Below, one piece after another: positions 1-64,000 of a stretch of 64,000 nt of DNA. The stretch is from Nereocystis luetkeana. Its lineage: Eukaryota; Sar; Phaeophyceae; Laminariales; Laminariaceae. The stretch is from positions 620,001-684,000 of the forward strand of contig JARUPZ010000013.1 of assembly GCA_031213475.1 (NCBI GenBank), in the 5' to 3' direction. The notes under the pieces are model-generated. The model ran no database searches, was not told the DNA's origin, and worked only from the letters and a program-made list of their open reading frames with translations. How positions within the stretch are numbered: the stretch's first letter is position 1; every line of letters begins with the position of its first letter. The translations under genes and the position numbers were made by a program.

Positions 1-1017
1 TGCCGTACCTTTTCTTTTGTTGCGTCCGCCCACCGTGGTGTCCACGCTTTGATCAGCCCCGAGGGGCCCGACGCCGTGTACACGCGCCCCCACACCGCCT
101 CGGCTGCCGTCACGCCCCCTTTGCCAGTTTCGATCTGTGGGGGGGTATAAGAGTAAGCAATTTTGGTTTTTAGATATGAGCTGCACCTTTGCGCTACGTA
201 CATTCGAAGAATCACACCAAATGGAAGGATGAGTGTCGAGACTTTTCGATTCATCGCAGCTTCCTTTTTTTTTTCAAAGTATACTATGTTGGCTTCACTC
301 GTAGTAAAGTCTGACACGAAGGACCTATGCAACGTCAGGCGATCTATGCAACACCTACGATTTGTGTTCCTTCACGGGAACACAAGACGCATTTGACATG
401 CTTCTATTGGGTCCCAGGGGGGCATTGATTCGAGGAAATATTTTGACGGACGATATGCCCTCTGAACTCGTTTTTTGTTTGGTAAGTCTACCCGTCTATT
501 TGCCAGTCAAGCGCAAAAAAAATCGAAGAAGTAGCGTGACCGCTCGCTTCAATGTTCAGCCCATCTACCATCTCCGTCGACCAACTATTGGTTCAACCAA
601 CTCATTCAACTCAGTCATCGGTCAACAGGACGGTGGACCATATCAACCAACGGAAGAACTCATCAGCCACCTTCCGCAACCCACGGCTGCGCTCATAAAG
701 CCACGTTTGCGGTTTAAACCAGGGAAACAAGAAAAACAAATGTACCCCACTGCGTTGCCATTTTCCAGACCTAGACAGGAGGGGGGATACTAACGCCAAA
801 ATAATAAAAATAGTAATGATCCCCCCAAATTCGTACAGAAACCCCACCTCACTGTTGTTTTTTAAATCTCCTGACTGTTTCTTGTTTCTACTGATATTGT
901 TTTCTGAGTACCGTTCTCCCCTGGTTCAATCAAGGCACGTACCGTGTGCGCAGAGGGAGACGGGCGACCAAATCGCGCACCCACGACAATGAGCAAACGA
1001 ACGCGCGGCCGCCTCAC
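1..1017. other. Intron of the WD40 gene, no feature recognised
   Basis: Lies downstream of the donor of propeller exon D. I see C- and T-rich tracts but no supported exon or element. Confidence 0.6.
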
Positions 1018-1140
1018 CTGCTGTTTCCAGGAAGACTTCCAGACATCGATCGCGAAAAACTTGCTGTCGGTTCTAGCGGGTAGCACCGACAGGTGACCGT
1101 CCGCGTCTCCGACAAGTAGATACACCGGGGGTTCCACGTC
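1018..1140 (-). CDS. WD40-like propeller exon D (gene continues off the left edge)
   Basis: Forty-one codons: DVEPPVYLLVGDADGHLSVL then PARTDSKFFAIDVW. Reads as one propeller blade ('vyLLVGDxDGxLxVL'). Acceptor GCCTCGCAG|GAC, donor CAGCAG|GTGAGG, phase 0 on both sides. No stop codon follows in frame before the donor, so the gene runs past position 1. Confidence 0.6.
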
Positions 1141-3148
1141 CTGCGAGGCGTTTTTCATACCAAAACGTGTCGCATCGTCGACGTATTCTAAACAAGGCGC
1201 ACACGACCCGTGGGTTGGGATGGGGTCGAAAGCTACTTTCCACAGAAGCGCTCGTAGTTGTGGACAAGTTTTTGTCGTCGTGTCTGCTGCAGGATGCATC
1301 ACGAATTCCACGTCTTGCTATTAATAGGCGTTCAAAGCGAGAAATATCACATAGTCAACATGAATATGACAAGTATGTATATAGGCTGTGACTACCTGGT
1401 ATATAAAATAGTACCAGGTATCAATTACATTCATTGATGATGGGCCATAGATGGCGCAAACGCCATGAAAAAATACAGATGGCGTTTAGTGATAGCTCAT
1501 GAATCATGCATACATCGGGGGTTCCAAGGCCTACGAGGGGCTTGCCTAGCCAGACGTGTCGCATCGTTGACCTGACATACACAAAGGCGCATGCCTGCAA
1601 AGCTGCAACGGAAATGTCACAACAGGGTTTACGGCTCCCTCGATCCCTCGATCCCGCTTGGTAGGTAGCCATGCAAATTCCGCGGAAGCCTAGGAATCAG
1701 ACCAAACATTAGCGTGTTAACACAGGGGAATACCTTGTTTTTGGGCCTTCATATTACATATGCCCACCCGCAACTGTACCCCGTGGGTCCCTGGCCCCAA
1801 GAGATTTGGAACCTCCGTTGGAAGGTTCGCCTCTCCGCATGGCACCACGGCCCCCACACACCACACGGGAACACACCCGATAATCGAATGTTTGGCGAGC
1901 GCGAGGGAGACAAGGGCTACGAAAGTACTCCGGGGGACACGAGAACAAAGCGTGGGTGCGGTGTCTGAATCACGGCACATGCGAGCACCTGCAAGCATGT
2001 AGCGCAGCAGCAGTGTTGTTGTACCGCCGTGGCGGAACTACAGTATGAACATTTTTCTCGATCCCACGCGTTTGAGCTCGGCAGCAAACGGTTGCTCCCA
2101 ACCCCAACGAATGAAACGAAACAAAAACGTTTCGTGACATAAAAGAATCGCGATTCGTGACAGATATTGGTATTTCTCGCCAAGAGCGCCCCTAGCTCAA
2201 AGCCACGGGTTGGGTTCGTTTCAGTTTGCCCGCTGCAGGTACTCGTTTCGATTTCGGCTTTAGATTTTCCGTTCGGCTTTGCATCGTGTTTCGTTGTTGT
2301 CATTCTGGCTCGGACTGAGGCAGTTAGCGTCTGGCTCCCCTACCTAGGGGCCGCGGAAAAGAAAAAGAACGAGAAAAATATAATATGAGAATTAAACACA
2401 AAATAAAACAGGTGGATATAGGCTATCTTGAGGGAACTGTTGGCGGTCTGTCAAGCTTGCGGCGAATTTCAAAAATAATGACATCACGATGCATTTAGCG
2501 GATTGATTCCCGGACCATACACACTCGAACACGGCGAAAATGTCGCAGCGATTTTATCACCCGTCCAAATGTTGTCGTTCGCGCCCCCTCCATCCTTTTC
2601 GCCCTGCTAGAATATTAACAGGGCATGGAGTTTTTGTGTGGCACTCGATGGTCTATACTGTTCTCCAGATATTTGAGGGTTTAGAGTGTGTGAAGAGGCA
2701 TTTTTCTTCTTGGTGAGGCGTCCCCGGATGCAGCTCCAGGTGAGTAGCTGGTATGCTCGGGCTGTGTGGGATTGTTTTACACTGGTCATGTGTCTGGATG
2801 CCTGTGGTTTGAGGGTTCGCACATCGAACAGATCAGATAAATCATCTACAGACCATCTACAGATCATTCCCTCAGTTCATGGTCTAGATATTTCACGGTG
2901 GATACAATCCTGAGTTGTATGATCTGTATGATCTCGTCCAATGTCACCTGGTGCTATTAATAGCGGTATATCTGTGTGGCCTTAGCATAAGTTTCCTGAA
3001 ATGGAGCTGTAACATACCGATCCTGCACACCAACTCATGACGGCAGGTTAGGATCCGCTTGAAGATGATCTATCTGCAGATAGACAGATCGTGATATGTA
3101 TGATTTTGTGCGACGCCGACAACAGGATTGACAAAAAAAAAAACATAC
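1141..3148. other. Intron between propeller exons C and D
   Basis: Holds TATTAATA scars at 1,318 and 2,954, a TACCAGGTA palindrome near 1,395, and GATC-rich dispersed repeat at about 2,820-3,110. Additional exons may be hidden here but none is clear. Confidence 0.6.
1318..1327. other. CTATTAATAG palindrome (probable transposon excision scar)
   Basis: First of nine exact CTATTAATAG decamers; the others are at 2954, 3885, 10897, 23469, 30465, 46289, 47447 and 58216. TATTAATA with other flanks occurs at 3776, 5562, 27726, 31524, 61582 and 63798. Near variants are at 5618 (TATTAATG) and 37023 (TATTAATC). All lie in introns or intergenic DNA. Confidence 0.75.
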
Positions 3149-3364
3149 CTGGCTGTCGTCGACATCCACGCAGGACGCCAGCAGGCCCAGGCCGTACGCA
3201 GTCCTCCAGACGCCCAAGCACTGCACTGCGCCACTAAAGAAGGTCGATCGGCACACGTCGATGGCCTGTGCCGGGGTCGCAGCCTTGTTTTTTCGCCACA
3301 TGCACACCGTGCCGCCGGCCTCGCCCGTGTAAAAGTGTCCAGGCTCCAGCCAAGCCACGCACCT
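3149..3364 (-). CDS. WD40/EML-like propeller exon C
   Basis: Seventy-two codons: RCVAWLEPGHFYTGEAGGTV, CMWRKNKAATPAQAIDVC and a second half ending CVDVDDSQ. 'VAWLxxGxFyTGExGGxVxxWrkN' is very like the blades of EML and related HELP-WD40 proteins. The acceptor CCTTGCCGAAG|AGG follows a C-rich tract (the poly-G run near 3,380 on the plus strand); donor AGCCAG|GTATGT. Phase 0 on both sides. Further exons may lie in the 4.7-kb intron between it and exon B. Confidence 0.75.
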
Positions 3365-3767
3365 CTTCGGCAAGGGTTGAGGGGGGGGGGGGGGGTCGAA
3401 ACCGTCGAACGTTTCGGTCGAGCGCTTTCGCGGAGTTTTTTTTCGTGAGATGTGCCGGTATATACCCCCACAGACGCGTTTGGCGGTGGTAGCTGCGCCG
3501 CACCTAATGCTTCGGAGGTCACTCGCGCCACTAAAAAAAAACTGGCAGCACGTAGAAAAAGGCGTTTCATGCTCTACGTGTCCACCGGTGGGTCACAACA
3601 ATGGCCTGTGCAGACTGCAGGAGGTGTACAGCAACGAAAACACAATGTGAGCCCGAGGTACAGCAGGAACAGCTTGTTCTTCGGTTGCAGTAACGGGAGC
3701 GACGAGTTCAGTTGACACATGACTCGTACTTCATATGTAGGTTGTGGGAGTGTGGTGTATATGCCTC

Positions 3768-3902
3768 AACCCTTGTATTAATAGGGCAAACTGTTTATGT
3801 GCCGTCTCGTTTTGGGGACACGGCTATGTACTTAGAATTTGACTGCTTTGTCCCCAAAACGGGGCTACACATAAGCAGTTTGCCCTATTAATAGAAGGGT
3901 TA
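3768..3902. mobile_element. Hairpin element, CCGTTTTGGGGACA family, with TATTAATA in both arms
   Basis: A long inverted repeat: AACCCTTG-TATTAATA-GGGCAAACTG ... CGTTTTGGGGACA on the left and TGTCCCCAAAACG ... CAGTTTGCCC-TATTAATA-G on the right, then AAGGGTT. The loop is about 30 bp. It is longer than the other family members and uniquely has the TATTAATA octamer at symmetric positions in both arms. Confidence 0.75.
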
Positions 3903-4599
3903 ACCTTTATGTTTACCAATCCGCCGGGAGGATCAGACAAAACGCTTGTATTTTTAGCTCAAGCTTGGATGGAAATACGATAATACAGCAGTAGTAGTTG
4001 GGTAGTTTCTCTGTTGACCTTTCCAGTTTTTTCAGTGCCGCACTGTACATGCACATAATTTTGGCTCTAATTGCAGGTGTTTGGTCCCAATGAAGGAAGT
4101 GCTGGCCTAACAGTCCCTAGAGGGCCAAGTAAAAAAGCCTCGCCGGTCAGAAATATTTTGGTCAATCAGCGCTCTGCCCTTATGTCCGTACCACGCGTCA
4201 ATGAGCTATATACGTACGTACGTACGTACTCCCACCAGACGCGATGGTGGCGGTGCTATGTATCACTATATCCCTATGTGTATAACGGTGTGTTTTAATA
4301 TGAGTGTGCAAACGATAATTATTATAATTAGGGGCATTACTCAGCGGTTTTTGGAGCCGGTGGGAGAAACAAGAATTGTTTGTCCTGCACTTATACCGCC
4401 ACCGAGACCAAGTGTGGCTTGGCTGCAGATTGCTCACTCGTTGGGAGCACGCGATGAAGGGAGGGGGTGGGCACGCGATGAAGGGAGGCGTGAAACCATT
4501 TAATACGAATACGGCACGTCGTGGCGACCCTTCCAACCACCAAGATGATCCCACTCTAGTATTTAGTGGTTCGTCGCCGACACGTGAGCCCAAAATACA

Positions 4600-5050
4600 A
4601 TTCCAAATGCGGGTGCAGCCAGCATAATGCCACTCTAATTTCAAGTGCCTATTTCCCGAAACGTGGGTTGCACTGCTCCGATTTTCCCAGGTGTTTTGCC
4701 TTCATATTGTGGTTCCAAGCAGCATATTCCCGGTCTGATTCCAAGTGTTTTTGTCACCGAACCACCGGTGTAGCCTCGTCCCGCTCAAATTTGAAGTTTT
4801 TCATCTCCTAGTAACTGGATGCAGGCAGCATAATCCCGCTCTACCTCCCAAGTTTTTCATAATCCCGCTCTACCTCCCAAGTCTTTTGGCTCTCGAAAAG
4901 TCGGGTACGGGCAGCGTAATCTACAGTAACACTCCAATTCCCGATGCGTTGTCTCCCAAAATGGAGGTGCAGGCAGCACAATCCCACTATAACGTCGAGT
5001 GCTTAGTTCCCGAAACGTGGGCGCACTGCACGTACTCCCATTTCAAGATT
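4600..5050. repeat. Degenerate tandem repeat, CAGCATAATCCCGCTCTA unit
   Basis: Five to six degenerate units with GCAGCATAATCCCGCTCT, TCCCAAGTTTTTC and CCCGAAACGTGGGTGCA, plus an exact local duplication of CATAATCCCGCTCTACCTCC at about 4,828 and 4,858. Confidence 0.7.
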
Positions 5051-5179
5051 ATTGTCCCCGAACTAGGCTGTGAACAAGGCGTGTCATGGCTTCACTTGAT
5101 GGTTGTATGCCGACAGTTCAGTGGGTATTGGTCGGGGGACGGAGCAAGCCAAACTGACTGGCTTAGCAGGTTGTATTGT

Positions 5180-5630
5180 CTTATCAATGCAATTTGGACC
5201 GTGTTTTATATATGGATGGTAAGGCTTGGGACAAGCGCTATAATATTGTCAGGCGGCGAACGGGATAAAAGTAAAACCGCACCACCCGTTCGAACCATCG
5301 CGCCAGTCAGAGATGCAACACCACAGAAGAACTCCACATTACCTTCTACCTGTTACGGGGAACCAGATAATAACATGCATTTTTGTGCACTATAGCTAGG
5401 AATTATGGGATTCTCGTCTATATCTGGATGGTAATGCGTGGGACAAGCGCTACATATTGTCAGATGGTGGATGTAAACGAAAATAAAACCGCATCGCCCG
5501 TTTGAAACACCATCGCGCCAGTCAGAGATACAAAGCCGCAGAAGAACTCCGCAATACCTGCTATTAATACCTGTTGCGGGGAACCAGATTATAAAATGCA
5601 TTTTTGTGTATTACAGCTATTAATGGGATG
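5180..5630. repeat. Tandem segmental duplication of ~210 bp
   Basis: Copy one spans about 5,205-5,405 and copy two about 5,418-5,628. Shared landmarks are ATATGGATGGTAA/ATCTGGATGGTAA, GGGACAAGCGCTA, CATCGCGCCAGTCAGAGAT, CGGGGAACCAGAT and ATGCATTTTTGTG. About 80 percent identical by eye. No coding potential that I trust. Confidence 0.75.
5561..5570. other. CTATTAATAC scar inside a segmental duplication
   Basis: The second copy of the 5.2/5.45-kb duplication reads CCTGCTATTAATACCTGTTG; the first copy (about 5,344) reads CCTTCTACCTGTTA. TA versus TATTAATA again. A second, imperfect scar (GCTATTAATGGG) follows at 5,617, where copy one has GCTAGG. Confidence 0.82.
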
Positions 5631-5929
5631 TAGACCGATTTTTTAGAGGGTTTTGTCTAGATTTTAGTGTGGGATAGCACAACCCGTGCGGAGCGATGTC
5701 GAACACTCTAAAACCAAGTCAATTTTCGATACCCCAAGGCAAACCCAAGTCGGTTTCGACCACCCACACGAAAATCAAATCAATCGATCCCCACACTGGA
5801 AACGAGTAATTTTCGGTCCATACACTATGCCCAGGTAATTTTCGGACCGCACACCAAAACGAAAACAAATTCGACCAAGTCAACTATCGACCAGTGTCAC
5901 ACAAATGTTTTTAGTTTGTTTTTCGATGT

Positions 5930-6380
5930 TGTTTTTCGGACCTTTCATCTTGAATTTAGGGTGGGAGCGGCTATCTCGCTCAGTTTTGACTTCTTTTGAT
6001 TTCTGACTGGAGGTTTGGAAATTCGTTTTTTTCACCTTTCTTTGTTCGACTTTTTCCCCAACATTTGAAAAATCAGCATAAATGGTAGTGTAGGGCTTTA
6101 GTTTGATCGTGAATTTAGAGTAAAAAAGGGTTTCTCGCTCAGTTTTGACTGCATTTTGCTTCTGACTCAGTTTGGGAATTCCATTTTTAGCTTTTGTTCG
6201 ACTTGTTTCCGACCTATTTTTGAGTGTGGGCGGACCTTTATCCTCAATTCAGCCAAGGAACGGCTACCTCCCTCAATTTTGGCTTCTTTTCGATTCTGAC
6301 TCGACCCTGTTTTGGCAATTCATTTTATTTCTATGTTTCCATTTTTTTTCCCGACTTATTTCTTTTTTATATTGAAGTTA
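5930..6380. repeat. T-rich degenerate tandem repeat
   Basis: Three units beginning CTCAGTTTTGACT (5,978, 6,137 and a diverged one near 6,266) with GATTTCTGACT, TTTGGGAATTC and TGTTCGACTT. Open frames across it are artefacts. Confidence 0.65.
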
Positions 6381-8048
6381 GTGGGGGATGTTTTGTCTTG
6401 GATTTCGTGTGGATTTTGATTTTCTTGTACTGTACGGGACCTCTAATGTTACCGGTAAGTGCTTCTGGTCTCAGCCTCACTCGGAACTCAGAACAATTTG
6501 GTGTTCCTATGCCACAAGTGTTCCGTACGGTATACCAAGTATATTACATGCATGCATGCGGCTCCTCACATGCGTTGCTCGGGAAACCAGGCAGAAGTTT
6601 CATGTTTCAGGTCTGCTCGCTATGCCGGGGCAATGAATGCTACAGGGAGGATCGCGTCGCTCCGCTCTTCTTTCTTGCATGAATACATGCCCCTTGATCG
6701 TGTTTGTCATGATATCCCTACGAAAACTACTGCAGGTTTTGCACCGGTACCTCACACATTTTGTCGTTCGTTCAGACGTACTGCTAAGTCCAGAGGGTGG
6801 CCGATCTGGCATTTGGGGGCGGAGAGGCTCATTCTGTTTCCCTGCTATATCTGAAACGGCAGCTGTGAGACCGGACATTTTTGTCCAAAACCATCGTTGC
6901 AAGCTGCGCGGGGGGATACTTCGTCCGCGCGTGTCTACGAGTCATGAGGGGCAACGAAATCTGACGGCTGTGGGACCCAGGGGAGGTTATATATATATAT
7001 ATATATATATATCCTACGGTGTACTCTCTGAATGCGTTGCAGCACGTTGGCAGAGATTCAGTCCAGGCCTGATGCTCGGGTTCGTGCAAGCTCACTCACT
7101 CACTTGATGCACATGCGGTGGGTGGGTGGGTGGGTGGGTGGGTGGGTGGGTGGGTGCAGCTCGTACGTATGTAGATGTAGCGATCAGAACCCGCAGTTGG
7201 TTCTGATTACTACCATGTTTACCCCGTATTGGCTCTATCACGTCACACCTAGTCGGCGACTTATAGATAGTAAAACTCTCATGAAAGCCAAAAAAAGAGC
7301 GGCGCCCTCACCACGGCAGCATGGTGTCCTTTTCCGACGGAATTAGCCCGATATAAAACGGTCGGCTTTCGTCCCCGTTTTCCCTCCGCCTGCATCGCCT
7401 GCAAGGTGACAGAAGTGGTTTACGTGACGCCCCGCGACACCCGTAGTAATAGTAAGTGCTGCTGCAGGCGGGAAGGCTTCCCGGTCTCTCTGTGGCAGTA
7501 GTCATGGAGTGTAGGTGCCTACTCGCATGCTTTTTTGCGACCGCGTGTGCTTGTTTTGGACCGAGAGCAGAAAGTCACCGAGGTGCCGCTATGAAGAGGC
7601 TTGGTTTTACTTGGAGGTCAGACATCAATTGAAACGTTCGATAGCCTGGTCTAAGGTCTAAGGTCTTCTCTGCCGTTGATAACAAGCCCGAAAACGGCAA
7701 ACTCGCAGACTTTGGACGGCAGTTCAAAATGATCCGCAACTAGGGCAAACCATCAATTCCCACGTCGCGATCTAGATACGTACGTAAAATACATATCTAG
7801 TCCCGATCTTGTACGCTACATCCGGTTCCAGGTCGCCGGGTGGGATCCGACTAGACCTGCGTAATCTACGAGCGTATGTATTTTTTTTACAAGGTTGGAT
7901 GTAAACTACCCAGATCCTGCGCAATCTATCACAGCGGTAGGTGAGGAACTAGATAATCTACACTACAGTAGATATATCAGATAGATAGATCATGATCTGT
8001 CTGTCCGAAGTGCGAGACGCCCGACGGCCTGGTGTAAATTTTTCTCAC

Positions 8049-8182
8049 GTGCACAGCTCGTCGCAATCCCGTGGTGTCCTGGGCAAACGTCCTCACGGTG
8101 GCGTCTGAACAGCCCACCACGACCATGTAACCGTCGGGAGAGCACGCCACACACAGCCCCTTAGCAAGATTTTTGCTCTGTG
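8049..8182 (-). CDS. WD40/EML-like propeller exon B
   Basis: Reads QSKNLAKGLCVACSPDGYMV, VVGCSDATVRTF and ends GLRRAVH. The 'AKGLxxxxSPDGxxxxVGxxDxxVrtF' pattern is a WD40 blade of the EML class. The acceptor within the GAGCAGCAG|CA run gives the two leading bases that match exon A's phase; nearby CAG acceptors three bases away would change only one Ala. Donor GTGCAC|GTGAGA, phase 0. Confidence 0.75.
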
Positions 8183-8334
8183 CTGCTGCTCCACCTCCCT
8201 GCTCTGGCTTGACTCCCACGCTCTGCACTAGGGAGTACGACCCTGCGTTCGAAAAATATACGAGCAAAAGCTGTGGTTGGTGCGATGTTGGTTGATTTGA
8301 CGCAGACGGGTGTGTCAACGGTATGGGTCAGTGA

Positions 8335-8430
8335 TTTTAGTACTGCAGTCCCGTTTCTGGGACAAACTACTGAGAATTGGAGTGATTCTCCCTAGAACGG
8401 GACCGCAGTACTAGCAGCCCCAAAAGGGTT
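8335..8430. mobile_element. Hairpin element, CCGTTTTGGGGACA family
   Basis: Arms TTTTAGTACTGCAGTCCCGT and ACGGGACCGCAGTACTAG around a loop of about 40 bp, ending CCAAAAGGGTT. Non-coding foldback close to WD40 exon B. Confidence 0.65.
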
Positions 8431-9079
8431 ATGGAGCTCTGTATATCTCACACGAAAACGGCTTTCATGAAAAGTTGTACGCTTTGCCATCATGATGATA
8501 CCCCACGGTCTCTTGGTGGGAAAAAAAACGAAAAAACTATTTTAGACACAGACGATATGTTTTGGGTAGGAGCAATTGCTCGGTAGATAACTCCCATCAG
8601 CCAGAAATGAGTTTAGACGAACAGTGCACAGCTACAGCAGGACATATCATGATATTCAGGTGTATCATGTACTGCAGTTTTGTCACCTGCCGTTGCGAGA
8701 GGTTGTGCAGGAGTTGCCTTATAGGGCAGATCCAACCGAGAAAACATGTACCAGGGTACCTGGTATGCGTTAGATCTTGCAGATCATACGGCTCGCTCCC
8801 ACCCAGAAAAATGAGCTATATCGTACGGTACAAGATCGGGAATGGGCCTGCCTTGGAAGGTCAAGACCATGAACTGGGAATCGATGATCTATCTGATCTG
8901 TCTCGTCTGTCAGCTGGCGTGTAAAACAGTGGTGATTCTATCCTAGCACGAGTATTTCTATTTTACATGAGCTATGATAGCGTTGCTATTTTTTCGCATG
9001 GGCTACACGCTAAATCCAGTGCAGCGCTGTCCTTACGTAGCGTCGCACTAGTCTACCGTAAGCAAGCCTCCCTCCACTT

Positions 9080-9523
9080 CCAATCCAGTAACGCCGGTCA
9101 AAAGAATATAATCCCTTTGATGAGACTTTGTTGCACAACCGTCAGCGTCGCATTAAACCCACCCCAACCGCCCCCCACCCTTTCCAATAAAAAAAAGCCG
9201 TTCAATGCATTGAAACCCTTTTGGCGAGGTATCACAGCACTGTCGTTAGCGTCTCATTCATCAACCCACCGCGACGGGTTTGCTCCCTCCCGAGCTCCAA
9301 CCCAATAATTCCGGCCAACCCGATAGAACCCTGCTTTGGTCATTCATCTGGCTCCGTTCAATGCGAAGAAGCCTTCGTGGCGAAGCTTGTCGCTGCATAG
9401 AAATTGTTTTGGTGAGGCTTGACTTGCCGTCTCTAGGAGCTCTCCCCCTCTTAAAGTCACTCAACAACCCAGTTTTTTCCCCTCCCACTTCCAAATTATT
9501 AACGCCGTTCAATCAATAGAAAC
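9080..9523 (-). repeat. Degenerate tandem copies of WD40 exon A 3' end
   Basis: Units beginning GTTCAAT at about 9,199, 9,357 and 9,509 (period about 152-158 bp) share GAAACCTTTTTGACGAGGCT-like and GGGGAGAGCTC-like blocks with the end of exon A. The copy at 9,357-9,508 still shows CTGGGTTGTTGAGTGACTTT on the minus strand, parallel to the coding TGTTGAAGGTTTTC. Confidence 0.7.
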
Positions 9524-9674
9524 CTTTTTGACGAGGCTTGCCGTTGCCGGCTTTCGCAGCTCTCCCCTTCTTGAAAACCTTCAACAGCCCTGTTTCCGTA
9601 GTGCAAAACAACCACGCTCCGTCCATGCTCGCGCACATCGCGGTTAGGCCTGCCCTCCGCCCTTCCTCCACCAC
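9524..9674 (-). CDS. WD40/EML-like propeller exon A
   Basis: Reads EEGRRAGLTAMCASMDGAWL, then FCTTETGLLKVFKKG. This is a WD40-type blade: '(L)TAMxxSxDGxxLfxTTExGxLkVF'. Acceptor GCACCTCAG|GTG in phase 0 and donor CAAAAAG|GTTTCT in phase 1; the next exon begins with exactly the two bases needed. The donor-proximal part is repeated in degenerate form at 9,199-9,508. Confidence 0.7.
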
Positions 9675-10388
9675 CTGAGGTGCCGGTATGCAGCCAGCAT
9701 CCACGAGTGAAAACAACCGGGAAATCGAACCGGGACGTTTTTGCAGTGGCGGTCCGGGTATTGGTGAGGAATGGGGCTCCTCGAATTGTTCTTCGGATTC
9801 TTCCTCGGATTGTTCGACGGACTAGAGTTCCTGAAGTGAGGATCCTCAGGTGGATGAGGTGGGACCAATTCCTACCGTGGCGTGCGTCTACAGTGCAACC
9901 GTGAAACGAATGCCGTGGGCGTGTTTTGTTGCAAGGTTTCCCCTTCGGGGTTGTGGTTGGCTTAAAAAGGGAGTTCGCAGCTAGCAGGCGTTCGTTCCTC
10001 GTACCCACCTACTCGTACGTAGCAGCCACCGGGCACGGAAAAAATAATATAAACGGGTTTGAAATGTGACTAAAAAGGAAGTACGCCCCCGGTTGAGCAA
10101 ACCCGGCAAGAATCACCGACCGACCAGCTCCAAAAAGCTTATAGATGACTATCTATGTACTGTGCTATTTATTGAAGAAGAAAAAGGTGAACACAAAGCG
10201 TTGAGATCGATTATTTTCCCTAAAACTCATATTCGCAAAGCGCATGGTGCGATACTTCGATGCACTTGACCAAGCGGGAGTATGCTGTGCCGTATTTGTA
10301 TGTTAACGCCGATAGTGTGCAAGAATTGTGTTTCTCTGCAGGTACGACACCAATCTGCGCCCTGACTCCGCCCGTACTCTCTCTCTAC

Positions 10389-10559
10389 CTGGCGCACACG
10401 AAGGCTTCCGCCGTCCCAATCGGTGCGCAGGTACTCCCCCCTCGTTGTATCCAGCTTGGCCCTCAGCTCTTTGAGCGTGATGATGTGCTGCCTGATCTCC
10501 GCAAGGCGGCTCAGCAGTTTCCGGTCTCCCACGTGCAGCTCGGCGAGCTTCGCTGTCAG
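10389..10559 (-). CDS. Coiled-coil exon
   Basis: Fifty-seven codons: LTAKLAELHVGDRKLLSRLA, EIRQHIITLKELRAKLDTTR, then GEYLRTDWDGGSLRVRQ. Leucines and isoleucines recur with heptad spacing over about 38 residues, giving a clear coiled coil. Acceptor ACCGCCAG|CTG, donor CGCCAG|GTAGAG, phase 0 on both sides. It could be a tetramerising C-terminal coil of the channel, or the N-terminal oligomerisation coil that precedes the propellers in EML-type proteins. Confidence 0.6.
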
Positions 10560-12084
10560 CTGGCGGTGAGGAGGTCAGGGCGGAGTGTCGACACGATTGC
10601 CGTAGTGGTTGCGGTCGGCTTCAGTTCAGCGGTCGTCGTAACGCAGCTTTAAAAGTGCCGTCACACGGGCACAGGTATTTGATAGTGTAAGCAATGCTCC
10701 TAGTAGAGGCTTCTCAAGGGTCTGTGTTGGTAAAGTGCAGACACGCCGTGCTCGTTACCGCTAGTGACAGAGACACAATAAAGACGGGCCGATTTTCCCG
10801 ACTGAGAATTGCCTCACCGATGTGAATGCTAGTCGAAAGGATTGCTGTTTTTCGTTTTTCAAGACAACAACGTCTTTCACGAGCCCAAGCAATATCCTAT
10901 TAATAGACTATACAACGTATACACCTATTCATTGATGATCGATACAAAGCTCACTAAACCAACAGAAAACCGGCCTTGACAGGTTCGTAGAAGAGAGGAT
11001 ACACCTAATATGGGCACGGCATTTCGGGGGCAGGCACCTCGCCTATAAATACCGATGTATTGCATCATCGATATCTCGAGCCTGTTGCTGTTGATTTGGA
11101 TTAGGATTGGCGTCATCCGCAGCTGTCATCAACGACTCGAATATTGTACAGTGTACCTTCGGACTGGGACGGCTCTCTTCGAAACAAAATGAAGGCAGTA
11201 CCTTCTCATCTGCAAGCACACAATTCCCAGCTGCAGCAGGAAAATCTACTGTTACAACGTCGTGCTAAGCGCAAGGCACTATTGATAGAAAAAGGGGGGA
11301 ATGCCCATTCACTATCTACTGTAATCCCTTTTCTGCTGCAAAAATGACCTCCTGTGTCCATAAAAATTCCTATAGGTTCGCCCCCAAATATGTTCGCACG
11401 GTTCTAAAGGGTATAGATTTTCGCCCCTTCAGGGTAACTTGAGATAGAGCCACGACATCTTGGTGCCAACCCGAAAACTACCGCAAACGCGACCCCACAC
11501 TATTATCAAGTAATCTTTACCCGAACCGTGGGTTCAGCTCGAAACCGATACGTTCAAGACATAACGATACGTGAAAAAAAAAATCGGAGGAACATGATGT
11601 AATAATCAGCTCCATATATGGTGCTTAAACGCGGGGGGATACCTGGCTTTTGGGCCCCTTGTGGGTTCGGATAACTACCACGGTACTCGTATGTATTTCT
11701 ATATTTTACTATGCCCCCCCCCGCAAATAGTGGGGGCGAGGCGTCCAACTGTTGTCTTCGGTGGTTCACGGTGTCCGTCTGTTGTCGGGGGCGTGACCGT
11801 TTTTCCAGTCATGGAAAAATAAATATACAAGCGTTCTCGAAAAGCGTAGGATGTTGCCGAACAGCAAAAGCAAATGTTGCGCTCGGTGCTACGGATCACG
11901 TCCGTGCGAACTTGTGTTCTTTGAACGCCGACACTTGCTGCCCCGTCTCGCGTCGACCTCTCGGCTATGCAAGGGCGAAAAATATGTGGGTGCAGCTGTT
12001 GCGGCGGCGAGTGGTGGGGTTGCAATACTCTGTCTAAGGACCCGCCCGGCCATCCCAAATGTAGGGATTAATTCAGGGTAAGTA

Positions 12085-12300
12085 AATCGCACCACACGGG
12101 TGATAATAACACACGGGTGATCAGATAACACTACCACACGGATGATAAGATAACTCACTATCACACGGGTGATAAGACAACACACGGGTGACAATATAAC
12201 ACACGGGTGATTAGATATCGCACGGGTGATGAGATAACACACGGGTGATTAGATAGCACACGGGTGATAAGATAACACACGGGTGATAAGATAACACTTC
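12085..12300. repeat. ~20-bp minisatellite, CACACGGGTGATAAGATAA unit
   Basis: About ten copies of ACACGGGTGATAAGATAAC with small indels. Direct repeats without spacers; not a CRISPR array. Confidence 0.9.
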
Positions 12301-12504
12301 CCCTGTGACGGCTTCCAGGGCCCACGTTTTCTCCAACACACACAGCAATAAACGTAGGCTCTGGAAAGCTCTCGCCCAGACCTTTCCGTAGATGCCTCGC
12401 TCAGCGTTTTTTTTTCACGGTCTCCGATGTCAAGGAAACCAACATCTGGTTTTCCGCCCGAGGGGTTGTGTTGTCATGCCCGTTTCACGATGAACGACAT
12501 ACAC

Positions 12505-12684
12505 CTGGATATCTACTGCTGCGATTACGTCGATTTTTAGGCTCGACGTGGAAACTTTCAGCCACCATGTGCAACGGAAACGCCCCCCTCCCCCCCCACC
12601 CCCCGATCTCGACGGGAGTCGCGGAGCTGCTTCTGTTCCCCCTCGGACCTTCAGCTTATCTACGGGAAGAGTCACGCGGTTCAC
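12505..12684 (-). CDS. Probable tail or linker exon
   Basis: Sixty codons opening VNRVTLPVDKLKV, with a poly-Gly run in the middle and WWLKVSTSSLKIDVIAAVDI at the end. Acceptor CACCCCTCAG|GTG, donor ATCCAG|GTGTAT, phase 0 on both sides. The reading is open only because of the G-run; without RNA data it remains a candidate. Confidence 0.45.
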
Positions 12685-13077
12685 CTGAGGGGTGCACGGC
12701 ATAACGAGAAAGCGATACCACACTCCCAGCCAGGTAATAACGAAAGATAGAGAAGCCCGTGGGTTGGGAACCCTGCACGAATAAAAAAAAGAGAGGGCAT
12801 TTCTTTCTAATCTGTGTAACTTGGCTTTAGGACGACTGACTCCTCTCCCCCGCTACCTGACCCCGGGAAAAAAAAAGTTTTTTTTTCCCACCTGTGTAAC
12901 ACATCATAGCGGCAGGTGTGCATGTAGATGATCTAGATCACGAGCTGTCTCAGTCTGTCCCTTGTGTGAAATAGTTACCTTGCCCAGCCGGTGGGCCCAC
13001 CCATACTTCGTTGTATTATTGTACTCTCCGTTGACCACAGGACTGAGGCCGGGTGCTCACGCAAACTTCAGACGCAT

Positions 13078-13195
13078 CTATTGCGGGGGACTATAGTAAA
13101 TAGAACCAAATATTGTTAGTAAAAATAGCTAAATATATACCTGGTAGGTTTTTGTGTGTATCGTAGGTCCTATTTTATATGGTCCCCCGTAATAG
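13078..13195. mobile_element. MITE, TTACGGGG family
   Basis: Same ends and interior as the copy at 20,959 (CTATTGCGGGGGACTATAG ... GGTCCCCCGTAATAG), with one internal insertion around TACCTGGTAGG. It sits in the intron just upstream of coding sequence at 13,271. Confidence 0.85.
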
Positions 13196-13270
13196 CATGC
13201 GCGAGCATACAAGGTCAAATATGTCAATGTAGCTTATACGGATCACACCGGGAGGAGGCGCGCGGTTCAC

Positions 13271-13363
13271 CTGCTCCAAGGCTGCCGTTGTGTCGATCTC
13301 GTGCGTGGCGGCGTTGTGCAAGCACCGCCCCTGCAAGTTCGCCTCGTCATCGTAGCCCCGCAG
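13271..13363 (-). CDS. Probable cytoplasmic tail exon
   Basis: Thirty-one codons: LRGYDDEANLQGRCLHNAAT then HEIDTTAALEQ. Acceptor GTGCGCAG|CTG, donor GAGCAG|GTGAAC, phase 0 on both sides. Polar helical sequence of the kind found in channel tails; no named motif. The intron side of its acceptor is repeated several times in tandem (13,364-13,900). Confidence 0.5.
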
Positions 13364-13900
13364 CTGCGCACACAATTCGTGCACATAAAAGTGGCGAGCA
13401 CGGCGGGAGACGTCAACACAAGCGCAGGCTCATGTGTCAACGACATGACCTTAACCGTAGGTACGTATACATATATCTCTATATAGCAGTGTATGCGCAT
13501 ACAATTCATACAAACCATACAGCAAGAACGGTCGGGGGACATCAACACAGACTCAGCCTCATGCTGTAGCGATACGAAATTTACCGCACGTTTGGTACAT
13601 ATATATGTTGATAATAATATCTGCGCATACAAATCGTACAGCAAGAACGGTCGGGGGAGATCAACACGGGCTCAGGCTCATACGTTAGAGATACGACCTT
13701 GACCTAACCCTAGTGTATGCGCATACAAATCATACAAGTTATACAGCAAGAACGGTCGGGGGGACATCAACACAGGCTTAGTCTCATGCGTTAGAGATAC
13801 GAAATTTAGTGTAGGTCTGTATACATATATCTGTAAATAATAATATATATGCATACAGATCATACAGATCATACAGCAAGAACGGCCGGGGGACAAGACA
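13364..13900. repeat. Tandem repeat abutting the acceptor of the exon at 13,271
   Basis: Four to five copies of a unit of about 100-120 bp with GCGCATACAAATCATACA, CAGCAAGAACGGTCGGGGGA, CATCAACACAG, GGCTCATGCGTTAGAGATAC and GTACATATATCT. The first copy contains the acceptor side of the exon (GTGCACGAATTGTGTGCGCAG on the minus strand), so the repeat grew from the intron/exon border. Confidence 0.75.
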
Positions 13901-14877
13901 GCCCCATGCGTCGCCGATGGGCCGTCTATCGCAAGTGTCTAGATTCACAGGGTACGGTGGTCTTGCTCCTCGGGGGTGATCGAGACGACAACGCTTCGTG
14001 ACTTTTGAAGCGGAAAACGGTGAGCGTATCAAGTTCTGCCCATGCCTATTGTGACCAACGTCCGCAGTACAACTGCCAAAGAGGGCTGTTACGATTTGAT
14101 GCACGCAAACGGGCTTTCTGTATTCGGAATGCAGGGTTGTTCTCCAATTTATAGGTTCCACCAAAAACAAGCTCTGATCGGAGCTGCTGGGAGAGGAGCG
14201 AAAGCGGGAGAGGTGCCGAGGGAGTTGAATTCCTGGTGCATCTTTGTCGTCGGTGTTTTCATCAAGCTCGGCAAAACAGGGGGCACTCGGTCTGACACGT
14301 CGTTGCATAAAATCACGCATCACGATCTACATCGTCTGTTTTTTTTTTGTACCGTCCAGAATGAGATGCTGTGGAAGATCTGCAGAGTCTAGGTCCAATT
14401 CAGGAAAAGCGTGTCAGATGGTGCGGATTGTTACACGGCTTCCACCGTGAAACACGAGCAAGATCATGCAGATCATGCAGATCATACAGATCGGAAATAA
14501 TCTTCCTCGGAGTATCTAGGTAATGAAGTGAGGGAATGATCTGTATGTGGTCTACAGGATTTGTGAACACTACATAGTTATTGAATACAGTATGGGTCCG
14601 CCAACAAGAAACACCTATTGCTTGACTATTTTGCAAGCAGGCCTTCGAGAATCGTACGGGAACTCCATCCTTGAACGACCCTGAGCGTAGGTTATCCTAG
14701 CTTCGATTCGTCAAAGTTGGGGAGGCGCATGCCGCTGAGCAGGACAGGATTTCTTAGTTCGATTTCCTTAGCCTCCCTCGAAAGAGTGAGCCTTGCGTTC
14801 TTATTTTTATTCTTGTTAGGCTTATTCTCGATGGTGGGCCGGCAGTACAGCAGTGCAGCCCCTCCCCTGTAACTTAC

Positions 14878-14997
14878 ATCTACGTGGTGCTTCCACCGCA
14901 AGAACTCGGCCGTCAGCGCCATGGAACTCCTCGTCATAAACGTCGCCGGCAGCTGCGTTCGGAGGAGGGAGCATTCCGCGACGGCTACCTCCTCCCG
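14878..14997 (-). CDS. Probable cytoplasmic tail exon (C-terminal to channel)
   Basis: Forty codons: REEVAVAECSLLRTQLPATF, then MTRSSMALTAEFLRWKHHVD. Acceptor CCTCCAG|CGG, donor GTAGAT|GTAAGT (an excellent site), phase 0 on both sides, so it continues the channel frame. An alternative acceptor at 15,022 (TTTTCAG|GCG) would give a Pro/Ala/Gly-rich reading in another frame and end in phase 1. The frame chosen here is the one that fits the next exon. No domain is recognised. Confidence 0.5.
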
Positions 14998-16019
14998 CTG
15001 GAGGCTTGAGGGCGGCACTCGCCTGAAAACGTAACGTCCGGAAAACCAATGAAAAGCGTTAGCCGGAGAAGAGGAGACAGCGGTAGCTCAAGAACATCCC
15101 TCCTATGCCGGTAAAATAGATATAAGACGCCAGGTGTAGAAGCGGAGGCAGCGCCAGCGTGAGGACACCACCCGCCTGTAACACAGCGCCCGGTGTAAAT
15201 AGAAAAGTGTAGGTGCAGGAGCTCGGGGAGGCAGCGGCGGCATGAGGGCATCATCCTCCGCCTGACATAGCATCCGGTCTAATCGTAAAACGTTCGGTGG
15301 AAGGAGCGCCGTCCGTGGCAGCTCGAGGATATCTGGTAGTAGAAGGGAAAAAGTGAAGAATGGATATAGCCAGCCGAGGTTTCGGTATCCCCGTATCCCT
15401 TTATTTGTTGTGCAGGCATTGCTGTTTCCTTCGTACACGAGGAACCACCCCCCCCTTCTTTTCAGAAGGTGCCAGGGCGCCGCAAAGAGTGGCGACATCA
15501 ACTACCCCTCGCGAGTGATCAATATAACCAAGAGACAGCCTGTACAGCAGCAGTCGGGTCCACCCCGTACCGCCTGCTCGTACTCTGATACCGCGACCTT
15601 CGTACCTTAACCCCGTTTTGCTACTGCGCCTTCGCTTTCGGCGACAAAACGCGCAAAAATAGAGTAGGGTCATTTTTGGGGTTGAAAAAGGGTTAACGCC
15701 GAACAAAAAAATATCTCATCGTTTAATTTTAGGTGTGGGGGACGACGCACCTTTTGGCCCTCGTGGCGAGGAATCGATGCACGCCGAGTTTGAGAACGCC
15801 AAGGTTGTTCCTAGCTCTTCCCCTGTGTTCCTTGATTTGCCTCTCGTCCTCAAGAGTCACGCCAAAGAGAACGATGCGGTGAACGGCGACGAGAACCTGG
15901 CGGCGATTGCGAATAAGCAGCATTTCGTGCGGGGTCAATCAAGACCTTGTTCATGCAAGCTGGATCCGGTTTGCGAGATAGTCACTACGTGGCGGGTCAA
16001 TCGAGAAGTTGTATAGCAA

Positions 16020-16700
16020 GTTGGCGTCGCTGGTGTAAGGGGTAGGGTTATGTAAAATATCAAGAAAAAATCCAACACATCGTCGAACCTGGACCCAGCC
16101 GTGTATTTCAACAATTCTTGTTTAACCACAGCCCTCGAAGGGTTAGGGTTAGGGTTAGGGTTAGGGATAGTGCCTGAAATCAAGTATATGTTTCAACTAT
16201 TTTTGCCGACCCTGGTCCCGGTCGTGCGTTAACTATTTTGTCGAACTTGGGGGGGGAGGGGATCGTATATTTTAACCATTTCGTCGAGTCTGAGCCGAGA
16301 CAAGTACTTTTCAACCCATTTAGTCGAACGAGAACCCTCTAATGAGCGGTGGTTGTAAGGCTTGCTTAAGGTTAGTGATCAATGTCAAGTATGTGTTTCG
16401 ATTATGATGTCGAACCTGCGGCCAGTCGTGTATCTCAACGATATTTGTCATACCACAACCCTCTAAGCGGTCGGTGTAACGGTCAGGGTCACTGCTTGGT
16501 GTCACATAGATTTCAACCATTTCTGTCGAACCACAGCCATTGCATAAGCGGCCAGTGCAAGGTTTGGTTATGGTTAGGGCTTGATGCCAAGTAAATGTTT
16601 CAACGCCTTTGTCGAACCACGGCCCCTTTCGCGATCGGCGCAGGAGTTACGGGTAGTGTTTGATGTCAAGTATATGTTTCGACTATTTTGCCGAACTTGG
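16020..16700. repeat. Degenerate tandem repeat with interstitial telomere motif
   Basis: Repeated blocks GTCAAGTATATGTTTC, AACTATTTTGTCGAACC and GGTTAGGGTTA with a spacing of about 100-120 bp. At 16,139-16,166 there are four perfect GGGTTA repeats in a row, plus scattered single units. Confidence 0.75.
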
Positions 16701-17276
16701 GGGATAAAAAAACCTAACGTACTTCAATCATTTTTGGCCGAACCTGGGCCAAATATGGGTCAACCATGACAATATCTTGCCTTCGAAAACGGCAGCTTGA
16801 TGAGACCAGGGCCGTCCTGCGGTGATTGGTGCTTGCCGCTGCTATCCCCTCCTGTAGACCCAAACGGCGAAAGGACGTCCGAAATTTGCTTGGCGGGAAT
16901 TCCCGCCATAGCGTCGACTCCCATAGCGCACAAAACCTGGACGAAAGCACGACGATGGACAATCGAAGGGGGGCAGTACGGAATGACCCAAATCGACCAT
17001 TAAAAAAACAGCGTGAACCGTTTGTTCTGGGTCTCCGGACCGAACTTTGTTGAGGACTGGTATATACGCGTGATGTGATCACAACAATTCTGCAAGAAAC
17101 AATACGGGCAGTGGGTGGAGGTGCCGCGGAATAACCCCACCCCCAACAATCTCGACCAGCGTGACCTGCTGCAAGGCTTAACCAACCTTCGGGACGGGGA
17201 CGGGACGGGGCGGGAAAAAGAGGAAGTCGAGGAAAATCGGAATGCAGTTTAGACAGTACATACATCGGACCATCAC

Positions 17277-17462
17277 CTTCTTGGCTAGAATTTGGCAGTC
17301 GTAGTACGAGCCCTCCGACCCAACCCCTAAGGGGGGAGGAAGCTTCCTCAGCAGGCTCACGAGCTGGCCGGCGTAGATGGTGCGGTACTCCTTCGTGTAG
17401 GTGTAGGCGTGGCCCATCCACGCGTGCTTGAACTGGTTCACCTGCTCCATTGCCACCCCCAC
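17277..17462 (-). CDS. Channel exon 19: post-S6 GPHH-like segment
   Basis: Reads VGVAMEQVNQFKHAWMGHAY, TKEYRTIYAGQLVSLLRKLP and PPLG. This matches the region after domain IV S6 in Cav/Nav channels ('FxxxWxxxDPxxTxxIxxxxLxxLLxxLxxPLG', the EF-hand-like/GPHH area). Acceptor CATGTCACAG|GTG lies directly after a (CAA)n repeat and has no pyrimidine tract; donor AAGAAG|GTGATG. The exon could instead start further upstream in the Gln-rich frame. Confidence 0.85.
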
Positions 17463-20370
17463 CTGTGACATGATTTGTTGTTGTTGTTGTTGTTGTTGTT
17501 GTTGGTGTTGTTGTTGGTGGTGTTGGTGTTGTTGTCGAGGAGCGACGATGCAAGAAGTTGTTGGCACAACCTCGGATAGAAACATTTATTCCCACTTCAT
17601 GATCCAAATATCTCAAGTCAGGTCTTATTCCCCACCAATATCTTGTACGGTATGGTTCGGCTCATGTTGCCCGGTGGGACGCCCGTAAAATCTGAATTAT
17701 CTAGCTCATATTTCATGGGTCAGATCTGTACTATACAGACCCTGCACAACATATCGTAACGACAGCTTAGGGTCTAGGTGATCTACCTGTAGATAGATAG
17801 ATCGTTATCTGTCTGACGTGTCAACGACAGGTCAGGTTCTAGTCAATCTAGTGTAGGTCGTGATGGTTCCGACGCGATAACGACAGGTTAGGATCTAAAA
17901 TATCTACAGGTAGATCGTGAAATGGAGAATCGTGAGCAGTTCGAAGTGTTTAGACTTCCCCCCCCCAACCTTGTCGTTAGAGTGGACCCTGTACTTGAAA
18001 AAAGGAGCGTGTGCTTTCTCTCACGTTGACGTTAGAGTGGGCCCTGTACTCAAACAGGAGCGTGTGATTTCTCTCACCTTGTCGTTCGAGTGGGTCTTGT
18101 ACTTGAACAGGAGCGTGATGATGAAGAAGTTGACGAGCAAGAACCTGGTCAGGAGAGCAAAACTCCCATAAAACAGCAGCACGCCCCACCGCCACCGCAC
18201 GGGCGTCACGTCCTCGTACCGCTGCATCAGAGTGACCCACCCGTCGGACCCCGGGGTGGTCGCCACGCCGAGCATCGTCTGCATCCCCTGAGCAACTCCG
18301 ATGAACCCCCGGTGCCTGTTAACCGCCTCCCAGGGGTTTCCATCCCCAAAAAGACCTGACGAGTAGGTGTCGTTGCCGAAAAAAATGACGCCACATACGC
18401 TCCACAGGTAGGTGAGGGCGGCGAGGATGAGGAGCAGAGGGAAGACGACGCTGGAGGACTCGACCGCGACGAGGAGGATCTCCTGGACGTGCGGAAGCAC
18501 GCTTCCCAGGCGTACGAGACGGACCATCGAGATGGCCTTCACGACTTTCCAGAATGGGAAGGAGGAAGACATCCATCCAGTCAGAAACACGACCTGGGAA
18601 AAAACGTGTTTTGGTTTGTTTTGGGAAGCGCGTATAAAGTACGGCAAGTGTTGACATTTTTTTGTTTTCGTCTGTGAGGTTTGCTTTGGGGACGAACGAC
18701 ACCATGTGCTGAAAAATCGTAGTGACATCTGTGAACAACAAAAACCGTCTTGGTAATTTCGGCGGAATGGTTTGGGAAACATTCGTGGTGTAATTCTGTG
18801 AGAAAGACTAGAGAACGTGTTTTTGGACCTTGCGGCCGCATCGCATTTGTTACGGCTGAAAAACCCAGGGCCCGTCGATGTTGAAACATCTTTCACACCT
18901 CAGAAAAGAGATAGTCGGTTGCCAATCGACGATTTAGACCTTTTCAGGATGGTCTTGCCATCGTCTCGCTCATACTACTGGGCGGGACCAGTCCAATCTG
19001 CATGACCTACTGTGGCACATGATTCTTGGGTTGGATCTGCCCTATAAGGCAGATCCTGCAACACATCTCACAACGGCAGCTCATCAACTAGATGATCTAC
19101 TGTAGACAGATCAGATAGACCATCATCTCTCTGTCAAAGGTGTAAACTCGTTGCACCTGGGTACCTATATTTCCATTCCCTCGACCACTTGCTCAGCCCT
19201 CGTCAAACACGCCTTCGATTTGTTTTGTGGAAAAATCTCACCTCGTCGATGAAGACGAGCGCCAGTACCACCGTTGACAGAGAATCCGCAATCTGGAACG
19301 GCGACCTGGATGTAGCCGTTGGGATCCATCCGTTGGGGGCCCAGTCGGGACAAGGTGCGACCGACAGGCGTCAAGGGGCGGTGGGACCCGTGAAGAGCGC
19401 GCGCGCGTTGAGGGACACCCATGGTTCGTCATGTCCTTTATATCAGACTACCCCGCAGGCATTGCCGGTGGGAGGTGGCGTTTCCCTTCTCCCAAGGGCG
19501 ATTCCTGGCGCATCTACTCAGGCCTGCACTCAGGCCTGCTTGTCCAGGTGACACGGGGGATAGTATTATTTCCGAACGTGCTCGAGAAAGGGTGTTATTT
19601 AAAACTAAATGCGCACCGGTAAAATTAGCATCGATGTTGGTTGTATCTGTCCCACGTCTGTGACTCACGTCGTTTGTGTCTCTCTAGGTAAAAGGATCAG
19701 GACGGACACTGACTGGGTGCGCTGACATCGTTGGGTATATACGAGCCGATTCAAGTTAAACGCCAGAAAATCACCCCCCCCCCTCGAATGCCGGCCGCAG
19801 CTTCGGCTCGATTGGAACATACCGTAGAAAAGCGAATTAACGCTCCCCTTCCCCCCCCCGGACCAACTTTCGAGCTTGATAACTCCGCATCAAAGACGGT
19901 GCCAGCATCGAACGACACGTTTTCGGACATCCCCCTAGGGGTTTCGGGCATCCCTCGACGAGAGCTGTCCAACGCCACCCTTGTAGGACCCTTATAGGCG
20001 CTGACACTCATCTTGCTGTGGAGATATCGAGCGCGAACTGGCGTACTCATGTTTGGTTTTGGTTGCCTGAGTCGTTTGACCATTGACCACGCATCCCGCT
20101 CGAGACAGAGCACCGTTTATACTCCTAGTAGGGACACCTCCAACGTATTGGCGCTCAAATCGTTGTTTCCATGTATTACGTGGAAGGGCGGGGGCGTTTG
20201 CTCCCGATATTGCGGTATTTGATGCCATGCTGGCCGGGATGATCAGCAGAAGAGGGGCAGTTTGGCGTGTTCTTAGCTGAAGTCCGAAGGCTGGTGCTAG
20301 CGGCCAAATGTGTCCCAACCAGCCGCGGGCCTTGATAAAGACCTGTCACAGTCGGGCGCTCCCATGGTGC

Positions 20371-20411
<41 letters not shown>

Positions 20412-23400
20412 CATTTTTTTTCAAAACGACCCGGTTCAGATACCCCAACGCACATCTATACTCATTTTCGCGCTAACAGTCCGAGATCTTACGTGCGTAT
20501 GTTCAATATTAAGCAGACTTTATCGCCGCATATCGATTATTCACTAAAGGTAAGTAAAATACTAGGCAAATGCGTAAATTCCACAGTTTCCCGCACCAAC
20601 GTCTAACCGTCGACACCGTTTCTGAGAGGTAGACCCTGAAACTGTGCGAACGTATTCTTCAAGTCTTTCCCGAGGCTTGACCTGCGGCATTTTTGTTTTT
20701 TCAAATCGCCCAAAACTAATGATCTATGGAGATCCAAATTTCGCGCAAACTCTCAAACGACGAAAAAAACAGGCAAACAAAAAAAAAACTAGAACACCCC
20801 GTTGGGTGCAGTGTTCGTGAAAATCCATAGAAGGAGCCGTGTGAAAAAATCCACGGTCTGACTCGCAAAGAAACGGCGCGCACTTTGGCCGAGGATTAAA
20901 TATCCGTCGTGTGACTTGAACCTGCCTGCAGAAAGAACGGCCCAACGTGTATAGACAACTATTACGGGGAACCATAGTAAATAGGACCAAATATTGTTCG
21001 TGAAAATAGCGAAATATATAGGTTTTTGTGTGTACCGTAGGTCCTATTTAATATGGTCCCCCGTAATAGTGCACATACGTACACGTCACCAACAAGCGAA
21101 CCGCTGCTCGTGTTGCCGCCATCACGATATTTCTCTTGGTGATAGCCGCTTGGCTCATTCATCTACGTCTACGCTTGCTCAGATCCTTCTCACCTGGTCA
21201 CTGCGCGAATGCCTCCGAATGCCACCACCCTAGAAACCCACTCGGACACAAAAACAGCGGCAAAAACCGCCTCCTGTATGTGAATCCATATAGGCGCGTC
21301 CGAGTAATGCAGCCACTCCGAGCCGATCAGAAAGCGCACCACCACGCTTGCGCCAATCAGAGACGCTAGGAGGATGCCCCAGCGAGGGTTGGTGGCGACG
21401 TCGAACAGAAAACGCCGCAGAGGGTTTGCATCTCGAGGGCAGGCGGGAATGGTGTCGGGCTTCATGTTGTCCAGTTTTGCCGCGTACATTGTCCAGAATG
21501 CCTGCAAAAAAAAATAACAAGAATATTTCGTCCCGTGTTATTGTTTTTTTGGTCAGGGGGAATCAATGACAGTGTTTTTGGTTTTCGTTTGTGCTATCCC
21601 CCTCGTGGGTATACTCCCTTGATGGGTGTTCATGACTGATTGACTTTGAAGTTCGTATCACATGCTGCATATCGTCGGATGGCAAAATATGTACAAGGGT
21701 AGAAAATAACTCCCACTAGTTTAGTCTTAGAATTTCCGTCTGCACTACGGTAGATCCCAAACCCCGGTTCTTGACCCCGATTGTCGCAAGTTATGGACCT
21801 CCATTCTCGCGATTCTCGACCGATTTTTGACCCAGATTTATATAGTGCCCCAGTGAGGCTTTGTATGGAGGCAATAGGTAGAAGAGATGCGTCGGAGGGG
21901 TGTACTCGATCTCATGCATGGTTGTAGGTGGGTAAAACCATAGACCCTCGAATCCCTACAATGCCGAGACCTAGCACGTCGGGCTTTCACCGACCAGGCA
22001 AACATTGCTCACACCAAGCTCGAAGCGCCGTGACGTGTTGGACGAATCGATGAAGGGAGAGCTGTCTCCTACTAAGAACCGCCTGTGAGGCGGACTCGCA
22101 TGTGGATAATATCTTCGAATGACTTGGTTTGTTTTTGGGCTTGGCCACTGCCAGAGGCAGCAATGAGTATACTATTACGGAGGACCATGTTGAATAGGAT
22201 CCACGGTACACCCACAAGCCTATATATTTCGATCGTGTCTGCATGTGCCGCTTTCGGCCTGACGGTCTCGGAGGCCAAGACGGAGATAATGTGTCTGCAA
22301 ACGAAAGATGGGGGAACGTGCCGTTCACCGTCACCGCCGCCGGCCAAGTGTACAAACAAACGACCGAGTTTGTGTATCTGGGCGGGGCTATCAGCGCAGA
22401 TTGGACGGGCAGAAGTGTCGAGGTAACGCGTCGACTCCAGAGGGCATGGGCATGCTTCGGACGGTATAAGATGGAAATTTATGACCGCCCGGGTGTGCGC
22501 CTACGCCTGAAGGTGCGAATGCTGAGAGCCGAGGTGATCGAAACGTTGCTCTACGGTTGCGTTACTTGGAGCCCGAGCAAGACTGATTACGGTAGGCTAC
22601 GGGAGGTCCACCACAAGATGCTCCTCCGATGCATCGGGTGGCAAAAACGAAAGCGCGAAGACCACATTCTATCCTATGCTAGCGCGCTTCTCAGGACAAC
22701 ATCTGAAAGCGTTGAGACGACGGTACGCAGACGTAGGCTCTTGTTTGCGGGCTTTGTGACACGAATGGGAGAGGAGCGTCTACCGAAGAGGGTGATGTTT
22801 GGGGAGATGGTTGGGGGTAAGGGTTACTCCGGAGGACAGGAGTGGGACTGGATGAGGTACCTTGAGGAGGACCTCAAGGAGTTCGGCATCAAGCTCGAAG
22901 GGTGGCGCGAGGCAGCACAGAAAGCCGGCAGATGGTTCCGACGGGTCGAGGAAGGGGCGGAGGCCTTCATGCGGAAATGGCATACAGATGAGAAGGAGGC
23001 ATCGGCAGAACGGCATAGAATAGCTGCAACCACGACCACAGCCGTTGACGCCAACGCGAGTGTGCAGAATGGCAGGGAAGAGGGGGGGGGCGAAAGGGGG
23101 ACGAGGGGGAATGGCGGGGGGGGGGAGGGGAGGCGGTCTGCACAACAGACTGAAGCCTGGTTATGGCCATCATCGTCATGATGCACTCCTTTCTTTGGGA
23201 CCCAAGTAACTAGCATGGTGCCATCTGGGCAACTTTGCGTGTCTGTATGCTCCAGTGCCTGCCTTTCGTATTTTCTTTCCCCCCCGCCCGTGATTATCGC
23301 TTTTTTGTCCCTTTCATTTTTCTTTCATTCCCGTTTGTACCTCTTTGTGTCTTTGTTAGTATGGTCCGTTTTGCCTTTTTTTTTGCGTTTTGCTATCTGC

Positions 23401-26400
23401 GTCTGTTTTAGTTTTGTTTTTGTTTTTCTTTTGCTTAGCTTCATCTTCTTTTTTTAGGTTTTTGTCTGCTATTAATAGTCTCCTTTTTGCTTCCCTGGTG
23501 TCCGCAGTGGTGGAGTGCGTATGCTTGTTTTTTGTTTTTTGCCTCTGTTTTTACTTGAGGTATTTCTTCCACTCCAGAGTTATTGGAGCCTGTCCTGCGA
23601 CCACGGACTGCATTGAATTGTGAGTTAATGTAAGAACAACAACAACAACAAATATTTCGCTGTTTCTACAGACAATCTTTGGTCCTATTTACTATGCCTC
23701 CCCGAAATATCTATCGCCCTAGTAGGTCCCTTACCATACACCAGGTACACACTACGTGATACGCTAATTCGCTTTGTGCGGAGTTGAGGTTCTCCACTGT
23801 CGAGGGACCGGGTTATGATACGAGATGCTACTACTGTACCATGCCATGCCATATCATGCCATACCATTCCATACAATACAATACCATACCATACCATACC
23901 ATACCGTACCGTACCGTACCATATAACACCATACCATACCACACCATACCACACCATACCATACCATACCATACAATACCATACCATGCCGCAATTCACC
24001 TGCTTGAGGCTGGAGAGGCGTTGCCCGCTGTTCTTGGTGAGGTTGAGGAAGGTGTACATAGAAAACACCACGCCGACGACCAGGAGAACGAGCACGATCG
24101 AAATCATCAGCACGCATAGGAAGAACAATCCGGCCCAAGCGCTGTTCCATTGTTCGGCGTTCAGTCCCTCGGATGATACCCTGGGATTCGCCAACCGGGG
24201 ACAGGAGAGTCGCATTTATTTGAGTTTCGGCTCTGTGATACTGCTCAAAGGAAAATAGGGAGCACTGCAGTAGATTATGTGTTGTCCTGGGGTACCGACG
24301 GAGAGGCGTCTTTGAGACCCTCGATGATACCATATTGAACCATGGCACAGCTTGTTCGTGGACGCCGTTATAACCCACCAACTGTGAAATAGTACTTTCG
24401 ACATTGCGTATTCCCCTAAATTCGATGGCTTTCGAGCGAATCGGCTGGCTAAGTTCCCAGCCGCCTACTGGTAATGTCTGGGGGATAGGGCATGCCTTAC
24501 ATTTTCGCTGGCTGAGGCCCGGAAACGGTGCCCCAGGTGCCAATATCTATGCCTATTTTATTTGTCGAATCCTAGCGTGGGATTGACTTACCCTTTCACT
24601 TGTGAAAAAAGTATTCAATTCCAAGAAATTAGGGCAAATATGCCTATTATATACGTCGAAACCAAGGGTTTTGGGTACTGAAACAACGACCAGTTCCAAC
24701 TTCAAGTAGCCCCCTCCCTCTCGCCAAACGGGGGTGACGTTCTCACACGGATAACTTCCTGAACTTGCCTGATTGGTCAACACTTGCAAGAAGGAGCGTT
24801 CTGATTGGCTGGCTGGTGGTTCACATTGCGTTGGCGGCCGCGAAGAAGATCTGCCAGCGTTTAAGGCGAAAAAGAGGACAACCCTACTTTTGCAACGCCT
24901 TCCCGAAGCAGTCGAAACCCTAGGTATAATCCAATCGACTCTATTTCGAAGTAACTCCCCCTTCCCCCAAACGTGGGTGCAGTACCAACGAGAGGCTAAC
25001 AATTCGACGAAGTTACCTGATTGGTCAACAACAAATAAAAAAGGGGAGTCTTCTGATTGGCTGACTGGCTGGCGCACCTGGCGTTGACGGCCGCGAAGAG
25101 GATCTCATGCCAGCCGTTGAAGGTGAAAACGACGAGCACGGACTGCATCGCGTTCCCGAAGGAGTCGAAGTTCCAGGAGGCGTTTTTCCATTCGTAGCCG
25201 GCGACCTCGCACTCGGACTGCCCCTCGATACCGTTCTCCTCCGTGCGGTAAACGTAGTAATCTTCTGCGCCGTTTTCGGTAGCCATTGCGGCGTCGGAGC
25301 AGTAGCCGAATGTTCCCTGCCACACCTGTCGGGTAGAGGGTGCGTAACTGAGCTGATGGGTGCAGGTGGACCCCCGTATTACGTTACGCAGATTGTTTTC
25401 GCCCGCTGGTGCTAAGTCGCACCACTAGATCCGCGGTGTTGTTCGAAATTTGAAGTGTACTGGTGGGTACCTACAGTATTTGAAAAAAAAAACTTACAAA
25501 AACTGAGCAGCGATATATATATATATATATTTAACTAACTCAACTTTGCAAGCTTGGTGTGACACTTCGATCGCGCGTTCTATAGTTTATATAGGTTTTA
25601 GGGAGACCTACAAAGTATGAAAGGTTTTATAAGCTACGATTACGCTACCTACCTGGTACCAGGTATGACATTAAAGGGGTTTGCTGTAGCTACGGTATAC
25701 TCCATGTTACGTAGCTAATTGGTAGAACCAAATTTAGCGGGTATTCTCTTCAACTGGTTTGTCTTGCCCCTCCCGCAGTTCCCACGCAAAAACTAGTATG
25801 TCGGGGTCAGCAGTAGCCGTACAGTAGCGTCCGAGCAATAGCCTCCCACACCTACCTGTAGAACCCAGGAGGGCGTAAAGGATGACACTGCTGTTCGTCA
25901 GGAGGTGGCTTGACATGAGACCAACAGGTGGGAACATCCGTTGAACAGACACCCACCCTCTAACCGTTCACAACCGGGCGTATTCCCAAAATCCGCCTCC
26001 ACCGCCACTAAGGGAAGACTTCTCTCTTTTGCAGCTTTTTTTTCCAAAGCGGCGGCCGGAAGGAGATGGCGGCGCTTTAACCGCACGGGGCGCCTGCGAA
26101 AAAATTATTCTGCAACCAACCTTCCTACAACAGTTTCTGCCAAAAGCCCGAAATTCCAAGACATGCTTCCAGCTCCAAGGTGTGTTTTTCTCGGCGAGGA
26201 GGACGTTCTGCAGAAATATGAAAACACCGTAAAAAATGTCAGTCTACGGGAGCATCTGTTTGAGCGTTTATTTTAACTGTGTCGGTATCGCCTCTTCATT
26301 GTACTGTAGCATAACCGGTACCCGGTATTTTTTTTCGGAGCTGGTGATGGGCAAAAGCTCGCACGCTTTGCCGACTAATGGCAATTTACGCTCTTTCAGC

Positions 26401-29400
26401 ATTCGCGTGGTATGACGGTGCCCATAGTTACGGTAGTCAGGGCCCATCACGCACACAAACACCTGTACCTTCCAGTATTTTTTCAGTAAATAGGACGACG
26501 GTACAGACAAAACCTATATATTTACTTATTTTTACTAACTATATTTGGTCCTATTAGATAAGGTCCCCCGTAATATACAGGCCCGAAACGGGGGCAGAGG
26601 GGCTTCCCAATATATTTATGAACAATACGAAGGTAGGATCGATGCGAAGCCTATCATCAACCGCTTAATTTGCATGGATGATGTTTTCTGTTCACGCAGC
26701 GCATAGGTCTTGATACACATGCGACAAAGCGGGTCCGCTTGGGCTTATTGTGGAATTATTTACTGTGGGCCTTCGTGATAAACATATTTGGTCTTGCTTG
26801 CTGTGTCCCCCCGTAATAGCCGTTTTTGACGTCGGAAACAATCGCTGTTGTGCCGAGTTTATCCTCGAAGGTTATTATTCATAGTTCCAGAAACACACCG
26901 CACAGATCGACAACAACAAAAAATGCGCCATGAATAGCCGGACGGTGCATCAAAGTACCACACAACCAACTGACGTAGCCGCAACCGCAACCGCTCTGTC
27001 GAGAGCTCACAATAACAAGTTGCTGCCGGGTAAGTATGGATGGAGAGAGGGTTAGGGTTTAGCAAGGCCGTCTGAGGCATACTACTGTGGGAGTGGCATG
27101 TAAAGTCTATGAAGATCATCCTCAATTGAGGACCTTAATGCCTGGCGTAGCTCTCAACAGCCTTGGTACCTGCCGTAGACCTTCACAAAACCAAATGTAA
27201 TACGCAAGCCAAGCTGAGCGCGACAACATGCGCCGCGTAATCTACCTTGGTGCGTACGGAGCACTGTTGTCAAAAGTACACATCATTAAAATACAAACTT
27301 GTAGAGCTCCTCGAGTTGAAAAAAAAAACAATTCAATCGCCCCCTAGCATCCAAAGATAACGTGTGGGGCTCCTCTAGTTAAGAAGGGACATATCCAACC
27401 GCCCCATAGCATCCAAAGATATCGCGTAGAGTTCCTCAAGTTGAGAACATAACATATTCGACTACCCCTCAGCATCCAAAGATGACGTATACAGCTCCCA
27501 ATGTCAACAAGATTAATATCCAATCACCCCATGGCATCCAACGGTATCGGGTAGAGCTCTTCATGTTGAGAAAATAAAGATTCTATCACCCCATAGCGTC
27601 CAAGGATAACGTGTAGGGCTCCTCATTTTGAGAAGGTGGAGGTTCAGCCAACCCATAGCGTCCAAAGATAGCGGGTACCAACGCTCTTCGTGTCGAGAGG
27701 ATAAAACTTGAACCCCTACACGTACTATTAATACAACATTCCAAAGATATTAGTCGGTAGAGCTCCATGAGTGCTAAGGTTCTCGGCTCAAAAGTTCACT
27801 CACCCTAGCTTATCACGGCTCACCTGGAGCCCCACGATCGACCACTGCAGCAAGAAAAACAGCGTCACTCCTCCGGCGAGGCTCAGAGCCTTCCGCGAAG
27901 ACCGCAGGGCCTTCAGCAAGTTTTCCAGCTCGTGGGACAGGTAGGTGAACTTCATAAGGCGGGCCACCGTCAACGCCCGCAAAGCTTTCACGGACGACAC
28001 GGCAAACGAGTCCCGCGAGGTAGCCCCATCGAACGCCCACAAGCAGACCGCGGAAAGCACCGTCAGAGCAAAGTTCATGACGTCGAAGGAGTCCCTTAGG
28101 TACGCGCCCGGAAGTAGGAGTAACCCCCGCGACACGATGAGCATTGCGGCTTCCACGATGAATATGCAGACGGCGACGGCTTCTAGCACGCGAGTGACGT
28201 TTTTTTCGCCGTCCGCAGTGCGGCGTCCCGAGGACAGCTCTACGTCGAGGGAGACCACCACCATCATCACCACGACTGCGACAGTCGTGACCGCTTCCAC
28301 CGCCAGCCGTACGCGCCGGTGGAGCCCCTCCCTGCGGATGAGGTCCCTCCAACAGCCTTGACCCGGCGCTCCGCTCAGAGTGCTCGTCGTCGTGAACTGC
28401 GTGAGCTCAGCCATGGCCATGGTGTCGCCCCAACGCTTTTTGCCGCTGCCGCCTGTGCCGCCATAGCGGCTGCTGCCGCCGGTGCCGGTGCCGCCGCCGG
28501 GAGCGACGGTGATGGTGCTCGTCAGGTCCCCGTGTTGTGGCATCGGTAGCGCGATCATAGCGGAGCTGGTCAGCCACCTGCAGAGCTCCCGAATCGGATT
28601 GTGGGGGTCGAAGATCAGGAGGGACCTGCTCGAAGCCACGGTTCTCTTCCACAGCCCCGGCTGCATGGCGGGCGGGGAGTACTTCAGGAGCTTGATCTGG
28701 CCCTTGTTGGAGGACCGATTTCCCGTAGTTTCCTCGTAGTGCCTACGCCATGCGAAGAACACGTGACTCTTGTGGCACTGCGGACAAAAGTAAGAAACGA
28801 TTACGGGCGGGACAGCGGGATAGTATGTGCGTCTGACAAGCAGTAGGGGCCGTGAGTTCGGTGGACTTGACGGCTAGCTACTCTCAATGGTTGGCTGAAC
28901 GTGACGCCTAGAAACTATCGGGTGAGCTTGACGGCTAGTCACTAGTAGGCTGGGCTTGACGGCTAGTCACTAGTTGGCTAGGACTGACGGCTGGTTGCTA
29001 GTTGGCTGGGATCGGCGACTACTGGTAGTTGCCGTGAATAGTTGGAAGGGCTTGACGGATAGTTTCTGATTGCTTAGCGGATGGTTTTTAGTTGGCTGGA
29101 CTTGGCGGCGAGTTACCACTCACAAGTAGGTAGAGAAGTAATACAACCAACTGACGTTAGGCTGGCCTAATGAATCAAAGTTCGGTTGGCAATAGGCGCT
29201 ACTCTGAACATCTCTACAACGCCTGTAGCACGACGGCAACGACAGAAGACGAAGCAACTCATTGGCAGCCATCGGTTCAACTTCGAGTGCGTCACAAATC
29301 ACCCAGCCTGCCGAACGGAACAGAGCTCTAGCACCGCAGTATCTCGTGTGCGCCTTAGGTGAATACAAGGTAGTCTGGAATAATCAGAAAAAATTGCGCT

Positions 29401-32400
29401 GTATACACGTTGCTTCCAAATGCGGTGCAATTGTCAGTGGGAAAGGTCGCAAGGGGGGGGGTGGGGATGTATTTGATAAAATTAGGGAATACGTCAGCTG
29501 TGAGTTCGACTGATTATATAGTTAATACTCAACTTTGGAAGATGTATTGTAAGAGTGCTCAGATGCATCTTGGTGGGTGTTGTCAACGCATGATAATCAA
29601 CATACAGTACCCACTTGCGTATTTCCTAAAGATTTGAACGATCGGAAAAACATGGACTAGATGGTCCATATCATTTTTTTCCAAGTGTAAATCTGCCACG
29701 AACGATCCAGATCATGACATGATGATCTGATCTGATCTGATCTGATCTGATCTGATCTGATCTAGCTGAACTGCCTGATATGTCCGATGTGAGACGGATT
29801 CACGCATCTGACAGATGATCGATTCCCACTTGATGAGCTAGATCTACCAGGGCAGATGGACAAATATATATAGCTTCTTGATCTGTGAGGTCTAGGCCAC
29901 GTTGCTGGGTTAATAAGCCATAACAAATCGCATGCATCCATGGTCTATTATACGTTTCCTGGGTTACATCTGCAGTACCACCCGGCCCCGAAATAAAGAG
30001 ACCATTTATATACTAATATTCAATATAAGCGGTCCTTTTTTTTTCAGCAAAGTGGTACATATCCAGATCCTAAATATATAATATATATACCCTGGTAAAT
30101 ATATATATTTCCTGGGGTAGATATGTACTATATATCCTTCCTGCACAGACTGTCACAATGGTTGGTGAAGCACTATTACGGTGGACCATAGTAAATAGGA
30201 CCAATTATTGTTACTAAAAATAGTTAAATATATAGGTTTTTGTGTGTAGCGTAGGTCCTATTTACTGTGGTCCCCCGTAATAGACGTTTTTTCTCGTGAT
30301 CTGCTCGAAGGTGTGGAAGATTTATAACGTTGTCACTATGCAGAGGTTGCACAACCTCTCACGACGGTGGGTGAGGAACTGCTGACAGGACGGATGATCT
30401 AGATCATGATCTGTCCTAGAGTAGGTGCGACGTATTGCTTCAATGATCTAGATCGTGACTTGTCCTATTAATAGAGTAGGTGCGACGTATTGCTTCAATG
30501 ATCTAGATCATGATCTGTCCTAGAGTAGGTGCGACGTATTGCTTCAATGATCTAGATCGTGACTTGTTCTAGAGTAGGTGTGACGTATCGAGCAAAATTC
30601 CAAGGTAGCGGGATACACCTGCATGATAGCGCTTTCGAGGGCGAACACCGAGCGCATCGAGGTCTTCGCGGCGACCTTGAGGTAGTCCTCCGTGTCGACG
30701 TCGATGCGGTAGAACAACACCGTCACCACCATCGCCACCACCAGCCAGCGAGACAGCACGAGCCACACCACGTAGAATATGATACCCGTCTGCTCTCCCG
30801 TAGCACCCACGGTGTCGAACATAACCTCGCTCCACAGGTTTCCCGTGAACAGATCCAGCATGGTGACGGCGGCCTTCCCGAAGCTGTTGTAGTTCAACCG
30901 GATGGAATTGTCCGACTCGTTCAGGTCTGGGATTGCCCCCCCGAAAAACTGCATCCCTGTAACAAGGAGGGTCGGCGTTTGGGTGGGTGTTCGATTTTTG
31001 GGTGGATAGGTCGGAATTTGGGTGGGTAGGTACTGTAGATTATCACGAGACCCCTGAAACACGTACCAAATAAACTGCTTACGTTGGGGCGGGGAACCGA
31101 GTTGAGTCAGATCGAGGCTCGTGGGTAAGTTGGTGGGTGGGTAAGTTGGTGGGTTGAATTTGATCCATTAAATACATAACAAATGTGCTACTTGCCTTGG
31201 AGTCGGCACTGGGTTGAGTCAGGTCGGGTGTGGTGAGAGGGTGGATGGGTGGGTGGATGGGGGAGGTGTAATCGGTATTATGCATGGCCGTAGTCGTATG
31301 ACCATAGACCCTCGCATCCCTACAATGCCGGGACGGGTGGAGGAGGGGGAGGGGGATGTACTCGTCTCATGCATAGCCGTGGCCGTATGATGAGGGGCCC
31401 TCGCGTCCCTATGATGCCGGGACGGAGCACACCGGGTTTTCACCGACCAGGCTGACATTGCTTGCCCCGAGCGCGAAGCGCTGGGAGGTGTTGGGCAACT
31501 CGCTTGGAGGGTGAGCTGCATCCTATTAATACTAAGAACTGCTTGTGAGACGGACATTCTTGCATATGGATGAAGGCGTCGAAATATTAGCGAGGTGGGG
31601 GCGGGGGAGGGTAGGCGGTGCCGTGAAGTGGGGGAGGGCTGCTCATGTTTTAGTTGATAAAGTAGCTGCATCGCTAAGGAGAATAATGGGCGGCGGGGGA
31701 GGGGAGATCGGCGGGATTTTGAACGGGGTAGACTGCTCACCTTGTCGCTTGGCACGATTCAACAACAACAAAAACTACGCACATTCCTCTCCAAAGTAGA
31801 CGGATAAGTGAAGGGGGGGTGAGGGTGCAGCGGGATTTGAAGGTCGGCTGCTGTTCACCATGTCGCGCAGCGCACAACAATAATATAACTACTCCATCCC
31901 TGTAACAGGTGGGCGACCAAGCGGAGGGGGGGTCAAGGGGGGTTGGCGGGATTCTGGGGAGGAGATGACTGCTCATGTTGTTGCTTGGCACGAAAAGACA
32001 AAAAACTGCGCCCAGCCGTACAATGAGTAGGCGGGTCAGCGACGGGATATCGGAGGGAGGGCAACTGCTCACTTTTTTTTTATCGGGGCGAAATAGCGAG
32101 ATCGATAACCGCACGCCGCCGGCGGTGCTGTAATAGGCATTTTTTACCCCCCGTTGAAACGTTCCCGGCAATACTGTACGGTACTTCAGCAAGAAACCGA
32201 GACACTCGCCGAATTTACAGGTTTCGTAGGCTCGAGAAAGGGTGACTTCCAAACGATTTTCGGTACTTTTAACGCTCCTAAATCTCTTGTTTGAGAAAAG
32301 GTGTGTTCCACACATTTCACTTGGAGCATCGGGCTACGATGGACAAAAGCGTGGTAAAAAGCTTGCTGACAACCCAGTCACTATCCTGCGTGCGCCTCCC

Positions 32401-35400
32401 CCCCGCCCCCCACCCCCCCCGCACCGCCCGCACCGCCCGCACCGCCCGCTCTCACTACGCCACAACTTACCCACGACAGAAGTATTTCATTTCCGCATTT
32501 CTTTTCGTGAAACGGAGGTTCCGACACATTGTTTGTGTTGGTCTCTCGCACGTTTTGAAGCGTTTGTACCGAATTTTCAATCATCCACCAAAGGGTGGGT
32601 GGAAAGTGTTAGCAACAAACTCACTGTTCCGTTTTTCCCCCAATGCTCGCCCTCTCTCTGCACCGCGATGACTCACCTAGGACTGTAAAGGTGTACATAA
32701 GGAGGAGCTGAACGGCGTAAATGTTGAGGATCCATGGAGTTGACGTAACAACTATGCTCACCAGTCGTCCCAGGTCCACCTGGTCGATACGGGCGCACGG
32801 AACGGGTGATAGCCGGGTAATATTGACGGCTGTACCTATCTCCGGCAGCAGGTCGATAGGCTACGTATGGGCTACCGTTGTTGCTTGGCAACGTTCTGTA
32901 GGTATCTTCGATGAGTAGCTTCAGTAGGTGCCTTCAGCAGGTTTCTCAAGGGTTATGGAGGCGTTAGTTAATTTCAATATAAAACCCTTGCCTTGCCCCC
33001 CCCCCGTCCCCCTGCTGTAAAACACGCCTCTCACTGCGTGAGCTAGACAGCCAGGGTACCGTCTGCTTTTTGTTTTGGCGGTTGCCACGGCTGGCGCTCA
33101 AGTTAGATCATTTTTTTGTGGGAAGAACCTTTACTCGTGAGGCACCCACGAGGCAGTTACATAGTAAACCCTTTGCTGTCTCTGGAAACTGGCCACACCA
33201 GAAATTGAATCAGTTCATTTATGCTGTCATCCTTATGCAAGAAAATCCGCCTCACAAGCGGTGCTTAGTAGGATGCAGCTTACCTTCATGCGACTTGCCC
33301 AACACCTCACGGCGCTTCGCGCTTGGTGCAAGAAATGTCTGCCTGGTCGGTGAAAACCCGACGTGCTTCTTCCCGGTATTGTAGGGATGCGAGGGTCTAT
33401 GGTCATACGACTACGGCTATGCATGATATTTGAGTACCCCCCCCCCCCCTACGACATGCTTTCTCGCCGATTGTCTGCATCTTGCCCGAACAGGTGGGCC
33501 AGCCAACACAAGATGGTGGCCCGATTTCTCAAGCTATTGACGACGATCCTGGGGTGCTTCTGGAGGCACACTGGTAACAACCGGCAGCTGGCATCGCGCG
33601 CGCGGACGGTCACCAACGAGGTGTGCAGCCTCCTGGACGTCGTCGTGGAGGTCCTCACTCGCATCCTTGTCCAAACCACGCTCGACATGAAGGAGGTCAA
33701 GGCCATCCAGGGCAGCGGACAACACGCCATGCGCACGTCCGAGCAAGCCTACGACGGCGTCAATGGTTTGACGGAACCCATCGTTGCGGAGGAACTTTTG
33801 GGTGAGGCGCAAGCAGTGCGACGCGTGCTGGTGGGAGCAATGGCGGAGTCGAAAGGGTTGGGGGAGGCCACCAATAAGGTAAAGCACATTCGGGCGCTTT
33901 CGGGTCCGAGGCGGAAGAGTTATTCCTCAGTTCCTCAGACCATCTCAGCGAGGGCGGCGTAGGTGCTCGCCCGGCTGCCGAGTGTGACCTGTAGGAGATG
34001 CGGACACTTTCGATGATGCGGCGGTGGAGGTGGGGAGTTCCTCGCCCACACCTCCAGCTGAGAAATTGGGTGGCGGCGAACCCAGGGGAGCCGGCGAAGA
34101 GGAAGACACGGGGAACCCCTTCGTTACTGGACGCGGGGGGCCCAGAACGTCTCGCTATGGTCAAGGCCGACAGTGGTCAGCCCGTATCGCGGCGGGCGCC
34201 GGTGCAGCAGCACCCGATTTATTGTGCGGGAAGTGCGGATGCACCAGGCGGAGGCGGGTCAGCCGGAGAAGGAGGGCTTCTCGCTTATAGGGTGCTGGCA
34301 GGGGAGGGGCTCCTCCACTCCACTACATGCGCCTCGACAGAGGAGGCCGAACCATCATTGCCTCGTCGGCCGCTACTTGGTCGGCTCTTCCGCGGAGTCG
34401 AGTCTACCAGCTGCCAGGCGGAGAATACGGTTTCGGCGCTTTCCAACATGATCAGCTCCCTGCGCGGCTCGATGCTGCCCAACAAGGCCGAGCGCATGAT
34501 GTTCCTTCGGCTGAACAGGCTGTGCATCCCGTAGGTCCGGGCTCTCAACGAAGACAACGAGGCAGAAAAAACGACCAGCGGTCAAGATCGCTAAGAGAGC
34601 TGCCCGGGCGCAGGAGGCAGTAGAGGGCACAGAGGTGGGGCGTGTGTTGTGATTGAGATTTCTTCTACCCAGAGCCCCCGGCGCGTGTGTGTTTCCTCCA
34701 CGTGACGCACTAATGCTTGTTTGCAAGCCCGTATTGACAGAATATTTGTATACTACCGTAGTCTATACATGTATGTAATATTGGATTTATGGGAGTCTCC
34801 ATCAGTGTGGGTAGTAGATTGTTGGTGCGTTTTTGTTGGAACTCGGCGTTCATGTGTTTTGTCCTGTTTAAAACGTCAAAACCCTTCGTTCAGTTCAATC
34901 GCGCACTAACCCTCGGGAAAATAAGAATGCGGGGATGTTATCCGGGTTTCCCTTGGATATCCCCGGAAATGTTCCAAATGGAATCCTGTCCATCATGCTT
35001 GACGTTTTTATATTGCTCTTGGGCGCTTCTGTTGTGGTCTTCGTATCATGCGAAACGTGAAATATATCATATTTTATGTATATACATACTTGTATAGACA
35101 TCATACTTCCTATATCGCGTATTTCGCATTTTCTGATCAGCGTGGTACGTACTCTATTTGTATGTGTGGTGCGTATGTATGTACGTATCTGAATATTCAT
35201 ACATATATGTATTATGAAGAGCTGATAACCGACGTCGAGGCACACATCAAATACCGTGGATTCAACTATACTTCGCACGTGCTATATCTTGTATATAAAA
35301 TCAGTCAATAAACGGAGATCGCGGTGGGTCATTCACGTCGCGTGAATTCCAGCGGTGGGTGCTAATAAAACCCTGTGAATTCCCAAGATGGCTAAATCTC

Positions 35401-38400
35401 GCAGGAAAAAGCACCCCAAAATAAAACATCGTACTCGAGGTAGGCTCTGGAAAAAATAGTGTTCAGAGTGCTCACGTGCTCGATGCATGGATACTTGAGT
35501 AATATCATATTGAGGAGTTCCACCGAGAAAAAAATGCGTGTTTCGCTGCGGTACACTCAACGGTCTAAGCGGTGTTTGGTCATCTCGCCTTTTCTTCTTT
35601 CTTTCCTTCTTCCGCATGCGACAACGATAATATGTACTGGTATGTATATACCGTTGGAGCTCCTAAATCAAAACAAAAATTTGGACCTGTACACCTTAGC
35701 ACGACATTATCTCATGAAGTTCTTGAGAACCGGAACTGACCTGCGGCGATGGGTTGAACTTTGTCCGCCCTAGCTTTCCGAGCGACGCTAAGCGCAGCAC
35801 CCTGGCGATGCGGAAGATGCGGATGACCCTTAGGCCTGAATAGAACCCCCCCACCTAGAGGAGGCGCACGCGACCCCAGGAAGGAGAGGGAGAGGAGGTG
35901 ACGAAACACGGAAAATCGAACGAATACACCACATGCATGCGTCCCTGAGCATTCCTATGTACGGCAAAATGTTGCTGCCCTTTTAGGACCCTAGTCCCGT
36001 TTTGGGGACACACCAGTCAACTCCAAGTCATTTATCCCCAAAACGGGACTGCAGTCCCTGAAGGGTTAACATTACTTCCTAGTAAGAAGAGTCGCTTCAG
36101 CTATTTTAGCGAGGTTGTGTGGCTTTTCACAAGTCTAAATGTCACAAGTCTAAATGTGGCAGTAGATAAACTATGTTGATCGCCAATAAGGTGCTGCTGA
36201 TGGTGGTGGTCTCACATTAGCTCATTTCCCTCAAGTCTAGCTCGTGGTGCGCAACACAAGGGGCTACCCTAAAATGCGTACCGATGGAAGAAAGTAAGCA
36301 AGTACAAACAAATGTAAGCAAAATGATTAATAAGCTCGCCACAGTTCCACGAACAAAAAAAGGTGCATTGTGTCAATTTAACTCGTTGCTGCCGCGGAAA
36401 CGAAGGAAGCAAGCTGTTTGCGGCCTCGGAACACGTGAGCATGTCGACCCGACCTAATCCCGAGAGGAACAGGTGCGGTGACAGATAGCCACCCGGATGA
36501 GCCTTTACCCTCCGCACCATTTTAAAATAATGTTTGTTCCCCCGCCACGCCATTTTGGTTCCAGTTTTACCCGTCGGCGCCATTTTGGTTACATTTTTTG
36601 CCCAGCCGCGCTATTTTGACTGCGTGTTGACTACGTTTTAACCATCCGCGTTATTTTAGTTGCTCGCTTTTTAGCAGCGCCATTTTAGCTTCGTTTTTAC
36701 CACTCATGAGCCAGAGGAAGAAAACACGACAGAAAAAAAAGGTCGACTTCTCGAGCCGCGCGTCTGCTTGCGACCCATAATGACGAGAGGAGTGTGTTTC
36801 CAGACCCGTCAAACATTGAGGCTCATCGCTTCAAGAGTCTCTCGATGTCACCTAGCAAACCGCTTAACAAAGAAAATGTAAGCTGAATTCGGTAACGTAC
36901 GCAAATGTGATAGTGTGGTTCCTTTTTTTCGCATCCGCCGTAAGATTAACAAACCAAACTGCGTGCGACCCTAGGTGGATCGTTGAGAGCTTGCGTTGAA
37001 TACTAAGGTGCGTGCGTAACTAGTATTAATCAGAGTTGCCCTGCCTATGTTGAGTGATACGGTACCAGACCTTTAATAAGAACGCAGGATAGTGGTGACG
37101 GGGTTCCGGCCTTCTCATCAGAAAGCAGGATAATGGTGACACCATACGAGGTACCGGCCCTTGAATAAACAAAGCAGGATACTGGTCATACGGTAGCTGC
37201 CCTCAAACAAGAAACCAGGGCCAAATATCACACAAATGTTGACTGTCGTGCCAAGCATAGCAAGACGTCGTATTTCGCCAGCCAACTAATAAAAACTGCC
37301 AACAGCCGTGAACTCCAGGGAAGGCATGCCTTAATCCCGGCCCTACAGTAGTGAACGAACCTGTATCTTATTTATCTAAGATTTAGGTTTTCAGCAAGCA
37401 GCTCGACGCAAGTCAACGAGCGAAGGAAGGGCTGAAGAATTCTCACGATACAGATGCAAGGCACGGAGCGTAGTGGGGAGGGGGGGGAAGAGATCCTGCT
37501 ATATATGCGTACCCGGATCTGAGTTACAACTACTGTATTAGTCGGAGGGAGGGCGAAGATGCCAAAAAAGAAGGGCGATATTTATACCATGGTATATTTT
37601 TGAGTAAGTGCAACACCGCGCCTGCATGGTGCTCTCGACAAGGTTGAGCAAGGTGATGACGAAGTCGAACGCGTTGTAGCCGTCGGAGAAGTACCCGATC
37701 GGCCCGAGCAGCCCCAGCTTGAAAACCGTCTCGATCGCGAACATGACGGTGAAGGCTTTGTTCAGCTAGGGAGGAGGAGGAGGAGGAGGAGGAGGAGGAG
37801 GGGGGGGGGGGGAGAACAAACAAAACGCGTCACGAAAGCCGCACTCGGAGTAGGGTTTCAAGACGTCCGAACGTTGTTTCGTTTGTGGTGATACACTCCG
37901 AGCATCTTAAGATGTCCAGGTGCGGGTCGGTATGAACGATGGAACAATCCGTTTTTGGTCCAAACATGCTTGAATACGTCGGAAACGGAAGAGGTGGCAT
38001 CGCCCTTCCTTGCCGCGATGTTCGTCAGACTTTTCAGGCTATAACAAGAGCCACGCTGAAAGAAAACCATGGCCCTCCCGCCCCTCCACTCCCCTTCTGA
38101 GTCCGGCTGCTGTAGGGAGGGGGTAGCTTACTGGTGCATACTGTGTAACAGTACGGTACTGCGGTGACCAGTAGAGTACTGCTGAGTCAGACTCCTCACA
38201 TAAAGACTCTGTGCCTCACCACACCGAAAATCCGATGGTATTGAGGAAACTTGTACTGGTATGCGCCACGATCCGACCAACAACCCTTTTGGATGGGGCG
38301 TGTCACTAGAAACTTGCGTTATATTCATTGGGCCATTGGGATTACTGTACACAGATACTGGGTAGTTCTTCAGTTGAGGAAGTATTGCGCCAAAACGCGT

Positions 38401-41400
38401 CCCCTCTACTACTGCAGTATGACTCAGCAGTACTCTACTGGTCACCGCAGTACCCTACTGTCATACCAGATACAGTATATACCAGTAAGAGCACCCCCTC
38501 TACCGTAGCATGACTCAGTAGCGATCTACTGGTCACAGCAGTGTCCTACTGTTACACAGTACGTTGCGCAGTACGTTGCGCCCAAAAATAACCAGCACCC
38601 CCTTTATCGTAGCTTGTCCCAGCAGTACCCTACTGCTGATCGCAGTACCCCACTGTTACACAGTAGTACTATCAAATAGGTATGAATACATATATATCGC
38701 AATCTACTGTTCACAGTAGTGCCCTACTGTTACACAATACGTTGTGCCCAAAAATAGTCAGTACCTTCTCAATCGTGGAGTGACCCAGCAGTACCCTACT
38801 GGTCCCCGCAGTGCCATACTATTACACAGGAGTACTAGGTGTGTATACTTCAGTAAAAGTATCTCCTCCCACCTTAGCATGGCTCAGCAGTGCTATACTG
38901 GTCCACAGCAGTACCCTACTGTTACACAGCAGTACGTTCCTCCCAAACGTACCCCCTCCATCGTACAACAGTATCGCATGCGAATACCTCCACCGACACA
39001 CTCTCACTCACCCCTGTCAGCGCCTCTTCCTTGCTCTCGCTCGCCCCCGCGTGGTCTAGAGAAAGCACGAAAGCGTTCAGGAAAATAAGCGAGTAGACGG
39101 TGAGAGAAAAGGGTCCCAGTTCCAGGAGCACTGCCTTCCGCAGGCGGATCAGGAGCGGGCTGTCGGGGAAAGGGGTCCATCGTGGAGAAGGCGGTTCTTC
39201 TTCGGGCTCTTCTCGGATGTCCCCTCGTCGCACCGCCGCGAGGCGCTGGAAAGACTGTTGTCGACCAAAATCATCGAAAAGGTTTGGAACATGCGCGGCA
39301 AGTGTAGTGAATATTTCGTGAGTTACAGGTTGGGGGAAATACGCGATACGTGTAGTGTCTGGTGAGTCATAGGTTGGGGAAAGGCTAAGCACGTGTCCGG
39401 AGTGTTTCGTAAGTCAAGGGTGGGAAAAGCACGATACTTGTACGTAGTGATTCGTACTTCAAGAACCCTGGGCGTTCAAGGCCGCAAAGGCGTTGGAAAA
39501 ACAGGCAACATACGCGGTACGTGCAATGTTCAGAGGCTCTGCAATGTTGATGCCGCGAGGCGTTGGAAATGATAGGCGGCCGGATCTGGAGGTGGGAAAC
39601 TCGCGACATAGATAAGAGAAAAGGACGTTATAATACGTGTGGTGTGTATGAACAGTACACTAGAGCGCGAATAGTATACAAGTAGTAAATGACAAGAATT
39701 GTTCACTATCTTGAAGCAGGATATAAGGTAGTGTCTCGCAAGTTCAGACCATATTAGACGCTACCCACTCCGCGCATTCCTCCGGCACAGCAGGACACGG
39801 GAGGGTCGTAGTTGCGAATTTGTGGAGCGCTTTATCAATACCACATATTTCGGGTTATTCGCCTTAAGGTTTGGGACTGGGGTCGTTCGGGCTGATGAGA
39901 TAGGCCAATCTCCTGACCTGCTCTGGAGAAAATTCTCCCTCTTACCATCGGCCGTTCGAGTCTATGAACGAGCGAGCCTCGCTTGCTTATAACACCGCCA
40001 CAGCTGTATCGATCGTTTTCAAACTCGGTTCGCACGGCCCGCTACGTGGTGCCACGATAGCAAAGTAGACGGTAGCTGCAAGAAGCGCTAAACCGATTGA
40101 TGTGAACGGATGGACCACACACATGCGCTCGCGGCAAACTGCACCCGCCCCAACTTCCACCTACCTCCGGCCACGGTCGCGAGATTAAAAGGCTCGAGGG
40201 CTCTTCAAAGAAAAAAATCTGGCGGGAAATTAGGCGAGAAAATACTGTAATGAAATAATCGTCTGATTGTGATACCATGACCATCTGCTATAAGCTACTT
40301 ATTATAAGGTGTTAAAAGAGGGTTTCTTTTCCGGAAACTAAGGGTCTCCATTTCAGAAAATAAGCGTATTTATTTCGAAAACTAAGAGTTTCTATTTCGG
40401 AGGTTATGTTTGTCCGCCCGCCTTCCCCCCCCCGCGCCTTTCTTTGGGCGACATAGATACCGCAGCAGTATGATAGTGCTGCCAGCACACACACTCACAG
40501 ATCCCTTCGCGTAGCGTAAAAGAGTCAGACTAGCGCTCCTCCTCCTCTTCCCCCCCCCCTCCCCTCAACGACTCCCTACTGGCAGCGTGCAAGAGTCAGA
40601 TATCGCTCCTCCCCCCCCCCGGATGCCTCCCCGCGCGCAGCGTGGGCAACGCCCTCTCCCCCCCCGCCGCCACCCAGCGAGTAGCGTGCAAGAGTAAAGG
40701 AAACGTTTCCCCCCCAATGACTTCGTGTGCGTAGCGTGCAAGGGCCAGGCTGGCACTCCTCCCCCCTCCCACGCACGCGCATGCCTTCCTGCGCGAATCA
40801 TGCGGGGGTCTGACAAGCGCCCCCCACGACTTCCTGCCCGCGCATCGCGCAAGAAATTATCAAACTAACGCTGTGTCACCAAGTCCAGGTCCTTTGCCAC
40901 TAACACTTCACAGGGGCAACCCGTTCAGGACTGCAGCCCCGTTTTGGGACGGACTGCTTAGATTTTGAATGGTTTGTTCCCCAGAAGGGACTGCAGTCCT
41001 AAAAGGGCTAAACGCTTGCTACAATATATAGTGGTAGCACTTCTTTTCTTTCACCAAAATGTTCGCTGGGGTTGCCCAACCATTGCACGTACCGTTTTAT
41101 TTTTCGCCCTTGTTATTCGTTGTGTACCTTAGCTCTTCGGGTTGGCCTTTTCCCATGTTTTCTGTATCAAAAACGTTTTTTGGGTGGCATACTACAGTAA
41201 CGGCATACTAATAGTGCAGAGGTCCTCGAGCAGCATGGTGCACTCCTACCGTACATGCGTGTGACAATCAATATATAGAGCGTATTGTTTCTTTCGATAT
41301 TTCTCACTTTCGTAGAAATTTGTGCGTCGTGCCTGTCGTATCCACGATGACATGGCACGGCATTGTCTACTCTGCTTACTGCATACCAGGCATCAATGTA

Positions 41401-44400
41401 GTATATATGTGTCGGTAGTTTTGTGACCACATGTTTTGTATCTCTCTAGGATCGGATAATAGGCACCGAGACTGGTTGTGCTGGATGTCGACGGGTAGAA
41501 AGGACGGTTTAATGTGGAGAACACACACACTGTTGGTGTGTGCACCCGTGCTATGTGCCGTACGTAGCATGCATCCAGAGCTCTATTGGTCGTGTGATCT
41601 CGATCCGGGTTTCCAGAGACCGCAGCTGCAAGAAACAGAATGAGCAATCCCATGGGCGAGGTTGGTTTCATCGAAGCATATCGGTAAAACCGAAGCAATA
41701 CGGCATGGCAAATTGCCTTATTTGGGCACTTCCTCGGTTGAGAATCCTCATCGGTCATGACATTTGCCTTGAAGGGCAAAAAGTGTACGCTTATGGTAGC
41801 ACCTACCCGGGGCTCACCGCAATTTCATTAGCCTCCATCTTGGAGTACTCGTTGAGGAGCGTCTCGAACTCGCTTGCGCGCTTTCCCTTGTTATCCTTCA
41901 CGTTTGTCTTGGTGCTGTCCTCCGCCTGAGCGGCGAGCCTCTTCCGCTTATCCTCCCGCTGGATGGCTGCCTCCAGCTTCGTCGACAGGACAGCCGGGAA
42001 CATCTGTGTTATGGTAATGATATGAAGGATGAAGGTGCACACAACGGACAGACCAAGACAGATCACAATCTGAATCGTCTGTGCCGGCGAGTGTTTCGCG
42101 CTCCTCGAGGGGTATATCGAGGTGGCAGTATTGCAGACATCCGACAGATCAAGATATACTGCAGATCATCTGTGTTTGGACATATCAATATCTAGATCGT
42201 CCGTGTTGGGACAGATCAATATCTAAACCATTTTTATTCGGATAGATCAAGATCTAGATCATCCGTGTTGGGACATATCAAGATCTAGATGATCCATGTT
42301 CGGATAGATCAAGATCTAGATCATCTTTGTTCGGTCAGATCAAGATATAGTTCATCCGTTTGCGGACAGATCAAGATCTAGACCATCCGTGTTCGGACAG
42401 ATCAAGATCTACTGTACATGGTCCGTGATACGATAATGCTGCATACTTCGAACAGGAAAATATATAGATACCGTGTGTGGCAATGTTGCAGACATCGGAC
42501 ACATCACGATTTGTTTATCGTCTGTGTGGAAACGCTGGACACATCGGAAAAACAGATAACGATCTAGCTATCTACAATCGATCATCTAGGTCCCATCCTG
42601 CCGTTATGAAACGCTTGTGAAGTATCTGTGCTTGTACAAATCCCACCTATGAGACATGTGCTAGGTCATGCAGACTATACACCTCTCACCCGGAAACATG
42701 ATCTACATAGCTCATACATATCATAAAGGTCATACAGATCATACATATCATTCCTAGCCAACTACCAGGCAATAAATAGTCGGTAACTTGTAGTCAGCCA
42801 GCTCACGCGCAGCCTTAAATGACTATGGTACTCGAGATGCGGGATACTGACGGAGACAAGAAGAACGTTCCCGAGAATAAGAAGGAGAACGAAAAAAATC
42901 CAGGTTGCCTCGCCCGCCGCATCTTGCGTGCTCCACATCGTCTCCTGCCACCCGTCCAGCGACACCACTTGAAACACCTGCGTTTCGATTGAGGGAGTGA
43001 AATGAATCACAGAATAAATAGAGAAAGACAAAAAGAAAAAGAAAAATGAAAAATCGAGGAAACTACCAATACTCCGAGCCTGACGGATTTTTTCAATCTC
43101 CCCCAACAAGCCGGGAGAAAAATATGGATACGTACCAGGTGTTTGCTTGGAGTTTATTGCGATTGGCGTGGCATTTATGAGAATGCAGTTGGTGCTACAG
43201 TACTTATTTGGTGCAGGTGCCGCAGAAACACAGCAGCATTCGACGAGGCTATGGACGACCGCTCGATCGGTGGTCTACACTCTAGGATGTGCCCGTTTTT
43301 ACGTATGGCCAAGGATCCAGCATGTTGAAAGTCTGTCGAACAGTATATTACCGTAGCCGTTTAAGATTCAATTTGTAGGTCGGGGGGCCGTAACGCGCTT
43401 CAGGAGCCGCAAATATCAGCGAGTCAGATCGTGTAATCCCAGCTACGGTATATTGGTCAAACTCATCCATGCTTACTGTAGGACAAAGCACGATCTAGAT
43501 AATCTAACTCCTCACCTGCCGTTATGATAAGTCCTGCAGGATCTGCATAATACAGGCCCAACCCGGGAAATATGCCCTAGAGAATGCAGTTCATACGGCT
43601 CCCCTGCGGTAACATGAGCTAGATGATACAGCTCATAGATACCAGGGATCGACCTGCTCTGAAAGATCTAGATATCAATATGCCATGTACCTGGTAAGAA
43701 ATCAACATATATCCGAGGCGTGAACTCATCCTACAGCGGTTGATACGTCGGCGTCTGAGGTAGCAAGCGGTCCGCGATATAACCGTTGAGGTAGCCGTTG
43801 AGGGGGCGACGCGAGAGTGAAACAACGAAAAAAAAAGAAGAGAAAACGACTCACTGTGCACTCCTCCCCAAGGTCAGAATTCTCAACGAACCAGAAAAGG
43901 TGAGATTTCTGGACGAATTGCGAAAGAAAATTTGGTTTTGTTTAAGAACTATGTCTGCGTACGTGGGTCTAGTCCGCGATGCCCCCCCGTCATACGACTA
44001 CCGCCATGCATGACATGAGTGCACCCCCTGTCTGGAACTCCAAAAAGAAAAGTAGGACGTGCCGTCTTTTTTTTAACTCCTTGAGCTATTGTATTTTTTT
44101 CTCTCAAGCCTCAGAACCCTTCCCGGACGTTTGAGGATTTTGCGCCATGTGACGTAGAAATCAAGAAAATCTACTGTAGTTCCACACCTGACGTTACGAG
44201 AGGTGGTGCAGGATTTGCGTATCATCTATCCGACCCAGGAAACGCGTGCGAGAGCATGCAGATTTAATGGCTCCCAGACGTTACCATGAGCTACCGTAGA
44301 TGATACATATCGGCAATTTACTTGCCCTGAAAGATTTAGACCAACCAAGTGTCGACAGATGATCTATCTGATCTATCTGATCTGTCAGAGGTGTGACGCT

Positions 44401-47400
44401 GTTTTAAAGGAACGACTGCTCTTCTGTCGAGGTTGAGCTCTTGCTGCTACCTGCAGCATGGCGTGCCAAATGTCCTGGTAGCCCGTCACCCCGTGATTCA
44501 ACGCGACTCGCCCCGCATCCTCGCACGAGTACCCGTCGGGACAGGAGTAGCCGCCGCCGCAGACCAGTCTTTCGCTGAGAGTTTCGAGCGTCGCGCTGTC
44601 GACGCATGTGTAGCTGAAGGCGTCGGCCCAGTAGGTGTACCTGTGTCGTTTCACGCGAAGCGGGCGTTGCAAGCGTTGATTCTGAGCAATGCCACGGTAG
44701 TGGTGGTGCCTTATTTTGTGAGGTCACTTGCATCGCTCACACGAGGAGCTCGATGCCCCAACCGAATCATGACTCCAAAAAAATGTGTTCCTGCAACCCG
44801 ACCAGTCATATGCTCTATCGATAGTCCAAAAACAATTATAGTACAGTAGTAACGATATCATGCTACCGGGAGCACCCTAACGGTATCATTTTACCGGTGC
44901 CGAAAAGGGCAACCTATACCGTGAGATGAGTCTACAGCAGTAACTGTTGCTATAGTTCACTTTGACATCGGCGGCAGATAACTTCCTTCTCGCGGAGTAA
45001 CTCGCACGCCAGCTGCCCGGGGAGCTCACCCAACATTCCCGAAGAAGAGCAGCACGCACCCTACGCACAGGAAAAGGGTGTTCACCACCTTGAAGGCGCT
45101 TATAACGGTTTCGAACAGCAGCTTGACCTGCCCCCCCGGCGTCAACGAATCCGGGAGCAACCAAGGGAAAAGCGCGCGGATGGGGTCGGCGCATTCCGTC
45201 CAGAACATATCTTTGCAACAAATGCGTCCCTCGACGGTTGACGGTCTAATGCTGTACCGTAGGTTCGGCCCCGAGCAATGCCTTATAAGGGTGGTGCCTT
45301 ATATGTTGGGGTCCTCATATGGTTGGAGCTCAATATCTCGCCCCGAACATGACTGCGAAGACGTTTATTCTCGCCACCCGACCAACAAGTTGATTTCTAT
45401 GCAACACAGAGTGGTCTTTATACAAACATGCCAACTCGGGGGAACGTAGTACTACATACCAGGGTAGTAATTAGGACCTTTTTTTTCAGCAAGATTGCTG
45501 GAATATACATAGGCTTTTGTGTGAACGATGGGTCTTTCTTTCTGTGGCCCCTCGATTTATTGTAGTACCTGGTACAAATTATCACACCAGCCGGTAGTTT
45601 TTGGCTTGAGGAGTTTAACCGGTCAGGAACATTTTGTCCCTCTCCCAGACGTGCAACCCCTACCATGGGGTGCGTCGCCCGTCAAGGCCTCTTTGTGCAT
45701 ATTGTACTAGTTTTAGTGTAGGGAGTTCCATGATGGCTGTGCATCAAGGGTGTAAGAATAGCGCCAACCGTCATCGTAGCTTAGCAACGATTAATACACT
45801 GGGTTGCCGAATATATTCTTCAGAACAATATCCACGTTGTTAGGGATACACTACTTTCATATAGACTTGGATGGCTTTCGCAGCGGGAGAACGACAAGCA
45901 AAGGAGCCTGAAGATATTCGAAAAAGGAGGCTCGCGTTGCAAGCAACGGTCAACGAAGGTATTACGAAACGGCGGCGCCTGCTCGTATTTCACTGAAACA
46001 AACTATCCATCGCTACAAGCAGTAGCGCATGGTGTTGGCCAGACCTGAACGCGGCAAATATTCATGGCTAACGATGCTCGAACATTGAACACCCTATCTG
46101 TATGTATCGGTACGGCCGAGAGGCACTTTCATCTCGTCAAAAACGCCTAAAATTCTCGTCTATTTCGAAACAACAGTTGGTGTAGGTACTTTTCTACAGC
46201 AGCGGTAGCTAGCACGTCCATCACACTGGATCATGCAAACGCCTCGGTACCAAATCAGGTAAGGAACGTCAAACGCCAATAATACGTGCTATTAATAGTT
46301 TGACATGTGATTATACCACGGCTGTGGTGGGAGGAGGGGTTGCTACTTAGTCACGCCACTCGCGCGATTGGCTCTGTGAGTCAGATCACTTCAAAACGGA
46401 CTTGAACATTTTTTGTTGGGCGCAGCTTAACAAACCCTTTCATGGTGGTGCATACAGCGGAACAGAAAAAAAACAAAAACAGTGGTATAAAAAAAAGGTA
46501 GCCACTTGTTCATTCGCGCGAGTGAGTGGCTTTGAATAAGCCGCTGGAAACAGATGCCCAAAACGTTACTCCCGTACCGTGTCGTACGTAGCCTTGTCTG
46601 AGATGCCTCCACGAGTCCACTTAAAAAACGCAGACTGCGCACCTGCTGTATGTAGGTGATGGCTCGAAGCGGCCGGAGAACGCGCAGGCCTCTCAGCGCG
46701 GATATGTCGAGCGAGCTGGAGGGCCTCACCACCTCGAGCACCAGGCTGACCACACTCTCTACAACAACAATAAAGTCCACCCTATACATCCATAACAAAA
46801 AAACGGCAGCATAGCGTACGTGTTATGATGCAGACGGCGTATACACCAGAGGGACACCGAGCCAACACGGGCAATGCAAGAGGTCATGCCTCTACAGCGC
46901 GGTAGGGGGAGGGGGTTGTGCGTATGTCATGGAGGGCCGTCGCATGACCGTAGACCCTCGCATCCGGGACGGAGCACGTCGGGTCTTCACCGGCTAGGTA
47001 GGCGTTGCTTCCACCTAGGGCGATGCGCCGTGAGGCGTTTGGCGAGTAGCATGAAGGATGAGCTACATCCTGCTCCAAGTACTAAGAACCGCTTGTAAGG
47101 TGGAGTTTCTTGCATATGGACGACTGCGTCAAACTACTCGGTTTGTTTTCCAATGTGGCAATTTCTAGCGATAGCAATGGCGTGCTGTGTAACTGCCTCG
47201 TTGGTGCCTTACCATGCACACACTACGTGATACGACAATCTCCCCTTGTATGGAGTTAAGGTCCTCCGGGTGGGGCACTTTTTCACTCGACATTGTGTGG
47301 CTGACGTGCAGTACACGCCATATATTCAGAGGTGCATCGAACCAACATGAGTAGTGCACGAGCCGTGCCTCCACAGTGAGGTACAAGAGGTGTTTTTACG

Positions 47401-49946
47401 CCCAATGTTCACACATCGGCTATATTTCTGATCCCTACGTACAGTACTATTAATAGTGATCTACAGTAGATCTTTCAGAGCAGATACATGTATGATCTGT
47501 ACAATTTAGATCGCGTTGGCGGGTAGCTTCCCGGGTTAAATCGGTATCATACAGATCCTACTCGATACCAGATATATCATAACAGCAGGAGGTGAGGATC
47601 CAGATGATCCATCTGTAGAGTATCTATCTGTAGATGATAAGTCCGATGTGTGCAACATACCACATGACAACTCCTCCAGTAAGGAAAGCTCTTCCAGGAA
47701 GGAACTACCTCGTATTTTTTCTTCTTCTTTTTATCCTCTGACGGATTGGTAAAAATACAGCACCACACTTCCACGTTCAACCTTGGTATCGTGTGTACCG
47801 TAGCCTTATACCCAACGTTAGGGTCTTAGTCCATTGGGCTAGAGGTGAAAGGTTAACCAATCGCCTACAAACTATAAGCCTCATAACACTCTCACCCCCT
47901 GGAACGGACCGGATTTTACGGGTCGACGCGCCACCACACGCGGTTCCAATTTCTGGGGATCCAGAAGCGTTTTTCAGATTCTTGACATACATGAGGAAAC
48001 TCACTTTTCTTAAAAAAAAAGCGATTTCATGGTGGACGTGAGATTAGAATTCACGACCAACGACCGATGTTCTACCGTCGTCGCCATTGGGTAGGGTCTT
48101 AGTCCGTTGGGCTAAAGGTGAAAGGTTAACCACTCGCCTACCCAATCTAAGCCTCATAACACCTACCAGGTACCAGGTACCTGGTATATATTCTGCTACT
48201 ATCCCATTTCGAGTTTGTGCTCGGCCAATGTTGGGAGGATTGTCAACGTTACAACAACCGGCCGATTTGATCTCAAGCAAGCCGGCGTCCTTTTGAGCTC
48301 CTTCGCTGCTTTTGTCTTCTACCATCATGTAGGATCGCACCTCACGTTATCACAAACACGAAGGCTCGCGCTTCCTACCTTTTCCTTTCCTTTTTTTTAA
48401 TCCTCCGGGGGGTTGGTAAAACTAAAGTTTTTTTCAAGCTCACCACATTTCCACGTTTTTACCAGGTGTTTGCTTCGCGCACAAGAGTAATTAATCGTGC
48501 GAGCGTAAAATATTGCCCCTGAAAAGGGATCTAGTCCAGCCATCATATCACGCACCAGTTCCATTTGTCCTTGAAGTAGGTAGGGATGCTAAGGGCGAGC
48601 CACTTGACCAAGAGCTCTGCGATGAAGATCCCGCTGAAGACATAGTCCCCTATGGTCAGGTATGCCTCCTGCTGAAGCAGAAAAAACGTGAAACTAATTG
48701 TCGGCGTTCCTCCCGGCGCGTGGTTCCAAGTTCGTCCCTGACTGCTGCGGCGTCAAAGTTGGTACATTCGCGCTGGAGGAAACGCAGTTAATTGTCAAGT
48801 GATCAACTCGAGAATTACACTATGATCACAACCGCTCGCAACCACATATATACCAGGTACGACATTATTACCAGGTATCATTTCAACAGGTAGTATCAGG
48901 TACCAGGTACGAACCTACAAATAAATAGTACCAGGTACCTGTTATGACTACTCAATATCGTATACGTGGTACCTGATAATATTATTTATGATACGGGTTT
49001 GGATATACTCCCAGATTTAGGGATGCCACTACGATGATACCATTGCATGGTACCAGGTACAGCAGTAGTACCAGGTACCTGGTGCTGAAATAAGTACCAG
49101 GTAGTCTACAGCAGTAGTACTCGCAGTATGCTGACATCGATGCGAAGTACCATCCGGGCTGTGAGTGCAGCAGAGTAAACCAACAATACTTTAGTAGATA
49201 AGAACACAAAACGTATCTGGACTGCCGCTGGTACCCTTTTTTCTCCAATGATCATGCCACCCGACATGGTAACTATGGGCAAACGACAAATTATGTCCGT
49301 GCTGATGCTTCGTCCTACTAATTTACAGTACACTTCGCACGTACCCGGCTCTCTGGTAAGGCATGACCTAAAAAACAGCCAAACAAAAAATCACCCGGTG
49401 TTCACAGCAGTAATAATAAGTAGGTTTCCGGTGAAATAAGAAATTCGGGAGCGGTTATGCCGAAGTTAGCGTGGAACACACCTTTTTTCTAGAAGAAGTA
49501 TAGCCTGGGCCAGTACCCCGGTTTCTTGTACCAGGTACAGTACATTAGAGGGCTGGTACTGCAGACGGGTACCAGCTCTGTGCTCACTAACTGCGAGACA
49601 GAGATGTCGCAACGCAGAATGTAGCAAAAGCAAACTACTCGTATACGTACCGGTAGGCAGTGCGAGGCTGACGTCCAGGATACGAAAGGCTATATACACA
49701 CAAGCCCAGAAAAACTGACAAATGGCTGGAGAGAAAGAGAATGACACGATGAAAGGTAAAATAAGAAAATCCTGGTATATGCTGCTGTGGCATATTTGCC
49801 CGCACCTGCTCGGCCGACTCCTTGGTTGGATCATAGAGGGCCAAGAAAACGCCGTTCACGGTGATCGTCGCCAGGATTACTCGATCGAACCACGGGTCAG
49901 ACACCAGCTGAAACGCGATTTCGTCGATCCGGGTGTTGCACATGAC
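17277..49946 (-). CDS. Four-domain voltage-gated cation channel alpha subunit (gene-level entry, 19 exons)
   Basis: Pore-forming plasma-membrane cation channel of the 4x6TM superfamily (Cav/Nav/NALCN/Cch1 type). Nineteen minus-strand exons, listed separately, total 4,410 nt (about 1,470 codons) and every junction keeps the reading frame, including five split codons at diagnostic places (WN-W-VDF, YH-G-LRV, TVL-G-MQF, AVNA-R-VSS, AVT-R-SPF). Each domain shows S1-S6, an S4 with Arg/Lys every third residue, and a pore loop ending x-x-W. Filter residues in order are D, N, N, D. The DI-DII linker is short (about 90 residues) and charged; the S1-S5 part of domain III sits in one 954-nt exon. After DIV-S6 comes a GPHH-like segment. 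No start codon or first exon was identified upstream of 49,946, so the N-terminus is incomplete. The C-terminus may continue into the exons between 15.0 kb and 1.0 kb. The family is certain; ion selectivity cannot be read from sequence. Confidence 0.93.
17477..17536. repeat. (TTG)n/(CAA)n microsatellite next to an acceptor
   Basis: About 20 imperfect TTG/GTG triplets on the plus strand. On the coding strand (CAA)n ends only 13 nt before the AG of channel exon 19. Confidence 0.9.
17965..18070 (-). repeat. Two tandem copies of the 3' end and donor of channel exon 18
   Basis: The last about 50 nt of exon 18 (CTCCTGTTCAAGTACAAGAC, then CCACTCGAACGACAAG|GTGAGA) recur at 18,018-18,070 with AACGTCAAC|GTGAGAG and at 17,965-18,017 with AACGACAAG|GTTGGG. 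The period is 53-55 bp. The first copy keeps a usable donor; the second does not. Confidence 0.85.
18078..18593 (-). CDS. Channel exon 18: domain IV S4-S6 with pore filter
   Basis: Reads VVFLTGWMSSSFPFWKVVKA, S4 (WKVVKAISMVRLVRL), S5 (VVFPLLLILAALTYLWSVCG), the turret, then GMQTMLGVATTPGSDGWVTL and S6 FALLTRFLLVNFFIITLLFK. The filter position is Asp (GSDGW), where Cav has Glu (TGEAW) and Nav has Ala. S6 keeps the conserved Asn (LVNFF). Acceptor TTTCCCAG|GTC, donor GACAAG|GTGAGA. Its last about 50 nt plus donor are present two more times in tandem just downstream (17,965-18,070). Confidence 0.95.
19242..19305 (-). CDS. Channel exon 17: domain IV S3
   Basis: A 64-nt micro-exon, too short to show as an open frame of its own. 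It reads SPFQIADSLSTVVLALVFID plus Glu: the N/Q-x-x-D start and hydrophobic run of S3. Acceptor ACATCCAG|G completes the Arg codon of exon 16; donor GACGAG|GTGAGA is phase 0. Both neighbours fix its frame. Confidence 0.88.
20373..20409. repeat. (TA)n microsatellite
   Basis: Eighteen TA units. Similar runs are at 6,990-7,012 and 25,512-25,529; a (GGGT)n run is at 7,112-7,157. Confidence 0.92.
20959..21069. mobile_element. MITE, TTACGGGG family (intact copy)
   Basis: 111 bp starting CTATTACGGGGAACCATAGT and ending with the inverted ATGGTCCCCCGTAATAG. The likely TIR starts TTACGGGG and is flanked by TA on each side, inside C...G, as expected for a TA-duplicating transposon landing in CTAG. The internal sequence has no coding capacity. 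A near copy is 8 kb away (13,078) and another at 30,173. Confidence 0.88.
21194..21501 (-). CDS. Channel exon 16: DIII-DIV linker and domain IV S1-S2
   Basis: Reads AFWTMYAAKLDNMKPDTIPA, FLFDVATNPRWGILLASLIG and IQEAVFAAVFVSEWVSRVVA. The linker is short (about 50 residues) as in Nav/Cav; no IFM inactivation motif is visible. Acceptor T(8)GCAG|GCATTC is a strong site; donor GACCAG|GTGAGA leaves two bases of an Arg codon. Confidence 0.92.
21880..22165. repeat. Dispersed ~300-bp repeat, copy 1
   Basis: Contains CATAGACCCTCGAATCCCTA, CAATGCCGAGAC, GGCTTTCACCGACCAGGC and TACTAAGAACCGCCTGTGAG. Related copies lie at 31,275-31,600, 33,225-33,445 (inverted), 46,850-47,190 and 57,140-57,250, with a fragment near 43,980. 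No coding capacity; possibly the end of a larger transposon. Confidence 0.65.
22172..22231. mobile_element. MITE, TTACGGGG family, left half (split by LINE)
   Basis: CTATTACGGAGGACCATGTT and following bases match the inverted orientation of the family up to AAGCCTATATATTTCG. The missing half resumes at 23,652 after the LINE, which shows the order of insertion. Confidence 0.85.
22232..23651 (+). mobile_element. 5'-truncated LINE (reverse transcriptase C-terminus, 3' UTR, (AAC)n tail)
   Basis: Contains the end of a non-LTR reverse transcriptase. AFGLTVSEAKTEIMCLQTK is the conserved segment after the catalytic core, followed by EFVYLGGAISADW and the thumb region (LLYGCVTWSPSK, RCIGWQKRKREDH). 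It then has a pyrimidine-rich 3' UTR (23,240-23,570) and an (ACA)n tail at 23,634-23,651. The frame changes once in a G-run near 22,308, so the copy is dead as well as truncated. It is flanked by an 8-bp target-site duplication ATATTTCG (22,224-22,231 and 23,652-23,659), and the two flanks are the two halves of one MITE. It lies in a channel intron, antisense to the gene. Confidence 0.9.
22240..23181 (+). pseudogene. LINE reverse transcriptase C-terminal fragment
   Basis: The open part of the LINE described above, ending with a stop at 23,179-23,181. Roughly 310 residues cover only the RT connection/thumb; the YxDD catalytic box and endonuclease are missing because of the 5' truncation. One frameshift in the G-run around 22,308 separates the first about 25 codons from the rest. 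The C-terminal 60 residues are Gly/Arg/Glu low-complexity sequence. Confidence 0.85.
23652..23711. mobile_element. MITE, TTACGGGG family, right half (split by LINE)
   Basis: ATATTTCGCTGTTTCTACAG through GGTCCTATTTACTATGCCT and a mutated terminus CCCCGAAATAT. Together with 22,172-22,231 it rebuilds one MITE interrupted by the LINE, with ATATTTCG duplicated. Confidence 0.82.
23838..23990. repeat. (CCATA)n pentanucleotide satellite
   Basis: About 30 imperfect CCATA/CCGTA/CAATA units. Its near end lies 10 nt from the splice donor of channel exon 15. It creates long spurious open frames in several phases. Confidence 0.92.
24000..24180 (-). CDS. Channel exon 15: domain III S6
   Basis: Completes Arg, then VSSEGLNAEQWNSAWAGLFF and the S6 helix LCVLMISIVLVLLVVGVVFS, ending LTKNSGQRLSSLKQ. 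Acceptor AATCCCAG|G, donor AAGCAG|GTGAAT. The donor is followed within 10 bases by a 150-bp pentanucleotide satellite. Confidence 0.9.
24660..24930 (-). repeat. Duplicated copy of exon 14 3' end plus following intron
   Basis: Matches 24,905-25,175 with a period of about 248 bp. Shared landmarks are CCTGATTGGTCAACA, TTCTGATTGGCTG, GGCGGCCGCGAAGA(A/G)GATCT and CGCCTTCCCGAAGCAGTCGA (exon: CGTTCCCGAAGGAGTCGA). It carries about 90 nt of exon 14 including the region of its donor, which is destroyed in the copy. Confidence 0.8.
25078..25325 (-). CDS. Channel exon 14: domain III turret and pore filter
   Basis: Reads VWQGTFGYCSD, CEVAGYEWKNASWNFDSFGN and AMQSVLVVFTFNGWHEIL. The NFD-f-g-nAM block is diagnostic for domain III. 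The filter position, Glu in Cav ('TFEGW') and Lys in Nav, is Asn here. Acceptor TACCCGACAG|GTG, donor GCCAG|GTGCGC, ending two bases into an Arg codon. Roughly 90 nt at its 3' end, with the donor, is duplicated in the following intron (24,770-24,925). Confidence 0.94.
26484..26575. mobile_element. MITE, TTACGGGG family (decayed copy)
   Basis: Contains AGTAAATAGGAC, AACCTATATATTTACT and ATTTGGTCCTATTAG, and ends AAGGTCCCCCGTAATA. The left TIR is lost. A shorter remnant of the same end lies at 26,780-26,819 (ATTTGGTCTT ... CCCCCCGTAATAG), and another degenerate one at about 45,455-45,555. Confidence 0.7.
27290..27790. repeat. ~62-bp minisatellite adjoining channel exon 13 donor
   Basis: About seven degenerate copies of GAGCTCCTC-AAGTTGAGAA ... 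ATC-CCCCATAGCATCCAAAGAT. It ends about 35 nt before the exon. One unit carries a CTATTAATAC scar (27,725). Confidence 0.8.
27824..28777 (-). CDS. Channel exon 13: DII-DIII linker and domain III S1-S5
   Basis: The largest exon (954 nt, 318 codons). It opens CHKSHVFFAWRRHYEE, then a Gly/Thr/Ser-rich linker (GGGTGTGGSS region), then a Val-rich S1 (AVEAVTTVAVVVMMVVVSLD), S2 (VLEAVAVCIFIVEAAMLIVS), S3 (DSFDVMNFALTVLSAV), S4 (VKALRALTVARLMKF) and S5 (AGGVTLFFLLQWSIVGLQ). Four introns found in domains I, II and IV are absent here, so this block may have been partly retroprocessed. Acceptor TTGTCCGCAG|TGC, donor CTCCAG|GTGAGC. The domain III S4 is weaker: K, R, R, K with an uncharged third position. 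Confidence 0.93.
28845..29110. repeat. ~30-bp minisatellite, GGCTTGACGGCTAGT unit
   Basis: Seven to eight degenerate copies of TTGGCTGGGCTTGACGGCTA, including the palindromic CTAGTCACTAG variant. In the intron upstream of channel exon 13. Confidence 0.8.
29727..29763. repeat. (GATCT)n microsatellite
   Basis: Seven GATCT units in a row, probably expanded from the GATC-rich dispersed repeat that surrounds it (29,640-29,900). Confidence 0.92.
30173..30283. mobile_element. MITE, TTACGGGG family
   Basis: 111 bp, CTATTACGGTGGACCATAG ... GTGGTCCCCCGTAATAG, closely similar to the 20,959 copy throughout, including the shared interior AAATATATAGGTTTTTGTGT. Flanked by C and G around the TA duplication. 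Confidence 0.87.
30395..30600. repeat. ~56-bp minisatellite in the intron after channel exon 12
   Basis: Four copies of GTCCTAGAGTAGGTGCGACG, TATTGCTTCAATGATCTAGA and TC(A/G)TGA. The last copy is 20 nt from the donor of exon 12. It contains the diagnostic TATTAATA insertion at 30,465. Confidence 0.88.
30465..30474. other. CTATTAATAG scar inside a minisatellite unit
   Basis: Tandem units around it read CTTGTCCTAGAGTAGGTGCG or the close TTCTAGAGTAGG. This unit alone reads GTCCTATTAATAGAGTAGG. The difference is exactly TA replaced by TATTAATA. Confidence 0.85.
30619..30956 (-). CDS. Channel exon 12: domain II pore, S6 and DII-DIII linker
   Basis: Completes Gly and reads MQFFGG ... YNSFGKAAVTMLDLFTGNLW, then S6 FYVVWLVLSRWLVVAMVVTV and a cytoplasmic segment ending ESAIMQ. 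The filter position, Glu in Cav domain II ('LTGEDW'), is Asn here (FTGNLW). S6 carries Arg and Trp (SRW), which is unusual within a pore-lining helix. Acceptor TTACAG|GG, donor ATGCAG|GTGTAT. Confidence 0.93.
31275..31600. repeat. Dispersed ~300-bp repeat, copy 2
   Basis: Carries the CATAGACCCTCGCATCCCTA block twice (about 31,303 and 31,392), then GGGTTTTCACCGACCAGGCT and TACTAAGAACTGCTTGTGAG. Unlike its relatives it has TATTAATA inserted at 31,524 in place of a single TA. Confidence 0.65.
31523..31532. other. CTATTAATAC scar inside the dispersed repeat
   Basis: Here the repeat reads GCATCCTATTAATACTAAG; the related copies at 22,070 and 33,270 (inverted) read TCCTACTAAG. Exactly TA versus TATTAATA. 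Confidence 0.85.
32677..32779 (-). CDS. Channel exon 11: domain II S4-S5 linker and S5
   Basis: Reads VDLGRLVSIVVTSTPWILNI then YAVQLLLMYTFTVL and a split Gly. Matches the 'lxxxlxxSxxxLxNvxxLLxxxxFxFxxxG' S5 pattern. Acceptor CGACCAG|GTGGAC, donor GTCCTAG|GTGAGT. The frame is fixed by both neighbours. Confidence 0.9.
33225..33445. repeat. Dispersed ~300-bp repeat, copy 3 (inverted)
   Basis: Opposite orientation to copy 2: CTCACAAGCGGTGCTTAGTA, GGTCGGTGAAAACCCGACGT and GTAGGGATGCGAGGGTCTAT. It lies immediately before the hAT-like relic. Confidence 0.62.
33512..34590 (+). pseudogene. Probable decayed hAT-type transposase
   Basis: Two degraded open segments inside the intron between channel exons 10 and 11. 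The first (33,512-33,962) reads LLDVVVEVLTRILVQTTLDM and a helical continuation. After frame changes, the end (about 34,420-34,590) reads ENTVSALSNMISSLRGSMLP then NKAERMMFLRLNRL. The last part resembles the C-terminal dimerisation domain of hAT transposases ('ERxFSxxxxixsxxRxxLxpxxxexLxFLxxN'). A zinc-finger-like CGKCGC lies between. No terminal inverted repeats were found. It could also be another domesticated or unrelated gene fragment. Confidence 0.4.
35741..35835 (-). CDS. Channel exon 10: domain II S4 voltage sensor
   Basis: Reads LRVIRIFRIARVLRLASLGK, with five arginines at every third position: the strongest S4 in the protein. Acceptor TTCTATTCAG|GC, donor CCGCAG|GTCAGT. The exon is only 95 nt and is flanked by introns of 1.8 and 3.0 kb. 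Confidence 0.95.
35978..36068. mobile_element. Hairpin element, CCGTTTTGGGGACA family
   Basis: CCCTTTTAGGACCCTAGTCC-CGTTTTGGGGACA on the left, TCCCCAAAACGGGACTGCAG and TCCCTGAAGGGTT on the right. A foldback of about 90 bp lying just upstream (in minus-strand terms) of channel exon 10. Confidence 0.7.
37588..37765 (-). CDS. Channel exon 9: domain II S2-S3
   Basis: Reads LNKAFTVMFAIETVFKLGLL and NAFDFVITLLNLVES, the classic S2 ('FtxxFxxExxxK') and S3 ('FDfxIxxxxxxE') motifs. The acceptor CCTCCCTAG|CTG follows a (TCC)n run (seen as GGA repeats on the plus strand at 37,769-37,800) that serves as the polypyrimidine tract. Donor CCATG|GTATAA leaves one G that completes the Gly codon of exon 10. 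Confidence 0.93.
37769..37812. repeat. (GGA)n and poly-G next to an acceptor
   Basis: On the minus strand this is C(10+) followed by (TCC)n, ending at CTAG|CTGAAC. The microsatellite therefore is the polypyrimidine tract of channel exon 9. Confidence 0.9.
38144..38465. repeat. Inverted repeat with CAGTA-rich arms
   Basis: The first arm (38,144-38,192, GTAACAGTACGGTACTGCGG ... AGTACTGCTGAGTCA) is the reverse complement of the second (38,418-38,465, TGACTCAGCAGTACT ... CGCAGTACCCTACTG) over about 45 bp. About 225 bp separates them. The second arm then seeds the direct repeats that follow. Confidence 0.65.
38418..38960. repeat. Degenerate tandem repeat, GCAGTACCCTACTG unit
   Basis: At least four copies of a unit of about 110-140 bp containing CAGCAGTACCCTACTGG, TACACAGTACGTT and CCAAAAATA, reaching the edge of channel exon 8's intron. 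Many short CAGTA/TACTG palindromes. Confidence 0.6.
39012..39254 (-). CDS. Channel exon 8: DI-DII linker and domain II S1
   Basis: The linker (IREEPEEEPPSPRWTPFP) is acidic and Pro-rich. It is followed by LLIRLRKAVLLELGPFSLTV and FLNAFVLSLDH, which form S1 of domain II. Acceptor CGACAACAG|TCT, donor ACAGGG|GTGAGT, phase 0 on both sides. Confidence 0.88.
40918..41009. mobile_element. Hairpin element, CCGTTTTGGGGACA family
   Basis: AACCCGTTCAGGACTGCAGC and CCCGTTTTGGGAC on the left; GTTCCCCAGAAGGGACTGCA and GTCCTAAAAGGGCT on the right. Same length and layout as the copies at 35,978 and 59,630. Confidence 0.68.
41818..42003 (-). CDS. Channel exon 7: end of domain I S6 and DI-DII linker
   Basis: Reads MFPAVLSTKLEAAIQREDKR and then a Lys/Glu-rich helix, matching the end of S6 ('NLFLAVxxxxF') and the start of the cytoplasmic linker. 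Acceptor AACACAG|ATG, donor ATTGCG|GTGAGC, phase 0 on both sides. The linker is much shorter than in animal Nav/Cav channels, and I see no AID-like beta-subunit motif. Confidence 0.88.
42130..42430. repeat. ~35-bp minisatellite, GGACAGATCAAGATCTAGAT unit
   Basis: Eight copies of ATCCGTGTTCGGACAGATCA and AGATCTAGATC with point changes. Part of the larger GATC/CTAG-rich repeat landscape. Confidence 0.85.
42852..42977 (-). CDS. Channel exon 6: domain I pore filter and S6
   Basis: Reads VFQVVSLDGWQETMW, TQDAAG and a hydrophobic S6. Aligned with the family pattern 'FQCITxEGW', the selectivity position is Asp (SLDGW) rather than Glu. S6 reads WIFFVLLLILGNVLLVS; the usual Asn of 'LLN' is Ser at the splice junction. 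Acceptor AACGCAG|GTG, donor TCC|GTCAGT. Confidence 0.92.
44170..44395. repeat. GATC/CTAG-rich dispersed repeat (representative full-length copy)
   Basis: Contains ACCTGACGTTACGAGAGGTG, GTGCAGGATTTGCGTA, GACCCAGGAAACGCGTGCGA, ATGCAGATTTAATGGCTCCC, GATACATATCGGCAATTTAC, GCCCTGAAAGATTTAGACCA and a run of GATCTATCTGATCTGTC. The same blocks in the same order occur at 8,680-8,910, 12,900-12,965, 17,700-17,930, 19,015-19,140, 30,330-30,440, 42,560-42,760, 43,480-43,680, 47,450-47,650, 51,180-51,345 and 52,010-52,290. It usually lies within 200 nt of an exon edge. Confidence 0.75.
44451..44640 (-). CDS. Channel exon 5: domain I S5-pore turret and P-helix
   Basis: Extracellular turret with six cysteines (two of them in the CPDGYSCED stretch), then VTGYQDIWHAMLQ, the start of the pore helix. 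Acceptor CGACACAG|G supplies the single base that completes the Gly codon from exon 4; donor CTGCAG|GTAGC, phase 0. Cysteine pairs in this turret are normal for calcium-channel-like proteins. Confidence 0.88.
45030..45127 (-). CDS. Channel exon 4: domain I S4-S5 linker and S5
   Basis: Reads VKLLFETVISAFKVVNTLFL then CVGCVLLFFGNVG, a typical S4-S5 amphipathic linker running into S5. Acceptor GGGGGGCAG|GTCAAG, donor GTTGG|GTGAG, leaving two bases of a Gly codon. The open frame continues upstream of the acceptor, but the join to exon 3 gives the family-typical spacing between S4 and S5, so the shorter exon is preferred. Confidence 0.88.
46643..46781 (-). CDS. Channel exon 3: domain I S3-S4 voltage sensor
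   Basis: Completes the split Trp codon, then reads VDFIVVVESVVSLVLEVV and the S4 segment RGLRVLRPLRAITYIQQ with four arginines spaced by three. This is the clearest voltage sensor of domain I. Acceptor ATGTATAG|GGTGG, donor CAGCAG|GTGCGC, phase 0 at its end. Confidence 0.95.
46850..47190. repeat. Dispersed ~300-bp repeat, copy 4
   Basis: CGTAGACCCTCGCATCCGGG, GGGTCTTCACCGGCTAGGTA and GTACTAAGAACCGCTTGTAA. Sits next to channel exon 3. It is followed at about 47,195-47,290 by another repeat (CACACACTACGTGATACG) that also occurs at about 23,735-23,810. Confidence 0.62.
48160..49110. repeat. Cluster of TACCAGGTACCTGGTA palindromes
   Basis: More than ten copies of TACCAGGTA, many fused into ACCAGGTACCTGGT. 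Single copies recur at 1,390, 8,745, 25,650, 49,530, 51,680-51,730 and 61,320. No gene lies here apart from channel exon 2 at 48,556. Confidence 0.75.
48556..48671 (-). CDS. Channel exon 2: domain I S2 and start of S3
   Basis: Reads QEAYLTIGDYVFSGIFIAEL followed by VKWLAL and FKDKWNW. This is the typical S2 pattern (Asp, then Phe, Glu and Lys as gating-charge partners) ending at the Trp-Asn-Trp before S3. Acceptor TTCAG|CAGGAG, donor AACTG|GTGCGT. It ends two bases into a codon that is completed exactly by exon 3. Confidence 0.9.
49806..49946 (-). CDS. Channel exon 1 (first recognised): domain I S1
   Basis: Codes for the N-terminal flank and S1 of domain I. The text DPWFDRVILATITVNGVFLA matches the strongly conserved 'hPxFDxxILxxIxxNxVxLA' start of four-domain channels. 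Acceptor ...ATACTCAG|GTCATG and donor GAGCAG|GTGCG; it ends in phase 0 with ...ESAEQ. An ATG is the second codon, but the exon opens after a good acceptor, so coding exons or a 5' UTR exon probably lie upstream. Confidence 0.9.
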
Positions 49947-52459
49947 CTGAGTATCCGGCTGTCGCAGCTAGCTTGACGTGAGCCAGCAATACTCTGCCAC
50001 ACAAATCTAAAGTTCTTCAGGGTCCGGGCTCTTGCGTATTTATCACAAGTATTGCCGCCGGTTTCCCTCCCGAATACCATTCCCCGCTCGCCGCAAAGCA
50101 TAAAGCTTGCAGCTCACATATGTATGCGTACACGCTGCACAGAGGGGGAGAGACACGCCACGCTTTGGGGCGGAAAATCGCAGCTAGAGCTATACGTAGT
50201 GCTGCACACGAGTAGGAGTGGAGGTTATGTACTCTGTAGTTCAGAAGCACGTGCGCAAACGGCTTGTTGCGAATGTCACGTGATCATGTTTTTTTTTATT
50301 GAATAGCCTTTCGACGGTTTCATACCAATCGGCACATCATACCCCGCCGACACAGCGCCTGCGAAAACCTGGAAAACCCTTTTGGTTTTCGAATCCCGCG
50401 ATCCCCGGGGGGAACAAGCTCCCACTCACAATCAACGACCCCCCTAGCGCGCAGCCATCGCTGTGGTCTATGGTGAGCGGATGCGACGGTGCCCGGTTTG
50501 CCGCTGGCTGGTTTCAATGTAGCTTCTCGGATCGGTTCATTGTATGGTAGTCTTGGATCGGGATGTGCTTTCTGTCTTGAGAATGGATGGTTGGAATTGA
50601 AGAATCGAATTTTGAAATTAACACTTGAATAGGTTCGAGAGATCAGCACAAACAAGTATTTATAGCCCTCTCGGGTTGCTCGCCAGACTCGGTCGTGAGA
50701 TCAAATAAGGATAGTTTTAACCCCGCGGCAAAGCCTTGCAGGCAAGCCCTACAAGGACTGAACTGTGCGTTGCCATCAGACTGCGTTCTGCATGCTGCGT
50801 GGAAGCCTGAACTCTTGAACGAGATTTTGCACATTGTGGATTGCGTTTGGAGGGAAACCTTGAAAACAGCGCGCCAAATCAGCAGGAGTGAGAGTATGGG
50901 TGTGTAGCAAGAGTAGGAGTAAAGTGGGCTGCAAGGCTCTGCTGGATCGGTCGCTGCATCCTTTCATGTCTTAGCACCTACGCAATATGGCAAGCTGAAC
51001 CTGGCCTGTCACATATGGTCGCGCGCGCATGATTCGGGAGCACATCGATTATCTTGCATCACAAGCGCGAGCGAAGAAAATCTGCCATGCGCATAAATAC
51101 AGACGAAGGATCCTCGTCCTCTCTAAATACAAAATATACGCATATAGCCTCGGCGCCAACGAACCGATCCAAACATCCCACGCTCCGGCAGATCGTGATC
51201 TAGATCATCTAATTCCCCCTCGCCATCGTGAGAGGTTATGTCAGATCTGCGTAGTACAGATCCTACCCAGGAAACATATGCTCGTAGATCACGCAGATTG
51301 TACGAGCCCCGCCCGGCAACACGAGCTACAGTAGTAGAGCATCAAAATCAGGAATATACGAGTCGTACGAGTATATGTTTTGAAATATCAATTATTAAAT
51401 AGTCGTAGTAGATCATGAACTAACTTCATGAACAAACTGTGGTAATCGATGTCCTGTCATTGTGAGACCATTCAAGCATCGAACAGATTACGATACATCT
51501 ACCTTTCTATATATCTATCTACACTAGATCATTCAATGTCAGATATCTGATGTTGTTGTTGAGGAGAGGCGTCATACAGATCTCGCCCGGCAAACATGCG
51601 CGCAACAGGCGTGGCACACAGATCTCACCCGACCAAACGTTATCTGCAGTACGAGGGTCGTGCAGATCAACAAGATCATACCAGGTACTGAGATCAACAA
51701 GATCATACCAGGTACTGGTAGGTACGTACCAGTATAATTCAGCGTATTTCTGCCCAGCAGTATCTAGATCGTTAAAAGGGGGTCTCATCTATATCCTAGG
51801 CGTGGCCATTTTCATCCCGTGAATTTCACACTGAGTAGATAGCAGTACGAAATATACTTGGTGGTGGAAGATCGCAACCCTGTATACTCCCTACGTATAT
51901 ACGAATAACATCTTGGTCTACCAATACGTGAAAGGTCATCCCAAAGGCAAGCCTTGGTCTTGTGGAGTTTGTATTGGAGCTTTATGCGCAATGGCGTGCT
52001 TCGTCGTTTAGCACATGGAAAATATCACGATCTACTATGCTGTACAAAGATCATAAAGATGCTACAGTAACCTGTCTTTTTTTAATGAGATGTTGTGCAC
52101 GATCTGTACACTACGGTATACGGTACGTAGTACACGCCCACGTCCAACGCAAGACACACGTGCTACATACTGTAGATCATGCAGATCACACGGTTAGCAC
52201 CCGGCAACATGAGCGAGATCATACAGATCAGGAATGCGTCTATCTGTCCCTGAAAAATCTAGACCATGGACTGTGGGGATCGGTGATATACCCGATATGT
52301 GCATCATTCTTAAATACACCTGTCAGCAATGCGCAGCTAACAAGCAGAAAAAACACGTGGTTTTCCCTTTTCCTTCGTCCTTCGTCGAAGGCCAACGCGC
52401 GACTGATGCAACTACCAGTCGAAAGTACCCCCCCTTTATTTGTTCGTCGTTTGTCGCAG
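49947..52459. promoter_or_regulatory. Divergent intergenic region between channel and plus-strand gene
   Basis: The space between the first supported exons of the two head-to-head genes. It should contain the channel's missing 5' exon(s) and both promoters. It holds GATC-rich repeats (51,180-51,345; 52,010-52,290), a unit repeated at about 51,660-51,720, and poly-T at 50,287. I cannot name a core promoter element. Confidence 0.35.
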
Positions 52460-53384
52460 GTGATTTTGTGACCGATCAGTTGTTGTTAGACAAGAAGCGC
52501 CGTCAGATCCTAGACCAACATTCATCGAGGCATCTAGGCATAGGCATGGAGCAATTTTTGCTGAAGAAGCCTAACAACGGCATGGTCATCCCGACGAGCG
52601 GCAACAAGCGAAACGCCCCCGACCCCAGCAGTACGCCGACTACTGCAGCTAGGAATTCCCAGTCGCCCAGCACAAGCAGCAGCAGCAACAGCGGCAACTT
52701 GCTGTGCCTCTCAAGGCCCGTATCTTCATCCTCGCCGAGCTCAACCGGGGCTATGAGGCCCTCCATTCTCGGTGCCCGCCCCTCTCCCGCCTCCGTGTCA
52801 AGCGGCAACTCTTTTGCCTCTGCAATGTTTATGGCCAGGAGCGAGGAAGCCTCATCTGAGTTTTCACCCCAACAACAGCAACAACAGCAACGACGCGCTC
52901 CTTCCCCAACCCCCCCCGCCCAACAGCGGCCATTCTTGCAGCTAGGAGCACCCTCCCCCACACCACGGTTTGGGGCTCATACCGCACTTTCTTCCACCAC
53001 TTCAGACAATGGTAATGGGCTAGGTGGTGGGAACACTCTCCAGAGGGGCTTAAGTGGCTTTGGCCGTTTCAAGAGTAGTTTTTTCGGCGATTCTCCTTCC
53101 ACTGCCAGTGATCCTGCTGAGGCACAAGCAGCCCCCTCCCCCGCTGTGGAGGCCGCTTCGGCTACTACTTGTGACACTGCGAATGGTGAGATGAGGGATT
53201 TGTCTGCAAACCCTGGGAAGGCAGTGTCTCCTCTTTCCATGGGCGGGGATGGGGGTGGGGGTGTTGGAGGCGTTCCTCGTGAGAGCAAGACTGGAGATCG
53301 GGCTTCTATCCTGGGGAAGAAGTCTCGGATGGGAAACAACACGGCCAGCCGCCCACCCGATGCAGACAACGACATCGACAACGG
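52460..53384 (+). CDS. Disordered Ser/Pro/Gly-rich protein, exon 1 (first supported)
   Basis: Open for 307 codons. It starts FVTDQLLLDKKRRQILDQHS, then SSRHLG and MEQFLLKKPNNGM, followed by about 250 residues rich in Ser, Pro, Thr and Gly with a poly-Gln run (about 52,869-52,890). Acceptor TTTGTCGCAG|GT implies an upstream exon ending one base into a codon; alternatively translation starts at the internal ATG near 52,547. Donor GACAACGG|GTGAGA leaves two bases, matched by the next exon. The opposite strand is also open here, but its reading is Cys- and Leu-run junk. Function unknown; it lies head to head with the channel gene. Confidence 0.65.
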
Positions 53385-55809
53385 GTGAGAAAAACGATAA
53401 GCTTCGCCGCAGAACGCTGTTTCGGGTGTGGACAAGAAACGTTAAAGTAGTTCCGCGCCCGTCTTGATTCCCCCAAGCTTGGAGCACAGCCGAAAAAGCT
53501 TAGAGATGCACGCCACGCGGTCGAGTGAAATTCGTGGGAGGTGTACTACGTGAATGAAATTGCCATAGCTACAAACCATCCATGGAGCTATAGCTATAAG
53601 GGACCAGCCGCATCAAGAACCAACGCTGCCGTACGAAATCGTACCCACTCCGACCCATGCGTAACTCTTACGCTAACCCAGACCCTACCCTAACGGTGTC
53701 CCTAACTCTGATCGTAAGAGTCGTAATGCGTCTGGCCATTGTGCGACATGTGTTGGTTTAGAGCTAGAGTCGAGGACAGGGTTAGGTGGCTGCTCCCGTA
53801 GCCTTAACCCCTACCCCAAGGAACATCGGAATTCTCGCGCGGCTAGACTCTCGCGCATTTCCAGAGAGAACTTCAGTCGTAGAATATTGAAAATATCGCA
53901 AGCAGGGAAACCCCGAACGAAGGCACACAAATTACTGGTGTCGCGCTCTCGATTCCAAGTAGGTGAGGCGTAAAAGTAAGATCTACTGTTGGCGTTGCGA
54001 GCTCCATACCAAGTTCGTGAGACCTGAAAAGGCACGAAAGCATGGGGAAAAAGAAGCCAAGCACTAGTTTTCCAGCAGATCAATTTTGGCCGTGAAATAT
54101 GCTCGTTGGTCTCATCGACAGGAGCACCCCGCTGACCGCATAGAGGACTGGCAGTACGTCTATCGCTTTGCTATGTATATGAATTATTTCCGCGGCCAAT
54201 GTGTGACTTATTGAATAGGCAGGCTATTTCCGCATTTCCGCTCCTGACCAAAGCTTGACGATAAACGATCATCATCGTGCTGGTTTTGTTCCTAATACAT
54301 CTCCTGTTGGCAGTGATATGACGTTCGAGCAGGATCAAGATCAAGACCGAGACGAGTCCCGGGCCCCGGAGGTACAGTATATACCCGCACCATTACAATA
54401 GCAAACACCTTCCTTCGGCAGCGAGCAGAGTGCTCCCAACAGAAACACGTTGCGAATGATCGCTGTGGTACTGTGGTAGAGACTACAAACATCAACTGGT
54501 AGACCTTACTTCAGCCGCATGATTTGACACCCAGCACTTGGAGTGTACGGTTCAAGATCCAACAGAAGGTCAAGCAGGTATATATATATCGTAAACGGAA
54601 AATGCGTAGAAGTTTAACGTGCTGTGGCATGTTATGCACAATGAGTTCATGACGGCAATCGCGACATTGATAGTGTGGAGCCCCAACCCTGCCCCAGAGG
54701 GGAGGTTCGAGTATGTACTTTGGTGTGCAACTACAATCGGACACATCGAAGGGGCACGTGCGCGACAGATCGTCGAGAAAGTATCGGACGATGTGCTCCA
54801 GTCTGAAAGAGTATTTTCGAGTGGGAAAATAATACTGTAACGTACATCCAGGATCCTATATTCATTGTATATACCCACCGGCGCGAGATCTTATCTAACA
54901 GCAAGATCTACCCCATGTCAATGTATTGTACAGTGGAGTAGTGCAATGGAAATAGGGTAGATCTTGTTCAATAGGATCTCGCGCCGGTGGGTATAAGCAA
55001 TTATCGTCAAGTGCTTCAGTCAAAAATATATCTTCGATTGGGAAAAGAGACGGTTGGGACATCCAGGATCCTCTGCGATTACTCTAAGTAGGCGCCAAAA
55101 GCCTTGTACAATAGAGCAGTTCAAAGGATACAGGGTAGTTGTTGCTAGGATCTCGCGCCGGTGGGTATTTGCAACTATCGTCAACTGCTGAGTTCGCTAG
55201 TGGGAGACGCAGAAACAAAGGGCATTGATACTTTCGCTCGGGCGGCGAAGATCACCTAATTCAACCAGCTGAAACGTAAGGCATGCCCTATAGGGGATCA
55301 TGTCCTATCGCTCGCATTTTTGGTGGTCGTGTGGATGTGCAGCTAGTGTCACTCGGAACAATGTTATATCTGGTATGTATTCACCATTGAGAGGAACATG
55401 GAATTATAAAGCTTCGCTGCCCGTCGAAAGCCCCGCGGTCTCGACAAAAAATCCCGTCATATAAGCTTACTCTGAGAGGTATCACATTAAGAATCGAGTA
55501 CCTTGCCCGTCCGGTGTTTCGTTTTTTGTTCGGGTGTATACGCATTATCGGTTGGAAGTGGTATGGGGTGATACACACTCCACGCCCGGCAGTATCGTTA
55601 AGTTGTGTTGCTTCCATCGGGATCGTTTTAGTCAGCCTGTTGTGTTCCACGGGCTAAACTTCGGGACAATGAGATATTCGGGGGGCCGAAGTTATCAGAA
55701 CCGGCGATGGACCCTAAAAGCACACCTTCCCCGCATGTGTATAAACCGTTTTTACGTTTGTTTAATATGTTCCCCGGGTAATAATGCCCTCGAAGGCAAC
55801 CTCTTTCAG
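53385..55809. other. Intron 1 of the plus-strand gene
   Basis: Contains the perfect hairpin element (54,869) and tandem pieces of its flanks (54,780-55,190). The open frame at 54,619-54,840 shows nothing I recognise. Confidence 0.55.
54869..54995. mobile_element. 127-bp perfect-armed hairpin element
   Basis: Left end TATACCCACCGGCGCGAGAT and right end ATCTCGCGCCGGTGGGTATA are exact inverted complements. Inside, AAGATCTACCC and GGGTAGATCTT pair again, so nearly the whole element folds back. A second, partly decayed right end with similar downstream flank is at about 55,148-55,172 (GGATCTCGCGCCGGTGGGT). The high identity of the arms suggests recent activity. Confidence 0.75.
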
Positions 55810-56250
55810 AAGACCGGTGGCCAGCACCACGCCCAAACCCGCGGAAAAATACCGCAAGTCCCCTGGCGCTCTCCCGGGGAAGCAGCAAGGAACAAGTGCC
55901 GCCCCCTCTCCCCAGCAACCAAAGCATCCTTCTCTCACGATGCTACGCCGACCTTCGCTAGCCCGCGGGGGGGGGGGTAGCACGGAGGGTAGCGGCGAGA
56001 ATAGGTTTGATGTGGGAGCAGGAAGGGGGGACAATGCGCGCAACGGGAATGGCGGGCCAGCCGGAGGAGGAGGAAAGAAGTTGGAGAGGGAGGAGAATAC
56101 GCGCAACGGGAGCGGTGGGCGTGCCGGAGGAGAGGAGAGGTTGGGACCGGGCAATGGAGAAATGGGGTTTCGCGCGGCGGAGGAGGCTGAAAAACAAGAG
56201 ACGGGGGGGGCGGCTCCCTCTGTGGGGAGGCCGCTTGCGGCGCCGGAAAG
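55810..56250 (+). CDS. Disordered Gly/Arg-rich protein, exon 2
   Basis: Begins RPVASTTPKPAEKYRKSPGA and contains a Gly/Asn/Glu-rich low-complexity tract (region 55,965-56,160) ending PLAAPE plus a split Arg. Acceptor CTCTTTCAG|A supplies the one base needed after exon 1; donor GGAAAG|GTAAAA leaves two bases. The phase match at both ends is the main support. Confidence 0.6.
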
Positions 56251-56825
56251 GTAAAATCAGATCGGTACAATCCGTCACGATATGGTTATGGGCGTTATCC
56301 GAGACTGTCGGAGCTTAAGAGCAGCAGACAACGGATTTCGTTCGATGCTCGCGCTTGTCTTGATACGGATGATGGGGTATCCGGCTACAACGGGTTGTCT
56401 TGAGTGTTTTTCTTGTCATGGTAGCAATGGAGTGTCAGGATTTCCACCTAAATGCCCCTTGCGGGACTCGAAAAGGAGCGTGCCTACATGTCATGACTCA
56501 AAAAGGAAAGGAAGAGATATCTCCAAGTAGACGCAGATTTTGAGTCGTGGTCACAGCTCTGACAGCAGTCTAGTCGTAGAGGGACTCAACGATTGAGCTC
56601 CTCGATTGGCAAGGCACTTAAAATCGTTAAAACAGTGGGTATTCGTTTGAGCTCCCGCGATTCAACAACACATATCAGGGTTCGTGGTACGGGTTTGATC
56701 TCGTGGTTTTAGTGCATTTCTGCCGCTCTTCCATGCTTGAAGACGCGATCACGCGATCGTTTTCGAATGGCTTACTTGTAAATCGTTCGTCTGAAGCAAT
56801 AAATTTACCACAATCGCGGTTACAG

Positions 56826-56988
56826 GTCTTCCGTGGTAGCCAGGTCTTCCAGCATGGTTTCCGGGGGCGGCCGCCACGGTCCGACCGCTCCAGAAGACGC
56901 TTGTCAACGGCCCGACACCTCTGGGCGCAACGACGTCATGGACCTTCTCGACGACGAAGCTGATGCGGAAGAAACTCGGGCCAAAACG
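56826..56988 (+). CDS. Acidic exon 3 of the plus-strand gene
   Basis: Completes Arg and reads SSVVARSSSMVSGGG, then a Pro-rich stretch and NDVMDLLDDEADAEETRAKT. Acceptor GGTTACAG|G, donor AAAACG|GTAGGC, phase 0 at its end. The acidic cluster lies directly before the coiled-coil exon that follows. Confidence 0.6.
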
Positions 56989-57139
56989 GTAGGCCAGTAG
57001 TGACTCAGCAAGCCAGCACCGCAGCCCAACGCGGGAACCCGCTTCCTCCCTACCGGGTACTCTGAAAATATTCAGCACGGACTCAGGGATGCGTGTAAAA
57101 CCAAATGCGACACCACACAACATCTATTTTCGAGACTTA

Positions 57140-57250
57140 GACAGGGGGTGTACTCGCTGTAAGCATGGCCGTATTCGTATAGGCATAGACCCTCACACCC
57201 CTACAACGCCGGGACGCAGCACGTTGGGTTTTTACTGACGAAGCAGACCC
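57140..57250. repeat. Dispersed ~300-bp repeat, copy 5 (partial)
   Basis: GGGGGTGTACTCGCTGTAAG, CATAGACCCTCACACCCCTA and GTTGGGTTTTTACTGACGA. A diverged fragment in an intron of the plus-strand gene. Confidence 0.55.
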
Positions 57251-58863
57251 ACAGACAGGGGGCGGGGGTATATATACAAATCTTTGAGAGGAAAAAATGC
57301 TTTTGGTTCATTCGTCCAGAAAACCCACCCGACTGATTTGTTTTCCACTTTGAGCTTTTCAGGAGTGTGCTGTTGTTTTGTATTTTGTCATGCACCCCGG
57401 GCGGCCTTATTGAAATGGGTGATGGTATTCTACACTGGAATGGTGTGCAATAACTCTGCATGTCAGTTGCCACCGTGACCATGCTGGGACCCTTTAGGGT
57501 CTTGAGCCCTTCGAAAGTCCTGTCCTGTAATCTGGAATTGGCGGTGCTGAATATTTTCTGACCATTTGGTGGGTCCATTTCGAGGCGGGGATGGTGGGCA
57601 TTCCCGTTGAAATGCCGTTGATTGCTACGAACATCAATCGGGCTGTATGCTTCCGTTAATAGTTTATCAAGGGCACGTGAGCTTGTATACAATTCGCCGC
57701 ATAACGTACCATGGTATGATTATATACAATCTAGCTCACGAGCACATACATCGTATTACACAGCACCATACCAGGGACGCAGCTGCAGTACAGTAGATAA
57801 AGAGCACTTAAAGGTACATTTGGCTAACTCGCAGTACAGAACATGTATAATAAGGCTATGACACTACTGTACCGTCAGAACACGCCCGCTAAAGAAGGCT
57901 AGGGTGATACCAGTATATATTTTCGGGATAGTGGAAATTTCGGGAGTCCTTACATACTCAATTTGGTATATAACTCACCCATCAAGGAAAAATGGGGACT
58001 ACTGACTGTATCGGTATACCATATTTTCGTCGGTATCCAGGTCTAATTACTACGGTAGAATCTTCCTTGTCTGAAGCCACTGGGCTGTTGATTCCCTTTT
58101 ATGCGTGGGTGGTGCATGGTCTGATTGGAGCAAGCGCAAAAAGTACGGTAGATGGCAAATGAAATCATTCTAGCTAGAATAAAAGTAGAATCCCAGCCTG
58201 GACCAGCGCTCCTTACTATTAATAGGTATCCTGCACTGTACCTCCTGCCCCGACCGGCCCGCTAGGCCCAACGCCAGGAATGGATCCGACAAAAGGATGC
58301 AGCTATGGCCCGATTCCGCAGGGAATGCGAGGCCGAGGTGGGCCGTGTCAAGTGAGAACCCCGAGGAAAATAAAAACACGCCTCCTTCTTCATATGTTGT
58401 TCTGTCCACTCTAGTGTCTGTGAGGTCTCGAGTTTTGACCTGGGCATCGCCGGGGTGCAAATGCAATTGATACTAATAATGACGCAAAAAATCTAGAATT
58501 AACAACTTGGTAGCTGCGCTTGCTGGGATCGACCGACAATGGATATCGCGGGCTGTGATCGGATGCTGTCGTTTTCACTACTGTAAGTCAACATGCATAT
58601 TTTTAGCGAATATGTATAGATTGCAGTTTTGCGGGCTGGACTCCACGCCTTTTTTCTTGGGGGGAAAGGTTCCTCTTTCCTTCTGAACTGGCCCACCTGG
58701 GTGAAGAGTAAAATGGGCGTGGTTGGGTTCCAAGCTTTTTGTTTTTTGTTAGGCGAAACCGCTTCGCACATAGTAGGCTGCACTGTTGTGTGTCTGTCCT
58801 GTGTGCCAATCAATGGCGAAAGGCCTGCATATTTCCGCCTTCATTCGCAGGTCGCTGATGGAG

Positions 58864-58967
58864 GAGCATGTCGCCGAGCTGGAGACCCTATTGGATGCAG
58901 AGCTTGTGGATGCTCTCGACGACACCATCGGCGAGAAGATCGAAGACAACCATAGAGAAAAGACCCG
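58864..58967 (+). CDS. Coiled-coil exon 4 of the plus-strand gene
   Basis: Reads EEHVAELETLLDAELVDALD, then DTIGEKIEDNHREKTR: an amphipathic acidic helix. The start at 58,864 (GATGGAG|GAG) keeps the frame of exon 3; a stronger-looking acceptor at 58,851 (ATTCGCAG|G) would need a small unseen exon in between. Donor GACCCG|GTAATA leaves two bases that fit exon 5. The last about 75 nt are duplicated in the next intron (59,029-59,104). Confidence 0.65.
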
Positions 58968-59028
58968 GTAATATACTGGTCGGCCATCGTACCAATAAGG
59001 AGTTTCGTCAGTACTATTATTGATAGGA

Positions 59029-59104
59029 AGCTCTTCCCGGCAGATGCTCTAGACGACATTATCGGCGAGACCACTGAAGATAACCATGGAAAAAAGACCC
59101 GGAA
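59029..59104 (+). repeat. Duplicated copy of the 3' end of plus-strand exon 4
   Basis: GCAGATGCTCTAGACGACAT, TATCGGCGAGA, GAAGATAACCATGGAAAAAA and GACCCGG mirror the exon text GTGGATGCTCTCGACGACAC ... AGACCCG|G about 130 bp upstream. The donor GT of the original is GA in the copy. Confidence 0.8.
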
Positions 59105-59374
59105 GTATCCATAGCTGATGACACCAGCATTGATTTCATGAAAACTAAAAACAAATGCCCACAGCTTCTCTGTACACCCTCCCCACCACCGTTGCTCCGT
59201 CTCGAACGGGATGCAATGTCAATGGTCCAGTGACTAAGGCGAGCAACAAATGAATACCCCCCCCCCCCCGGCTTCGCGGGTACTCCTCCAAGTTTAAATG
59301 TGATCTTACCATCGATGTTCCACTTACCATGCTGTGCCCGGGCTGGAACTCCCTCGTTTCACTCTATGACGCAG

Positions 59375-59449
59375 TGCCCGGAAGGTGAAAAGCCTGGTGT
59401 CGGCCTTCTTCGACGATCCTAGAGTGCCAAAGGCTCAGCGCGTCATGTG
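59375..59449 (+). CDS. Basic exon 5 of the plus-strand gene
   Basis: A 75-nt exon reading ARKVKSLVSAFFDDPRVPKA then QRVM and a split codon. Acceptor TATGACGCAG|T gives the one base that completes Arg from exon 4; donor CATGTG|GTGAGA. It is bounded by good splice sites on both sides and open in only this frame over its length. Confidence 0.6.
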
Positions 59450-59629
59450 GTGAGAAAAAGCGGGGAGAGGAGGGCGAACTCCGGTTAGGCCACCACACGT
59501 CCAAGTTTATGGCACATGGTGTGGTACTGTAGCTGTACGCTAAACGTTCCGAGGAGCCTCGTTAGAGCAACCGCTGTATAGAGCTCATTCAAAAAAGGAC
59601 TATATACCGAAACGAAGTGCGCTTAAAAA

Positions 59630-59722
59630 ACCCTTTTAGGATCGCAGTCTCGTCTTGGGGACAAAGTACTTGGAATTCGAGTGGTTTGGTCTCCAAAACA
59701 GGCCTACAGTCCTCAACGGGTT
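59630..59722. mobile_element. Hairpin element, CCGTTTTGGGGACA family
   Basis: ACCCTTTTAGGATCGCAGTC and TCGTCTTGGGGACAAAG on the left; GGTCTCCAAAACAGGCCTAC and AGTCCTCAACGGGTT on the right. Lies in an intron of the plus-strand gene. Confidence 0.66.
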
Positions 59723-60746
59723 GGCCCGACGAGCAATCCCATGAAACACACATTTTGGGATATTAAGGGAACACCTAATGATAGTACTGATGCAAAGGCG
59801 TGCTACGATATATAGTTTGGGAACATTTTTTTTCTCGAATGATGGGGTTCCTCGACTGAAGAACTACTGTACCGAAATGACGCTTGCTACAACAGATATA
59901 GAGCGCATTTTCCCTATAAATGGTTTCGGCATGACCGGGCTTTTTAACCCGGGTGGCTCCAATATCTACTGCGATAGACATTTATCGGACTATGCTAATT
60001 CAGTCGCTATTTTAACACGCGGGAATATGCATTAATATTGCATTACACGGATCGGAGCCCAACAACATTCACGCTGCTGTAACATCGGGCAGTTTATCAG
60101 TCGAGGAGCGGAGTCAACCAGAGATGGGTAGCCTCGGCCCAGCGGCCTCATGCCGGCGCAGAAGGCCGGAGCTACCATGGGTTTGTTATTGTTTGCGTTG
60201 GCGGCCCTGCCAGGGAATATCCGTATGTAGACCGTACTCCATTCTGCCCAGCTGTTGTCCTGAACGACAGTGGGATACCGGTATGGATGTTTTTGTTTCC
60301 TTCTACCAGGGGCACTTGCGCCGTGATGTCAATATCAGCGGGAGTGTTTGGGGAGGAGGGCCTGGCTCTTGCGGAGGGAAGGGGTATGTAGGACTAAAAG
60401 TTGGAGGTCTGGATTTTCTATCATTTCACTATGCTTTGGTTATACGTCGGTCACGCTACACATTGTCAGATGACAAACGAAATAGTAATAGCAACGGCTA
60501 CGCAATGGTCGTTTCCCTACACTGGCAAGGACTTCACCTCCGTCCGGGAGTGAAATGAATGCCGAATTTCCACGTTCCTGAAAAAACTTGCACCACCCCC
60601 TCCACTCATTTGGGGAAAATCTTACAGTACGCATGTTTCAAGAACACTTCAACCGTTTCTGCAGTAGAGAAACAATTTGCGTATGTTGGTCTTTTGATCC
60701 TGCCCTTCTCACTCTGTGTGTCGCTCCATGTTTTTGTCTAATCCAG

Positions 60747-60910
60747 ATGTCACGATACTCTCCCGTTCGTTCTTGCGCGTTGTCTCGGACCCCAGACTGT
60801 TCCTCAGCGCTGGTTCTGCTCTCGACCGAATCCGCAGCGGGGAGGCAAGGCTTGTTTTGAGACTGGAGGGGTGCTTTCGAGCGCTCCGTGAGCTGATCAG
60901 CGGCAGATGA
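60747..60910 (+). CDS. Candidate terminal exon of the plus-strand gene
   Basis: Reads DVTILSRSFLRVVSDPRLFL, SAGSALDRIRSGEARLVLRL and EGCFRALRELISGR, then stop TGA at 60,908-60,910. Acceptor GTCTAATCCAG|AT needs a preceding exon ending one base into a codon, whereas exon 5 leaves two, so one exon is missing between 59.45 and 60.75 kb or a boundary is wrong. The Leu/Arg-rich helical sequence argues that it is real coding. Confidence 0.45.
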
Positions 60911-63900
60911 TCGGCTGATAAAGTGTTCAAGAAAGGCAGTTCTCTAGGAGAGACAACGCAATATAACTTGAGGGCAGATCCCATCCGCCGATCTGAGAAC
61001 AGCATTTACACGACCCATGGAGCGCTAGGACAGCACCGGAGATGGGGGCGTAGTTTCTAGACGTTGTACCACACAGGAAGAGAGTCCACAGTATAGCTCT
61101 AGGTGCTGTGGCACACAGCGACAGCCAAGTAGTTTCTAGACGTTTGCGGCACAGGAGACAGTACGACACGCCGACCGTTAACCCAGTGGTTACGGTGCGC
61201 CTCTGACAGGCAGTTATACGCAAACAACGTACGAAACCCTAAGGCACTACTATACTATTAGGGTATTATTTTACTATTAGGGTATTATATACAGAGGCGT
61301 GGTACGATAGGGGAACCGTGTACCAGGTATTGCCCAAATTTTGTCTCTGGCTGACGGGGCTCATAAGGTGAGGTACTGTAGAACAGCCGTATCGTTTGGC
61401 ATATGTTTGTATGTTGCGGTGTATGACTAGGCCACGGGATCAGTCATCGAGTTGTCCTTTCATCTCGAAAAGTCTATGGTTCGTGGAAAGTGCAGAGCTC
61501 CTTCCTTCAGTGAGGGAGCCTCAGAAAAAACTACTGTGGCCATAGGTGCGCCCTGACCGTAGCATGCGCCTATACCTCTACTATTAATACTATACGTCTA
61601 TTGGTCTATTCAACAAGCGCGCGGCACCAATTTGAACATGCCATGCAAAGGCGCACTCGAAGACAACGCATGGGTTTTCAACTCGGTTAGGTGTGCCCAA
61701 TCTGGCAATGTATGGTGTATGCATGCTACATCATACCAGTAGGTGCACACAACGTTTTTATCCCTGGATACGCCTTTTTACATGATGAATACCGCACGCG
61801 GTACCATGAACTCAACTACTGCGTGCGGTGCATCTATACTACCAGTGTTACAGTGTGTGTTTGGTTTGGTGGGTGCATTTAGAGGTGCTGTGCAAGGACT
61901 ATAGAATGCGTTGAAGCAAGCCACACAAAAAACGTCGACAAAGCAAAAGTGTGCGTCTGAGCAACATCCTACTGCCGGCGTTGCGCTTAGTTTTTGATGG
62001 GATCCGCTTGCTTTGACTATACTACCGTACCGCAGAGTTGTTTAAGGGCAACGGAGTCTCCCACCTATTCGCACAGCTTAAATAGGCTACGAGTATAAAA
62101 CGGCGAATGAGTGTTCATGGCCACGACTAAGCGCGAGGGCGTTACCGTTATCAAGGGACCCGGTCGGGAAATTATCGTTCGTCTCGCCATAAGGACGGTG
62201 CTCGCGCTGCCGGGTCACTCGGGCCTAGAGCCTGCCATCTAACTACCGTTGGGAAACACTGGCTACTTATGTAGGAGACACTACTGATCGTTTATATTCA
62301 ACGGCGACTCATTGCGGATATTTATTTTCAATTGTTATTATCACTTTCACTTTCCAGCTTCACTCTTAAGAGGTTTCATCCTCAGCGATCTTCTGGACAA
62401 GCTGTGGTCACAGGTGTCGTCCCTTCTCCCTCCCGGTACGCGTGCCTTTATTTTTATCGCGCATAGGGCTCAGCTTTCCCGCTGCTCGTCGATGTTTATC
62501 GGATGCTGCTAACTCAAGCTCTCGTGCTTTCCGCTATCACTTCGCATGCAAGAAAAAACCCTCACGACTATGCACTCGGTGAGACTCGAACCCACGAAAT
62601 TGATCTTTGTAAAAGAGTAGGCACACAGACCACCTACCAAGCCACCGGGGGCGCCAATAACCTCTCTTGGACCCCGATATAGCGATTTAAAAAAACGATA
62701 ACTTTGGCGTTATCAGCCGCCTACGAACAGCGTGAGCGTACAGCAGGACGGGTAGGATACTCTGCGCCCGTGCCGTACGACTCCAAACATTGCAACTCGG
62801 GCACCAAATTATATCACCCCCCAATCGTGCAGCGCCATTTGTTGCAATCCTCACTTTTCATCGTCTATTAGTTCTCCCCTGCGAAGCCTCAAGAGCGAAT
62901 GATACAGCGGTAGTCTTTGCGGCGGCCCACGCCGACTGCTGCTCCACTCAAACGAAAGCAGTGGCTTCCATGTTGGAGGAGCCAAGATAAACCGAAAGTC
63001 CACAGACTCACAACAGTCTCATTGGCCAACCCATGGAGCTCTTCCCAAGGGGGCGGACAAATCCCACACAGTACATGTGCGTAAAAAAAAACAGCAGTTT
63101 CATCGCTTCGACGTCAACCAACTTGCGTGAAATGCGGGCTCTTGGAATTCGCACATGGCTGTAATGACATCGTGCGAGATGACCGTTTCAACCTAATACT
63201 GCAACAAGAGTCAGCCGGATGCGTTAATCACCTGAGACCGAGCGCCACCTCCTCGCCCTAACGGCTAGCCCGGAGACGGTAAGCGAGCACACCTAGTGCA
63301 TCCGTACCCTGCTTTACGACATAGGGATGCCATGTCTATTCTTGCGGCGCAAGGTGATTCCTGTTCCATGGTTCTGAAACCTTCCTGGTGCACAAAGGCC
63401 TGAACAAAGACGCCCGTCTTGACGAGGGATCTACAACCAACACCAACCCGAGTGCAGCGTGATCACAACCCCCCACTGACAGATCTCCTTACACATAGTG
63501 CTGTGCAGGAAACCAATGGCAATCGCGTGATAGAGCTATACAGAGTAGGCGAAACAACTTGCAGACATGCGCCAACACAGACAGATGTAGATCCAGCCAA
63601 CATGTACGACAAGGAGCAGTGCAGTCCGCATATATAATGAAATGTAACGGATCACTTGTAGATATCTAACGGGCAAATCTAGCCACTGTGAACTGTGGCC
63701 TTCGTACAAACATACTTAAAGTTCCTTTACAAAAGCCAAATACTGCATATATCGTGTTGACGTTGTCTTTGACCACTGCCGTGGTGCGCCGTAGTACTAT
63801 TAATAAGGCGGCGTGAAGTCTATCACTCCCAGTAACGATCAACACTCCCGACAGCACTCGCGACCTAAATCTACCAACTTCGCTTAGCAACAAGGCATCT

Positions 63901-64000
63901 AGTATCCTGAAATGGTCATGGTTGCCACCTCCGCACATAAAACACTTGACGTGCGTCGGGGAAAAAAATCGTCAACTTCTTTACATTTAAGCCGGAAGCT
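60911..64000. other. Right-hand region without a supported gene
   Basis: TATTAATA scars at 61,581 and 63,797, a TACCAGGTA copy at 61,320, short direct repeats at 61,255-61,285 (TACTATTAGGGTATTAT) and the tRNA-like sequence at 62.6 kb. A possible short exon (62,360-62,412, SLLRGFILSDLLDKLWSQ) is bounded by CCAG and CAG|GTGTCG but is unsupported by neighbours. Confidence 0.5.
62571..62655 (-). tRNA. tRNA-like sequence (A and B boxes), probable pseudogene or tRNA-derived SINE head
   Basis: On the minus strand, TGGCTTGGTAGG resembles a pol III A box/D-arm. GTGGGTTCGAGTCTCAC forms a good T-arm (five-bp stem, seven-base loop) with a B box GGTTCGAGTCT. An anticodon loop around CTTTTAC would read TTT (Lys), but its stem pairs badly and the acceptor stem has mismatches. 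Hence tRNA-like, not a confident tRNA gene. Confidence 0.4.

Follow-up and report, generated by a model that had tools for sequence, protein, structure and literature searches.

The 64-kb window, by which we mean the whole stretch of DNA analysed, holds two genes whose strand can be judged, both on the minus strand: an ion channel and a gene with a conserved exon in 862-1317. Near-identical public proteins exist for queries from the window (99% identity across 66% of the query in one case, 98% across 96% in the other). The other features are a family of miniature elements (MITEs) with TTACGGGG ends, a tandem array, an inverted repeat and 15 copies of the palindromic octamer TATTAATA, nine of which extend to the decamer CTATTAATAG (Table 1).

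Table 1. Octamer sites, MITE copies and repeats in the window
Feature	Positions	Strand	Remarks
TATTAATA scar candidate	1319..1326	+	flank TGC / G
TATTAATA scar candidate	2955..2962	+	flank TGC / G; poor paralogue alignments
Inverted repeat, 53-nt arms, 28 nt between	3768..3901		TATTAATA in each arm (3776, 3886); outside TVC class
TATTAATA putative scar	5562..5569	+	flank TGC / C; 5347 is a related site, empty with one TA; 34/38 bases match prediction
TATTAATA scar candidate	10898..10905	+	flank TCC / G
Full MITE copy	13079..13194	+	C-TA[TTGCGGGG...CCCCGTAA]TA-G; inserted CCTGG+TA at 13138-13146
Full MITE copy	20960..21068	+	C-TA[TTACGGGG...CCCCGTAA]TA-G
Partial MITE copy	22171..22231	-	similarity to MITE
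TATTAATA scar candidate	23470..23477	+	flank TGC / G; within span of minus-strand ion-channel exons
Partial MITE copy	23642..23709	-	similarity to MITE
Partial MITE copy	26487..26575	-	similarity to MITE
MITE end fragment	26784..26819	-	E 0.007
TATTAATA scar candidate	27726..27733	+	flank TAC / C
Full MITE copy	30174..30282	+	C-TA[TTACGGTG...CCCCGTAA]TA-G
Tandem array	30394..30620	+	CTAG in three units (TA 30417, 30521, 30570), CTATTAATAG in one (30465-30474); 35/38
TATTAATA putative scar	30466..30473	+	flank TCC / G; empty array units as internal control
TATTAATA putative scar	31524..31531	+	flank TCC / C; 33/38 bases match predicted empty site
TATTAATA scar candidate	46290..46297	+	flank TGC / G
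TATTAATA scar candidate	47448..47455	+	flank TAC / G; poor paralogue alignments
TATTAATA scar candidate	58217..58224	+	flank TAC / G
TATTAATA scar candidate	61582..61589	+	flank TAC / C
TATTAATA scar candidate	63798..63805	+	flank TAC / A

Abundance and setting of the octamer

Our recount agrees with the initial annotation on both numbers and positions, and the excess holds against 100 dinucleotide-preserving shuffles, which gave on average 0.74 octamers (largest 3) and 0.04 decamers (largest 1); a Markov-3 model leads to expectations of 0.95 and 0.04, respectively. The octamer thus exceeds chance in the window about 20-fold. Among the 16 palindromic octamers made of the same letters only the two AT dinucleotide repeats are more frequent, with the other 13 present in 0-3 copies, whilst among the 160 palindromic decamers whose arms each contain one C/G the runner-up to CTATTAATAG reaches 2. 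Chance or base composition as the source of the octamer is ruled out by the shuffle and same-letter comparisons. A microsatellite or tandem-repeat origin was also rejected: 13 sites have unrelated flanks, and at 30466, which does lie in an array, the octamer is found in one of the four units. A C..G context surrounds 9/15 octamers, the inverted repeat contributing one of these, compared to 4.7% of all TAs that occur as CTAG (p 5e-9).

Such a word could be a functional motif, such as a splice-related signal or a CTA-[A/T]4-TAG site bound by a protein. The decamer fits CTAWWWWTAG, which we take to be a MEF2-like binding site, and none of the 15 octamers falls inside the six placeable Ion_trans-matching stretches that served as exons (one of which scores slightly below the Pfam cut-off): the earlier statement that all copies lie outside exons holds for these six stretches. 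However, TTAA alone stands out among TA-[A/T]4-TA words once TATA is put aside (TATA 34, from AT repeats; TTAA 15; TTTT and AATA 5 each), and the clean presence or absence of six bases in repeats, described below, is unexpected for a functional motif. Open frames beside the octamers are no longer than those at 3000 random positions, which also led us to reject an exon-edge or splice signal. We consider a functional motif to be quite improbable.

Six bases at a single TA and a one-sided flank

At three of the 15 octamers (5562, 30466 and 31524), the only ones with well-aligning flanks, a repeated copy in the window has just one TA where TATTAATA would be: six bases were hence gained at these sites, with the TA duplicated. 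That the octamer arises where a lone TA already stood, by the gain of six bases, is in this way borne out at the three judgeable sites, and the single TA that the initial annotation had sought by comparing strains is found here in paralogues within the window. In the case of 31524, two repeated copies are empty with a single TA (33269-33270, minus strand; within 21894-22119), and a third (46904-47136) has a 9-nt insertion of another kind at this position. The paralogue alignments of 2955 and 47448 are too poor for judgement; that of 2955 is a weak alignment to a copy in which even the TA is missing along with the rest of the octamer, which speaks against the footprint reading given below. Indels between window repeats were also listed without regard to motif (137 alignments, 39 gap rows). 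Among them a single TA-type insertion, TTAA+TA, recurs, being present at three sites; a CCTGG+TA gap occurs at one site, seen against three MITE copies, and five further TA-type gaps once each. Predicted empty junctions were identified for 3/15 octamers (33-35 of 38 bases) and for 4/265 other TA-N4-TA sites (raw Fisher p 0.004); with the controls trimmed of two AT-repeat sites and one overlapping 31524, the comparison becomes 3/15 against 1/262 (p 0.0005). The empty sites read TCTAG or CCTAG, TTCTACC and TCCTACT. A piggyBac-type element duplicates TTAA at its target and restores it exactly upon excision; the absence of TTAA from the empty sites rules this type out.

The octamers at 3776 and 3886 (the latter among the nine decamers) belong to opposite arms of a single inverted repeat and, not being independent, were set aside before events were counted. 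This repeat (3776-3893, with TA-TTAATAGGGC ends) was rejected as a TTAA-ended parent: it is single copy, has a G..G context and lacks the flank described next. All 13 remaining octamers are preceded on the plus strand by T-[not T]-C (TVC), the mirror flank being present in 0/13: T at -3 and C at -1 occur in 13/13 left flanks, and T at the mirror -3 in 3/13 right flanks. A 3' G is present at just 8 of the 13, and TVC-TATTAATA on the plus strand is a better description than the earlier C...G framing.

The orientation of TVC-TATTAATA, 13 on the plus and 0 on the minus strand (two-sided p 0.0002), brings in a different reading: six bases would be added after TVC-TA on one strand, following the direction of replication or transcription, with no symmetric transposon involved. 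The minus-strand position of both judgeable genes is consistent with this. However, the bias was spotted post hoc, and the left/right asymmetry, although the largest among 1300 palindrome comparisons, lies little beyond their tail (z 3.7, all 15 sites); moreover, the minus strand holds all four of the one-mismatch octamer variants that have TVC, and a perfect palindrome between two TAs fits ordinary transposon ends. We know of no enzyme that adds six bases to one strand after TVC-TA. We thus regard strand-bound insertion as unlikely, and give the same low weight to a one-directional mobile process, set by replication or transcription, that would convert TVC-TA to TVC-TATTAATA and leave one invariant palindromic scar per ~5 kb; were the latter true, the scars would log past events together with their strand. 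One-strand orientation would likewise be expected of a file-level error, such as an assembly or read-processing artefact adding the same six bases. Against this, the added bases are tied to a TA and to an oriented flank, and no comparable strand bias is seen in the flanks of other TA-bounded classes. No artefact that adds this six-base sequence is known to us, and we hold this explanation to be the least probable of those considered.

Proposed excision footprints and a candidate parent

What the sequence shows is the presence or absence of six bases at a single TA, at three sites, and the TVC-TA flank. Our preferred reading, held with somewhat better than even confidence, is that a cut-and-paste element targeting TA left the octamers as excision footprints. 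Footprints of this kind probably account for three or more of the 15 octamers, and likely for all 13 that share the TVC flank. An element, possibly of Tc1/mariner type, would enter at a TA with T-[A/C/G]-C before it and often G after it, and duplicate this TA; its loss would leave four bases between both TAs (TVC-TA to TVC-TA-TTAA-TA), where each end may have contributed two bases to TTAA (TT+AA). Such a constant product could arise by blunt joining at a point two bases into each end, or by TA pairing within TTAC overhangs with subsequent trimming. In Tc1/mariner elements the target preference around the TA is usually symmetric; here TVC is found on one side in 13/13 and its mirror in 0/13, which counts against a symmetric transposase, and we accordingly describe the scars as working like, rather than being, Tc1/mariner-type footprints. 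If the one-sided, one-strand flank proves general, it would be surprising in a symmetric transposon.

The initial annotation had named the resident MITE family as the parent, which is a special case of the footprint reading. The family itself is as described: three full copies, each C-TA...TA-G, with a length of 109-116 bp including both TAs and terminal inverted repeats with 1-2 mismatches in 14. A weak additional match at 45465-45534 (E 0.002) was omitted from the copy list. No other repeated family found in the window has fitting ends; those of the TTACGGGG family would yield TT+AA and hence the 4-bp residue TTAA, and C is the outward base at 24/30 scar ends and 8/10 MITE ends. CTATTA without a following A occurs 21 times in the window, 7 of these being MITE ends, whilst CTATTAA without a following TA, as a TTAA-ended parent would display, occurs just twice, with unrelated continuations. 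The target flanks, however, do not match those of the MITE copies: TVC is present at 13/13 scars but at 1/4 MITE left ends (p 0.006), and its mirror at 1/6 right ends. Furthermore, pairing of 2-nt or 3-nt overhangs predicts TT/AA or TTA/TAA rather than TTAA, and the window shows no clear enrichment of any other footprint that the MITE ends could leave (TT/AA 39 vs 28.8; TTA/TAA 10 vs 10.6; T/A 134 vs 107; TA 88 vs 35, the last count being mixed with AT repeats). The fit of the ends and the shared C thus stand whilst the flanks do not, and descent from this MITE appears doubtful to us. An element with exactly the scar flanks was not caught in the window, nor was a transposase found in the sequences searched. 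Viral contigs contained no relatives of the MITE ends (one pattern) or of the RT fragment; one relative of the latter was found in a 3.2-kb contig of a bacterial bin (L001), with 0/6 of the searched words.

Related systems and other TA-bounded palindromes

Footprints of grass Stowaway elements and of Tc1/mariner elements, as described in one account, share with the octamers the flanking TAs and a few bases from each end, with Stowaway loss in Thinopyrum leaving TACT...AGTA, two bases per end as in TA-TT-AA-TA (PMC1925063). In the grasses several footprints are found at one locus (PMC1925063), whereas the window exhibits one constant product, a one-sided flank and a hypothetical parent. For Tc1/mariner footprints a length of 2-4 bp is stated (PMC7913693), and for the transposons ZB (Tc1/mariner) and Passer (pogo-type) footprints of 0-3 and 0-4 bp, measured in cells with a known transposase, with TA duplication in the zebrafish elements (PMC7913693, PMC9976928); the scars in the window are deduced from sequence. 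That one constant footprint is seen here where experiments give a range speaks against the footprint reading. In the brown alga Ectocarpus, 17 Mariner-Tc1 families with almost 12,000 mostly non-autonomous copies (MITEs) are described, in an account whose main text contains neither "excision" nor "footprint" (PMC12477816). Literature searches for the exact words TATTAATA, CTATTAATAG and TATTAATAG gave nothing related, as judged by titles and the starts of abstracts, and those for TACCAGGTA, TACCTGGTA, GTACCAGGTAC and GTACCTGGTAC gave no match. If most octamers are excision footprints, the count of a short word would gauge element turnover, including losses invisible to repeat annotation.

Three further TA-bounded palindromes, TACC[AT]GGTA, TAC[AT]GTA and TAC[CG]GTA, are also over-represented in the window. 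Repeats support insertion of TACC[AT]GGTA at one site; for TAC[AT]GTA and TAC[CG]GTA they cover 17/71 sites, with few clean insertions. Predicted empty sites for these two (4/41 and 4/30, three of the latter in an array) show no clear excess over 12/219 controls, 11 of the 12 positive controls lying in the same array, and insertion is thus only weakly indicated for both. Together, the four TA-bounded palindrome classes number 108 sites in 64 kb against ~18 expected (arrays not removed), and footprints could thus form a visible share of non-coding sequence, although clear empty sites are found in just two of the classes.

Single-TA empty states of an over-represented octamer

A recount reproduced the numbers and positions of the initial annotation, with 15 copies of the octamer TATTAATA (TA-TTAA-TA) and nine of the decamer CTATTAATAG (the octamer within C..G) in the window, against 0.74 and 0.04 expected from dinucleotide shuffles and 0.95 and 0.04 from a third-order Markov model. 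Among the 16 palindromic octamers of the same letters, only two AT dinucleotide repeats outnumber TATTAATA, with the other 13 present in 0–3 copies. Near-palindromes of 7–11 bases with at least four sites were also ranked, excluding strictly periodic words: the top group comprised TACC[AT]GGTA (22 vs 0.57 expected), CTATTAATAG, TAC[AT]GTA (41 vs 9.0), TATTAATA, GTACC[AT]GGTAC, GATCTAGATC, ATCTAGAT and TAC[CG]GTA (30 vs 7.3). A TA-X-TA core is common to all of these except GATCTAGATC and ATCTAGAT, both of which are present in tandem arrays.

Self-alignment of the window, with gaps of 4–40 bases between repeats tabulated without regard to motif (137 alignments, 39 gap rows), revealed three distinct sites of TTAA+TA insertion (5562, 30466 and 31524). 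CCTGG+TA was inserted at one place, within a copy of the resident MITE family when compared to three other copies, and five further TA-type gaps occurred once each (CAC, GA, ACAC, CAGATCA and a 10-mer). The clearest case is the array at 30394–30620, in which three units exhibit CTAG and one CTATTAATAG. Of the repeated copies matching 31524, two lack the insertion and have a single TA, and a third has a 9-base insertion of other sequence at this point (TGCTCCAAG, at 47070–47082). A second self-alignment (299 pieces) placed 5 of the 15 octamers within repeats; three of these align well, and each has one or more empty copies, whereas the alignments of those at 2955 and 47448 are poor, one weak alignment at 2955 lacking the whole octamer. 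A 38-base junction predicted for the empty state, with 18 bases on each side of TA, is present for 3/15 octamers with 33–35 matches, compared with 4/265 other TA-N4-TA sites (raw p 0.004); among these four control matches are two AT repeats and one site overlapping the scar at 31524, and removal of all three leaves 1/262 (p 0.0005). At three sites, then, a single TA gained six bases to become the octamer; the single-TA empty state that the initial annotation had asked for at orthologous loci is found here in repeated copies within the window.

We favour the interpretation that the octamers were left by excision of a cut-and-paste element that targets TA, although element, enzyme and repair route are all inferred: such an element would enter a single TA with a preferred flank, and repair following its excision would leave six added bases at the former single TA.

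Flank and strand of the octamers

The octamers at 3776 and 3886 lie in the two arms of one inverted repeat, and flanks were counted in the remaining 13. On the plus strand, all 13 exhibit T at -3, non-T at -2 and C at -1 (TVC); on the opposite side, T occupies the mirror position in 3/13 and the TVC mirror occurs in 0/13. TVC is found on at least one side of 13/15 sites (p 7e-13, the letters having been picked after seeing the data), and we consider the TVC-TA preference at the target to be genuine.

TVC-TATTAATA thus occurs 13 times on the plus strand and never on the minus strand, TVCTA alone is balanced (148 and 149), and the four one-mismatch variants that have TVC all lie on the minus strand. 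Under random site orientation the two-sided probability of this bias is 0.0002; since it was noticed post hoc and, whilst the largest of 1300 left/right palindrome comparisons, is not far beyond their tail (z 3.7), we regard the strand lock as a lead. Both genes whose strand could be judged, the ion channel and that of the conserved exon (Table), lie on the minus strand, and transcription direction is therefore one candidate cause; no Pfam match was obtained in the ten other reading frames tested. A strand-bound insertion process, in place of excision footprints, would be another way to read such one-sidedness, but we consider it improbable.

Parentage of the footprints

If the octamers are excision footprints, the MITE family proposed as their parent in the initial annotation would account for the core, though not for the flank. 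The sequence C-TA-[TT(A/G)CGG...CCGTAA]-TA-G is common to the three full copies (four partial copies are also listed, a further weak match at 45465–45534 being excluded), and if two bases stayed behind at each end, TT+AA would lie between two TAs. However, the TVC flank of 13/13 octamers is seen at 1/4 MITE left ends (p 0.006), and its mirror at 1/6 right ends. Retention of two bases per end has the geometry of TACT...AGTA, which is included among known Stowaway footprints (PMC1925063).

Amongst footprints buildable from 0–5 bases of each MITE end, TTAA is in clear excess (15 vs 0.9). TT/AA (39 vs 28.8) and TTA/TAA (10 vs 10.6) are near background in the window, A/T (134 vs 107) and TA (88 vs 35, a count mixed with AT repeats) are raised, and longer combinations have 0–2 sites each. 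Were the MITE the parent, its excision would have essentially a single repair product. The parent is either the MITE, with an unexplained flank effect, or an element not seen in the window.

Other TA-bounded palindromes and neighbouring features

TACC[AT]GGTA, TAC[AT]GTA and TAC[CG]GTA depart from perfect palindromes only at the central base; pairing of two identical overhangs is expected to give this shape, as in Sleeping Beauty-type footprints. TACC[AT]GGTA has an outward G at 26/44 ends and G..C at 7/22 sites; one clear single-TA empty site (13138, where the word, at 13138–13146, is a clean 7-base insertion at TA in a MITE copy) and one marginal (49051, 26 of 38) were found, with 4/232 in controls. 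In places it is nested head to tail, often within GTAC (48164–48186, 25650–25665, 49051–49103, 13138–13146). TAC[AT]GTA (41) and TAC[CG]GTA (30), together 71 sites in the window, are four- to five-fold over-represented and have the shape of 3-base Tc1-like footprints. Empty sites of these two words are not clearly commoner than in controls (4/41 and 4/30 vs 12/219, array sites included) and few clean insertions were found among window repeats; outside arrays, a single TAC[CG]GTA site has a possible empty counterpart (44292, 27 of 38), and three sites of this word lie within a TACCG/TACCA array near 23900.

Coordinates of features in the window
Feature	Position	Strand	Remarks
Full MITE copy	13079–13194		
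Full MITE copy	20960–21068		
Full MITE copy	30174–30282		
Inverted repeat	3768–3901		53-base arms, TATTAATA in each arm
Ion channel, Ion_trans-matching exon stretches	18120–46792	minus	six matches, one just below cut-off, spread over ~29 kb
Conserved exon	862–1317	minus	relatives at 61–98% identity; no Pfam match
RT-like fragment	22243–23181		
Minisatellite-like array	12069–12312		
Minisatellite-like array	23822–24011		
Minisatellite-like array	27301–27674		
Minisatellite-like array	38399–38831		
Minisatellite-like array	42132–42441		

The inverted repeat has TA-bounded ends TTAATAGGGC that match perfectly over 14 bases, and start-to-start spacing across the five minisatellite-like arrays is 10 to 125 bases. 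The RT-like fragment of the window shares 81% identity with an RT-like stretch encoded by a 3.2-kb contig in an Oligoflexales bacterium bin; the contig is probably eukaryotic contamination.
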